From assembly GCA_947561395.2 (NCBI GenBank), contig OX387194.1, forward strand, positions 19,702,048-19,766,047: 64,000 bases of DNA, written 5' to 3'. The notes under the pieces were generated by a model. The model made no database searches. It had not been told where the DNA came from and saw only the letters and a list, made by a program, of their open reading frames with translations. Position numbers and translations under genes: made by a program. Of this stretch, positions 1 to 64,000 are shown in pieces (the first letter of the stretch is position 1; each line of letters starts with the position of its first letter). This DNA comes from Buxus sempervirens (lineage: Eukaryota; Streptophyta; Magnoliopsida; Buxales; Buxaceae).

Positions 1-2389
1 CAGAATTCAGCAAAAGGCCCAGTATTGAAATCTGGGCCGGGACCTTGTTTAGCTGATCCACAAGATTAAATTCACTTTTTTTTATGATTTTTATGAGGTC
101 TGCTGCCTCATTTTCTGCACCCTGGGGGGTATCTTCTCCCACTTTGTTTTTTCCTTTTTGTTTTCTTTTTTCTTCATTTTATTTTTTTTCCTTTTCTACT
201 TCTGTCACCTTCTCTTTCTCTTCACCCCCTGAACATTTCCCCGACCTCGTCATGAGGTTCACCTCCTCCTGGTTCTGGTTCCTAACCTTTGGAACCGTAG
301 CCGTGATTCCCTCGCTGTAATTCCATGGTACAGCGGCCTCAGAGTAGGCTAATTTAGGGATGTTAACCACTAGTGGCTAGAGTTTGGACCGGAATGTATG
401 GGCCGGTTTAGGGATAGTCTGGGCTGGCTGAACATTTACAACCAAGGGTTGAAGTTTGGAATTTGTGGGGACAGAAGAAGTGATAGAAGCAGTGGTGGGG
501 TCAAGGTTGATGACCAGTGGAGCCTTGGACGGCTTGGATTGTGAATAGATGGGTGGACTGCAATTGAAGACCAATGGGGGCTTTGCAGTATTCATCTGGG
601 CCATAAGAGAGGAGACCCGGTTTAAAGAGGAGCTTATGTCCTCAGCAGCAGGATTATTTTTCTGGGAGACCATGTTGATCTCCTCTTCTTCCTCCTCTGG
701 GAAAAATCAGACCTGGATAGTGGTCCCTACTGGAGCTATGAGCTGAGATGGGTCAAAGGCCCTTCTCGTGGTGGATATGGCAGTGATAGAGTTGGATGGG
801 CCTGCCCCATTATGGTACGGCAGAGGGTTCTGCCCAATATCATACCCGGACGGGGCTGGTGCAGCAGTGTTAAACACCAAGGCCTTCTGGTCCAACAAGT
901 CCTGGACCGCGTGTTTCAACACCCAGCAGGTATTTGTAGAATGCCCTGGTGCACCCATGTGGAAGCCACAGGTGACTGCCGGATCAAAATTCCTCCCCTT
1001 AGTGGCATTCGGGCTTGGTTCCTTCAAGGCCACATATTCCCCTTTCAGCAAGGTTGGCAATAATTGGGAAAGAGATACCGGAAGGGGAGTAAAGACTCGG
1101 TTCTTTCTTGCTGCGAACCAGGCCTCCTTCTCTTCCTTGGAAAAAGTCCTCCTTGGGTTAGCTGGCACGGAGGGAGAGAAATTGACATTGTGTGGGGTCT
1201 GATAAGAGTGCTGGGCCTGTTGGGCCTGCGGGGGTGCAGAGATATTTACGTGAAGCGGCTTCTTGGCTGGAGGAGCCTAAACCAGATTCACTTCTCCTTC
1301 TTTTCGGGCCCCTGTCTTTTTAAATCCAGCCCCTTTCTTCTGGGCCATGGAGGCAGAGGAATTAGACTGCCCAATCAGAGTTGAGTAGTCTATCAGCCTT
1401 CCTGACCTGACCCCCTCCTCGATCCGGTCCGCCACTTGTACCAGGGCTGCAAAGTTGGTGGTGATCTGACCCACCAAATGGTTGTAGAAGGGCTGCCCCA
1501 GTGTGCCCATAAACGTGGAAATCATTTCTGGCTCTTGTATAGGTGGCCTGACCTGGGAGGTGGCCTCTCTCCACCTCTTGGCGTATTGCCGTACTGGCTC
1601 GTCTTTCCCCTTGCTCATTCTCATCATGTCGTACCGGTCTGGCACGATCTCAGAGTTGAATTTATATTGGTCTAAGAAAGCATCAGATAAATCCTTCCAT
1701 CTCCTGATCCTTCCATGGTCCACTGTATCGAACCACCTAAGAGCTGACCCGGTCAAACTCCTCTGGAAGAGTTGGATTAATATGCCGTCATCCCGGCCAA
1801 ATTGGCATAGGGCCCCGCAGTATAATTTTAAATGGCTTATGGGGCAGCCTGTGCCGTCGAACTTGTCGAAGTCCGGGCACTTGAACTTGGCCGGTAGACA
1901 TATGTCAGGGTACATGCACAGATCCTCGAAGGTGGTGCCTCCATGGCTGTTTCCTCCCTTCACTTCCTTCAGCTCTTCCTGGATCCTTTCTATTATGAGC
2001 AGCCTTTTCTTTTCCATTTCTTCTCTAGCCTTTTCTTTCTCCAGCTCTTTCTCTGATTCTGCTGTATTTTCCCTGATCAGAATGGGTTCAGGGACTGGTT
2101 CAGAAATGGGCTCAGGCATGGGTTGAGCCAGAGGCGGCATGTAGGCCTGCGGTGGTGGTGCCTGATGAGAAGTTGACGCTTGATTTTGGGCCTGGGCTTG
2201 TTAGGCCGGAGCTGCCAGTAAGTCTCCCAGCATCTTGGACAGACCAGCCACTAGCTCCTGCAGCTGAGCAAAGTCTTGAGCGGGGACAGTAGCTTGGGCT
2301 TGGTTCTCTTCAGTGTTCATGGCTCTGGCTTTAGATCTGGTTACGGGAGCAATGGTTGCAAATAATTCTACCTGTGTCAGGAAAAGCAA
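1..2389 (-). pseudogene. Broken gag-protease polyprotein of T1
   Basis: One continuous minus-strand frame starts near a TRSKARAM stretch (about 2330) and runs left through a Retrotrans_gag core (about 1400-1950, with LKLYCGALCQFG and QYAKRWRE). It continues through a Cys/His knuckle near 960 (CGFHMGAPGHSTNTC) to the LNKVPAQISILG segment at the edge. In-frame stops lie at 2201 (TAA), 1277 (TAG), 707 (TGA), 377 (TAG) and 179 (TAA). All open segments share one phase, so no frameshift is needed. By alignment with T4, the stops at 1277 and 377 replace CAG glutamine codons and 2201 most likely a CAA codon, as expected from C-to-T deamination. It cannot make a full polyprotein. The protease active site lies beyond the left edge. 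Confidence 0.9.
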
Positions 2390-2751
2390 AGAAACATGTC
2401 AGCTCCCATTTAATCTGAGTCATACACCTATAAATGTAGATAAATGGTTTAGGTGAACACAAGTCTGGATTTATTTGTTTTCTTTTTTGTTTCTGTTTTT
2501 TTTTATTTTTTTTTATTTTTTGGTGTGTTTGAATTGAGTTGATATAAAAAAATATGACACCTTAGCTTGCTCTTTGAGTTTCAACATTGTGTTTAATCTT
2601 ACAAGAATATATTTTTTATTTATTTATTTTTATAATTTTTTTTGAAACATTTTTATATTTTCTTTGGGGTGCCTAAGGATTATCCACAGTGTTTAGGCAT
2701 CTTAAGTTTGAAAATTCGAGCTGAAAAAGCCAATTTATGCATTTTCTGCAT

Positions 2752-2890
2752 GTATCTGGTATTAAATACCGGATAAGGATATGTCTTATTGTATCCGGTA
2801 ACAATGACCGGATACCGCATAATCCTTTGTATCCGGTAATATGTACCGGATATGAAGATAATTGTTTTTAACCGGCCTGAGTTACCGGTT
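2752..2890. repeat. Palindrome cluster in T1 leader (GTATCCGGTA / TACCGGATAC arms)
   Basis: Four imperfect palindromes in a row, each about 21-25 bp, with arms of the type GTATCCGGTA and TACCGGATAC around a short variable centre. The last unit has the spacer CCTGAGTT. The same arms occur in the T1 LTR at 6337-6478, but not in the LTR of T4, which has its own arm sequence. Confidence 0.85.
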
Positions 2891-4244
2891 AATGCCGAAA
2901 TGGCCATTTTTGACTCATTTTTTCACCAGATTAGGTTTTTTTTTTATTTCCACTTGATGTTCACCTTAATTTGACCTTCAAAACTTGCCCCAAATTGGGC
3001 TTGGACATCATACTTGCAAAATCCCCAAATTCATGAAAAGAAAATGGATTTACATTGCCACCTTGTATTACCTTCAATATGGCATTCATAGTGTACCTTG
3101 GCCTGTAAAACATGCAAACGGCCTTCCCACATTTACACCCAATTCCCCAAACGCAATTGTGTACTTTTAGCTGAAAATGTGTTCTTCCACCTTCAAGCGT
3201 ATGGTTTTTGGGTTTTGGCTTAATTGGCAACTTAGAATTCAAGTCTAGTGATGCCCGGAATCGAATCACAGATCACATTGTCATCACATCATTGACTCAA
3301 ATTCTAAGGTGAATGTTTTCACTTTCACTTTCCGAAGTCACGACCTCGGTGCGCCAAGCTACACACATTCATGGTTCAACTTCCTATAGGTAAAAGGGTA
3401 GGTTGTGCAAAGTGTTTATTGTGCTCAAGTGCAATTTAAAATTGTGGTAACATTCACAACGTCCCAGCCCCTTGCCACACTTTTTCGTAGCCATGCATTC
3501 AATTTCAAGCCAAGGCACATATGACAATATAATGAAGCTAAATACAAGCAAGCAAGAGCCAAAGCAACCAAATATGCACAAAAATATTACATGCCCAAAA
3601 AGTGGTATAAAAACATGTTATTTGGTGCAAACAACAATTAAACCATGGAAACATGCTTGAAACCCAAAAGCATCCCCTAAAATTCCAGATTTTCATGCTC
3701 TTTTTTCATGCTCAAAGTGTACCATTTCTACCCAAATTGAGGCCTATAAATTTAGCACTACTTGACATGATACCAAAAGTGTTTCAATGAGGTAAAACAT
3801 GCTTGAAAATGCCCAAAATATGCACTAAATTTCCAGATTTTTTTTCTTTGCTTTCATGCTCAAATCAAGTCCTCCTATACCCCCAAATCAAAGGCATGGC
3901 ATCATACAAACATTAAGCACAAAAAAACTTTATTCATGGAAAACATGCTTGAATACCCAAAATACACACAAAATTTCCAGATTTCAAATATTGTATATTT
4001 TTTTAGCTCATGGCCTTCAAACCCCAAAATAACACATGCTATCACATAATATAGCCAAGTCATATCACAATATGGGTTTTCTTTTCAACAAAAATCAAGC
4101 AACATGCTTATGCCTTTATCCATGTGAATTCTCTAGTCATACAAATCAAATTTGAGATTCAAATATACACAAGCAAAGTAATCAAAATAGCAAGCATTCA
4201 AAAGAAAAAGCATGAATATACACAAAATGGCTTAAATCCACAAG

Positions 4245-4262
4245 TCCTCAGCAGAGTCGCCA
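4245..4262 (-). promoter_or_regulatory. Primer binding site of T1
   Basis: Two bases inside the LTR end, the minus strand reads TGGCGACTCTGCTGAGGA. It begins with TGG, as expected for the complement of a tRNA CCA end, and matches the T4 site at all but one base. The tRNA was not identified by a search; Tat/Ogre elements are generally reported to use tRNA-Arg. Confidence 0.75.
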
Positions 4263-6160
4263 GTTGTCAGACATGGAAAAATCACCGGAATGATCATCCC
4301 TCCGTCAACACACGGGGCTCGACGTAAAAGTGGGAGAGTCGCCACCATTCAGAATTTTGAGGTGAGAATGGACACCAAAGGATCAAAAATAAGCAAAAAA
4401 GAGACAAAAGAAACATTCTAGGATAAAAATAACCCTACTTGAAAATCAAATCCAGAGATGGGTAAGGGGATTAGATTATGAACGGGGGAAGGTGTTAGGC
4501 ACCCCCATTCATCCACACGAAGTGGTAGCCAAGTGTATGTTCATGCAAAAATAAGAAAGCTTGCTAAAATCATAGAAAATCTTGAAAAAGGACCAATGTA
4601 TGATATTTCCACATGAAGATCTAAATGGATTCTAGATCCTCTCTTATGTCAACATCATTTCTGGAATATCACAAAAAGATGTAAATCAAAGCACAAGTTA
4701 TTCAAAAACCAAGTTGAATCAAATCCGGAAAATTCGGTGAAAAGTAATGCCATTTGTCTTGAAATCATTCAAATACAATTTTAAATCAAATCAAACAAAA
4801 TCCATTCGAAAGATTATAGTAAATAAGGGTCTCATGCAAAATTTCACTTCATTCCGATTAAAACCCTCGGAGTTATGCTCCTTTAAAGTTGCTGTTGGGG
4901 ATAATCAAAAAGTGATAAGTGGGCAACTTTGAAAAATTGCCTAGAAAAATCTACTCCATAGAAATCCGCAAAATTTGGTGTGATTGAAGTCTGTATGGCA
5001 ATCTTTCAAAAGAAACTAGCCTCATACAAAAATCCCTTCGGATGTGCCTTGGGTGGTCTCCCGAACAGGCCCCGAAGAGCACAGATTTACCCAGAAAAAT
5101 GCCATTGAGCAGTTCTGAGTAAATCGGCTACCAATAATTCAAATGGAATCAAAAAATTATGAAATCAACTGGATTTGAAAATAGACTCATAAAGGAGTGC
5201 CCAGAAACCAAAATCATTCGAATCGGACTTAAAACGAACACATGGCGCTCCGTCGAAGTGTCAAGTTCTGTATTTAAACCTGAACTGTCCACTCAACTTC
5301 GACAGAGAGGTGTCAAAAATCCACTTGATAGAAATTTATGAAATTTGGTGGACATAAACTAGACAGCCTCACCTTTCCCATGGTTCTGGAATCGCTCAAA
5401 AATTCATCCGGACGATGAATTTATGAGCGTCCGAAGTAAGGGTACAGGTGCTGTCCAGTTAGGCCCTTTTTGAGTAAAACCAATGCAAAAATGTGACAAA
5501 GTGTGTGCAATTCGTGAAAGATGAATCCAAAACCTTTAGGAAATCATTTGAAAACATTCCAGAATTGATTGAGGCCATTCATTTGAGATTTATCACAATA
5601 AATGCAATAAACCCCAAATATGAGCCTATCCCTCCGAAATGGCACTATGTATGTGCAAGTGTGAAAAACCAAACAAGATCAATAGCATGCATACATATTC
5701 ATCAAAATAAGGTTCTAAAACAGCCTAGGGTTCCGTTCCATTATCGTTTCCCTCTGTTTTCTCTCCCCGTTAAACACGGTTCTTCAAGATAATCAAGGGT
5801 ACTTTGAATATAAAACGGTTTACAATCAATCAAAAGGCTTTATGCTACATAGGTTCTAGTACTAAGGTCAATCCCCAGTCTCGTTTCTCCTAGATCCCGC
5901 CTTCACGTTTTATGGCTAGGGGGAGTCTCGAGATACTTTGAGCCGGGGAAGGGTTTTCACACACAAAGAAGGCCTTATTCTACAGAAAGGTAGAAGAAGA
6001 GATCTAGATCTAGGAATGTAAAGACAGAAAATAAAAGAAAAGTTTGAGGCTTACCTGGGTTCTGGAAGTCATCCCGCAGCGGTTTTCTTCTTCTCTTGGA
6101 GTTCTTCTTGGCGAGAATTCAAAACAAGAGTTAATGGCCATTTGCTTAAGGAGGAGCTTC

Positions 6161-6169
6161 CTATTTATA
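6161..6169 (-). promoter_or_regulatory. TATA box of T1 LTR promoter
   Basis: The minus strand reads TATAAATAG, about 170 bp downstream of the palindrome cluster. The same spacing is seen in the LTRs of T3 and T4. Confidence 0.75.
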
Positions 6170-6336
6170 GGCAAAGGCTAGGGTTAGGGTTGGTGAGAAT
6201 GGTAGACACAACATAATGTCTATAGTCCACCAACCTTAACCCTAAGGCTATTTCCGAGATTTCCCCTCATTTAATGAGGGATATGATGGTAAAAGTGAAA
6301 AACTCTCGGAAAACCCTAATTTTGAGCAAAACTTAT

Positions 6337-6478
6337 GTATCCGGTATATCAGGCCGGATACACAAGGGCGTTAAGGTATCCGGTATATAATACCGGATAC
6401 ACTAAGCACTGTGTGTATCCGGTATTTGGCACCGGATACGAAGAGGCCTGCTGTATCCGGCCTGAGTTACCGGATACA
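6337..6478. repeat. Palindrome cluster in T1 LTR
   Basis: Four 25-bp units with GTATCCGG / CCGGATAC arms, about 90 bp inside the LTR terminus. The unit nearest the terminus carries the spacer CCTGAGTT. A long open frame crosses the cluster on both strands and reads as repeated YPV..TGY. It is a by-product of the repeats, not a gene. Confidence 0.9.
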
Positions 6479-6567
6479 GATAAAAATTCGTTTTCTTCAA
6501 TTTTTGTGCTGGCTTTCAAGGAGATAATGATTTTTGATGATTGTTTGTGCAATTTGGGGTGTCTACA

Positions 6568-7042
6568 ATTACATGTAAATAAGCAAACACCCCCCCCCCC
6601 ATTTGAATCCATTAAACATAGTTCCAGACCCAAATTCCAAGTGAATAAAAAGTAAACTTTCCAGTTCAACGCTAAATTCCGATTTTTCAGGTCCGGTAAA
6701 AAGATTCAACATGTTAATACCAAGGTATTTGTCAAGATTTAAAGGCTCAAAAAATTCATTTATGCAATAACATTGCTAAAAACCTAATTACCAGGAAAAA
6801 TTATCTTGAAATCTTGCCTTAAAAAATATTTCATTTTTTGGGGTCAAAAGTTAACAAAATTCAACCGGAAAAGTTTGACTTTGCACAAAAGATTGAATTT
6901 GGGCCTTTTCCTTTGTGGTTTTCGATTCAAATGGGTTAAGGATCTCAAACCCAATGCTAAGAATTGAAAATTCCAATAAAATATGTCTCTACTTCAATAT
7001 TTATCAAAAATCGTGCAATTTTGCAATTTTGGGGTGTCTACA
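6568..7042 (-). repeat. 3' LTR fragment of T2, interrupted by T1
   Basis: LTR sequence resumes directly after T1 and ends at 7042 with the terminal motif, minus strand TGTAGACACC. It is homologous over its length to the first 550 bp of solo LTR S4 (46886-47440, opposite orientation), including a poly-C run that corresponds to a poly-G run there. The remainder of this LTR must lie left of the window, beyond T1. Confidence 0.85.
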
Positions 7043-7058
7043 ACTGCCCTTCTTTGCT
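7043..7058 (-). other. Polypurine tract of T2
   Basis: The minus strand reads GCAAAGAAGGGCAGT immediately before the LTR start. This is the expected plus-strand primer position and matches the T4 and T3 tracts. Confidence 0.7.
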
Positions 7059-7871
7059 GGAGTTGTAGCACAATGAACAGCAAAGAACAGACACAACTCA
7101 AAATTGCACGTTTGAAAGACATCTCATTAATTGAACTTGCTTTGGTCAAACAAAGAAATGATAAAAAAAAACATGGATTTGAAGATAGCCAATGAAACCC
7201 GTGTTTGAAGTCTGACGGGGTGGCATCTCTTCATTATCTCAAATTTCTTGGAGCTCTTGTGGCTATGAAAAGAAATTTGAGACAAGTAAATTTTGAAAAG
7301 AAGGTGGATTTAAAATTGACCTCTACAAACTCAATTGCTTTTGATGTTTTTCACTTTATAGCTCAACAATAAGGAAGGAAATATTTTATTGAATTTTCTT
7401 GATTGATTTTTTTTATTTAACATACCTGGGTGCCATGTGATGCCCAAACCTGTGCTTGAATATTCTGCAACTTGCTTTTGCTTCTTTATCTTCTTGCTCT
7501 CTCAATAATGATATATGTGCCCTTGCTGCCTATAACTTGCCTTCATGCTTTTTAACTGCCCAAGTAAATGCCCTCTTCTTGATTGATGGATTTGAGAATC
7601 ATGATCTGTTGATCTAACTTCATGCCCTTACTACCCATGATCTCTCCTTCATGCCTTCTTACTGCCCCAGTAAAATCCTTCTTCATGATTGAAGAATTGG
7701 AAACCCTTGTTTAAAGGAGAAAATATGAAACTGCTTCAAAGCTTCCTTTTTTTTTTTTCAAATCCGAAGACTAAGGCTTGACTGCTTCTTCCAGATATTG
7801 TAATTCATTTCAATGAAAATCCAGAGAGAAAGACGCTGAGCATGCCATCATCTTTTTTCCTTTTTCTCTTT

Positions 7872-7942
<71 letters not shown>

Positions 7943-8108
7943 CTTTGCCAAAAAGAAACCCTAATAAAAGAATGCAAATACAAAAATAAGAAAATAGGTT
8001 TCATACTAGTGGCTTCAAAATTCTCTAATGCTTGCAAAGCCAATGTTTTATGAAAAGAAATAGATGCTCATCATAGGCCAAAAATATAGTTTTTGCTTCT
8101 CTTTTTTG

Positions 8109-8147
<39 letters not shown>

Positions 8148-10113
8148 TTTTTGAAAAATGATCCAATCACTTATTAGTATATAGTCCAAAAGAATTAAAA
8201 TCAAGTTGAATAATGAGAAGATTATTTCAGAAATTGAAGAAAGACCAAAATAAGCCTTCGGAACCTTTAGAATCATTCCCATGACCATCGGCTGATCAAT
8301 TGACGCTTCAGATATGACGACTCTTTCAATCTGAGTATTTTTCCCCAGTCTGGAAAGACATCTTCCTTCATCCAATTGAAGAGCAAATGTTTCTCCATTG
8401 TATCCATGGTATGAGAATTTATGACTTCAACTTTAGCAACAATTTCCCAATGGCAATTTTGATGGCCATCGACTTGTTCACAGATGTTTTATACCATAGT
8501 TTTGATTATGTTGCTTTAGCCTTGAAAAGAAGATTTTCCTCAATCACTTGAAAAGGGACTGTATCTCAAAATAGCCACCAACATGAGGACTTCATCTGGA
8601 TCTATGCTAATTCTGGACTTTCCTCTCTGACGATTTCCTTCCTGTAGATAGTTGGAAAACATCTTCAAAATCCCTTTTGAACTTTAATAATAATCCCCTC
8701 TTTTTTTTTTTTAAATTGTCCCTTCATTCTTTTTTTTATGCCTTAATAAATTTGCCTTAGTGTGGGGTTACAATTCTCAGTTTAGGTTACTTGGAAAAAT
8801 TTATCAAGCTCAAAAGGTCTAACTATGGATTTCAAAAATTTTGGGGATATAAGCAAGAAAGGCCTCTTATCATTTTAAGAAAAGTTTGAATTTTTAGACT
8901 TGGTAGAGTTGTACTACATGACTGGCTTATGATTTTTCTTTTTCTTCTTTTTTTTTTTAATCACCGCCACTTGTGAAGATAAAATTTCAACCATAAAACA
9001 TCCTTCTCACTGGATCAGCCTCTTAAATCGCAATTCATATCTTAACCAAGAAACCAAATCTTTCCATATTTTCCAATGCAGAGTGCAAACAATGAGTCAT
9101 CTTCAAATGCAAAAATTTCATTTTTCAGTTTTTTCTCCATCTTCTTTTCCTTGACAAGCAAGTGATGCAATCCTCTCTGCATTTTTATGAAATAAATCTC
9201 TGTACTTGCTGCTTTCAAGTGAAAATTGCGGGTTATCTTTGGTTCCAAAGTCCATAAGATTGGTCACTTCAAAATTTTGTAAAATATTCTTCTCATGACA
9301 CTTAAAAAGATTTGAATTTTCATATAAAATACCTTTTTCTTTGATTTTGGTCTCAAAATTGAGCCCAATGTCGAAGTCATATTCAACTTAATGAAATTCA
9401 ATGGGAGATATGATTCATAAGTAAAAAGGACCTTATTGAAAAAAAAATTTCTCTAGAAAAATGTTAAAGTGAAAATCTTTTTTTTTTTAACTTTTTAAAA
9501 AGCCTTTATTGAGATCACTTCTTGAGAAAAAGGCTCCTTAAGATCCTCAGGAAATGTGCATTATTTTTATGGGGGTTTCTTTTCAAAGAATAAGGGAATT
9601 TGAGAACTGCCCATGTTCTCAAAGGCAAAAGCTGACTTTTCTTTCTTTTTTAGAAAGTATCTTTCTCCTACTGAGTGAGGCAAACCTCTCATTTCATGAT
9701 TTGGGATGATCTCCTTCTTTGGGGCATTGTGCTCAGCCTTTCAAAGAAGTGACATTCCTTGATATGGAATCTGGATTGCAGCCCAGTCAATTAATGGAAG
9801 CTTAAACCTGCCCTCAATCTTTTCATTTGAATCTTCTTTTTTCATTTTCAATTACCCCTGCTTCATTTTCTTCTTGTATGGAGAGTGATTCTATACCCTT
9901 TGGACAATCATTATAATCCATACTGAATTCTTGTTCAACATCCGGTGCTAGGCCATATGTTTGCCCAAACTACTCAAATGGAATTGTTTGCACCTCCTCT
10001 GCCCTTTCATTTGTCACTTCATTTTCTTTCAACTTTAGCTTCTCTTCTTCCCCTTCCCTCCTTTCCTTGATATTAAAATCTACTCTTGTGTGAGTCTCTT
10101 TCTCCACATGGTC
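7059..10113 (-). other. Deleted internal region of T2, no intact gene
   Basis: About 3 kb of AT-rich, homopolymer-rich DNA. It consists of remnant blocks homologous to non-coding parts of T4 (see T2) separated by deletions. No open frame here resembles RT, RNase H or integrase. It also contains a CT microsatellite (7861-7936) and an AT microsatellite (about 8116-8142). Confidence 0.65.
7861..7936. repeat. (CT)n microsatellite
   Basis: A nearly pure CT dinucleotide run of about 75 bp inside the deleted T2 interior. The Arg-Glu open frame on the minus strand is a by-product of it. Confidence 0.95.
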
Positions 10114-11853
10114 TCATTCATCTTCTTTTTCAAAATAAACCCAGACTGTGGTACCAACCGGAGCAATAAGTTGAGAAGGGTCAAATCTTTTTTTTCCTGA
10201 AAAAATTGCCCTTACTGCATTTGAGCTACCTGCCCCATTGTTATTGGTAGATGGGATGGGTGTGACTGAATTGAATGATAAGGAATTATTAACTAACAAA
10301 TCTTGGATTGCATGCTTTAGGGCCAAGCAACGATCTGTGGTATGCCCTGGAGTGCTCATATGATACTCACAGATTGGAGATGAATCATGATTCTTCCCCT
10401 TACTTGCATGCAGATTTGGCAACTTCAAAGTCACATAACTCTTATGAAGTAAGGTAGGCAAAATTTCAGATGGTCTCATAGGCAGTTTTGAAAACTCCTT
10501 TCTCTTCCTTACTTTTGTTTCCTCCTTCACAGGTTGTGCGGAAGGGACATTAATTTGGATAGGAGGTAAAGGAACTTGATGAGTTGACTTGATAGGAGAT
10601 GGTTTGAGATTGATTTGAAAGGATTCCTTGGGAAGTTGCACCATATTCACTTCTACTTCTCTCCTTTCCTCAGATTTTTTCTTTCCATTACCATTTCCCT
10701 TGTTATGAGTGGAGTTTTGTTGACTGATCATGGCGGAATGATCAATTATCTTGCTGGATCTGATCCCATCCTCAAACCGATCGGCTACTTGTACCAGGGC
10801 AGCAAAATTGGTGGTAGTTTGACCCACCAAGTGACTGTAGAACGGCTACCCTAGTGTGCTAATGAATATAGAAATCATTTCTGGTTCCAACATGGGTGGC
10901 CTGACCTGAGAGGCAGCCTCCCTCCATCTCTTTGCATATTGCCTCACGAACTCATCTTTTCCCTTGCTCATCCTCATCATGTCGTACCAGTCTGGCACGA
11001 TCTTCGAGTTGAATCTGTATTGTGCCAAGAAGGCATCTGCCAAATCCTTCCACCTTCTTATATTTCCGTGATCCAAGGTGGCAAACCACCTCAAAGCAGC
11101 TCCAGTTAAGCTCCTTTGGAAGAGCTGGATTAGTTTGTTGTCATCCCAGCCAAACTGGCATAAAGCCCCGCAGTATAACTTCAAATGGCTCATTGGACAG
11201 CCAGTGCCATCATATTTGTCAAAATCTGGGCATTTAAATTTAGCCGGTAGACATACATCGGGGTATAGGCACAGCTCTTCAAAATTTGTGCCTCTGAATG
11301 AATTAACCCCTTTCACTTCCCTCAGCTCATCTTGTAGAGATTCCAACTTACTCATGACCTTCTTTTCCACCTCCTCCCTCATTCTTTCCTTTTCTTTTTC
11401 TTTCACTGATTTAGTTTCCTCCTCTTTGTTCAAAACAGGTTCAGGAATGGGTTGGTAAAATTCTGGTTGAGGTTGTGGCTGAGGTGGAATTGGTATTTGA
11501 GGTTCTGGCGGTGGTGCTTGTTGAGATGAAGAAGCTTGGTTTTGAGCTACTTGGTCTTGGACTTGGTTATACAACAATGTTTCCAACAGCTTAGACTTCT
11601 CGAACACCTACCCTTGAAGCTGATGAAAGTCTTGAGAAGATACAGTTGAGTAGTTCTCCAGATTCATTCTAGCAGCTTTGGATCTTAGCAAGTATGGACT
11701 TCTGTGCATATCAATGATTGTCACAAAGAGAAACCTGGGTTTGAGAAAAAGAAATATAATCAGTGCATAATTCAACTCAAACTCACACAATTTATGGATC
11801 AAGTATGCATGTTTGGGTGAACATGAGTTTGAATTAAAAAAATTTTTTTTCAT
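10114..11853 (-). pseudogene. Broken gag of T2
   Basis: One minus-strand frame with a Pro/Gln-rich N-terminal part, a charged coiled stretch, a Retrotrans_gag core (about 10860-11300, LKLYCGALCQFG and QYAKRWRE) and a Cys/His knuckle near 10370 (CEYHMSTPGHTTDRC). It ends just after FDPSQLIAPVGTTVW. Two in-frame TAG stops, at 11608 and 10846, interrupt it in the same phase. The second replaces the CAG of the LGQPFY motif intact in T4. Unlike T4, the protease half is missing. The frame ends at 10114, followed by deleted sequence. Confidence 0.88.
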
Positions 11854-11984
11854 TTTTGCTTTTCTTATTTTTTTTTATATTTTTTCCTTTTCTTTGTTTT
11901 GGTCGAAATTGACCTTGCAAAGAGATATGGTTGGTATAAATGACCATCCAAAAGAATATGGAATTTAAGGGCTTCCAAAAGGTC

Positions 11985-12310
11985 CCAAAGAATAAGAAAT
12001 GTTTGAAATTTAGAGGCTTTCAGACGGCCCAAAGGATATGTGTCTATAATCCAGAGGCTTATAGATGGCCCAAAGATATGTGTCTAAAATTCAAAGGCTT
12101 TTAGACGGCCAAAAGGATATGTGTCTATAATTCAGAGGCTTATAGATGGCCCAAAGATATGTGTCTAAAATTCAAAGGCTTTTAGATGGCCCAAAAAGGT
12201 TGTGTTTAAAATTCAGAGGCTTTTAGACGGCCCAAAGAATATGTGTCTATAATTCAGAGACTTATAGATGGCCCAAAGATATGTGTCTAAAATTCAAAGG
12301 CTTTTAGACG
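11985..12310 (-). repeat. Leader tandem hairpin array of T2 (8 units)
   Basis: Eight units of about 40 bp, each a stem-loop followed by GGCCCA-like sequence. Two stem types alternate: TCTAAAA/TTTTAGA and TCTATAA/TTATAGA around a 9-base loop, TTCAAAGGC or TTCAGAGGC. The T4 array (38415-39206) has the same loop but a TCTGAAA/TTTCAGA stem, so stem bases changed in pairs while the loop stayed. Confidence 0.9.
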
Positions 12311-12531
12311 ACTCAATTTAAAAGGGATGGTAGGGATGAGCAAGATATGACCTAAGTTGGTAGAATCCCATTGGATATCATATTTGGGGGTTATGGAGTT
12401 AACCCAACTATTATAGAATGAATCTACAATGTTGTATCTAGTGAGATTAGGGGTTTTGATCTAAACGGTTGTTTTGCAGGGGAAGCTTCATTGACAGAAG
12501 ATAACGGGGCGGAAGACGATCCGGAAGCCAT
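12311..12531 (-). pseudogene. 5' fragment of a DUF7745-like gene of T3
   Basis: The minus strand starts with ATG at 12531 (MASGSSS...) and follows the first about 70 codons of the gene at 28152. A one-base deletion after the SKP codons shifts the frame and gives an early stop; the matching DNA ends at the T2 junction. A TATA-like GTATAAAATAC lies about 100 bp upstream on the minus strand (near 12640), as in the intact copy. It is non-functional. Confidence 0.75.
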
Positions 12532-12661
12532 TAGAGAATGATTGGAGCTTGTTGGAATCAAGTGGAGGTAGAAAAAGTGAAGAAAGGGAGTTTGCTAAAC
12601 TCAAAGAGACGTCACAATGACGCACATCCTGAGATCCTTGTATTTTATACTCTACTTAAGT

Positions 12662-12803
12662 GTATCCGAAATCTCATTTCAGATACAAATATTGCTTTTC
12701 ATATCCTAAATAATATTTTGGATACAAGTAATATTATGTGTATCCAAAATCTTATTTCGGATACAAGTAATATTGTGTGTATCTGAAATCCTATTTTGGA
12801 TAT
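12662..12803. repeat. Palindrome cluster between the T3 antisense genes
   Basis: Four units with arms of the type GTATCCGAAAT / ATTTCGGATAC. It lies at the same place as the 27911-28028 cluster of T4 but with the arm sequence of the T3 LTR cluster (45646-45748). Confidence 0.85.
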
Positions 12804-13496
12804 AAATAATTCTTGCATTTGCCGACCTATTATTTTTTATACATAAAAAGAAAGAAAGAAAGAAAAGCAAGAAAAATTCAAAAAAATTCCCTGTATTACC
12901 TGTACATATTTCATAATTGTAAAAAATTGAAAGAAAAGAACAAGATAATAAGAAGCAATGAATGGAAAGTTTCTTTTATATATAAATTTCATTTTTACAA
13001 AGATACTATAAATGTACAAGATATCCTAATCTACTGTCCCCTTGCAGGTCCCCTCCCACGGCCTCTGCCTCAGGGTCGCCGGCGCTTGAATACACGTGTC
13101 AGAATACGATCAGCAGCGCAGCGTTCCATTCGGCCCAGAACAGACTGAATTTGGTACGTATAGTTATAAGGTGAACTGGTAGTGGATGGGTCAACAAGAG
13201 CAGACTCCGATGAAGGAGAAGTCGCCTCAGGCTCAACAAAAGCAGGCTCAGCAAGAGGGATAGCCGCCTCGGGCTCAATGGGATCCTCAGTCAAAGCAGC
13301 CTCAAGAACACCCTCAACTTCCACAGCTCCAGAAGCCTGAGCAGTAGCAGGAATATGGACATCTAGCTTAACAGAAGTGAAATCAGAAGTTGAAACATCA
13401 GGATCAGCTGAAGTGGTGAAACTGAAGCAAACTTACCTGTGATATCAGCAGCAGGAACTGTAGGATCAAGAGCAGTCACGGGAGGTGATACACCGG

Positions 13497-16400
13497 TGTA
13501 AGCACCTCATTTTTGCACCTCCCAAAATGCAGGAAATGAAATTTTAATTGAAAAGTCAAACTTGAGAAAGTCAAAAAGTTGACTTTTTTATCTGGTGCAA
13601 ATCAGTCACCATGCTTCCCACCATTGGAAAGAGGATTCCGATATGGTTCTAATGGAACAGAGTTTGCTCAAATCGGAGTCCAGATGAAGAAGTTATGGAC
13701 TGGTCAAATCTGAGAAAAGCAGAAATTGACTTTCTGCTAAACCCCAGATCAGCTACCTCATTTGATACCAGCAGAAAGAGCATCTCGACACAATTCCAAA
13801 GCAACTGAGTTTGCTGGAATCAAAGCCCCGGATAAGGAAATATGAGCAAAATCAGCTCCCGGACGCGGCCCGGCACTGCTGCTAAAAAACTCGAATTTGC
13901 TGCTAAACTGAAATTCAGTGGATAGGGAATCTCGCACTAATTCCAATGCCACTAAGTTTGCTAAAATCAGATATCAGACGAGTGAGTTGTGGGCAGTTGA
14001 AGTTTTTGAAAATCTGCACACGTAGCAAACAGTGAAGAAAGAGCAGCAAAATGAAAAGTTTCGAATTAAAAAAATAATATTTTTGCTAAAAATCTAATTA
14101 AAGTATTTAAAATGAAAGAAAAAGAAAATAAAAATTAAAAGATGCATATGCATCCAAAACTTAAAACAAAAATCCTAATTTAATAATAATAAAAGTACAT
14201 AAAGAAAATAAAAGAAAATAAAAAATAGGTGATTGGACGAATTCTCCATGTGGAGAATTCGTTCAAGCAAGACTTGGCCTCTAAGTTTACTTGGAGGCTA
14301 AGACTTGATGCAATCATGAGTTTTCTTTAAAATGGGGGCATGAAATGAAAAGGTAAAATTTTTGGTGATAAAGTAAGAAGTAATTGACTTTTGGTCATGG
14401 ATTATAAAAAGAAACCCTAGCACAAACCAAATGGATCGGCTCATTTTTGGTTTTGGGAGTTCTCTCAACTCTCACTAGCTCCATTCTCTCTCCCACTCTC
14501 CTCCATCTCTTCTTGCCCCCCTTTGGCTCCCCAAACCCTTCAACATCACCTCAAGGCTCTCCTACCCTCTCTTCTCTTCTTCTTCTCCACTCTCACTCAA
14601 GCAAAGGGGGAAGGCTTGCTGTTGGTGGTGCCAAGAGAGGCTCTAGCCTTGGTCCTAGCTCCAAGGAGGCTCCATACATCTCATTCAAGGGTTCTATCCC
14701 TAAGGTATTGTTTCTCACCAACTCTTGTTTCATATGCATGAAAATGAAGTGATTTAAAGAAGGTTTCAAGGGTCTTGATTTACTGTTTAGAAGCTATCCT
14801 TTAGTATGCTCTTATGGTGTTGACTTGTTCCATTCGGAAGGGGGAGAATGTTCCCCCATGAATGATCTTCCATTGTACCCCTCATGTAACCCCCTTCTCT
14901 TCCTTTCTTTAGGTTTTTTAAGTTGAATGATTTAGTTAAGGTGAGATGAGCATGATAAGTTGTTTGCTTCACCTTCACTTGCACATGGCTTACTTGTCAT
15001 TTTTGGACACACATGAAGCATGCTCACTTGCACACCCAATTCTGTTCCACATGCAAAAATCTGTGAAGATGTATGCATTTCCCGTGTCCTAGAGATGTGC
15101 ATGTTAGGCTTGGTTCATGGCTCCTTGTTTTTTTCTTTTTCTTTGGTATAATTTGTTTGCTGTCTTGTAATGGATGAAGAACCGAGGTAGGGGCACTCAA
15201 GCCCCCACCTAACCGCTGTAACAATCCCAAGAGGAAAGGGGGTAAACCCTAATCTTTCTCTTTTGCTTTGCATGGACCCAAAGTCCCCAAAAAGAGACCC
15301 AAGGAGTGGTTTTCCACTTCCCTGAACCACTGTGGGCCCACATAGGGGCCCACACCATTCCTAGAACACCCCAAGGAGCCTAAAAACCCAACCCCAGCGC
15401 AAAAATCCGAGAAAAAGGCTTCTGTGGGTTGATCCGGCAACTCAGGCTGGATCAACTGAAACCCATGTGTAGCCGGCTAAAGATGCCGGATACACAGAAC
15501 CCTATGTGTAACCGACATCTTAGGCCGGCTACACTGCCAGAATATTGTTTTTACTGTTTTTGTGATATTGTGCCATTTTTTTGGTTTGATTGATCAATCC
15601 GGATAAACCAGAAGGGTTTCCGGGTCACCCGGAAACCCAAGATGGGCCTTGGACACCCGGTCCAAATTGATTTCCAGTGGGCCTTCCAACGGGCCCACCA
15701 AGCCGACAAACTCATTTTTGTTAAATAAAGATAAAATCAATCTAGTTGACTGGGCCACACCATTGGAGGCCCGCCAAAGCCCACTTGTGAAGCATGTTGA
15801 TCATATTTATGCATGGTTTGGCCGAGGCAAAGGGCAGGGCCTATCGGGCCCACCAAGCCCATTAACCAACTAAGGTTAGGGTTTCAAAACCCTAACTCAA
15901 GAAGTCTTGGGCTTTCAAGCCCAAGCCCAAGGCCTAGCCCATTTTGGCACGAATAATCAAAGATAAACTAAATCATTTGGCAACCAATAGTATGGCCCAC
16001 TCAAGGGCCCACAAACCAACCCGGCCCGCTTTTGCATAGAAATCACTTTAAATTCAACTTAAACTTTAAAGTAAAATCAATTCACTTGAACCAAAGCCCA
16101 AAGGGCCTCTCAGGCTAGGCCGAGGCCCACCAAGGGACACGTGGGCTCAACCAAGCCCACCAAGGAATCCGTGGGCCTTCCAATGGGGCCCACTCAATCA
16201 GACTCACATCACTTTAATTAAAAAGATAAAATCAAGTATAGGGACCCACACCACTTTGGCGGTCCCGCCAGACTTAACCAAAATTGAATGCTGGATTAGG
16301 AATCGGGTGAGTGAGAGACCAACTGAGTTGACTCAAACCAGGGAAACTTATGGGACCCGTCGCTAGACGGGATGGACTGGGGTGTCTACGGACTTCCCCA

Positions 16401-16575
16401 GACCGCAACTGAGAACCTACTTAGAATCTCAAGCCGCAGACTTAGCCTTAGTAGAAGAACTTAGGCACCCAGGTGTCTGCCTGCACCCCATCAGGCAGTG
16501 GAGACTCTAAACAAATCCCGAGGCACGCATCGTTTTGCGTGCGCCTCGTCGTGCGACAGAAATCGGGTGCGCACA
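13497..16575. mobile_element. S1: solo LTR inserted in the T3 PMD exon
   Basis: About 3.08 kb with near-inverted termini (TGTAAGCACC at the left, GGTGCGCACA at the right) and flanks ACCGG and GCCGG, which match at 4 of 5 bases as an aged TSD. Removing it joins the PMD reading frame (IAALAG to VSPPV). No PBS, PPT or polyprotein is inside. A plus-strand TATA-like TTATAAAAAG lies near 14405, followed by a CT-rich leader-like stretch. A cluster of palindromes lies at 15430-15533. The element is of a different LTR family from T1-T4, but it carries related palindromes. Confidence 0.75.
15430..15533. repeat. Palindrome cluster in S1
   Basis: Three units with GATCCGG, GTAGCCGG and GTAACCGA arms. The first unit contains the reverse complement of the CCTGAGTT spacer seen in the T1 clusters. 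The cluster is therefore in the opposite orientation on this strand. Confidence 0.75.
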
Positions 16576-18543
16576 GCCGGCAAGAGCTGCGATAGAAGTA
16601 GGAGTAGGGGATGAAATGGATGCAGGATCAGCAGCTGGGATGTCATCGGGATCAACATCACGAATTGGAGACGGACCAGAAACAAGAAGGTATGGCTCAG
16701 CAGGGACATCATTTACATGATCTGGAGCAGGACTCCCATAACTCCTCGTCTCTGCGGATGCCATGATATGACCAATATCTGCCGAACCCAAGGTAGTACC
16801 CGTGGAGGTAGAGGGTCCTAGACGGTCAAACTCCTAAAAATCATAAATGGATGAAAATCAGTATCAAGTTGCAGAAATGAAGGATACCAAATCCTAAAGG
16901 AGATATACCTGATCATGGGTACTAGCCGGACTCCGGGAATGAGCCTGCAAAACTCAAGCAATCCATATCAGAGCGGCAGAGAAATATAGAAATAGAAAAA
17001 AAGAAAAATAGAGCTATAGAGAGCTATATACCTGTCTAGTCCCAAGCTCAACCTCCAAGTCTGAGATTCGGCTGTCCCTCTCTGCGATCAAAGTCTCCAG
17101 CTCTCTAATCCGAGCATCTCTCTGAGCTACTATCGCATCATGCTCGACAATCAAGTCATCAACAGTTGCTCGCTGGCTCTGAAACCGGTCCCTCAAAGCA
17201 TTCAACTCCTCTGCCTGCCAATAAAAATGGGATTAAAGTCATAAATACTAAATTGAAGGAAATAAGATGGAAAAGGCGAGAATAAGCTTACAGTGTCATC
17301 GTGAACTCGGATGTAGATCCCGTCAATCTCGTTCACGCTAGCACAAGTAGGCCGGTCCATCAGGCACTCGATGGATACCCTCCTGATCCACTCGTCGTAG
17401 TCCCCAACTACCGTAAGTCCCTCTGCATCCTTCCACTGATCAAGCTGGTCAACATCGAACCCAGGCAGGAGGATGATAGGACCAACGAGAGGAGGATGAA
17501 TTGGAATACGAAGTACACCAGTGTGCTAATAGTGCAGTCGCTCGTCTAAATACATAACCCTACCAAGTCTCCCAAGGAAACACTGGTAGGGCTGAAGACG
17601 GAGATCTCGATCACAAACATCCTGTACTATAAGCTCACGAGCAACCCCATCGTCCACATCCTCAAAGCGTGCCAACAAGAGCTGCAACAAAAGAGGAGTG
17701 TCAGGTATAAACGAGGCATGGAGGAAAGAGACAAGAGATAAAGGTTAAGGAATTTCACATCAGATTGTCGGGCACGGTCCAAATGAACCCAAGCAGAACG
17801 GGGCTGACTCCTATCCGCATCCCTATCAAGCAGAACGGGGATGCCAGTGATTATAACAAAATCAGAGGGACGAATCCCAATCTCGACATTTGGCGAATGG
17901 AAAGACTGCGTATCAAGGAAATATCACTCCATCATGGCGTAAATAAGAGGGGGATCGGCTCAGAATGATGGAATGAGGAGGAAGTGATCGAAGCGGCACC
18001 GACTAAACTCTTGTCTAAGCGCGGGAGAAAGTGTCCGGACTATATCGTGAAATCTCCCCCAGCTGCCTCATAGATGAGAGTGGGGGTATGGAAGTGCTAC
18101 ATCAACCCTGACACACATCGAAGGATGGCAATCCAAGCCGCTAAGGAGCTCTGTGTCCTGAACAGACACTCTTAACTCCTCAAAGAAATCCAGGCGGAAA
18201 ACTCAAGCAACAATCTCCTGAGCCCTGTCCTGAGCTCCCTCTCTATCTTTACCACAACCTCTCCCTCGGCCTCGAGCTCTACCTCGACCTCGATCGGGAG
18301 CCGCGATGGGCTAAAGTAAAAAGGAAAGAGATACAAGTCTGTTTAAGGAAAAAGAAAAGGAAGAGAAAACAAAAGGAAATAATAAGTAGCCTACCTTAGC
18401 AGAACCCTCTCCAGAGCTCTCTCTAGAATCATCCAATGGCTCGGATAAAGTGGCACTGGAATTAGCCTCGATCCTAGTAGAGAAGAAGAAGGCTGATCAG
18501 CTAGATCAACCTCCTCTCACACGTGGGAATGACCTCTAGCCAT

Positions 18544-18833
18544 CTACAAGCAACAAGGAAGAGTTTTATTTTAGAAATTTCTGTTTGATTAAATTTTGGG
18601 CGTTTTAATCATTTATCAGGAATTCTGATTTGCACTTCGTTCTTGTTTTCCTTTTCAGCTTAAAATCTTCTGGAAAGGGACAGACTCATGACTACCAGGT
18701 ACAAAATATGCACGTGAATGGGCAACATGAGGGAGAGGCAAAAGCAAAGTGAAAAGATCAATATTGCATAAAAAGGTCCTAGTTGCTCAGTGATCAAAGC
18801 AAGAATTGCATGCAATCTCAAAGAATCTCAGGA
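18544..18833 (-). other. Part of the 5' UTR intron of the T3 PMD gene
   Basis: Non-coding sequence upstream of the PMD start on the minus strand. By comparison with T4 (23845-24843) it belongs to a long 5' UTR intron. The rest is at 43784-44840, beyond the nested insertions. Confidence 0.6.
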
Positions 18834-20607
18834 TGTAACGCCCCAGATCCGAGTTACGTAAAAAACCCATAACTCGTCTCCAGAGGTTATTATGAAACGT
18901 AGGATCGCACTATCAGAGTGAAGGAAAAACATGAATATAACAATAACTATAAAACAGAGTGCGCTCAAATAACCCGAAGGTAATAAACTCACATGACCAA
19001 GTAAACTACCCGCAAGTATCGAGCTCTCCAAGCGTATCTGAAAACAAACAAAACAAACGGAATGAGATACGAATATCTCAGCAAGTAGCATATGCATGCA
19101 AAAATACTTTTCTACCTAGTTGTAAAACATGATTTGAATAATTTCACAAGTAACGATGGCAATAACTCGATTTATCCGACTAAATCCACAGTAGCTCCTT
19201 AGACACAATGATATAGCTAATGAAAAACCAATAGGTAATTAAATCTGAATACGGTTGTCAACAAATCTGTATAACCGCAAAACCCATGTCATTATAACCA
19301 CGTCTCGAGAAAAACCGAATTTCTACAACAATCCAATAACATGTCTCATGCTAAATAAAACAAACCCAACATTTGGTCAATGTTATGTAGTTGTTTAGAT
19401 TGGTTAATCAACATGCCAGAGCGACATCCACACCTCCATGTACACAGTTCCGGCTTACTCAGGGTATCGGATACTCTGAAATGACGGCCTACTCAGGGTT
19501 TCGTCATCCAATGCCGGCCTACTCAGGGTTTCGGCATTGACAACCAGGCCTACTCAGGGTTTTTGGCTGCTCTACACCAGTCGTGGCAACACTCCATGGC
19601 CATGCCATTACACCAATTAAACAAAAGACATAACATTACTAAGCTTAAACTCTGGATCCAGGACTAGCTAAACCAAAACAGAAAACCATTGCGTAGAAAC
19701 TTAGTATTTGCAAAACAATAAACCCACACTGATTACCATCCTGTGTATCCCAATACACGCATCTCAAGTCGTTCCAACCAGAACAGCCACTCATATAATT
19801 TCGGTAGGTATCCAAACCTCACAACAACAAAACTCATTAGCAGTAAAATCATTTTACTCACACAAGAAATTTTCAATACAATTCAGTTCTTTGATATCAC
19901 AAATCCAGATTAAACATATTTATGATTAGATAACAAATATAATGCATAAAGAAGACCAACTCATTATCTTATAGTGCCATGAACAACGAATAACCTACCC
20001 AGATTCCTTCAATTCCCACTTCGGACACTTATAGAATTTCCCAGAATTTAATTTAAGGCTCTCCCAATTGTTTTGAACAGATATAATATTTCTAATATCC
20101 TAATCTAGCCTTTGGGTAAGAGGTTGAAGTCTCAAATTATCAAAATTTGGCTTGGATTGGTCAGAACCAACTTTCAGAAATTTCTATTGGGTGTGCTGAC
20201 CTCTGGCGCTTGGCACGAGGTCGGCGTGGACTCGGCGCATACGACATCAGCATCTCGCGTGGACTAAAATGACTTGGCGCAAGACAAGCGTGAACTAGGC
20301 GAGACTAAAATGTACTTCGCGCGCGGTTGGCGCGAGCTTAGCGCGAACTTGGCGAGAACACATAACATTCCTTGCGCTGACTCTAACACTTGGCGCTAGG
20401 TAGGCGCCAAGTCGGCGGACACTACCTCCGACTCACGACTCTCTGTTAATCTCATAACTCCATGGCTGGCCGTATTTTTGACCTCTGTAACCACTCATCT
20501 ATACTTCTACCATTACCAAAACACTGTTAAACATGTTTCGGATTTAATCCAAACAACTTTATGATTACGAATGTAACCCATCAAATCGGGGATTATAAGC
20601 ATACTTC
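18834..20607 (-). mobile_element. S2: TGTAAC-type LTR, probably solo, interrupted by S3
   Basis: The segment begins TGTAACGCCCC, a terminus typical of Tekay/Del chromovirus LTRs read from their 3' end, and continues to the insertion point of S3 at 20607. A few more bases follow at 43775-43783. CAGGA occurs just before 18834 and again at 43784-43788, as expected of a TSD, though the right terminus does not end in a clean CA. No coding sequence is inside. It contains four copies of a CTACTCAGGGTTT-type repeat (19452-19562). Confidence 0.5.
19452..19562. repeat. Short direct repeats in S2
   Basis: Four spaced copies of a TACTCAGGGTTTCG-like motif, three of them preceded by a GCC or GGCC tail. 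Such repeats are common in chromovirus LTRs. Confidence 0.75.
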
Positions 20608-21236
20608 TGTGAGATATGGGAAAAAATCAATCTAATGATTTCCTCAATCATCACACGGGATTAAATTAAAACAAAGAGTCGCCACCATTCAATCTAGGTG
20701 TGAATGGACACCAAAAATATTAAATAAGCACAAAAGGCAATTTTAGGGCAAAATATCCCTCCTAAAAAAACAACCAGAGATGGGTAAGGGGATTAGGTTA
20801 TGAACAGGGGAAGGTGTTAGGCACCCCTATTCATCCACACAAGGTGGTTGCCAAGTATTTGTTCATGTTAAAATAAAGGAAAAAGCTTGCTATAAAAATC
20901 AGGAAAAATCACAAAAAAAGACAAACATGTATGGTTTTTTTCATATGAATAGTCTGATTGATCCAGAACTTTCAAACATGATCATACCATTCCTAGGGTT
21001 TCATGATCAAAACAAAATTGAGATAAAATCAATTTAAAGTGAAAAATCCAAAAATCTGGCTTCAAGTCAAAATTCTAGAAATCTAGAAAAATATGATTTT
21101 TATAAAATATTTCAAAATTGAACTTGAATAGTCCAGGACATAGATAAAGCTCAAATTTCACATTAAATCAGAAAATAAAAACCAAAAAGACCCACGTTTA
21201 TGAAAAACATAAAAAAGGGAGAATTTAGACCGTAGG
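20608..21236 (-). repeat. S3: solo LTR of the T4 family, first segment
   Basis: The LTR begins TGTGAGATATGG at 20608 and is cut at 21236 by T4; it resumes at 42583. Together the two parts give a 1.8-kb LTR flanked by ACTTC on both sides (20603-20607 and 43770-43774), a perfect TSD for a solo LTR. It is homologous to the T4 LTR throughout but clearly older. Confidence 0.92.
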
Positions 21237-23036
21237 TGTGAGACATGGGAAAAAATCAAATCTAATGATTTCCTCAATCATCACACGGGATTAAATAAAA
21301 CAAAGAGTCGCCACCATTCAATCTAGGTGTGAATGGACACCAAAATATTAAATAAGCACAAAAGGCAAATTTTAGGGCAAAATATCCCTCCTAAAAAAAC
21401 AACCAGAGATGGGTAAGGGGATTAAGTTATGAACAGGGGAAGGTGTTAGGCACCCCTATTCATCCACACAAGGTGGTTGCCAGGTATTGTTCATGTTTAA
21501 AATAAAGGAAAAAGCTTGCTATAAAAATCAGGAAAAATCACAAAAAAAAGACAAAATTGTATGGTTTTTTCATATGAATAGTCTGATTGATCCAGAACTT
21601 TCAAATATGATCATACCATTCCTAGGGTTTCATGATCAAAATAAATTTGAGATAAAATCAAATAAAATCAATTTAAAGTGAAAAATCCAAAAATCTGGCT
21701 TCAAGTCAAATTCTAGAAATCTAGAAAAATATGATTTTTATAAAATATTTCAAAATTGAACTTAAATAGTCCAGGATATAGATAAAGCCCAAATTTCACA
21801 TTAAATCAGAAAATAAAAACCAAAAAGACCCACGTTGTTGAAAAACACCAAAAGGGGAGAATTTAGACCGTAGGGTCTTCTCTCAATAATGAAAAACCAC
21901 ATCATGAAACCCTTGAATTTACTTTCAGGCTTCTGGATCCAGATCTACCATATTGATCATGAAAAATCCAAGATCCTAGCCTAAAATCACAAAAATCACG
22001 AAAACAGTGCTGTAGGTGCAAAAGTGGCAAAAATCCAAATTTTGGCAAAAAGAGAGGATCTCATGCTATAAACATCATAGATTCATGTTATTCATTCAAA
22101 TATATCATAAAAAGCATTAAAACATGATCAAGATATTTAAAACAGCCACATCTCACAAATTAGAGCACATGGGGGTCTACCCTACGGATCCACCTGTTCT
22201 CTTTTCCCCTAGTTCTCTCTTCACGTTTTACGGCTAGAGAGACTCTTGAGGTACTTAGAGATGGGTTTGGTTACACAAACACAATCATAGGCCTTATTCT
22301 ATGAAAAAAACAAAAAAAACAGATATGGGGTTCTATTCTAGGGATCCACCTGTTCCCCTTTCCCCTAGTTCTCTCTTCACGTTTTACGGCTAGAGAGACC
22401 CTTGAGGTACTTAGAGACAAGTTTAGGGATACAAAAACAGATATGGCCTTATTCTACAGCAATAGAGATGATCCTATTACTTCTAGAATTGAAGACAGAA
22501 AATAAAAAGGGATAGGGGACTTACCTGGATTGAGCAGGCAGAGCAACAGGGATTCCTTTCCTTCTCTTGTAGCTTCTTAGAATTCCTTGGACTCAAAATT
22601 TCGTGGCCCTTAGCTAGAGGAGAGAGCCTCTATTTATAGACACACCCAGGGGCATGGTTGGTCCAGAAGGATATAGCCTGATTCTCAGGATAGAGTGAAA
22701 TACAGAGATAATGCCCATCCATAGTGGCTTCAGCGAATAAAATACTTAATTCGCTCGTTTAAAGATATATTGGACTTCAAATAAAGCTCGGAAATCGAGA
22801 GAAGGACCAAACTTGCACGTGTCTTTAATGCCCGTAAATGATTTACGGTCCAATGGTGACCGTATTGGTATTACGGGCGCGCCTGCCCGTAGATATTTTG
22901 CGGGCGAGATAGGCCCATGAAGCCAATACGGGCAAAGCCTGTTCATTCTATTTTTAGACCTTTTTGACCTGTTTTAAGCTCTAATTACAGGTTTTTATTA
23001 TTTTCTCATTTGGCAGTGCAATTTGGGGTGTCTACA
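21237..23036 (-). repeat. 3' LTR of T4
   Basis: TG...CA termini, with a palindrome cluster at 22830-22933, a TATA box (22630-22638), and a duplicated block of about 130 bp in U5 (about 22190-22300 and 22325-22440). It matches the 5' LTR almost base for base. Visible differences are at 21963, 22112 and 22917, plus one A in the run near 21545. Confidence 0.95.
22830..22933. repeat. Palindrome cluster in T4 3' LTR
   Basis: Four 21-bp units of the form GCCCGTA-n7-TACGGGC (with GACCGTA and GCGGGC variants) separated by short spacers. The arm motif is shared with the clusters at 23386, 27911 and 39380. Confidence 0.93.
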
Positions 23037-23050
23037 GCTGCCCCCTCTTT
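23037..23050 (-). other. Polypurine tract of T4
   Basis: The minus strand reads AAAGAGGGGGCAGC directly before the 3' LTR. This is the expected primer for plus-strand DNA synthesis. Confidence 0.85.
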
Positions 23051-23385
23051 GCTGGTAATTGGAACCAATTACAAGCAGAGAGCAAAAAGACCCGCCAATT
23101 GCACTTTCTGAGATTCTTGTATAATCAATTGCACTTTGCAAGGATTAAAGAGATGATTTTTGAAAAAAGAATTGATTGTGGAAGATTTGCTAAGAAATCC
23201 CTCAGCTTAAGGGCCAAATCTTCCTCTCTCCTCTCACTGAGCACTTGTGGGCTATGAAGTGAGATTTGAGACAAAATTTTTAAACAAAAGTGGGTAAGGT
23301 GGAAATCCTTGCAACTTGCAACTAATACAAACATTAATCTCCTAAAAATTGTGAGAAAATGACAAAATAGGTAATTTTTGGCTTC

Positions 23386-23486
23386 GCCCGCATTATGCTT
23401 ACGGACAGACCTGCCCGTAGAGGATTCACGGGCGACCGGGACCGTATGGATTTCACGGGTACCTGAAGCCCGTACTGAGTTTACGG
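23386..23486. promoter_or_regulatory. Palindrome cluster upstream of the T4 PMD gene
   Basis: Four units with GCCCGTA / TACGGGC-type arms lie just upstream of a CT-rich stretch that looks like a plant 5' UTR (from about 23500). No clear TATA box follows, so the promoter is either TATA-less or not recognised here. The cluster is the plus-strand counterpart of the LTR clusters. Confidence 0.7.
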
Positions 23487-24843
23487 ATTTTACTCTCTTC
23501 TTAAGGCCGCGAACGCGAACTTTTCCTTCTCTGCTCGCACTTCTGCCCTAGTTTCTCTGCGCCCGTATTCTCTTCTCCGGACGTCTTTCTTCTTCTTCAA
23601 CAATCCTCCGACGACCACTGTTCTCCGGCCATTCTCTCTTCTCCGGCAGCTCAAATTTCCGGCGACTGTTCCCATTTCCTCTGGTGATTTCCAAGTTCTC
23701 CGGCGACCACTGTATTCTTCAGCAACCATCGACCGTATCTCTAGTGACTTGCTCAAATTCGTTGGATCCCTTTTTTTCCAAGAGCTTGGTGGAGCAAAGG
23801 TTCGGCTACTGCTTACTTGCATTTTTTTTTTTCGATCATTCCTGGTAAGTGGCCGAAACTCATTCCTATTGCCAACAGTATATCGCAAGCGACCATATGA
23901 TTGAACTTGCTTGACTCATGCATGAATTTTGCTTTTGCTCGAAAAAAATAATCTCTAATGCACATGTTACATATATTCCAAGATCATTCATTTGTTCCCA
24001 AATTTCTGAATTCTTCATAGCTTGACATTTGATTTGTATTCTGATAACTTCCACTTCATGTTTGATCCATGATTGCATCTTTCAGCCTTTGAGATGATAA
24101 ATGCTTAGTCTGTGATGTTTGCTAAATTATTGACTTTGGTTTATCACTTGTATGCTTGCATCAGATTTGTGATTCCTCTTTACCACTGTTAAATTGAGCT
24201 CTTTTATGACTTATGTTGCTCCAATTTTTCTGCCAATGCTCCATTGGAAGTTAGACCTTTGAATCCTCAAATTTTCACTGCCTTGTTGACCTGGAGCAAT
24301 CATATTTTTATTGGTGCTGTATTTGGCATGCTAGCAGACTTTTGTATGTTCAAGTTCCACTTATAGGTTATTGCTTGAAACTTTGCCTTGACCATGAACT
24401 GCTAGATAATTGCCCATTCATGCTTTTTAGAAAATTGGTCTTGCTTTCATCTAATTCGATCCTTCCTCCAATTGATAACCATGATAGATTTCTGAATCTA
24501 TAACTGAATAAGCCTAAACTTAAAGAGTATTGATATTATCACGATCTCAACTTAAATAGGCTTGAAATTTTAGCCTGAAACCAAACAAAAAAGAGATGAT
24601 TAAAATCAACCTTTAGCACATTCATATAAGAAGCCTACACTTCATATATATAAATTTTATATATTTTCTTGATTAAAGCAAAGACTAAATAAATATCACA
24701 ATAAGCCTTATTCAAACAGAAAATTAAAATCTTTTTCTTCCGTCCTCCATTTTCTTTCCTGCAAATCAATTAATCTTGGTTAAAATTAAGCAATAAAAAT
24801 TTGCACAAGAAATAATTAACCAACTCCCTGCTTTGAACCATAG
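23487..24843 (+). other. 5' UTR exon and first intron of the T4 PMD gene
   Basis: A CT-rich exon of about 350 bp containing several CCGGCGAC-like stretches ends at a good donor, CTG/GTAAGT (about 23845). The acceptor CATAG abuts the start codon at 24844, giving a 1-kb 5' UTR intron. The old T3 copy keeps the same arrangement, with a CTG/GTTAGT donor at 44840. Long 5' UTR introns of this kind are typical of expressed plant genes. Confidence 0.6.
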
Positions 24844-27696
24844 ATGGCCCGTCTTCGATCAGCTTCTAGGGATCCAGCAGATGAGCCTTCCTCTTCTAGG
24901 GTTAGGCGAGATCCTGCTGATGTGGCCACTTCTTCGAGGGCTGAGAGGGATTCTGATTCTGATATCCCAGATTTCCCTTCTGGGGATTCGCGTGAGGCGA
25001 CCCCAGAGGTATACTCTAACCTTTTTGCAATTTCCTATCCTTTCCCAAAATACATCTTCCTGATTCTTCAATTATTTTCTTTTAGCCGGCTGTTGAGGCT
25101 TCTGGCAGAGATAGGAGCCGTAGCAGACGCAGAGCTGGAGGCAGAGATGGAGGCCATGATGAGGGCCATAGGGGAGGCCGCAGAGGGGGCCGTGGCAGAG
25201 ATGAGGTCAGGACCAGGGTTGAGATCCCTGAGGAGGTGGCTGCCCAGATTAGGGACACCGATCTTCTGCATGGTTTGAGGACTCATCCCTCGGCGTGCGT
25301 TAGGGCGGATATCCCTTTGGAGTATCCGATGTCCCACTATAGAGGGAGCTGGGCCAGCTTTACTAAATTTTTGAGAGCTTGCAGTTCGGCCTATCGTCGG
25401 GAGCTAGGATTGTACGGTTTCGGCATGTTTATCACTATCCCGGACGTACGCTTAGATCGAGCCCTCATTGCAGCATTATTGGAGAGGTTTTTCCCAGAGA
25501 CCTTGAGCTTCCACTTTCCAGATATTGAGATTGGGATCCGGCCTTTTGATTTCACGCTCATCACCGGGATTAGGATGATCGGTGATGTTATTACTGAGAT
25601 GGCGATGCCAGAGGCTGAGGAGATCGCTGGTTATCTTGGATACATTGTGCTGCCTCCTGAGGCATGGGATCGGGGGAGAGCTAGATTGTCTCTGACATGG
25701 TTGACAGAGACTTTCAGGAGGAGGCAGTTTGGCCAGCTTGCTGCCGGTGACCATGTTTTCCCATTTGCCTTCCGATTCCTCTTTCTATATATGATGGGAT
25801 CCTGCTTCTTCCCAGAGGACACGACTTCAGTTAGTCCTTACTTCTTGAGTCTTCTGGGAGATCTGCAGCGGGCGAGGAGGTATGCCTGGGGCCCGCTCAT
25901 ATTTGGTACTATTCTGGCTGGCCTGCGCCGATCAGTGAGCGGCCTCTCTACATCCAGAGGGGCTGGAGTTGGGTGTAGGTTCTTCTGGCCCTTCTTGCAG
26001 GTGAACCTTATTCCTCTTCTTTTTCTTTATCTCTTTCTTTTTATCACTTATTTTATATTCTTCTGACTATTTTCTTCTTTCTTGCAGTTTTTTGCTAGGG
26101 TTTATATACCCTATTTCCGCCCTACCTCTACGATGCCTGAGGAGACGTATCCCATGGCACTTAGATGGTGTCATGTAGAGCATGACTCTGAAAAGAGTCG
26201 TCCCAGGTCCGCCCGAGCCCACTTAGACAGGTTATACCGGTCTGAGGTAATCTTCTTTAATTTCTCTACTTTCTTCTTTTCTTTTCTTCCTGGATCGCAT
26301 ATCTGATGTCTTGTTCTGTTTTTCAGCTATTTGTCCCCAGGATGGAGGACATTCATGAGGTGCTAGCCCTGCAGGCAGCCAGAGATGATGCATTTGTCCC
26401 TGACCAGAGACGACAGAGATACCAGTTCTTTATTGGTCAGTTGGGCAGCATCTGGTATTGTGGCGAGCGCTTCTTCTTTCAGCATGTGGGAGAGCCACGG
26501 ATTCCTGCCATCCCGCCAGATACTACTCCTCTCTATCCTCCTATGCCTGTTGATCCTGCCCAGTTCTTAGATTGGACTGAGGCAGAGACATTATTGGAGG
26601 AGGGTGACTATGATGCATGGTTCAGGCGATCTTCTGTTGGGTGCCTCATGTCACCCATGCCTGTCCGTGGCGGAGTCACGGAGATAGGAGGGGTAGTGAT
26701 TAGGGCCTACGACACCACGGTATGCTTTCTTCTTTTGTGATCTTCTATTTCTATTTCATCTGCTTTTAGCATTTTTCTGACTTCTTTCTTCTCTATTTCA
26801 GGAGGCTCAGTTGGCAGAGATCAGGTCTCGCTATGCTGATCTAGAGCGCCAGCGTGATGCAGCGATCGCGGAGCGGGACGCCCTCTATATCACTATTTCC
26901 GATCTCCGGGGGCAGCTAGCCAGAGCCCAGGGCCAGGAGGGTCCATCTGATGCACAGGACCAGGCGGGTCCGTCTGATACTCAGGTTAATTTCTTCTTTT
27001 ATTTCCATTCCTGCTTTTGTATTTGTTTGTCTTGTTCTGACTGAATTTTTCTCTTAGTTTCAGGAGTACATGGCTGGTCCCTCTTCACTTGCTTCACCCG
27101 TGCCTATGCATTTCCGGGATGAGGTGTTTTCTGTGGCACGGGTGGAGTTCGTGACATCTCCTAGTCCAGTGGAGGTTCCTGTAGCAGAGCCTGAGGTCGA
27201 GGCTGATATCGTACCTGCTGCTACTGATGTGCCAGAGTCTACCCCAGTAGCTGAGACGGCTCCTGCTGCATCTACTGATGTTGATATGGATTCGGCTATG
27301 GACGCCGCTGTGGTAGAGCCTACCGTGGAGACTGCGGTGATGGCGGAGGCTACAGCTGATCCTGTAGAGCCTGGGGTTGATGCTGATGTACCTGAGACCT
27401 CTGCCCCTGCTAGTCCTACTATGGAGGATATCGAGGAGACGCATGCTGCTGTGGATACGTCCGAGGAGTCTTCCCGTACTGATTCTGATGTAGATACTTC
27501 AGGGTATGTCCCTCCTGATCATCCCACTGCTGGCCTTGTACCTTTATATATGTGGCATGATGTTCAATCTGTTTTGAGCAGGATGCCGCGTAGCACAGCC
27601 CGCAATGTGGTGCGGCATGTCTTTGAGCGCAGGCGATCTTCAGGCAGAGGACGAAGCCGTGGCCGTAGGAGCGGACCTGCATGGCCATTAGATTAG
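24844..27696 (+). CDS. Plant mobile domain (PMD/MAIN-like) protein gene, antisense in T4
   Basis: The ATG directly follows an acceptor. Coding exons read by eye are 24844-25008, 25086-26000, 26088-26246, 26327-26719, 26802-26984 and 27064-27696. Every exon is a multiple of three with GT-AG introns, giving about 815 aa. Order: a Ser/Asp-rich N-terminus; an Arg/Gly/Ser-rich stretch (about residues 58-95); a PMD core (about 110-540), recognisable from LLHGLRTHP, SFHFPDIEIGIRPFDFTLITG and WGPLIFGTIL; a coiled coil (about 545-590, DLERQRDAAIAERDA); an acidic Ala/Val/Glu-rich region; and a basic tail (RRRSSGRGRSRGRRSG) that could be a nuclear signal. Host PMD proteins MAIN and MAIL1 are nuclear and affect gene and TE expression, and PMD genes are known to occur inside plant TEs. 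A role in helping the element is an inference. The gene is antisense to gag-pol. Confidence 0.85.
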
Positions 27697-27910
27697 GATT
27701 CTTCCATGTACCTTTGTATTTTTTGGCAAAAGTGATGTAAACATTCATGTATATAAAAGAAGTTTGATTTATTTCCATTTGTGTTCTTTCTTCTTTATTT
27801 ATAGTATTTATTACCTCATGAATGTTAAACAGGGACATGTGAAGCTTAGGGAAACAAAGGAAATTAAAAGTTCCCATTTTTTTGCATTTTTTCGAAGGAA
27901 CAGTATTTAT
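27697..27910 (+). other. 3' end of the PMD gene and spacer
   Basis: AT-rich 3' UTR-like sequence after the PMD stop, with GTATTTTTTGG- and TGTAAACATT-like stretches. No gene is seen. The T3 copy conserves this stretch at about 12830-13030. Confidence 0.55.
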
Positions 27911-28060
27911 ACTACGAGCAAGCCGTGCCCGTAAAATTACTACGGGCGTACCTTGCCCGTGAATTTTCTACGGTCAGGCGTGTCCGTAATGTCTATACGG
28001 GCGAGCCTTGCCCGTAATATAATTACGGAATTTACTGCCTTGCGATTTTTTCTATATAAA
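27911..28060 (+). promoter_or_regulatory. Promoter of the DUF7745-like gene: palindrome cluster plus TATA box
   Basis: Four to five GCCCGTA / TACGGGC units (27911-28028) are followed 25 bp later by TATATAAA at 28053-28060. The start codon is at 28152, so a transcript start near 28085 gives a short leader. This is the clearest case of a cluster abutting a core promoter. Confidence 0.8.
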
Positions 28061-28151
28061 CTCCTAGGGAACGTCATTGTGACACTTTTATTGATTGGAA
28101 AACTCCCTGAGCACGTCTTTTCTCGCTTTCCTTGGCTTCTTTGGCGCTTCC

Positions 28152-29948
28152 ATGGCTTCCCCTACGCCGCTTTCTCCTGCCGTTGAATCTCCTCCTGCAA
28201 GACAACCTGTTAGATCAAAACCTCCTAATCTTACCAGGTACAATATTGTGGATTCCTTTTATGATAGATGGGTTAACTCCATGACCCTTGATGAGGAGAT
28301 TCGTTGGGGTTCCATCCACTTAGGGCACATCCTACACCTCCCTAAAATTCCCTTTAAGTGGGAAATCATTGAAGCTTTGATAGGCCATTGGGTACCTGAG
28401 CTGAATCTCTTCCGTTTTGATGATAAAGAGATGACTCCTACCATAGAAGAGATTGAAACCATCCTTGGCCTTAGATTTTCTGAAAAAGTTGTGAACCCAC
28501 CCCTAAAGCTTAGTTATAAAAAGGAGGCTTCCACTTTCTTGGGTATAGGGAAGAAGGACTTAGGAAATTCTGATGCACTATTGACCTTGTCCAAGACCTT
28601 TTTGACTGAAAAACTTCTGAGGAGTAATGACAAGGACTCTAGGTTTAATGCATTGACCCTAATAGTGGTCAATCAGCTGTTTTTTCCACGGGGTGATGAC
28701 CAGGTTGACTTGGCTCTCATCTCAGTTATCTGTCAGGTTAGGGAACGCGAGAGGTTGGCCCCTATGATCCTAGCAGAGATATATCAGGCTCTTACTGATT
28801 GTTATTTCAGGAAGAAGAAACGCTTCCTTGCCTGCGCCCCTATCCTACAGGTAAAATATGCATGTATTTTTTTTCTATTTTTTTTTCTATTCTTCCTTTC
28901 CTTTCTTTCTTCTCTTTTTTTTTTTTTCTTTTCTTCTTCTTCTCTTTTTTCTTTCTTCTTTTCTTTTTTTTTTTCCTTTTCTTTTTTTTTTTTCTTCTTT
29001 TTTTTTTTTTTTTTTCTTTTTGGAAATAAATTGAAATACTCCCTTTTCTTGCAGCTTTGGTTGCTTGACCATCTTAGCCAGGTTGAAGAAATAACTCGCC
29101 GCTTCTTTCCAAGATTGAAAGTTCCTGTTCTGATGAGCAATAGGGGATGTCCTAACATCCAAGGTGGTAAGCAAGGCTGGTTCACTTTCTTGGGTACTCT
29201 CCAGGATGATCAAGTGAGATGGCCTGGCACTTATCAGCCCACTCCAGAGACAGTGATCAGCTTTAGAGATAAAAACTTTCTGGTCCTAGCAGGCTTGAAA
29301 TCTGCTGTTCTCTATCTTCCTTTGAGGGTTCTTCGGCAATTTGGAGCGACCCAGGGAATCATGATTCCCACAGGTTATGAGAGCTTTATAGGGCCACTTA
29401 CTTCAGCCACCATGGGGCTAAATGCTCAATTAATGAAAGAGTGGTCCTATGTTTGCTTTCTGCGGGGTCCAGTCTTTTCTGAGTCCCATGTGAAGGACTA
29501 TCACTTCTGGATCAAGGAACAGGTGCAGAGTCATGCCCCAGTACCAGAGGATCCTCCTGCAGTTCTTCCTCCTACTTATGAGGACATTCTGGAGTCAGAA
29601 AGGGCAACTCATAAGCGGCTTCAACAAATATGGGTACGGGAGGCTCAAGAACTTAGGATAAAAGTCCTTGTTCTGGAGAGGCAGCTTGAAGAGCAGAAGT
29701 CTGGCCGCATTGCCATGGAGAAGAAACTTGAAGAACAAAGGCAGGCTCGTCGCTTTGAAGTCCGTGTGATGCAGAAGAAGTATCAGGATTCCTTGGCTGA
29801 CCTTAGGGCGTTGAAGATCAAGCTTTCTTTTTCAGATGAGGTCATCTCCTTTTTGAGTGATCCTGATGCAGAGGGTGCTTCTGGAATCATTGCAACTCAG
29901 GCAGCTAAGATTAGGGAGCTTGAGGAGCAGTTAGGGAGTAGGGATTAG
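28152..29948 (+). CDS. DUF7745-like coiled-coil protein gene, antisense in T4
   Basis: The ATG at 28152 is the first after the inferred transcript start; an open frame extends further upstream only from a non-ATG codon. Exon 1 is 28152-28850, the intron 28851-29054 (GTAAAA...TTGCAG, very T-rich), exon 2 29055-29948, for about 530 aa. The N-terminus is Pro/Ser-rich. Residues of about 40-330 resemble the plant DUF7745 family, judged from the RWGSIHLGHIL and MTPTIEEIETILGLRF segments. About 440-530 is a charged heptad-like coiled coil rich in LEEQ and MEKKLEEQR. DUF7745 has no known biochemical role that I can cite; the family assignment is from recognition, not a search. No transmembrane segments are apparent outside the intron-derived Phe run. 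The gene is convergent with pol. Confidence 0.7.
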   Translation: MASPTPLSPAVESPPARQPVRSKPPNLTRYNIVDSFYDRWVNSMTLDEEIRWGSIHLGHILHLPKIPFKWEIIEALIGHWVPELNLFRFDDKEMTPTIEEIETILGLRFSEKVVNPPLKLSYKKEASTFLGIGKKDLGNSDALLTLSKTFLTEKLLRSNDKDSRFNALTLIVVNQLFFPRGDDQVDLALISVICQVRERERLAPMILAEIYQALTDCYFRKKKRFLACAPILQVKYACIFFLFFFLFFLSFLSSLFFFFFSSSSLFSFFFSFFFSFSFFFFFFFFFFFLFGNKLKYSLFLQLWLLDHLSQVEEITRRFFPRLKVPVLMSNRGCPNIQGGKQGWFTFLGTLQDDQVRWPGTYQPTPETVISFRDKNFLVLAGLKSAVLYLPLRVLRQFGATQGIMIPTGYESFIGPLTSATMGLNAQLMKEWSYVCFLRGPVFSESHVKDYHFWIKEQVQSHAPVPEDPPAVLPPTYEDILESERATHKRLQQIWVREAQELRIKVLVLERQLEEQKSGRIAMEKKLEEQRQARRFEVRVMQKKYQDSLADLRALKIKLSFSDEVISFLSDPDAEGASGIIATQAAKIRELEEQLGSRD

Positions 29949-30933
29949 ATTCTTTCATCATTTTTTTTTTTTCATTTTTTTTCCATACTTTTTTACAAAA
30001 GCAAACTCCATTAGTGGAAAGATATTAGATTTAATTCAAAAATAGGTTTTATATTATTGGCCTCAGAATTCTCAGATGCTTATAAAAACAGAAGTTTTAT
30101 GAAAAAGTATTTGATTTCTCATCATTGGCCAAAGTATAGTTTTTTTTTTTTTTTTTTAAAAGCTGATCCAAAACACTTAATCACATATAATTAAAGGAAT
30201 TAAAATCAGGTTGAATAATGAAAAGGGTAGTCCAAGCAATAGGGAGAGACCAAATTTGTCTACCCTGTGACCTTTAGAATCATCCCCTAATGATTTTTCC
30301 TTCCTGATTGGTCTTGCTAATCTGCTCAGTTTCCAGTGCTCATGCTGATTTGAAACTTAGACCCCATGATCAACTCATCCCTTGATTCTTTTCTTTTTTT
30401 TTTTTTTTTCTTTTTTTCTTTTTTTTTTTCTTTTTTTCTTTTTGCCCTTCTTGCCCCTAGTGCCAATTACGGTTTTCACTAGGGTTGGCCTCTGCATTCC
30501 ATCATCACCAATCTTACTCTGAAAGTTGAATGAATATACTAAAATCACCGAGGTCTTAATAATAGGACGAAACAAAGGCTAGGTTCGGTTTATGAAAGAA
30601 AAGGTATTAAAGGCTCAAAATTTTCTAAGTGTGAAAATGGGTCAACTGGACTTACAGTCAAGGTGAATTCAATCCCATTCCTCTTCTTTTGTATTTGGCA
30701 TTTATTTGCCCCTATTTTTTCCTCTTTTTTTTTTTTTCAAATTTTTTTCTTTTTTTTTTTCTTTTTGCCCCTATTGGCCTTGCCCTTATTGGCTTTGCCC
30801 CAGTATAAGGCTGTAAGTCCAGTTTGGGTTTAACAAAAAAAAAATACGAACAGGCTCAAATTGGTTTGACTAGGGATTCAAATTTTGGGATATAAAGAAC
30901 AATGGCCTCAGATCATTTCCTAGTAATATTCAT
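29949..30933. other. Spacer between convergent DUF7745-like gene and pol
   Basis: Homopolymer-rich DNA, mainly T and CTTT runs, with no supported gene. It holds the 3' ends of two convergent transcription units. Parts of it (29990-30330) match the deleted T2 interior. Confidence 0.6.
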
Positions 30934-33900
30934 TCATGGAAAATATCTCTTTACTGCATCAGAGTTAATTGGCTCAGGAAAATCCTTTCCATCCATTTCT
31001 GTTAAGATGAGAGCACCCCCTGATAGAACTTTCTTGACCACATAAGGTCCTTCCCAATTTGGTTTAAACTTTCCACGAGGATCTTCCAAAAAGGGTAAAA
31101 TCTTCTTTAATACCAAATTTCCTTCTTGGAAAGTTCTGGGCTTCACCTTTTTATTGTAAGCCCTAGCCATCCTCTTCCGATATATTTGGCCATGACTAAG
31201 TGCCTTCAAACGCTTTTCTTCAATTAAATTGAGTTGATCATGTCTAGACTGTATCCATTCAGCTTCTTCTAATTCTGCTTCCATTAGCACTCTTAGTGAA
31301 GGTATTTCCACTTCCACTGGTAAAACTGCTTCCATTCCATAGACTAAGGAGTATGGGGTCGCTCCTGTAGAAGTCCGAATTGAGGTTCTGTAAGCATGTA
31401 GAGCAAGTGGCAGCATTTCATGCCAATCTTTAAAACTCACTACCATCTTTTGAATAATCTTCTTTATATTCTTATTGGCTGCTTCCACTGCCCCATTCAT
31501 CTTTGGTCTGTAAGGCGCTGACTTGTGGTGGGTAATCTGAAATTGTTCACACATCTTCCTCATGTCTTTGTTCTTAAGGTTTGAAGCATTGTCTGTTACT
31601 ATGGCACTTGGCAAACCATAGCGGCAAATGATGTTATGCTTCAAAAACTTAAGAACATGGCTACTTGTAATGTTTGCATAAGAAGCCGCTTCTACCCACT
31701 TGGTAAAGTAATCAATTGCTACGAGTATAAATCTATGTCCATTTGATGCCTTTGGAGAGATCATTCCAATGACATCTATACCCCACATAGAAAAAGGCCA
31801 CGGAGATGTCATACTGTGTAATTCACTTGGGGGTGCATGCTTGTTATCCGCGTACACTTGGCATAAATGACACCTTTTAACGTGCATATAGCAATCATGC
31901 TCCATAGTCGACCAGTAATATCCCAATCGCAGAATCTTCTTGGCAAGCATATGCCCATTCATATGGGGTCCACACACTCCTCCATGTACGGTTTCAACTA
32001 TCCTTTCTGACTCAGTTTTTGCAACACATCTAAGTAGTATATCATTGTGTGATCTTTTGTACAACTGCCCACCACTTAGTAAGAACTGTCCTGCCAGCCT
32101 CTGTATTGTTCTTTTCTCTGTAGAGGTGACATTTTCTGGTAAGCTCCGATCATTTAGGAAGTTCTTAATGTTTTGAAACCATGGTACTTCTTCTTCTGGG
32201 GTTTCTTCTAAAACAAGGCAGTAAGCTGGTTCGTCTCTGACTTCAATTTCCAATGGTCTAATATCAACCCCTTCTGGCATATTGACCATTGAAGCCAATG
32301 TTGCTAGAGCATCTGCAAACTGGTTTTTGGCCCTTGGCATATAATTGAAGGAAATTCGAGTAAATTTATTGCTTATTTCTTCCAAATACTGGTGATAGGG
32401 GATCAATTTGTGATCCTTGGTTTTCCATTCACCAGTTGTTTGGAAGATGATAAGACTCGAATCTCCATATACGTCAAGTTCCTCTACTTCATGATCTAAG
32501 GCTGCTTGTAACCCAATTATGCATGCTTCATACTCTGCTATATTGTTCGTGCATTGGAACCTTAACTTCACTGCGATTGGGATATGTGCCCCATCTGGCT
32601 TGATCAGAACAGCCCCTATTCCATTTCCATTCATATTGGCGGCCCCATCAAAAAACATCTGCCATGAGCTCTCACCTTCTTCCTCTTCAGCAAACAGGAT
32701 TGCCTCATCAGGGAAGTTGGTCTTTAAGGGTTGGTATTCTGGTAAAGGGTGTGCGGCTAAGTGATCTGCAATAGCTTGACCCTTAATGGCCTTCTGTGTG
32801 ATATAGGTGAGGTCAAATTCAGAGAGTAACAACTGCCACTTTGCTGTTCTGCCAGTTAAAGCTGGTTTCTCAAATAGATACTTCAAAGGGTCCATGCGGG
32901 ATATCAATAAGGTGGAATGACTAAGGAAATAGTGCCTTAGTCTCTGAGTTGCCCATACTAAAGCACAACAAGTCTTTTCCAAAGGTGAATACTTTGCTTC
33001 ATATTCTGTAAATTTCTTACTCAGGTAGTAAATCGCCCTCTCCTTTCTGCCTGTATCGTCATGCTGTCCTAAGACACACCCCATTGATGTCTCCAAAACA
33101 GACAAGTATAGGATTAGTGGCCTTCCTGGAGTTGGTGGTACTAGCACAGGTGGGTTTAATAAGTATTCCTTTATTGTGTCAAAGGCTTCTTGGCACTCAT
33201 CATTCCAGACTGTCGGGTTATTCTTTCTTAAAAGTTTGAAAATTGGTTCACAGATAGCGGTGAGCTGTGCTATGAACCGGCTTATGTACTGAATCCTTCC
33301 AAGAAAGCCCCGAACCTCCCTCTCGGTTCTAGGTGATGGCATTTCAATGATGGCTTTAGCTTTAGCTGGGTCAATCTCAATTCCTCTTCTGCTTACTATA
33401 AAACCCAATAATTTTCCTGATGTAGCCCCAAAGACACACTTAGCAGGGTTCAGCCTTAGACTGTATTTCCTAAGCCGATCAAATACCTTCTTCAAGTTGA
33501 TCAAGTGGTCTTCTTCTTCGCATGATTTGGCTATCATATCATCCACATAAACCTCCATCTCCTTATGGATCATATCATGGAATAAGGCTGTCATGGCCCT
33601 CTGGTAGGTTGCCCCAGCATTCTTAAGTCCAAATGGCATGACAGTGTAGTGGAAGGTACCCCAAGGGGTGATAAAGGCTGTCTTCTCTTGGTCTTCCTTA
33701 GCCATCTTAATCTGATTATACCCAGAAAACCCATCCATGAATGAGAATAGACTATGTACAGCGGTGTTATCCACCAGGATGTCTATGTGTGGAAGTGGAA
33801 AATCATCCTTTGGACTTGCCTTATTCAAATCTCTATAATCTACGCACATTCTGACTTTCCCATCCTTCTTTGGCACTGGCACTATATTTGCAAGCCATTC

Positions 33901-34560
33901 GGGGTATGTGGAAACTGCTAAGAATCCGGCTTGGAATTGTTTAACCACTTCATCTTTAACCTTCAATGTCCACTCAGGTTTTAACCTTCTCAGTTTCTGC
34001 TTAACTGGCTTAGAGTCTGGTAGAATGGGTAGCCTGTGCACCACCATATCTGTGTCTAACCCCGGCATATCCCGATACGACCATGCAAACACATCTTCAT
34101 AATCAGCCAAAAATCGTATCATTTCATCCCGCTGTACCTCAGATAGACATACCCCAATCTTTACTATTTTTGGGTCCTCTTCGGTCCCTAGGTTGATTGA
34201 TATGGTCTCTTCAATATTGGGTTGGACCCCCTTTTCATGACGCTCTAATTGATATGTGATTTCTTTTGGAACGTCGTCTTCTTCGTCCTCGGTCTCTTCT
34301 TCAACCCCCATTAGGTCAAAGTCGAGCTCAAGGTCGAAGTCATACTCATCCTGATCCAATTCCGTTTGCTTATATGGTTCATAAATGGTTTGGACCTTTT
34401 TGAAAAATTTATCTTTTCTAGAAAAAACTGAAAACTCTTTTTGTGTTTTTTGAGAGCCTTCTACAAAATCTTTCCCTGAAGACGAAGGCTCCTTAAAACC
34501 TTCAGGAAAAGGGCATTCCACTAATGGAGTTTTTTTTTGGAAGCCATGTCTGTTTGCCAA
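30934..34560 (-). CDS. pol: T4 pol: reverse transcriptase, two RNase H domains, integrase
   Basis: An open frame of 1208 codons without its own ATG at the 5' end (the first codon is TTG). It overlaps the gag-protease frame by 40 bp and is probably made as a fusion. In order: linker; RT (about 190-375) with LPHIDILVD and the catalytic YVDD near 335; a connection RNase H (about 455-590) whose usual TDAS and TDH aspartates are replaced (LETS, SRMD); a second RNase H (about 630-760) with intact FFDGAA, AEYEA, GDSS and ADALA; the integrase HHCC zinc site (about 865-905); the DDE core with D in GIDVIG, D in VTDNAS and E in GAVEAANK; and a C-terminal GPY-type module. The dual RNase H is a hallmark of Tat elements. 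No stop or frameshift is seen. Genes on the plus strand below it are convergent. Confidence 0.95.
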   Translation of the reverse strand: MANRHGFQKKTPLVECPFPEGFKEPSSSGKDFVEGSQKTQKEFSVFSRKDKFFKKVQTIYEPYKQTELDQDEYDFDLELDFDLMGVEEETEDEEDDVPKEITYQLERHEKGVQPNIEETISINLGTEEDPKIVKIGVCLSEVQRDEMIRFLADYEDVFAWSYRDMPGLDTDMVVHRLPILPDSKPVKQKLRRLKPEWTLKVKDEVVKQFQAGFLAVSTYPEWLANIVPVPKKDGKVRMCVDYRDLNKASPKDDFPLPHIDILVDNTAVHSLFSFMDGFSGYNQIKMAKEDQEKTAFITPWGTFHYTVMPFGLKNAGATYQRAMTALFHDMIHKEMEVYVDDMIAKSCEEEDHLINLKKVFDRLRKYSLRLNPAKCVFGATSGKLLGFIVSRRGIEIDPAKAKAIIEMPSPRTEREVRGFLGRIQYISRFIAQLTAICEPIFKLLRKNNPTVWNDECQEAFDTIKEYLLNPPVLVPPTPGRPLILYLSVLETSMGCVLGQHDDTGRKERAIYYLSKKFTEYEAKYSPLEKTCCALVWATQRLRHYFLSHSTLLISRMDPLKYLFEKPALTGRTAKWQLLLSEFDLTYITQKAIKGQAIADHLAAHPLPEYQPLKTNFPDEAILFAEEEEGESSWQMFFDGAANMNGNGIGAVLIKPDGAHIPIAVKLRFQCTNNIAEYEACIIGLQAALDHEVEELDVYGDSSLIIFQTTGEWKTKDHKLIPYHQYLEEISNKFTRISFNYMPRAKNQFADALATLASMVNMPEGVDIRPLEIEVRDEPAYCLVLEETPEEEVPWFQNIKNFLNDRSLPENVTSTEKRTIQRLAGQFLLSGGQLYKRSHNDILLRCVAKTESERIVETVHGGVCGPHMNGHMLAKKILRLGYYWSTMEHDCYMHVKRCHLCQVYADNKHAPPSELHSMTSPWPFSMWGIDVIGMISPKASNGHRFILVAIDYFTKWVEAASYANITSSHVLKFLKHNIICRYGLPSAIVTDNASNLKNKDMRKMCEQFQITHHKSAPYRPKMNGAVEAANKNIKKIIQKMVVSFKDWHEMLPLALHAYRTSIRTSTGATPYSLVYGMEAVLPVEVEIPSLRVLMEAELEEAEWIQSRHDQLNLIEEKRLKALSHGQIYRKRMARAYNKKVKPRTFQEGNLVLKKILPFLEDPRGKFKPNWEGPYVVKKVLSGGALILTEMDGKDFPEPINSDAVKRYFP

Positions 34561-37500
34561 ACAAACGCGGCTTCAAAAGTAAGGGGAGTTTCCTCCCAAT
34601 TATTCAGAATAAAAGAATCTGGGGCAGGGATACAAGCCTGCTCCTCAAGCTCAGGGTCTGCATCAGAGATCACCAGTACTGGGTGCGTTGCATCGCCTGT
34701 TTCTTCGGTAGGGCTAGTTCCAGATGGAACTTCTACTGTAGCCCAGTCAATAAAAGGTAGCTCCTCTGCTACTTTTTCTTGGTTGCCTTCTGTCATGGCA
34801 AAGAATGCCCCTACTTCCTCATAAGAGTCCTGCTCCTGTTTGGCTTGTGGCCCAGGCCCACCAGATGCTTGTGGAGGTGGAACACATGGCTGTATTGTGG
34901 AGGGTTTAGGTTTCTGGAATGGGTTGACATTGTAGTATGGGGGTTTGGCCTGATCCTCAGGAGGAGACAGCTGAATCATGTGAGACAGCTTAGGAAAAGT
35001 TTCCCTGATGTGCGGGAATTTCATAGCTTCTGTCTGCCCCTGTCTTCTCCATTTCCTTGGCTTGGACCCCAATCCTGCCCTATGAACCATCTTCTTAACC
35101 TGAACTGGTTCTATCCTTCCTTGTAGGTTAATCCCCAGACCTTTGCCAGGGTGAAAATGGTACTTTTCTAATACATTTTTGACCATTTTTTCAGCACAGG
35201 TCAATTTTCCTTCTTTTTGTTGATACCCCCCAGGTATATAATTCACAGCTTCAAACTGAAAAGAGTGAAATGCCATCTTATCTGCTGTCATTTCCGTGTT
35301 AATACAGGGTACATCAGGGGACCACATGGGGGGAACCAAATTTTCGGCCAGGACGGTAATCACCTTTTGCCCTCTAATATACTTGACTCTTTGGTGGAGG
35401 GTAGATGGTATGGCCCTAGCTGTATGAATCCACGGCCTTCCTAGGAGTAGGTTGAAAGCCGCAGGTATATCCATCACTTCAAATGTGATGTTGAAAATAT
35501 ACGGTCCAATTGTGACCGGCAGTTCAACCTCCCCTAGGGAGTGTGTCTTAGAGCTGTCAAATGCTCTTATAATTCTTCCATTTTGTTTTATTTTGTTTCG
35601 CTCCAGATTGAGCTTAACAAAGGTTACTAAAGGGCAGACATTGAGGGCTGACCCATTATCAATCAAGACCCGGGCTATCATGCAGCCCTTACTGAGCACA
35701 GCAATGTGCAATGGATCCACATGATGGTATCCTGCTGGACTAATTTCAGTTTCAGAAAAGGTTATGACATTATGGGATAATATTTGACCAACCATCCGGC
35801 CTAGTTGGTCTGGTTCAATGTTTTTAGGCACATGGGCCCCCTGAAGTATCCTTAACAAGGAGTCCCTATGTTTTTCTGAATTTAACAATAATCCCAGAAT
35901 TGAGATCTGGGCAGGGACCTTATTCAACTGCTCAATGACATTGAACTCACTCTTTTTTATTACCTTAATGAGGTCAGCAGCCTCACTGTTAGTTACCTGA
36001 GGGGCCTCTTCCCCTACTTTGGCCTTGCCTTTATTTCTTTCTTCTTCTTTATCCTTCTCTGTTTCTTTCTGTTTTTCTTCCACCCCTACACACTTTCTTG
36101 ACCTCATCATGAGATTTACTTCTTCCTTGCTTTCAACTGCAGGGCATGTAGTGGTAAATGCCTCACTGTAGTTCCATGGTACAGCCGATTCAGAGTAGGA
36201 AGGCTTGGGGACATTCACCACCAATGGGGGAAGTTTGGGCTTGGCGATGGAAGTCTGAGTAATAGGAACATTAACAACCAATGGAGGTAGTTGTTTTGGT
36301 TGAGGGGTTGCAAAAGGGACTGATGCACAATTTATGACCAATGGTGGCTTAGACTGAATGGGTGGAGTGAAAGTGGATGGATTATAATTAATGACCAAAG
36401 GTGGCTTGGCGATGTTCATTTGGGCCATGAGGGATGAGACCCGGTCCAAAGATGAGCTAATGTTCTTTGCAGCACTATCATTCCCCTTTGAAATCATGTT
36501 TATTTCTTTGCCTTCACTTCTCCTGTCAAAATATACTTTGACCGTTGTCCCTATGGGAGCAATTAATTGAGATGGGTCAAAGGTTATTTTGTCAGAAGAG
36601 ATGACTCCTATGACATTAGATGGGCCTGCCCCGTGATGTTGGGGCAGTGGGTTTTGTCCAATATCTGTTCTTGGAGGATTGGAAGCCCCTGTATTGAAAG
36701 ACAGGGTATTCTGGTCTAGTAAATCCTGAATGGCATGTTTCAAAGGCCAGCACTTGTCTGTAGGGTGCCCAGGTGCACCCATATGGTAATCACAAGTGGT
36801 GGAGGGGTCAAAATTTCTCCCCTTAGATGCATTCGGATTAGGTTCTCTTAAGGTGATATACCCTCCTTGCAATAAAGTGGGCAGCAATTGAGAGGGAGTC
36901 ATTGGAATAGGGGTGAAAACCCTATTTCTCCTTGCTGCAAAATAGGCGTCCTTTTCCTCCTTGGTAAAAACCCTTTTTTGGTCTGAAGATGCTGCTGGAA
37001 CATTAACCCTCATAGGGGCCTGGGTAGGTGGAGATGGAGTAGGAAAATGAGCAGGTACGTTGATTTGTATGGGCTTGTTAGGGCCGGATGGTGGCTGTAC
37101 CATGTTTACCTCACCCTCCTTCTTGTTCCCATTCTTTTTTGTCCCGCTTCCTTTCTTTAGGTTGGGGTCCTGCTGGCTAACCATGGCAGAGTGGTCAATT
37201 ATCTTACCTGACCTTATTCCATCCTCAATTCGGTCAGCCACCTGAACCAAAGCTGCAAAATTAGTGGTGGTCTGACCCACCAAGTGACTGTAGAATGGTT
37301 GACCCAAAGTGCTTATGAAAGTAGAAATCATTTCCTGTTCTAGCATGGGTGGCCTGACCTGAGAAGCTGTCTCCCTCCACCTCTTGGCATATTGCCTTAC
37401 AGTCTCTTCCCTTCCTTTGCTCATTCTCATGACGTCGTACCTATCTGGCATGATCTCTGAATTGAACCGGTATTGAGCCAGGAAGGCATCGGCTAGGTCC

Positions 37501-38135
37501 TTCCATCTTTTGATCTTTCCATGGTCCAGAGTGGCGAACCATCTTAATGCGGTTCCAGTCAGGCTCCTTTGGAAAAGTTGGATTAGAACACCTTCATCCT
37601 GCCCAAACTGGCATAGGGCACCACAGTATAACTTTAGATGGCTCATGGGGCAACCAGTGCCATCATACTTGTCCAAGTCTGGGCACTTAAACTTAGCCGG
37701 CAGGTTAACATTGGGGTATAGGCACAGGTCTTCAAAATTGGTGCCTCCAAAGTTGTTTACCCCTTTGACTGCCCTAAGTTCATCTTGGATCAATTCTAGC
37801 TTATGCATGAACTTTCTTTCAACCTCTTCCCTTATCCTTTCCTTTTCCTTAGCCTTGTTTGATTCAGCTGTCTCATCTCTGGTCAGTATAGGTTCAGGGG
37901 TGGGTTCATAGACGGGTTCAGGAGTTGGTTGCACTGGAGGTGGAACATTGACTTGGGGTGGAGGTGCAGGGTTGGATGCGGATGCCTGGTTCTGGGCCTG
38001 CATTTGTTGGGCCTGCACTTGTTGGGCCTGTACTGACAGTATGTTTTCTAGCATTCGGGCTAGTCCTGCCACTTGTTCTTGGAGTAGAACGACATCTGGA
38101 TGAGGAGCATCAACTTCATCTTCAATGGGGTTCAT
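34521..38135 (-). CDS. gag: T4 gag-protease polyprotein
   Basis: About 1204 aa from the ATG at 38135, the Met in the APVTRSRARAM stretch conserved in T1; the frame is open upstream but only from a TTG. A Gln/Pro-rich N-terminus and charged coil lead to the Retrotrans_gag core (about 155-285; LKLYCGALCQFG, QYAKRWRE, LGQPFYSHLVG). A knuckle near 450, CDYHMGAPGHPTDKC, has His in place of the usual second Cys. After Pro-rich repeats comes the aspartic protease (about 815-905; IDNGSALN and LGRPWIH), then a glycine-patch-like stretch near 1000 (GKGLGINLQGR). The stop at 34521 follows a run of nine A (34530-34538), where the ribosome or reverse transcriptase could change frame into pol. Compared with T1 and T2 it has no internal stops. 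Confidence 0.95.
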   Translation of the reverse strand: MNPIEDEVDAPHPDVVLLQEQVAGLARMLENILSVQAQQVQAQQMQAQNQASASNPAPPPQVNVPPPVQPTPEPVYEPTPEPILTRDETAESNKAKEKERIREEVERKFMHKLELIQDELRAVKGVNNFGGTNFEDLCLYPNVNLPAKFKCPDLDKYDGTGCPMSHLKLYCGALCQFGQDEGVLIQLFQRSLTGTALRWFATLDHGKIKRWKDLADAFLAQYRFNSEIMPDRYDVMRMSKGREETVRQYAKRWRETASQVRPPMLEQEMISTFISTLGQPFYSHLVGQTTTNFAALVQVADRIEDGIRSGKIIDHSAMVSQQDPNLKKGSGTKKNGNKKEGEVNMVQPPSGPNKPIQINVPAHFPTPSPPTQAPMRVNVPAASSDQKRVFTKEEKDAYFAARRNRVFTPIPMTPSQLLPTLLQGGYITLREPNPNASKGRNFDPSTTCDYHMGAPGHPTDKCWPLKHAIQDLLDQNTLSFNTGASNPPRTDIGQNPLPQHHGAGPSNVIGVISSDKITFDPSQLIAPIGTTVKVYFDRRSEGKEINMISKGNDSAAKNISSSLDRVSSLMAQMNIAKPPLVINYNPSTFTPPIQSKPPLVINCASVPFATPQPKQLPPLVVNVPITQTSIAKPKLPPLVVNVPKPSYSESAVPWNYSEAFTTTCPAVESKEEVNLMMRSRKCVGVEEKQKETEKDKEEERNKGKAKVGEEAPQVTNSEAADLIKVIKKSEFNVIEQLNKVPAQISILGLLLNSEKHRDSLLRILQGAHVPKNIEPDQLGRMVGQILSHNVITFSETEISPAGYHHVDPLHIAVLSKGCMIARVLIDNGSALNVCPLVTFVKLNLERNKIKQNGRIIRAFDSSKTHSLGEVELPVTIGPYIFNITFEVMDIPAAFNLLLGRPWIHTARAIPSTLHQRVKYIRGQKVITVLAENLVPPMWSPDVPCINTEMTADKMAFHSFQFEAVNYIPGGYQQKEGKLTCAEKMVKNVLEKYHFHPGKGLGINLQGRIEPVQVKKMVHRAGLGSKPRKWRRQGQTEAMKFPHIRETFPKLSHMIQLSPPEDQAKPPYYNVNPFQKPKPSTIQPCVPPPQASGGPGPQAKQEQDSYEEVGAFFAMTEGNQEKVAEELPFIDWATVEVPSGTSPTEETGDATHPVLVISDADPELEEQACIPAPDSFILNNWEETPLTFEAAFVWQTDMASKKKLH
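34530..34538 (-). promoter_or_regulatory. Putative -1 frameshift site (A9) between gag-protease and pol
   Basis: Minus-strand TTCC, nine A, then CTCC. In the gag frame three Lys codons precede CTC CAT TAG. Slipping back one base after AAA gives ACT CCA TTA GTG, which is the pol frame. Ten A would make the two frames continuous, so a recent one-base loss is the alternative. Confidence 0.6.
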
Positions 38136-38188
38136 GGCTCGAGCTCTTGATCTGGTTACAGGAGCTATGATTGCAAGTGTGTTAGTAC

Positions 38189-38190
38189 CT
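38189..38190 (-). promoter_or_regulatory. Putative leader splice acceptor upstream of gag
   Basis: The minus strand reads TTTCTCGCCAG followed by GTACTAAC, about 55 bp before the gag ATG. T1 has a comparable CACAG/GTAG junction. It pairs with a strong donor in the LTR (42065). Confidence 0.5.
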
Positions 38191-38414
38191 GGCGAGAAAT
38201 AAAGATAAAATATCAGTGCCAATTTAATCTCCTTCACATGCCTAAGAATGCCTATGTGCAAGCTGGGTGAACACGAGTTTGGATATTTTTTTTATTTGCT
38301 TCTTTTTTTTTTTTTTTTTTTATTTTTTATTTATTTATTTATTTATTTTTTTTTATTTTGAATTGAATTGTTGGAATATTCTAGGGCTTCCAACAGGTCC
38401 CACAAAAGAGAGAA

Positions 38415-39206
38415 AGGTCTGAAATTCAAAGGCTTTCAGAGGTCCGGGGGGTTTTTTTTTTTTTTTTGAAAAAGGTCTGAAATTCAAAGGCTTTCAGAGG
38501 CCCAGGTTTTTTTTTTTTTTTTTTTTTTAAAAAAGTCTGAAATTCAAAGGCTTTCAGAGGCCCAAAAGTTCTGAAATTCAAAGGCTTTCAGAGGCCCAGA
38601 AGGAAAAGGTCTGAAATTCAAAGGCTTTCAGAGGCCCAAAAGTTCTGAAATTCAAAGGCTTTCAGAGGCCCAAAAGAAAAAGGACTGAAATTCAAAGGCT
38701 TTCAGAGGCCCAAAAGTTCTGAAATTCAAAGGCTTTCAGAGGCCCAAAAGGAAAAGGTCTGAAATTCAAAGGCTTTCAGAGGCCCAAAAGTTCTGAAATT
38801 CAAAGGCTTTCAGAGGCCCAAAAGAAAAAGGTCTGAAATTCAAAGGCTTTCAGAGGCCCAAAAGAAAAAGGTCTGAAATTCAAAGGCTTTCAGAGGCCCA
38901 AAAGTTCTGAAATTCAAAGGCTTTCAGAGGCCCAGGGATTTTTGAGAAAAAGTCTGAAATTCAAAGGCTTTCAGAGGCCCAGGGATTTTTTGAGAAAAAG
39001 TCTGAAATTCAAAGGCTTTCAGAGGCCCAGGGATTTTTGAGAAAAAGTCTGAAATTCGAAGGCTTTCAGAGGCCCAGGGATTTTTGAGAAAAAGTCTGAA
39101 ATTCAAAGGCTTTCAGAGGCCCAGGGATTTTTGAGAAAAATCTGAAATTCAAAGGCTTTCAGAGGCCCAAGAGTTTTGAAAAAGTCTGAAATTCAAAGGC
39201 TTTCAG
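38415..39206 (-). repeat. Leader tandem hairpin array of T4 (19 units)
   Basis: Nineteen copies of a 27-base core beginning TCTGAAATTCAAAGGC and closed by TTTCAGAGGCCC. The spacers alternate between AAAAGT and longer A-rich or GGGATTTTT forms. Each core can fold: 7-bp TCTGAAA/TTTCAGA stem, 9-base loop. Only one core base differs among most copies. Open frames across it (38924-39106) are repeat artefacts. Confidence 0.95.
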
Positions 39207-39379
39207 AAGCCTTTCTCTCACATTTTTTTCTTTTAAATATTTTTTTTTTTGTTTTTTTTTTGTTTTCTTTTTTTTTTTTTTGAAGCATTTTATTCAAACT
39301 TGTTTCCCTTTATCATTATTTAAAGGTTAAAAGAATATTTTAGTGGGAAAAACTGATTAAAGTTGAATATTCCGAGAAA
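39207..39379 (-). other. T-rich spacer in T4 leader
   Basis: Homopolymer-rich, non-coding sequence between the hairpin array and the leader palindrome cluster. Confidence 0.6.
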
Positions 39380-39511
39380 ACCGTATATACAGTACGGTCC
39401 AGCCTTGCCCGTATTTAAATTACGAGCCTGCCGTGACCGTAGGCAGTCCACGGGCGAGCCTAGCCCGTATAAACAATACGGGCAAGCCCAGCCCGTGTAT
39501 TAAATGCGGTT
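39380..39511. repeat. Palindrome cluster in T4 leader (5 units)
   Basis: Five 20-21-bp units with the T4 arm type (ACCGTA / TACGGTC, GCCCGTA / TACGGGC). T1 has a cluster at the same leader position with its own arms. Confidence 0.9.
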
Positions 39512-40756
39512 TTACGGAACCCTGTTATATTTTTCCAGTTTTTATATGGTTTGATCACTTTCATTGTTCATCCAAACGTACGGTTCACCCAGTACAGAGC
39601 TTCTAAACTGTCCCAAAGTGGACTTTGGCCTATTTGTAAAACACATGCTAGGGAGGGCACATGTACCCTCCAAATTGACATCATACTCAAGAATTTGATA
39701 TCCTTTTGTTGCCTCTTGTGTGTACATAGGGTAGGATTGATTTTAAACAGAGTTAGAAACTCTTCCTATGGGCTGCACCACTTTTTAACAAATATGCATA
39801 TTTTGGGACCAATTTTATCCCAAACCCATGGGTACCATGACACCCCTATGACATGAAAATAATGCAAAACAATAGGATTACCTTGTTACCTTGTTTACCT
39901 TGAATATAGCATCCGCATTATGCCCTGGTTTGTAAGCCATGCATACGGCCTTCCCACAATCATACAAACCCCATATTCCCACGTAATTGTGTAATTTAGC
40001 CAAAAACGTGTAACTCCACCTTCAAGCGTAGGGGTTTTGGGTTTTGGCTTAATGGCAACTTAGCACTCAAGCCTAGTGATGACCAGAATCCCAGATCCAC
40101 ATTATCATCACATCATTAGCTCAAAGTTCTAAGGTGAATGTTTTCACTTTCGCTTTCCGAAGTATCGACCTCGGTGCGCCAAGCTACACACATTCTTGTT
40201 CAACTTCCTATAGGTGATAGGTAGGCCGTGTAAAAAAAAATAAAAGGTGCACAGTGCATTGTAAACATAGGTCACATTCACAACGTCCCAAACCCTTGCC
40301 ACTCTTTTCGCAGCCATGCATAAACAAACCAAGGCATAATAGGAAAGCATATTTTAAATAAACAAGTAAATAAAGCAATCCTATAGCACCCAAAACATGC
40401 TCATAAAAAATCATCCAAATCATGTCAACATATGCTCATATTATATATCCAAAATACACCATAGAAAGCATGCTGAAAATTAGAATATGCATATTAAAAT
40501 ACAGCAAGAAATAAGCATGGTTTATCAAAATAAACCTCCCCTATGCATGTTTCTAGAAACAATCCTATGAATCAGAATTAAGCATGTTTCTACCCCCATG
40601 AATTCCTAAGCAATAATTCAGATTTAAAACATACTCAACATGCTTAAGAACACCAAACAGCAAGCAAAACAAAGACATGCTAAAAACACAAAATAGCAAG
40701 CAAATCAAAAAAAATCAAAAACATGAACAAACACCGAAAAGGCTCAAATCCACAGG
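39512..40756 (-). other. Leader between PBS and palindrome cluster of T4
   Basis: No gene. Blocks match the T1 leader (about 2980-4240), including the CGGCCTTCCCACA and CTTCAAGCGTA stretches. A plus-strand TATA-like TTTATATGG near 39542 follows the cluster and might mark an antisense promoter, which is weak evidence. Confidence 0.6.
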
Positions 40757-40774
40757 TCCCCAGCAGAGTCGCCA
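40757..40774 (-). promoter_or_regulatory. Primer binding site of T4
   Basis: The minus strand reads TGGCGACTCTGCTGGGGA two bases after the LTR end. It is complementary to a tRNA ending in GTCGCCA. Tat/Ogre elements are usually assigned tRNA-Arg; not verified here. Confidence 0.85.
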
Positions 40775-40843
40775 GTTGTGAGACATGGGAAAAAATCAAA
40801 TCTAATGATTTCCTCAATCATCACACGGGATTAAATAAAACAA

Positions 40844-40853
40844 AGAGTCGCCA
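40844..40853 (-). promoter_or_regulatory. PBS-like TGGCGACTCT motif inside U5
   Basis: The first ten bases of the PBS recur here, 67 bp inside the LTR end. The same motif is in every LTR of the family seen in this window: near 4335, 20680, 21306, 49782, 50075 (one mismatch) and 51865. Confidence 0.8.
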
Positions 40854-42060
40854 CCATTCAATCTAGGTGTGAATGGACACCAAAATATTAAATAAGCACA
40901 AAAGGCAAATTTTAGGGCAAAATATCCCTCCTAAAAAAACAACCAGAGATGGGTAAGGGGATTAAGTTATGAACAGGGGAAGGTGTTAGGCACCCCTATT
41001 CATCCACACAAGGTGGTTGCCAGGTATTGTTCATGTTTAAAATAAAGGAAAAAGCTTGCTATAAAAATCAGGAAAAATCACAAAAAAAAAGACAAAATTG
41101 TATGGTTTTTTCATATGAATAGTCTGATTGATCCAGAACTTTCAAATATGATCATACCATTCCTAGGGTTTCATGATCAAAATAAATTTGAGATAAAATC
41201 AAATAAAATCAATTTAAAGTGAAAAATCCAAAAATCTGGCTTCAAGTCAAATTCTAGAAATCTAGAAAAATATGATTTTTATAAAATATTTCAAAATTGA
41301 ACTTAAATAGTCCAGGATATAGATAAAGCCCAAATTTCACATTAAATCAGAAAATAAAAACCAAAAAGACCCACGTTGTTGAAAAACACCAAAAGGGGAG
41401 AATTTAGACCGTAGGGTCTTCTCTCAATAATGAAAAACCACATCATGAAACCCTTGAATTTACTTTCAGGCTTCTGGATCCAGATCTACCATATTGATCA
41501 TGATAAATCCAAGATCCTAGCCTAAAATCACAAAAATCACGAAAACAGTGCTGTAGGTGCAAAAGTGGCAAAAATCCAAATTTTGGCAAAAAGAGAGGAT
41601 CTCATGCTATAAACATCATAGATTCATGTTATTCATTCAAATATATCATAAAAAGCACTAAAACATGATCAAGATATTTAAAACAGCCACATCTCACAAA
41701 TTAGAGCACATGGGGGTCTACCCTACGGATCCACCTGTTCTCTTTTCCCCTAGTTCTCTCTTCACGTTTTACGGCTAGAGAGACTCTTGAGGTACTTAGA
41801 GATGGGTTTGGTTACACAAACACAATCATAGGCCTTATTCTATGAAAAAAACAAAAAAAACAGATATGGGGTTCTATTCTAGGGATCCACCTGTTCCCCT
41901 TTCCCCTAGTTCTCTCTTCACGTTTTACGGCTAGAGAGACCCTTGAGGTACTTAGAGACAAGTTTAGGGATACAAAAACAGATATGGCCTTATTCTACAG
42001 CAATAGAGATGATCCTATTACTTCTAGAATTGAAGACAGAAAATAAAAAGGGATAGGGGA

Positions 42061-42066
42061 CTTACC
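42061..42066 (-). promoter_or_regulatory. Splice donor in T4 5' LTR
   Basis: The minus strand reads ATCCAG/GTAAGT, about 105 bp after the TATA box. Equivalent sites are conserved in the T1 (about 6055), T3 (46014) and S4 (47905) LTRs. Confidence 0.7.
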
Positions 42067-42170
42067 TGGATTGAGCAGGCAGAGCAACAGGGATTCCTTT
42101 CCTTCTCTTGTAGCTTCTTAGAATTCCTTGGACTCAAAATTTCGTGGCCCTTAGCTAGAGGAGAGAGCCT

Positions 42171-42179
42171 CTATTTATA
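42171..42179 (-). promoter_or_regulatory. TATA box of T4 5' LTR promoter
   Basis: The minus strand reads TATAAATAG, about 190 bp downstream of the palindrome cluster. It is preceded by GTGTC and followed by a CT-rich leader. Confidence 0.8.
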
Positions 42180-42370
42180 GACACACCCAGGGGCATGGTT
42201 GGTCCAGAAGGATATAGCCTGATTCTCAGGATAGAGTGAAATACAGAGATAATGCCCATCCATAGTGGCTTCAGCGAATAAAATACTTAATTCGCTCGTT
42301 TAAAGATATATTGGACTTCAAATAAAGCTCGGAAATCGAGAGAAGGACCAAACTTGCACGTGTCTTTAAT

Positions 42371-42474
42371 GCCCGTAAATGATTTACGGTCCAATGGTGA
42401 CCGTATTGGTATTACGGGCGCGCCTGCCCGTAGATATTTTGCGGGCGAGATAGGCCCGTGAAGCCAATACGGGC
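42371..42474. repeat. Palindrome cluster in T4 5' LTR
   Basis: Four 21-bp GCCCGTA-n7-TACGGGC units, the same as in the 3' LTR except for one base at about 42457. Confidence 0.93.
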
Positions 42475-42582
42475 AAAGCCTGTTCATTCTATTTTTAGAC
42501 CTTTTTGACCTGTTTTAAGCTCTAATTACAGGTTTTTATTATTTTCTCATTTGGCAGTGCAATTTGGGGTGTCTACAGTAGG

Positions 42583-43769
42583 GTCTTCTCTCAATAATGA
42601 AAAACGATTTAAAAACCATATCATGAAACCCTAGAATTTATTTTCAGGCTTCTATATTCAGATCTACCATATTGATCATGATAAATCCAAGATCCTAGCC
42701 TAAAACCACAAAAATCACGAAAACAGTGCTGTAGGTGCAAAAGTGGCAAAAATCCAAATTTTAGCAAAAAGAGGGGATCTCATGCTAATAAACATCATAG
42801 ATTCATGTTATTCATTCAGATATATCATAAAAAGCATTAAAACATGATCAGGATATTCAAAACAGCCATATCTCACAAATTAGAGCATATGGGGGTCTAC
42901 CCTACGGATCCACCTGTTCTCTTTTCCCCTAGTTCTCTCTTCACGTTTTACGGTTAGAGAGACTCTTGAGGTACTTGGAGATAGGTTTGGTTACACAAAC
43001 ACAATCAGAGGCTTTATTCTAAAAGAGAAAAACAGATATGGGGTTCTATTCTAGGGATCCACCTGTTCCCCTTTCCCCTAGTTCTCTCTTCACGTTTTAC
43101 GGCTAGAGAGACCCTTGAGGTACTTAGAGACAAGTTTAGGAATACAAAAACAGATATGGCCTTATTCTACAGCAATAGAGATGATCCTATTACATCTAGA
43201 ATTGAAGACAGAAAATAAAAAGGGATAGGGGACTTACCTGGATTGAGCAGGCAGAGCAGCAGGGATTCCTTTCCTTCTTTTGGAGCTTCTTTGTACTTCT
43301 TTGACTTCAAAATTTCGTGGCCCTTAGCTAGAGGAGAGAGCCTCTATTTATAGACAAGCACAGGGGCAAGGCTGGTCCAGAAGGATATATCCTGATTCTC
43401 AGGATAGAGTGAAAATTGGAGATAATGCCCATCCATATCCAACCAAGGATAAATGAGATAATTCGAACAGATAAATAAGAGAATTCGATTATCCAAGAGA
43501 GATATTTGGGTGCAGATAAGGCTCAAAAATTAAAAAGGTAAAATTCGCACAAAGACCCCCGTGTCCGTATATATATTACGGTCGCGCCCTGCCCGTATTA
43601 TTAATACGGGCACGCCGTGACCGTATATCAACTGCAGATATGACCAGTCCGTAAACAAAATACGGTCATGACCAGTTTGGCCAGATTTTACACTTTTTTG
43701 ACTTGTTTCAAATCCCAATTAATATTTTCAATTATTTTCTCATTTTTAGTGCAATTTGGGGTGTCTACA
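42583..43769 (-). repeat. S3: solo LTR of the T4 family, second segment
   Basis: Continues S3 after the second GTAGG copy (42578-42582) and ends TGTCTACA at 43769, followed by the TSD ACTTC. It carries its own palindrome cluster (43561-43667), a TATA box (minus TATAAATAG, about 43345-43353) and the duplicated U5 block. Confidence 0.92.
43561..43667. repeat. Palindrome cluster in S3
   Basis: Four units with TCCGTA / TACGGTC and GCCCGTA / TACGGGC arms; one unit has decayed (GACCGTA with GCAGATAT). It lies about 100 bp inside the LTR end. Confidence 0.88.
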
Positions 43770-45143
43770 ACTTCAAAGACTACCAGGATACCATTCAGTG
43801 AGAATAGAAAGGATAACGAAGTTGGTTCACATAACAGAGTACGGTAAAATTGGGTGGTCATGCAAAGTGTGGAATTAATCATGGAATCCATAAAGCAAGG
43901 ATTATTCCAAGGCAAATCATAGAAAGATCCTGGCAATTGAAGCACCACCCTAATCAAAAGCATACTAAAGTCGAATTGGGGAGTCAAGGCAGATTGTGAA
44001 AAAAAAGAAGGAGAAAAAGAAAAAAAAACAAAAAGAGAGAAGAAGAAGAACAGATCACAGCATGTATTTGGATAAAATTGGATCAAAATACGCAATCTAA
44101 AAAATGTGCATTTGAAATAAATAAAAAAAAGAAGACAAAGAAAAAAAAAAGAAACAAAAAAGAAGAAAGAAAAGATCATACTTTGCTGTGCTGAATTGCA
44201 AACTTCAAAATTGGAATGCAAAGGCAGAATCCTACAAGGATTTATGCCCAAAGGAATAATCAGAAATCAGAGGTGGTAACCAGTGGAGATGGTTATAGTT
44301 GGAAATCACCACCAGAAAACAAACCAATGTTCTTGGTTACTGTCAATTTGAGGGCACGGGTTTCCAAACATATTTCAAAGATTACCAAAGCATCATTTAG
44401 AGAAAGCAATACCAAAGCGAACAAAAGGCAGTGTAGGAAAGCAAGCCACACCACAATAAAAGCTTTATCTAATCAAGATTCTCAAAGTGGAACAACTGAA
44501 ATACAGTCAATCAAATGTTGAGAGATTAAACACAGCAATCCAAAAAAAAATGAAATGGATAGATGCTTACTTAAATAGGGATTTGCTCAAGGAATTTTAA
44601 ATCATACCTAGATGCGCCAAATGGGGATTGATAAAATCAAATGAACCTAGGCAAATCTTGGCAGAGGTTGAATCCAAATGTGCAAGTATGAGTTGATTGC
44701 CAGAGGTCAAAGATGACTATTTCAAAACAGTTGTCGTTAGTGGCAGTAAAACAGATGTGGCCAACCATTGTTAACAATCAATTGAGTGAACTCATGATTG
44801 ACAAGAGATGGATTGTATACCATGGAACAAGGGTACTAACCAGATGGTCGCCGAACAGCAAGGTTATCGTCGGAGAAAGGATGCCGCCGTAGGACGAGAG
44901 AACAAGGGTTTTTAAAGAAAAACAAAATGTAAAACTTCGAAGATGCCTCGAGCAATATTGAGAAGCAATTGCCGTAGTCGGGGAAAGTCGCCTGAAATCA
45001 CAAGGGGTTGCTGGAAATTTCAGAAGGCCGTCGGAAGCGAGCGTTCGTCGTCAGAGAAGAGGAAATCAGTGTCCGCCTTAATCATTCGGAGAAGAAAGGA
45101 ACAAGTTTAAGCCTCGACCGTGCGCACAGGTAATATAATCAGG

Positions 45144-45208
45144 CTTATCCAACAAAGTATTTCAGATACAAAGAAGGGCTTACATATCCAAACAAATATT
45201 TCGGATAC
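45144..45208. repeat. Palindromes upstream of the T3 PMD gene
   Basis: Two units with TATCC / GGATA-type arms (TATTTCAGATA and TATTTCGGATA ends). It occupies the position of the T4 23386-23486 cluster but has T3-type arms. Confidence 0.7.
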
Positions 45209-45518
45209 AAAAAAAAACATAATAAATGTTTGTCAAAGAGAATATTCATTCATTTTTAGACATGGTTTGCTACAAACTTGATTTTTCAAAAACTTTTATG
45301 TTTTGGTCATGAATTTCACCCCATAGCCATGAGAGCTCAGTGGAATTTAAGACAACTTGGAGAAATGCCCCCTTAAAGTTAGGACTTTTTGGCAAATCTT
45401 TACCCAAAATTGTTTTGCAAAATTAAATTGAAAAAAGCAAATCATGGTTAAGTGCATGTCTTGGGAGTGCAATTTGGGTTTGTCTAATCTTTACTGCTCA
45501 TTGTTTTGGAATTCCAGC

Positions 45519-45531
45519 AAAAAGGGGCAGT
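45519..45531 (+). other. Polypurine tract of T3
   Basis: AAAAAGGGGCAGT lies directly before the LTR start TGTAGACACC at 45532. This proves the LTR is a 3' LTR in plus orientation. Confidence 0.85.
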
Positions 45532-46885
45532 TGTAGACACCCCAAATTACACTGTATAAAATGAAGAATAATTGGCGGAAATCATAAAAAAAACAAATTT
45601 TATTTTGTAGCCGAAATCAGAATTCATATAAAAGCTCATTTCTCTGTATCCGAAAATAATTTTCGGACACAAACAATTTTCAATGCATCCGAAATATAAT
45701 TTCGAATACAAAGATATTTGTTTGTATCCGACCTGTGTTGTCGGATACTAATGTTTTGTTCCAAATTGGAAAATCCCGAGAGTTTTCACTTATTTACAAC
45801 TATACCTCTGTTTGAGAAGTAGGAATTCCCGAATTTAGCCTCTGAGATTAGCCATATTCCTTCAAGTCCATGCCTTAGGGTTAAGTTGGAAGGTTCTAGA
45901 CACATTTTTGTGTCTACCCTTGGGACTTTATTACCCTTGAGTTTGTCTATAAATAGAGGGTCTCTCCTCAAGTGAAGAAGGGAACCCCTGCCTCTCCACT
46001 TTCTCAAATCCAGGTAAGCCTCTCTCCCCTTTTCTTTTCTGTTTTTAAATTCTAGGGTTAGTCTTTTCTTCTTCCTTTCTTTAGAATAAAGGCCTGATTG
46101 TGATTGAAATCCCAAACCTATCTCCAAGTACCTCAAGTCTCTCTCTAGCCATAAAACGTGAAGAGAGTGCTAGGGGAAAAGAGATCAGGAATGGATCCCT
46201 ATGTTAGAACCCTATTGTTTTATTATTTCTTATATCTCTTTTAATATTCTGTTGTGGTGATGTTATTATGATTTTATTCTGGACTTAGGAGGGATATCAT
46301 GGATCTATGCTATTCATAGCATTAGATCCTCTTTTCCTCTTAAAAGCTTTGATTTTTCACATAATCACACCCACTCCACCTTTTCTTTTGATTATCATAG
46401 GCTAAGATTCTGGATCTACCATGATTAATATGGTAGATCTGAAATCAAAAGCCTTAAAATAATCTTTAAGGTTTCATAAAATGATTTCTAAAATACTTTT
46501 AATTCTGAAAGAAGATCTTATGGTCTAAACTCTCCCTTTTTGAGGTTTTTCCATCAACTTCGGTGGATTTGGTTCCTTCCTCTCAATTAATGAGAGATAT
46601 GGGCCAAATCTGTACCCTAAATAGTTACAGGTTTATTCTTCAATATTTTTGTCAAAGGATTTCAATTTGTGTTATATTGATTTTTCAATACTTTAATGAT
46701 TTAACCTAAGGCTACTTTTCCAAGTTTTGCTTTATGCTTATTTTCATTGATGTTTATTTTTATTCTTCATTTAATAGTGAAACCCTAAGAATGGTGTGAT
46801 CATATTGAAGGTTCATAATTAATCGGGCCATTTGTATAAAAAACCATACACTTTTTATTCTTTTTATGTTCTTTTTTATTGAGTT
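45532..46885 (+). repeat. 3' LTR of T3, first segment
   Basis: Starts TGTAGACACC. It has a palindrome cluster (45646-45748), an inverted repeat TAGACACA/TGTGTCTA (about 45898-45917), TATAAATA (45948-45955) and a splice donor CAG/GTAAGC (46014). It is interrupted by S4 at 46885 and resumes at 49860. Confidence 0.9.
45646..45748. repeat. Palindrome cluster in T3 LTR
   Basis: Three clear units with GTATCCGAAA / TTTCGGATAC-type arms. The last has the spacer CCTGTGTT, a one-base variant of CCTGAGTT. A further weak unit precedes them. Confidence 0.85.
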
Positions 46886-49854
46886 TATAGACACCCCAAA
46901 ATTGCACGATTTTTGATAAATCTTGAAGGAGAGAAATATTTTATTGGAATTTTCAATTCTTAGCATTGGGTTTGAGGTCCTTAATCCATTTGAATCCAAA
47001 ACCACAAAAGAAAGGGCCCAAATTCAATCTTTTGCGCAAAGTCAAACTTTTTCCGGTTGAATTTTATTGACTTTTGACCCCAAAAAATGAAATATTTTTT
47101 AAAGCAAGATTTCAAGATAATTTTTCCCGATAATCAGGTTTTTAGCCATGTTATTGCATAAATGAATTTTTTGAGATTTTAAATCTTGACGAATACCTGG
47201 GTTTTAACATGTTGAATCTTTTTACCGGACCTGAAAAACCGGAATTTAGCCTGGAACTGGAAATTTGACTTTTTATTCACTTGGAATTTGGGTCTGGAAC
47301 TATTTTTAATGGATTCAAATGAGGGGGGGGGGGGGGGGGTGTTTGCTTATTTAAATGTAATATCTTAAGTAAATGGAAATTAAAAAATACGAGGACATTT
47401 ACTTAAATGATATTACATGTAAATAAGTATTGCCTGTGCAGGTAAGGGTCAGTGCCATCAGAAGCTGTGCAGAGAAGCATTTTTCTTTGTATCCGATATT
47501 ATATGTCGGATACAAGCCTTTTTTTTTTTTTTTTATATCCGATGGATAATTTCGGATACAAGCCTTTTTCCTTGTATCCGATGTATAATGTCGGATACAA
47601 ACATTATTGTTTATATCCGACCTGAGTTGTCAGATACAAGGGTTTTTCTCAAAATTGGAAAATTCCGAAAGTTTTCACTTTTTTACTGTTTTACATATCT
47701 CTATGAGTGGGAATTCTCGAAAATAGCCTTAGGGTTTAGGTTGGGGGATTCTAGACATAATTTTGTGTCTACCATTAGGGCACCCCTTGCCCTAGCCTTT
47801 GCCTATAAATAAGAGGCTTCTCCTCAAGCAAATGGCTAAGAGTTGGAGATTGAAGAGCTCCAAGTGCAGAAGGGAACCTCTGCCCCATTGCTTCAAGAAC
47901 CCAGGTAAGCCCTAACCTTCTTTTAATTTTTTCTTAAATTCTAGGGTTAGTTCTTCCTTCTACCTTTCTGTAGAATAATGGTCTGAATGTGTTTGAAACC
48001 CCATTCCCTACTCAAAGTACCTCAAGACTATCTCTAGTCGTAAAACGTGAAGAGAAAGCTAGGGGAAACGAGAATGGGAATGGAACCTTAGTTCTAGAAC
48101 CCTCTTAATGGCCTATTGTTGTGTAAAACTCCATTTTCTACTCAAAGTACCTCAAGATTATTTCTAGCCGTAAAAGGTGAAGAGAGAACTAGGGGAAACG
48201 AGAATGGGAATGGAACCTTAGTGATTAGAACCCCCATTTGATTGATATGTTTTGAATGTTTTATGTTGTGATGTGTTGATTAATTTAAAGAGATGATTTT
48301 TACACATGCACACATTGCACTCGTTTTGTCGAGATAGGCTTATATTTTGGATCTATCATACTTGTTATGGTAGATCTAAAATGAATGGCCCCAAACATTT
48401 CTTGGACATTTCTGAATGGTTTTCAAATGAATACAAGCAAGTTTCTCCTTGGATATAGAAGACCCCTCAGTCTAATCTCTCTGTTTTGGGCATTTTTGCT
48501 CCATTTTGGGGGTTTTGGTATATTCTCTCCAATCAAAGAGAATGGTGAGCCAAATTCATGCCCTATTTCCTTCTAGAGGTTTTTCAATACTTTTTCAAAT
48601 GATTTTGGTTTGGATTGAACGGATTACACAAACTTGATCACTGTTTTGGGTTGATTTTACTTAAAAATGTCAAAACTGGACAGCATCTGTACCCTAACTT
48701 CGGACACTTATAACTTCATCATCCGGATGAATTTTGGAGTGATTCTAAAGACATGTAAAAGGTGAGACTGTCTAGTTCTTGTCTGTAAAATTTCAGCCAT
48801 TTTTATGAAGTGGATTTTTGATACCATTTGATCAAAGTCGACAAGTCAGTTCAGGCCAGATTGCTGAACCTGTCACTTTGAATGAGCACCATCTGCTCGT
48901 TTTAAGTCCGATTTAAGTGATTTTAATTTCTGTGTTTTCATTTATGAGTATGCTTTCAAATCCAATTGGTTTCAAAAAATTTTGCTTTCATTTGTGTCTT
49001 GTGTGTCTGATTTACTTAGAACTGTCCTATAGCACAATTCTGTGCTGATCTATGATCCTCTAGGTATGTTCGTGAGGTCACACAAGTCACATCCGAATGA
49101 AGTTTCATGTGAGACTTATTTCATTTGAAAGATGTCACCATGTACTTCATTCTTGCAAATTTTCAAAGATTTATATGGAGCCAATTTTCACAAATAGGTT
49201 TTCAAAGTTGCCCACTTGCCACTTTTATAAACTTATAACAGTGAATTTCAAACAAGCATAGCTCTTAGGATTTTAATCGGATCTACTTGAAAATTTTCCT
49301 AAGTCTTCTATTTATCATAATCTTTCAAATGAATTTGGTTTGATTCAATTTAAATTTGATTTGGATGATTTAAAGACAAATGGCTCCATCTTTTACCGAA
49401 TTTTCTAGATTTGTCTTACCTTGGTTGTGTTCAAGTTTTGCTTTGATTTCCATTTAATAGTGATGTCCTAGAAGTGATACTTCCATAAAAGAAAGTCTAA
49501 GATTCATTGGACTTCTCATGTGGAGGGATCATACATGTGTTTAATCCTTTTCAAGCCTTTTTTTAATTAGCAAGCTTTCTTTATTTTGAGCATGAACAAC
49601 ACTTGGCAACCCCCTTATGTGGGTGAATGGGGGTGCCTAACACCTTCCCCCGTTCATAATCTAATCCCCTTACCCATCTCTGGATTTTTTATTTTAAGGT
49701 GGAATTAACTTTACTCTAGATTTGCCCTTTGTGCTTGTTTTGATGATTTTGGTGTCCATTCACACCTAAAAAGAATGGTGGCGACTCTTCCCTTTTTTTC
49801 GAATCCGGTGTGATGACCGGAAAGTCACGAGATTGATTTTTTCCATGTCTCACA
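46886..49854 (+). mobile_element. S4: solo LTR inside the T3 3' LTR
   Basis: A 2969-bp LTR that starts TATAGACACC (TG decayed to TA), ends CATGTCTCACA, and is flanked by perfect GAGTT TSDs (46881-46885 and 49855-49859). It has the same LTR type as T2. It contains a long poly-G run (about 47324-47339), a palindrome cluster (47489-47638), TATAAAT (47804-47810), a donor (47905), a duplicated U5 block (about 47970-48070 and 48120-48215) and the conserved GTGCCTAACACC block (about 49632). Confidence 0.92.
47489..47638. repeat. Palindrome cluster in S4
   Basis: Four units with GTATCCGAT / ATGTCGGATAC-type arms; the last carries CCTGAGTT. It lies 600 bp inside the LTR because this LTR type has an extra 0.5 kb at its start. 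Confidence 0.88.
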
Positions 49855-49859
49855 GAGTT

Positions 49860-50143
49860 CAGTAGTAAGCTTTTTCCAAACGTGAACAATACTTGGCAAC
49901 CACCTTGTGTGGATGAATAGGGGTGCCTAACACCTTCCCCTATTCATAACCTAATCTCTTTACTTATCTCTAGTTATTATTTTAAAATAGAGTTACTTTT
50001 AACTCTAACTTTACTTTTTTTGTTGTTTTATTTGATCTTTTTGGTGTCCATTCACATCTAAAATTGAATGGTGGCGACTCCTCCTTTGTCTTAATCCCGA
50101 GTGATGATAAGGGAATCATTAAATTGATTTTCCATGTCTCACA
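49860..50143 (+). repeat. 3' LTR of T3, second segment
   Basis: Resumes after the GAGTT duplicate and ends CATGTCTCACA at 50143. It includes the conserved GTGCCTAACACC block and a GGCGACTC motif. Confidence 0.9.
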
Positions 50144-50570
50144 AATAATAAGTGCAAAACTTACCAAAAATTCGTTCATATATGGCTTTTTTTTATCCTT
50201 CAGCACAGATTTCCATGTACACTCCAATGGAGAAAAGTTCTCTACGGTATAAGTAACCAGGGATATGAATAAATTGACGTGCTCCCCAATAACCCCTTAA
50301 CTTGACTGCAGGATATTTACAGGGATATTACCCTAAGCACGAAAAGGATTATATCGTTTCATTTGATTTCCTTTGCCACGACCTTTTTTAACTATGTGAC
50401 CAGCAGGTGGGGAAAAGAATTGATACATTCAATTTGAATATGGTCTTTAAAGAAAAATAGAAGATACAAAATGAAAAATTCTTATAATACTTACACTGAA
50501 CACTTGATCCCTCTTCGATACCATTCGTGTTTGATACTCGACCATGTGAAGATGCCATCTTATAAACAAA
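50144..50570 (-). pseudogene. Unrecognised gene fragment, possibly transposase-like
   Basis: The minus strand has an ATG near 50560 (MASSHGRVSNT...) followed by a splice-like junction, then a downstream coding-like stretch (about 50390-50150). That stretch includes GVIGEHVNLFISL and LECTWKSVLKDKKKPYMNEFL and has stops in between. The W-x-S-V-x-K pattern is reminiscent of the conserved region that follows plant En/Spm-type ORFs, but I do not claim a family. T3's LTR truncates it at 50143. Confidence 0.35.
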
Positions 50571-51674
50571 TACGCAGCAATCAAATTGAAAAGATAATAT
50601 AATATAAATAAAGATTTGAATCACATATTGAGTAACTATAACTTCATATGGACTAAATGGGGAAAAAAAGATACACAAAGCACATTGAGTAAATATAACT
50701 TCATATGCGACAAAATGAAACAACATATTCACAAAACAAAATAACACAACACTTTTGAACTCCAAGAGAATCAAAATGAAGAAACAGCACAAACCGCAAA
50801 GAGCCAGAGACAAAACGAAATAACACAAAACATAGAGTGTCTCACAAAATAAAATTTCATATTCATAGCGTAATTGTTCTACCTAATGAGGATGATCATC
50901 ACACAGATATAAAAATAGAGTGAAATGGAACTCTACAACTGCTTGGAAAATTGATCAATCGGCAATAGGAGTACTCTCTGCAGCTAATCAGAGGTTCCAC
51001 AGAGAAAGAATGAGAGAGAGATTCAAATGAAAATAGGGCAGAGCGTATGAGGGCTTTCGGCAAACCGTCGATCAACTTCATTCTTCCATTTACTCAATTT
51101 CAGCGGGAAGATAGGCGAGCTCACGGAATGGATTAAAAACTATAATTTTAGATTTCTTTTAGTTTTACAATTAAAATTAATGTGTGGGTTAAATCCAAGA
51201 ACCAACTCACCCAATCTGATTTTCGGTCGATCATGGGTTGGGTTTCAATACCTTCGCCTCAATTTTGGTTCCAAATTCTCCAACTTGAAATAAATTTCTT
51301 GGGTTTGTGATTGATGTCTCAATTAAACTGAACCAAACCAAAACCCAACTTATAAATATTTTTTAATAAACCAACCCAAATTGACCAATGTATATATTAT
51401 TCATGTCTCTTTATTTATTAATTTATAATTAGTTTACCATAGTTATGATACAAAGTCGAAATTTATCTTTATCTTAATCTTATAACCTATAAAGATTAAA
51501 GACTTGATAAACATGTGTTAATTTGACCCAACTCAACTCAAAACCAAAACGATTTTGCAATTTGGATTGGTGGGTCTGGTTTTATGGTTTTTAATTTAAT
51601 GTTAGCTCAGTTTTTGATAGAATTCCTATTATAATTCCACTAACATAATCAAGAATTCAACCAAATACATTCAC
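50571..51674. other. AT-rich DNA without supported gene
   Basis: May include the 5' region of the fragment at 50144-50570 (on the minus strand). A segment at about 51510-51610 recurs in diverged form at 53611-53700, on the other side of S5. Confidence 0.5.
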
Positions 51675-51791
51675 TAGTACATATTAGGTAATAATAAATT
51701 TTGGAACGTTTTTTATGTCATTGCAGATTTATTCGTCACAAATAGCAGTTTTAACCAATGATTGGGATGCCTAAAGATTAGAGTTTCTTAA

Positions 51792-53608
51792 TGTGAGACA
51801 TGGAAAAAATTCAAATCTAATTGACTTCCTCAATCATCACACGGGATTAAATAAAACAAAGAGTCGCCACCATTCAATTTAGGTGTGAATGGACACCAAA
51901 ATAACAAATAAGCACAAAAGGCAATTTTAGGGCAAAATATCCCTCCTAAAAAAACAACCAGAGATGGGAAAGGGGATTAGGTTATGAACAGGGGAAGGTG
52001 TTAGGCACCCCTATTCATCCACACAAGGTGGTTGCCAGGTATTGTTCATGTTTAAAATAAAGGAAAAAGCTTGCTATAAAAATCACACAAAATCTCAAAA
52101 AAGCACAACTATATGGTTTTTTTCATATGAATAGTCTGATTGATCTAGAACTATCAAATATGATCATACCATTCCTAGGGTTTCATGATCAAAACAAAAT
52201 TGAGATAGAATCAAATAAAATCAATTTAAAGCGAAAAATCCAAAAATCTAGCTTCAAGCTAAATTCTAGAAATCGAGAAAAATATGATTTTTATAAAATA
52301 TTTCAAAATTGAACTTGAATAGTCTAGGACATAGATAAAGCCCAAATTTCACATTAAATCTGAAAATCAAAACCAAAAATACCCACGTTGATGAAAAACA
52401 CCAAAATTGGAGAATTTAGACCGTAGGGTCTTCTCTCAAAAGTGAAAAACGATTTAAAAACCACATCATGAAACCCTAGAATTTATTTTCAGGCTTCTAG
52501 ATTCAGATCTACCATATTGATCATGATAAATCCAAGATCCTAGCCTAAAACCACAAAAATCACGAAAACAGTGCTGTAGGTGCAAAAGTGGCAAAAATCC
52601 AAATTTTATAAAAAAGTGGGGATCTCATGCTATAAACATCATGGATTCATGTTATTCATTCAGATATATCATAAAAAGCATTAAAACATGATCAGGATAT
52701 TCAAAGCAATCACATCTCACAAATTAGAGTACATGGGGGTCTACCCTACGGATCTACCTGTTCCCCTTTCCCCTAGTTCTCTCTTCACGTTTTCTGGTTA
52801 GAGAAACTCTTGAGGTACTTAGAGATAGGTTTGGGTATACAAACACAATCACAGGCTTTATTCTATGAAAAAAAGAAAAAAACAAATATGGTGTTCTATT
52901 CTAGGGATCCACCTGTTCCCCTTTCCCCTAGTTCTCTCTTCACGTTTTACGGCTAGAGAGACTCTTGAGGTACTTAGAGACAAGTTTAGGAATACGAAAA
53001 CAGATATGACCTTATTCTACAACAATAGATATGATCCTATTACTTCTAGAATTGAAGACAGAAAATAAAAAGGGATAGGGGACTTACTTGGATTGAGCAG
53101 GCAGGCAGCAGGAGTTCTTTCTCTTCTCTTGGAGCTTCTTAGAATTCCTTGGACTCAAAATTTCGTGGCCCTTAGCTAGAGGAGAGAGCCTCTATTTATA
53201 GACAAGCACAGGGGCAAGGCTGGTTCAGAAGGATATATCCTGATCCTCAGGATAGAGTGAAAATTGGAGATAATGCCCATCCATAGCCAACCAAGGTGGC
53301 TTCAGCGAATAAAATATGTAATTCGCTTATTTAAAGATATATTGAACTAAAGATAAAGCTCGGAAATCGAGAGAAGGACAAAACTCGCACGTGTCTTTAG
53401 TGACCGTAAATGCACTACGGTCCAACGGTGACCGTATAGTTTCCACGGGCACGCCTAACCGTAGAGCGATCTCGGGAGCGACCGGCCCGTGAATGAAATA
53501 CGGGCAAAGCCTGTTTATTCAATTTTTATGCATTTTTGACCTGTTTTAAGCTCTAATTACATGTTTTTATTATTTTCTCATTTTGTAGTGCAATTTGGGG
53601 TGTCTACA
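51792..53608 (-). mobile_element. S5: solo LTR of the T4 family
   Basis: 1817 bp, TGTGAGACATGG to GTGTCTACA, flanked by perfect CTTAA TSDs (51787-51791 and 53609-53613). It matches the T4 LTR along its length, with scattered substitutions. It has a TATA box (about 53191-53199, minus) and a palindrome cluster (53401-53513). Confidence 0.94.
53401..53513. repeat. Palindrome cluster in S5
   Basis: Four units with GACCGTA / TACGGTC and GCCCGT / ACGGGC arms, about 95 bp inside the LTR end. One unit has partly decayed. Confidence 0.88.
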
Positions 53609-53929
53609 CTTAACATGTGTTAAATTGATCCAAGTCAACTCAAAATCAAACCAATTTTGCAATTCGAATTGGGTTGGTTAGGTTCTAAGGTTTTTTGTTT
53701 TATGTAACTTTGGTTTTGAGTTAGATATTTTGGTTCTCAATTCGATTGCGCAAGATTTTGGGTTGACTATCAGAAACCTTGGTTTGGTTTTAGGTTGATG
53801 TCAACTCAGACCAAATTGATCGAGTTGCACCCCTAGCTAGTACAAACCTTCATAAATTTTATTTTCTGACTTTTTATTAAAAAGCATCACTATAGTTTAA
53901 AGGCAATTGTGACATTTAAAATTTTTAGT

Positions 53930-54675
53930 GATATATATGTCATTAATTAAAACTTAATATTAGTGGTTTTTTTTTAGTGAATAGTTGCAACAAATTGTAT
54001 TTTGTTGCAAATAATTATGTATTTACAACTTTTTTTTTATTGCGTTGCAGATATAGTTGTCACAAATATCAAGCTTTACAACGAACATTTGCAACAAAGT
54101 GTTTTCGTTGCCAATAATTAAGTATCTACCACGATTATATAAATCGTTGCAAATAGCCATTTGCTAGCAACCATTTTCTTTATGTCGTTACACACATATT
54201 GATCACAAATAACAATTTTTGCAACTAACATTTGCAACAAAGAGTATGTCGTTGCAAATAGTTATATATTTGTAACGATTCTATAAATTGTTGCAAATAA
54301 TTATTTGTTTACAACGATTTTTATGTCGTTGCAAATATATTGGTCACAAATAATGATTTTTGCAACTAACATTTGCAACAATGAGTATTGCATTGCAAAT
54401 AGTTATGTATTTGCCACAGTTCTATAAATTGTTGTAAATAACTATTTTTTTGCAACGACTTCTATGTCATTGGAAATATATTGGTCACAATTAATAGTTT
54501 TTGCAATGAACATTTGCAACAAATTAAGGGTATTTCGTTGCAAATAATTGTGTATTTGCCACAATTACACACATCGTTGCAAATAGTTACATATTCACAA
54601 CGATCCCAAAAATCATGGCAAATAAATGATTTATGGCAACAACTTTTATGTCTTTGCAAATAGTTTCGTTGCAAA
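53930..54675. repeat. Diverged tandem units with TTTGCAAC / GTTGCAAA
   Basis: About four to five units of roughly 150-170 bp. Each holds TTTATGTCGTTGCAAATA-like, TTGGTCACAAATAA-like and CATTTGCAACAA-like stretches in fixed order. Short inverted copies of TTGCAAC allow folding. No coding potential is seen. Confidence 0.85.
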
Positions 54676-54697
54676 AAGGCATATCTCATGTAGTTTA

Positions 54698-55275
54698 TGT
54701 ATAACAAAATTGTTTTAATTATGACGGTACAATGGAGTCATCAACTTGGAGTCTTGGACTATATATTGTTAGGTACAGTGTTTGAAAACCGGGCATTTCA
54801 GGTACATAAAATGCGTGTCCATCTTTTCTAGTTCGTACAAAAGATATACAGGAGGGAACTCCAAAGACACTTAATAACATACGAAAACATAACGGTTCGT
54901 TTATTTTATTATATCAAATATTACATATTTTCGAATATAGCCATTACAACATCCAGATGACAAGCAAATTTCTTCCTTCACTTCTTATTTCTATATTATC
55001 CTTCGCTTTCCCTCGAAACCTACAGCTCGAGAGTGTTAAACCCTGCAAATCAAAAGGAAACAAATTTATAAGAAATCCCAAATAGTTCCTACCTGATTCC
55101 AAGACATATTTCCAAGTCAATAGTACACTTGATTCCAATTGAGATATATTTCCTACTTGGAATAATTTATAAATTTACAGCATGAAATAACTAGTTGATG
55201 ACATGGAGCCAAGTCATTGATGAATTTGAATAAGAAACATGCTCGAAAATGAGCTATAACAATGAACAAGCTTAC
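54698..55275. other. 3' flank of the EG45-like gene
   Basis: No feature recognised. The part nearest the gene is presumably its 3' UTR. Confidence 0.5.
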
Positions 55276-56874
55276 TTACTGTTCATATTCAATTCTGATT
55301 CTGCCTGCATCTGGATTAGCAATCTTACGGAAGGCTTCTTGAGATAGATCCATCGTTACTCCTCTTCCTTGGCATCCTGGGCAAAAGTCAACAATCTTAA
55401 CTGTGACGGTACCACCCTGGCATGGTCGTGGTACTTGGTTTGTTCCCCCTGTGCATCTTACCCTATACATCCTCCCGCATGCAGCCTTGTTGTTCCATAT
55501 TGAACCACCAGCTGCTGCTATCATGACTCCTTGGTCTTGATTTCCGTTGCAAGATGATGCTGTAAAACAAAATAACTAAAACTGAGTGGGAGTACGTTGG
55601 CCCTTTTATATGTACATCTGTACTATTTTTTAAAGCCAACCTCTTGCTTTTGCACTTGATATACTTCACACAAAAGCCTTCCGGTTTTTCCAATTTACTC
55701 AGAATAGTGAGGTTCTTACTAGGAAAAATTGGTTTTTAGTGATACAATTTAGAAATAACTCATTTTCAGTTGCCTAATTATCGATAATTATAAAATACTG
55801 ATACTTTTTAAAAATAGTTGTGAATGAATGTTGTTTTGCTGTTCACGAAAGTTATATTCCAAAAATACTCTTAAAAGAGTTGTAAACAATTTGTTTGTTA
55901 TCATCTTGCAATGAGTTGTAAAAATTTTTGTTAAGACACTCATTCTTAATTATTTTAAAAAAGTTTCACTATTTGTAATAGAGTATAATGTTATCTATAC
56001 AATATTATATCTAATATATTATATAATATTATACATATAATATTTATTATATCACATCAGGATATCAAAATATACAACAATGTATAATTTAATCAAATAT
56101 TATATCTTAATATTTTAAGCTTTTAGGTCATATGATATTAATATATTAGATTAGAATCCTAGAATCTCAATTTTTAGAGATTGTGTAAGGTACCAAAAAT
56201 CCAAGTAAAAATCCCATAATCCAATTTCAACAGAGGATTCTGATTTGGAGTGGATTATAGAATTAGATTCTTTAATCTCTCTCTATGATAATCCAAGCCA
56301 AACGCTCTTCCTAGATTCTAAAACTCGATTCTGGCGAATATCAATAATCTAAAATGCCCACCAAATGACACCCAACCCATTGTCAGCCTTACATGCATTT
56401 AAAAAAAAAAAAAATTACCGTCAAATGAGAATTTGTGCATGGTATTAGTCCTAGAAGTTGCTTTTCTTTTTCGTTATTTCCTATATATTTCAAAAAGTAA
56501 TATATAAAAAATTGAAGATAATAATTTTTGTCATTGTTAAAAAAGAAAAAGTTAAGAGTTGGGTGATTACATATATTCTACAACAAGCTAATGATAATAA
56601 TAAAAAAAATAAATGAAGAACGAAGATAGGGTGTTTGAAACTCTTTTCAGTCCTTTTGAAGAAATAAAAAACATTGAAAAGGAAAAAGAGGGAAAAATAA
56701 TAGAAATAAGAAAAGGCTAAAAACGCTTTCCCTTTCATTCTCTTGATAAAAACAACTCTACTTACGAATATAAGGAGGTGTGTAGAAGGTGGCAATTCCA
56801 GGGATTGCAGAAGCAAAAGAGACCAGGTTGATCACCATGGCCACCACCATAACATGGCGCATCACCATTCCCAT
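55276..56874 (-). CDS. EG45-like / plant natriuretic peptide-like secreted protein
   Basis: Two coding exons on the minus strand: 56874-56766 and 55559-55276. The donor is C/GTAAGT and the acceptor TTTTACAG, with a 1.2-kb intron, for 130 aa in total. Residues 1-25 are a signal peptide (MRHVMVVAMVINLVSFASA). The mature part is a six-Cys expansin-family-45-like (double-psi beta barrel) domain with ATFYTPPY, NQDQGVMIAAAGGSIWNN, ACGRMYRVRCTGGTNQVPRPC, VKIVDFCPGC and TMDLSQEAFRKIANPDAGRIRIEY. The length matches the family (about 130 aa). It lacks the C-terminal expansin domain, so it is not an expansin. Relatives are apoplastic and are linked to ion and water balance and stress. All key residues are present and the gene looks functional. 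Confidence 0.95.
56320..56640. repeat. Segment of the EG45-like gene intron, duplicated at 60065-60436
   Basis: Shares long stretches with 60065-60436, such as GAGAATTTGTGCATGGTA and TACAACAAGCTAATGATA, in the same order and orientation. The second copy has an additional block of about 90 bp after GACACC. Confidence 0.88.
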
Positions 56875-56973
56875 CTCTCTTTGTTTTTGAAACCTCTCTC
56901 TTGCAAGTGCTATAAATGAAAGTAGTACTTCTGCGAGACTTTGGTGCACCAAAAACAATGAGATTAGTTGCTT

Positions 56974-56980
56974 TTTTATA
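56974..56980 (-). promoter_or_regulatory. TATA box of the EG45-like gene
   Basis: The minus strand reads TATAAAA, about 100 bp upstream of the ATG, so the 5' UTR would be about 70 bp. Confidence 0.65.
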
Positions 56981-57554
56981 GAAGAGAAGAGTCCCAAAAT
57001 TACACGACTCTCGATAACAGGGAGGAGAGGCATGTGAGGACTATCCATGCATGGTGTAAGTGACAGACTTGGAATTTCGCGGGAAGAAATTTCTTTGAAG
57101 AAGTAATTACTTTGGCATGACATTATGTGGCTATCCGCAAGTTGAGACTTGAGAGGGTGACTTCTCTACGACTGAATTGTGCAACAGTGTATACAACGGG
57201 CTTGTGATGCTGTATTTTGAAGATAATTTTTGAAAAACAAATTACTCAGATTTTGATTGTCTATATTTAAAGGGCCAGTCGTAAGGCAGTTTCACATACA
57301 GCTATTGTAGAGGAATATTCCATCCCAACTTGAATATTAGGTTGTATTTTGTGGGGATTGTGGATTAGAGATAATCTATTATGGATTATAATTTGTATTT
57401 TGAAAATCCTTATTGCTGATTTTTAGAATCCAAAATCCTGTTTGAATGCTGTGGATTTTAGAATTTAATTGTCAGATAAAATCTGGAATCATATTTGGTT
57501 GACACTCATTAGTGAGTTGATTTGTAGTTTTTATATTAATAATTGTATATGATA

Positions 57555-57596
<42 letters not shown>

Positions 57597-57724
57597 CAAT
57601 GTAATAATATTATATTATGTGTAATAGTGTGTAATGTTATCTATACAATATTATATCTATAAAATGCATCAAATGCATGATTAGCTAAAATATCTGCAAC
57701 AATGTCTACCTCCCTATTGATGTG
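56981..57724. other. Upstream region of the EG45-like gene, AT-rich
   Basis: Promoter-proximal DNA without recognised elements, then AT-rich sequence with an AT microsatellite (57559-57592). Confidence 0.5.
57559..57592. repeat. (AT)n microsatellite
   Basis: An uninterrupted AT dinucleotide run of about 34 bp. Confidence 0.95.
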
Positions 57725-58055
57725 CTAAAGTTGAATTTGTGGAAAATGGCTAAGTAGATTCCGGATCTTATGTAGAACATTCTTTAACATCCATAGGTAG
57801 TTGCTTTTAGGATGGCCAATAAGTTGTATCAAACTGTGATTATCACCTTCTACTTCGAGCATGCGGATCTCATATGTGAATGCCAATGATAAGCATTCCT
57901 TTAGAGCACAAGCCTCAGCTAACATTAAGGAGAAAGTACCACGGTATTGAGAACATGCAAATAAGTATTCCCCACAATATATCTGCATACAATCCCTATA
58001 GCTGCTCGTCCTAGTTTATCCCTTGCTACACCATTAAAATTCATCTTCGTCCACA
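57725..58055 (-). pseudogene. RNase H domain fragment of a LINE-type element
   Basis: The minus strand encodes WTKMNFNGVARDKLGRAAIG (from about 58055) and, after a one-base shift near 57990, LAEACALKECLSLAFTYEIRMLEVEGDNHSLIQLI. This is the layout of the plant RNase H (RVT_3) domain found in non-LTR retrotransposons. The first catalytic Asp position reads Asn, and the frame is broken. No RT is nearby. Confidence 0.65.
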
Positions 58056-58831
58056 GCGTTTCTTTTTAATTTTTAATTTTTAATTTTTTTGTTGGGGGGG
58101 GTGGCGTGGGGGGCGGGGGAGGTGGGTGGCTATCCACAGCGTGATTTTTTTTAGGGTGGTGGGATCCATTTGATGTACGAATTATACAATATTATAAGAA
58201 TTAATATGTATATGTAATAAAAAAATGTTCAATGAATAATACCTTCATTCAATTAATATCAAAATTTAACATGTGCAGCAAGATTTATAGATGCTAAAGT
58301 TGATTCTAAATTTTATGAAATAAAGTGTAGAAGGTTTAATCTTTTGAGTCTTAAGAGCATGTTCGGTACATGGTGAATAGATATATATAATCTTTCATGA
58401 ATCCATTTTAAGTTTCCCCTTTCCACCCTCAAATTTTGCAAACTCCAATCCTCTATTACAGTCTGTTCTTCCTGTTGTAGCTTCTGATAATTTCAGGTCT
58501 TTAAACTGGGAGAAGATGGGGTAAAAGAAAGGATTCTGCAAGAGGAGCTTCAAATATACAGACCAAGCAAGCATCACAGGTATTTTGGGTTAATCTCTTA
58601 GTTTCCTTTTGGTATTGTTCGAAGCTTCAACTTCAATCCATTTGCTGTTACAAAGCAAAGACAAAAGAAGAAGAAGGAAAATTTTTATGGGATTATTGTT
58701 TTGGTTCTCTATTTTTGTTATAATTTTCTCTATTTTTCCTTTACTGTTGAGTTACCTCTGTAAACAGCCCCTCACAGCCCCCGCTCTTATGGGAACGCTC
58801 AACAGGAGTGGGCATCGTCTACAGCCCCCGC
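58056..58831. other. Non-coding stretch with a poly-G tract
   Basis: Contains a G-rich low-complexity tract (58093-58129). No supported gene. Confidence 0.5.
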
Positions 58832-58912
58832 TGTAAACAGCCCCTCACATGTATGGTGTGGGGCCCCCCAAATGAATGGTGGGGCCCACACGAAATGTGA
58901 GGGGCTGTTTAC
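58832..58912. repeat. Strong GC-rich inverted repeat
   Basis: Two perfect 18-base arms (GTAAACAGCCCCTCACAT and its complement) enclose a second inverted pair, GTGTGGGGCCCC / GGGGCCCACAC. Partial further copies of ACAGCCCC flank it (58765-58832). It is likely a MITE or its core. Confidence 0.8.
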
Positions 58913-60064
58913 AACCCCCCTTTAGAGGATGAACGCTCCTGTAACAGCGGGCCCCCATCCTCTACGGAGACGGTTGTGCACCAATCAGAAAGCCCTTACA
59001 TATACATTGGTCTTAGACGATTTTGGAATGAAATCGTCTACCTTGGGATGGTGCAGCAGATTCTCGTAACCACGTGCAACATGTGACGGTAACTGCATTT
59101 TTCATGTGATATGTAAGTGAAGTTATATTTTACATTGAAAAATGTGAAACAACAACCACCGTGAGATGTTGTACCTAGCTGGCAGCATCTCATAGTGGCT
59201 GTCGCAGCATCCCGGTAGTAGACAATTTCATCCAAAGCCAAATTGGAAGGATGACAACGAGACCGGGTTGGCAGCTACTGGCTATCATCGTTTTGTAACA
59301 GAAACCTTGTTTTGTAAAACAAATGTAAGAGTCACGCATGATTCTACTGCCCTCACCAACAAGGAACTTTGGTTGCCAGCTACTGGCTATCATCTTTCGA
59401 CGTCAGGGGAGTGCCGTGCCCGTGAGGGCGATGACTGCTTCAACCTTCATTTTTTAGACAGTACGTTGACGAAAGTTACAGGTGGGAATTTGCGCATGAG
59501 ACCACTGATGATGATCTATCTCCTGTACTGGCTGTAATGGGATTGTGTGGTTAGCCACGGATGAGGATCTATCATCAATAGCTGTAATGTGATTGTGTGA
59601 TTTAAAATGTTTACACTGTCCCAACCATCATTTTCCTTCGTGAAACATGGATGAAAAAGGATGATCATGATTTTGTGAAGCAAGGAAGACAGGTATCCGG
59701 AACAGAGGGGCGAAGGGTATTGGCATGTTTAGGAATTAGGATCTTCAGTGGATCATCCATTAGCCATTCTATCGTCGTACGACATAACCAGATCGAATGC
59801 TTAACACTGTTTTAAGCACATGTACTTTTGGTATCACGTATCATTTCTTCAGACAAAATAAACAAAATAGGATTTGCCAATGCTGAATTAAAATCAAATG
59901 AAACAGGAATTACATACATTCTTCACAATAAAGACACCAAAAAGATAAGAAACAAGAGAACTTGAATTCAATTGAAACCAGGTGCCCTTTCTGCCTGATC
60001 AGGGCATTTACATCAATCATCACTCATATTAGAACTCATTCTCAATATGTACATAATGAGGGAT
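58913..60064. other. Gene-poor DNA with a short direct repeat
   Basis: A 23-base stretch ending AGCTACTGGCTATCATC occurs at about 59268 and again at about 59373 with one mismatch. No gene is supported. Confidence 0.55.
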
Positions 60065-60436
60065 CCACGCAGTATCAACAATCTAGAATGCCCACCAAAT
60101 GACACCTTGAGATAAATTTTGGTCTAGGGCATGACAAAACCCTTTTAGTTATCAACCTTGTTTACAACCCGTCCAAACCCAACCCATTGTAAGCCTTACA
60201 TTTAAAATAAAAAATATATATATATACCGTCAAATGAGAATTTGTGCATGGTACTAGTCCTAGAAATTGCTTTAATTTTCTTTTTCGTTATTTCCTATAT
60301 ATTTCAAAAAGTAATATATAAGAAATTGAATATAATAATTTTGTCATTAATTGTTAAAAAAAATTTAAGAGGTGGGTGATCACATATATTCTACAACAAG
60401 CTAATGATAATAATAAAATAAATAAATAAAGAACGA
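60065..60436. repeat. Second copy of the EG45 intron segment
   Basis: See 56320-56640. It ends where the CACTA terminus begins. No coding exon of the EG45 gene is included. Confidence 0.85.
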
Positions 60437-60854
60437 ACACTACAAAAATACAAAGCTACAGCGGCGGAGGTGTGTGGACCTTTAGCGGCAGTCTTTTAAT
60501 GACCGCCGCTAAAAGTCATCCAATCTGTCTCTTACTCCGAACGAACACTTGCCCTGATCTCTCTCTTCCGATCGTCGATCCCTTTCCCCGAACTGAAAGC
60601 CTAATCTCTCTCTCGCCCTAATCGCTCTCTTCGTATCTGTTATCAATCTCGCGAAAGCCATTTTCTCTCCATCTCTCTCGCCCTAATCTCTCTCTTTCGA
60701 CCTGTTCTCAATCTCGCAAAGCCATCGTCTCTCCATCTTCTCACCATCTTCTTTTGCAACTGTTTAAGGGTGCTATTGAGATTAGCCATTCAATATTTAG
60801 CAACAACAAAAACTTTGAATGTTCTACTTCACGAGTGTCGTATTCTCCCTTCGT

Positions 60855-61225
60855 TCGTCCCTTGTTTTGGTAAGTTTTAGGGTTTTTGTTAATTTTTTTC
60901 TAATCATCTTTTTGTTTTGGTGATTTCATTTTATTTTTTTCTCCTTCATTTTATTTTTTTCTCCTTTGTGAATTGAGAGATTGAAGCCTTTTTTTTTTTG
61001 GACAATTGATAATCTACAGAGACACGATTGGAGTTAACATTTTGAACCGAGAAGATAGAGTCAGCATGCTTTTAGTTCGTCCCTTGTTTTGGTAAGTTTT
61101 AGGGTTTCTGTTAAGTTTTTTTTTTAATCTTCTTTTTTGTTCTGGTGATTTCATTTTATTTTTTTCTCCTTTGTGAATTGAGAGATTGAAGCCTTTTTTT
61201 TTTTTTTTTTTTGGACAATTGATAT
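60855..61225. repeat. Direct duplication of about 150-220 bp
   Basis: The segment starting CGTCCCTTGTTTTGG, through GAGAGATTGAAGCC and a poly-T to GGACAATTGAT, occurs twice (about 60855-61010 and 61077-61225) with small differences. Confidence 0.85.
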
Positions 61226-64000
61226 TCTACAAAGAAGTTACGAACAGTGTACGTCGTCTTCTATTTCGACTTTTCTCTCTCCTCTGTGTCCACGCTTCTA
61301 TCTGCCTGATAACAGTCTTCCGTTCTAGGGTTTCATGTCTCTGGCCTAATTCAGGTGCTTAATCTTTCTCTCTTTGGTTCGCATCTTCAATACTTCTATT
61401 CTGTGTGATTTTGCTTTCGTTTAGATGGTAGAATTTTATTTTAGTTTTGACGCTAGAATGTTTTGGAACTTTTGCTCCAATTACGCAGAATTTTTTGTTG
61501 CTTGTTGTGGGGGAATCCTATTATTTCGATTTAGCTTATGTGATTTGGATCTATATTTGTTTCACGATTTACTTGGTGTCTTTATTTTCACTTTACATGT
61601 GTGGTTCTGGATACATCATGCACTTGCTGTGATGGTGCTGGAGGAGGTTGTTGGTTGTTTTAGGTTATGGGATTTCTTAGTTGCGGTTATCTTTGATCTA
61701 AGGGTTTTCAGTTTTCTTTCTTTTGGATTAACTGAATTGCTTGTTAGATCTAACCAATTTATTAAGCGTACGTGCCACGATGTTTATTCGTGAAGTTTGA
61801 TTACTAAGTGTGTTGGGTTAGATTTTTAAATTTTATGATAAATTGGATAAACTAACTGGTGTCAATCCGAGATTCATATCCCAACAACATGGGGTCATTG
61901 GAAAGACATTGGCAACAGGCCTACATTCATTCTTTTATATAGACTCAAATCCACATTCTCAAGCTGGTAGCTTGAGCTTTTACTGTCACACCAAATAATG
62001 GTCCCTTGACCTGTTCCTCATATATGTACAGTATATTCCTTTAATGATAAAAAAATTAAAAAATTTATTATAACATCTAGTGATTCTGAGTATTAAAATG
62101 GTTAATTTTTTTTTTATAGTCAAGGTTTATAGTTGTGGGGCTTCAAAATTAGAGAATGTTGTTTTGTCTCAAGTTAAGTCTTTGTATCTGCATTACATTC
62201 ATTTAATACATGTATCTAATGGTTCTAGATTACAGCAATTTTCATCCAAAGGTTTGCTTGACAGCTTTATGGTTGCTTTCTTTACATGGCTTCCATATAC
62301 TGTATTTCCTCTGTAGTTGGGTTGGCAGGTGACTTTGTTTAATAGAGGGAAAGCACCCATAACCCAGCAACGTCCAGGTGAATCATCAACTTCCAGAGAA
62401 ACACATTGTGTTGTGGTATATTTTCTTTATTCATTGTGTTTTGTGTTTTCTTGATTAAAGCAGTTGGATTTCATTGGTTCTGTTTCTTTTGCTGAGTAAA
62501 AAAAATCCTGCTTCTGTTTGCTGAGTAAAACATCAATTGCACATAACAAGAAATGGGAAAAAACATGATTAAGATATGCAATGTCATTAGTGGAAGAATT
62601 CTTGTGATATTGCTTTGCATGTCCCTACTTGGTTCAAGGCTTCCCCATTGTGAACCAGGCGGGGATTCTTAACTGTGTTTATCTCATGGAATTGGAGCCT
62701 GTCCAAGAGGTAAAGCCATTACCAACTTATTTTGGTGATTATTTTATTTTTGACATGATATCTTTGCATTTTATGCGCCAGGAAAAAAAATTCTGAACTA
62801 ATTAAGCAATACCGAATTGACTCTTTATCTTGTGGACACTGGATAGTGATTTTATTGTGTGTTTCTCTGTGCTGTAGCATTATTTAGTTATTTATTTTTG
62901 TAAGGTTACAGATTTGTTATATGTTATTATCTATTCCTTTGCTGCATGAGAATATGTCTTTGTTATCATGAACTCGTTTGAGTTACTGGTTGCTGCCACT
63001 TTTGCTATTCTGATTAAATGTATTTTTTTATTTCTCATTCCTTTCCATTTGTTCCCCTTTTTGTTCTGCTACTTCTGGCAAAATCCAGGTTAGGTGCCTT
63101 AAAATCTGTTGAGGTTTTGGGCACTAGATCTGAACATGTGACTTGCTTCTGAAAAAAATTTCAGGACCCATTTTTTGGTTGATCTCATTGAACAAAATAT
63201 GCTCATGAACTAACTAAAGCCAGCCAAAATATATGCTATCCAAAAAATTTCAATATATCTACCAATAAGCATCTTAAATTTGAAATCAAATAAAAAAAAA
63301 GGACATCTTGATAAACTATAGTCTGGCTCAATGTCTGTATTGTGAACCCAAAATTGTTATGAGCTTTGGATCACGAGTTGGCACTTGCTTCAGGAATTAT
63401 TTGTTCATTACAAAGAGATGGATTGATAAATGAAGGACAAATTTATTTCTTTCTTAGTTTGAAATATGCTCTTATCATTATGTGGCTTTCACAGGTTTAA
63501 ATTTTTGTCGCTACTTTGACTGTATGCCTGTTCTAGTGTCACGGGATTTGTCACGATGTTGCAGTAATTCTGAACTGGATCACATTCGCATAACAAAAAC
63601 CATAGATCAGCTGATTTTGTCCCCTAAGCATGATTTTCTGTTTCCCTCTGCGAAATTCCAAAAGGTTAATTAGCTGATAAATAGGTTAACTTATACTATT
63701 ATATTTACAAGGCATGCTTCGTAAATGCATCATAAAGTAGATTATTTGTCTGGCTGTTTTGTGTGGGCATCAAGCCTTGTGTATTAGATTTGCCTTTGCA
63801 AGGGTATTTTCCTGGAGATCAGAGATAATGGTTTGCAAGTAACAAGTTATTATCACTTTCTCTTTATTGCATAATTTTTCTGTCTTTTTTGTTTATCTTA
63901 GAAAAACCATTTTATTGTTGGTAACATTTTTGTTTTTATGTGAGACAGTGATGATCCAAGGAGGTGCATTTTTAGGAGGCTCTTCTTAGACAGCAATGTG
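61226..64000 (+). other. Intron-like DNA with possible captured exons, no recognised gene
   Basis: Exon-like pieces: about 62637-62710, ending GAG/GTAAAG (reads QGFPIVNQAGILNC and ELEPVQE), and about 63496-63665, between TTTCACAG and AAAAG/GTTAAT (reads LNFCRYFDCMPVLVSRDLSRC and onward). I recognise neither. They may be parts of one host gene carried by the CACTA element or of its own gene. Confidence 0.3.

Follow-up and report, generated by a model that had tools for sequence, protein, structure and literature searches.

Arrays of CCG-N11-CGG dyads in Tat/Ogre-type retrotransposons of Buxus sempervirens as candidate binding sites for element-encoded plant mobile domain proteins

The T4 element, its antisense genes and the site clusters

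The window analyzed was a 64,000-nt stretch of Buxus sempervirens DNA (assembly GCA_947561395.2, contig OX387194.1, positions 19,702,048-19,766,047), and coordinates below are window positions. The element T4 belongs to the Tat/Ogre type of Ty3 LTR retrotransposons and carries, in antisense orientation, two genes of the plant mobile domain (PMD) superfamily. Its 5' LTR (40777..42577, minus strand) was 99.7% identical to its 3' LTR (21237..23036, minus strand; located by LTR-LTR comparison). The gag gene carries a G-patch (34524..38291, minus strand), and domain profile matches placed RT, RNase H, RVT_3 and integrase in pol (30937..34572, minus strand). Within the pol frame RVT_3 occupied residues 641-759, flanked by RNase H and integrase, where Tat/Ogre elements with a PMD extra ORF likewise have an additional RNase H-like domain, a feature used to recognize the group; a PMD domain was reported for 57% of surveyed Ogre elements (PMC6317226).

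The T4 PMD gene (24844..27693, plus strand; exon layout with introns read by eye) matched PF10536 with E = 9.1e-17, with the domain at 25086-26063 and a weak coiled-coil-like piece at 26781-27041 (E = 0.096-0.1). The DUF7745-like gene is an open frame (28095..29945, plus strand) that matched PF24924 (E = 9.2e-25) and PF10536 (E = 1.8e-15), and by eye it appears to contain an intron at about 28850-29054. Structure models of the two antisense proteins were poor (mean pLDDT 47.7 and 44.6). A search of solved structures with the DUF7745-like frame found no relatives, and the PMD piece gave one weak match (E = 0.39).

Clusters of inverted repeats with A arms (GCCCGTA-n7-TACGGGC) had been annotated initially in both T4 LTRs, upstream of each antisense gene and in the leader, and units were found at all of these places. 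Four units each were present in the 5' LTR (42371..42474; units at 42371, 42399, 42426 and 42454), in the 3' LTR (22830..22933; 22830, 22858, 22885 and 22913), upstream of the PMD gene (23386..23488; 23386, 23413, 23440 and 23468) and upstream of the DUF7745-like gene (27927..28030; 27927, 27955, 27982 and 28010). For the last cluster the position 27911 had been given; intact units begin at 27927, and the earlier figure probably reflects a decayed fifth unit near 27899, recognized through visual comparison with the outermost unit in relatives. TATA-like boxes lay about 190 bp past the 5' LTR cluster (42179, minus strand) and about 22 bp past the last DUF-upstream unit (28053). A TATA-like box just after the PMD-upstream cluster was looked for and not found. 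The leader cluster (39379..39511) has five units, positioned at 39379-39491, and lies at no proven promoter.

Other elements in the window carried clusters with different arms, in T1 and T3 as previously described. Arms of the type GTATCCGGTA occurred in the T1 leader (2752..2892, period 38/39 bp) and again in the T1 LTR (6337..6477). Arms of the type GTATCCGAAAT occurred with a 39-bp period at 12662..12803 in T3, ahead of a minus-strand DUF fragment (12481-12299). Two further clusters with GTATCCGAAAT-like arms (45145..45748, namely 45145-45208 and 45607-45748) were assigned to T3 from their order, orientation and arms, and this assignment is probable. One cluster had GTATCCGATA arms (47489..47637), and A-type clusters were located in a neighbouring LTR (43563..43667) and in another (53402..53505).

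A core of CCG-N11-CGG was common to all element types and only the surrounding letters differed. The initial annotation did not mention this shared geometry. The window held 44 such sites (shuffle mean 1.5, maximum 6). Groups of at least three sites inside 130 bp numbered 10 (0 in 100 shuffles), and when other spacings from 5 to 19 were tested in the window no cluster besides those with N11 was obtained. The A-type unit is an inverted repeat with 7-bp arms and a 7-nt spacer, and cluster periods were regular, at 28 or 39 bp. Genome-wide, GCCCGTA/TACGGGC inverted repeats were counted at spacers of 1-25, and 11,266 of 11,311 had a spacer of exactly 7; window and genome both show the fixed half-site spacing expected of an array bound by a dimer. 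About 11,000 and 31,000 matching sites were obtained for two arm types in this one genome. The dyad resembles the fungal Gal4 site with its polarity reversed (CGG-N11-CCG), and no use was made of the likeness.

Arm letters within and between elements

Sites were present upstream of all T4-type DUF7745 genes that were read (51/51) and upstream of none of the distant DUF7745 genes (0/29); these counts derive from 5,751 candidate places, 118 of them scored and 80 of those read, with L046 outside the counts as it gave no DUF alignment. A cluster at every promoter had been claimed initially. This held for the DUF promoter, where the absence of clusters from related elements, named beforehand as evidence against the claim, did not occur; it did not hold for L041, which had no PMD-upstream cluster, or for L052, in which neither the LTR nor the region before PMD showed a cluster within the sequence retrieved.

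The arm letters surrounding the core were compared among LTR, PMD-upstream, DUF-upstream and leader clusters. Agreement was 0.915 within elements and 0.619 between them (0/20,000 shuffles), with L047, L049, L050, L052 and L056 omitted because their upstream part was disrupted or unclear. When L047, L049, L050 and L056 were added as they stand, the values were 0.869 and 0.626 (0/20,000); L052 had no upstream cluster to compare and was left out here too. The difference persisted when T3 was dropped, and also when all elements of the window were. The claim that arms are alike within an element and differ between types was therefore sustained for the outer letters, and the CCG-N11-CGG core has to be set apart from it. 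Free variation within an element was not seen, and two of eleven elements had discordant upstream clusters: L050 (agreement with its DUF cluster 0.60 and 0.65), for which no nested element was identified to account for the discordance, and L049 (0.47 and 0.53), where an inserted LTR-like stretch adjoins. In L048 and L039 the leader clusters past pol bore the element's own arms, despite integrase identities to T4 of 91% and 93%, respectively.

Arms tracked the antisense proteins more closely than the integrase, and PMD best, in samples that were small and drawn from related elements of one genome. The correlation of arms with the DUF7745-like protein given integrase was 0.89, and that of arms with integrase given the DUF7745-like protein was -0.43 (15 elements; an integrase was searched for in L041 and L050 and not found). 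Arms correlated with PMD given the DUF7745-like protein at 0.88 (7 elements; 6 of 5,040 permutations), a comparison of the two proteins that rests on six to eight elements. Both had been named as candidate binders; both covaried with the arms, and PMD fitted better. Part of the correlation with the DUF7745-like protein is linkage, because the DUF-upstream arms and this gene are neighbours. Linkage as the sole cause is disfavoured by the leader clusters beyond pol, seen in two elements only.

A proposed self-encoded binder and its alternatives

Agreement of arms within an element, together with their following the antisense proteins, is what a self-encoded binder predicts. We consider it probable, on sequence grounds, that a PMD-superfamily protein encoded by the element, likely as a dimer, binds the arrays and controls the element's promoters in a VANC-like manner. 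The clusters of 3-5 dyads in the LTR, ahead of the PMD and DUF7745-like genes and in the leader would be the candidate binding arrays. Of the two antisense proteins PMD would be the likelier binder, though the pair might act jointly; the long C-terminal helix of the DUF7745-like protein (residues 495-579, in a poor model) would suit a dimer. Each subunit would read one half-site, made up of CCG and a few letters to its left and right, and these flanking letters would set the specificity private to an element type. Bound protein may turn on, or shield from silencing, its own gene, the sister gene and the LTR promoter, in a positive loop confined to its own kind of element. Binding, dimerization and a positive or anti-silencing effect are each inferred here. 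That arm letters shift with the accessory proteins suggests a switch protein and matching sites for each type. The more specific proposal, that PMD itself reads CCG-N11-CGG as a dimer in an anti-silencing switch, that its preference for the flanking letters has diversified within a single genome into about seven private codes, and that each code acts on its own kin only, is offered tentatively and may well not hold.

The arrays could also serve transcription factors of the host that favour a CCG-N11-CGG dyad, each element type having adapted to another paralogue; as regular dyads close to TATA-like boxes they resemble ordinary enhancer sites, and the common core would then correspond to one host protein family. 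Private arms shared by all clusters of one element, and covariation with the element's PMD and DUF7745-like proteins beyond integrase, are not expected of such factors; the some 11,000 and 31,000 matching sites of two types in one genome also speak against them, and this explanation is judged unlikely. A self-encoded PMD-superfamily repressor that limits transcription of its own kind, as copy-number control, would draw on the same sites and covariation as the positive loop, and MAIN and MAIL1, the PMD proteins of the host, have a role in silencing (PMC5418596). Site conservation in a family of many copies would fit activation slightly better, and a repressor seems improbable. Sites before the regulator's own genes are compatible with activation or repression.

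Nucleic-acid structure, with RNA or DNA hairpins or cruciforms acting in packaging, dimerization or transcription, is suggested by the inverted-repeat form of the units (arms of 7 bp, loops of 7 nt). Among the 37 distinct A units, however, deviations were one-sided at 51 arm positions and compensated at 2 (4.6 with shuffled partners), and pairing needs no identical arm letters in distant clusters, so this reading is very improbable. A functionless by-product of tandem duplication, or of one cluster being copied to other positions, would explain the regular 28- or 39-bp periods, but is most unlikely, since between T4 clusters the arms were 81.5% and the spacers 29.0% identical, the PMD and DUF clusters of L039 shared their arms yet had periods of 39 and mostly 28, respectively, and A-family arms were conserved relative to their own spacers and linkers (diversity 0.075 and 0.269; L091 omitted). 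In the B family conservation of arms over spacers was not significant (0.086 and 0.125; 1,502/20,000), which goes some way toward equal divergence of the two.

Relation to known systems

The proposed self-encoded binder would have its closest parallel in the VANDAL transposons of Arabidopsis and their VANC proteins, where short family-specific motifs are likewise clustered in non-coding parts and a fast-changing accessory protein, private to its own kind, accompanies a more conserved transposition enzyme (PMC5735166, PMC10398659). Element-specific motif arrays in non-coding regions were found here in a different arrangement, as inverted dyads, and protein and motif changed together beside a more conserved integrase in a small, related sample. 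VANDALs are Mutator-like DNA transposons, whereas T4 belongs to the LTR retrotransposons; VANC motifs are arrayed in one orientation, unlike the inverted CCG-N11-CGG dyads; VANC proteins carry DUF1985 in place of the PMD/DUF7745 domains; and VANC binding and demethylation have been demonstrated experimentally, whereas the present arrays are known from sequence (PMC5735166, PMC10398659). DUF1985 (PF09331) gave no match, at E up to 5, in 32 DUF7745-type proteins and 4 PMD pieces, which speaks against VANC homology of the antisense proteins.

No match for DUF7745 was returned from the open-licence PMC literature, and the extracts of that literature available contained no description of CCG-N11-CGG dyad arrays in such elements. 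The Ogre survey, in its account of the extra ORFs, mentions no binding-site arrays and no second DUF7745-like gene, and asks whether such ORFs function at all (PMC6317226). Retand elements have antisense Transposase_28 ORFs and family-specific tandem repeats; their protein domain differs from those of T4, and the account given names no binding site or promoter dyad arrays (PMC11963269). What antisense ORFs do in plant LTR retrotransposons is treated there as open (PMC11963269), as is the role of the plant mobile domain elsewhere (PMC5418596), and the arrays offer a concrete, testable DNA site for both. A VANC-like self-recognition would thereby be extended to LTR retrotransposons, another protein family and another site design. 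MAIN and MAIL1 share the PMD superfamily with the T4 proteins but are host silencing factors; Gypsy elements, in turn, code for the PMD-A1 and PMD-A2 clades (PMC5418596). The anti-silencing proposal, if true, would assign a molecular function to the plant mobile domain, a domain known in the host from silencers of transposable elements; use of a MULE-captured PMD for anti-silencing has been a speculation of the MAIN/MAIL1 authors (PMC5418596).

T4 and the geometry of its palindrome clusters

T4 (21237-42577, minus strand) is a Ty3 LTR retrotransposon whose two LTRs are 99.7% identical. Gag and pol lie on the minus strand, and two plus-strand genes, plant mobile domain (PMD) and DUF7745-like (DUF; it also matches PMD), lie between pol and the 3' LTR. 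In pol, RVT_3 (RNase H-like domain) is placed between RNase H and integrase, as PMC6317226 describes for the extra domain of the Tat lineage; T4 fits this lineage by that position and, given RVT_3 plus PMD, is Ogre-like. Its leader also holds a long tandem array (38413-39211) of TCTGAAA...TTTCAGA, an imperfect palindrome outside the CCG-N11-CGG type, to which 11948-12316 is related.

Palindrome clusters were found at the LTR, PMD-upstream, DUF-upstream and leader places named in the initial annotation. Units of T4 are 21 bp with a 27/28-bp period, those of the retrotransposons T1 and T3 are 25 bp with a period of about 39 bp, and these otherwise dissimilar units have CCG-N11-CGG in common, a core that goes beyond the initial annotation. 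The window contained 44 such sites in 10 clusters; other CCG/CGG spacings (5 to 19) gave 1 to 8 sites each and no clusters, and 100 shuffles of the window gave a mean of 1.5 CCG-N11-CGG sites (maximum 6) and no clusters. In the 676-Mb genome, GCCCGTA-N{1,25}-TACGGGC had 11,311 matches (reversed control, 73), 11,266 of them with the N7 spacer that equals CCG-N11-CGG (control, 0). GTATCCG-N{1,25}-CGGATAC had 30,939 matches (control, 34); among the plus-strand matches listed, 49/51 were N11 and 2/51 were N24, both spanning adjacent units. At G000:C1:3409377-4254934, GTATCCGG clusters formed four pairs with members 20.1-20.7 kb apart, and inside each pair a further cluster lay at a distance of 4.7-5.7 kb to one member; judged from positions only, these look like whole related elements. 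A further array of inverted GTTGCAAA/TTTGCAAC repeats lies at 53984-54577.

For DUF7745 genes, 5,751 candidates were found, 118 scored and 80 of these read, with T4 added; one place had no alignment. Over the 320-420 bp of upstream sequence covered, 51/51 T4-type genes (identity to T4 exon 1 of 0.71 or more, T4 included) carried one or more exact CCG-N11-CGG sites, 46/51 carried two or more, and 0/29 distant genes (0.43 or less) carried any; because the genes form two clades, this contrast counts as a single evolutionary difference and not as 80. The distant class (L005-L007, L009-L015, L017-L022, L024-L026, L028-L034) has about 40% identity to T4 exon 1, no dyad arrays and many intact frames of about 498 residues.

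Arm agreement within elements

Upstream of DUF, the arm types were GCCCGTA (A), A-like with TGCGGGC (A', L056), AACCG(C/T)A (B), G(T/A)CCGCA (C, L041), GTATCCGAYA (D, L047), GTATCCGGCA (E, L048), AACCGAAA (F, L050) and GTATCCGAAAT (G, T3), L-numbers denoting DUF7745 places elsewhere in the genome. To score agreement, seven elements (T1, T3, T4, L044, L039, L041, L048) with 21 clusters between them were compared on the letters that lie outside the CCG core. Similarity was 0.915 within elements vs. 0.619 between (reached by 0/20,000 label shuffles), in keeping with the earlier claim that arms are the same across distant clusters of one element and differ between elements. The nearest neighbour was of the same arm family for 21/21 clusters, and clusters that shared a position but came from different families scored 0.592 (42 pairs), compared with 0.915 for those at different positions in one element (23 pairs). 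Nested elements break T3 into parts, and the arms themselves helped to decide which parts belong together, so that its inclusion is circular; with T3 left out, values were 0.912 and 0.607 (0/20,000), and for the four elements from outside the window alone 0.907 and 0.577 (0/5,000).

The period in L039 is 39 bp at PMD but mostly 28 bp at DUF, while both clusters have the same arms. Leader arms, across pol from the antisense genes, were E in L048 and B in L039, despite integrase identities to T4 of 91% and 93%. The 'PMD-upstream' sites of L048 span 0.8 kb and may take in an LTR unit.

Upstream clusters mismatched the element's own DUF cluster in L050 (0.60, 0.65), where a nested element may be the cause, and in L049 (0.47, 0.53), where they sit around an inserted LTR-like stretch. 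A second E-type cluster, in L110, sits close to a reversed LTR-like match and may come from another insertion. No PMD-upstream cluster was found in L041, and no cluster in the LTR and PMD-upstream stretch covered for L052. Upstream units of L091, an A-type DUF gene (0.89), are by eye like the PMD-upstream and unlike the DUF-upstream cluster of T4, perhaps pointing to a promoter change. In T3, 10117-12803 is a composite or fused element, a DUF N-terminal fragment (12481-12299, minus) continuing into leader-type repeats and gag (11829-10117, minus).

Covariation of arms with element proteins

The initial annotation had proposed comparing arms with the PMD or DUF7745 phylogeny over that of the polymerase; with integrase used, and in small, related samples, arm distance correlated more strongly with DUF exon 1 (0.92 vs. 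0.65, 15 elements) and with PMD (0.94 vs. 0.62, six elements) than with integrase. Across the 15 elements, arms and DUF given integrase correlated at 0.89 (P = 0.0001), arms and integrase given DUF at -0.43; over 51 genes, arms and DUF correlated at 0.93. In the six elements with integrase, DUF reached 0.84, and 0.79 given PMD. Seven elements without T3 gave 0.92 for PMD and 0.75 for DUF, with PMD given DUF at 0.88 (6/5,040) and DUF given PMD at 0.56 (140/5,040). With T3, whose DUF piece is only 61 residues, eight elements gave 0.85 for PMD, 0.51 for DUF and -0.18 for DUF given PMD; the PMD of L056 is only 89 residues. L048 is the telling case for PMD over DUF, its DUF being nearest the A type (0.81) and its PMD (0.71) and arms (0.81) nearest T3. 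In these small and related samples PMD tracks the arms better than DUF, a ranking and not a proof.

Unit structure and a candidate binder

In 26 A-family DUF promoters, diversity was 0.075 in arms vs. 0.269 in spacers and linkers (0/20,000), with arm CpGs at 0.06-0.07 and other CpGs at 0.318. In 20 B-family promoters the difference was small and not significant (0.086 vs. 0.125; 1,502/20,000), and arm CpGs (0.11-0.13) were no calmer than linkers (0.104). T4 units from different clusters shared 81.5% of arm letters and 29.0% of spacer letters. Across the 37 distinct A units, deviations were confined to one side at 51 arm positions, compensated at 2, and two-sided but different at 4; shuffled partners gave 4.6 compensated, with 2 or more in 9,680/10,000 shuffles. 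With deviations mostly one-sided and few compensated, stems are disfavoured, and the units look like pairs of half-sites, each predicted to be read by a protein.

A self-encoded PMD-superfamily protein, probably dimeric and with private specificity, would explain the cluster agreement, common geometry and covariation. Such a putative binder would act on promoters of its own element type, by activation, removal of silencing or repression. In behaviour, the known system nearest to this one is VANC/VANDAL; the likeness is not one of family membership, because DUF1985 (the VANC domain) was not found in the 32 DUF7745-type proteins and 4 PMD pieces searched. The DUF7745-like structure model was poor overall, its longest confident part being C-terminal helix 495-579, and the PMD gene gave a weak coiled-coil-like match; each of these predicted features would suit a dimer.
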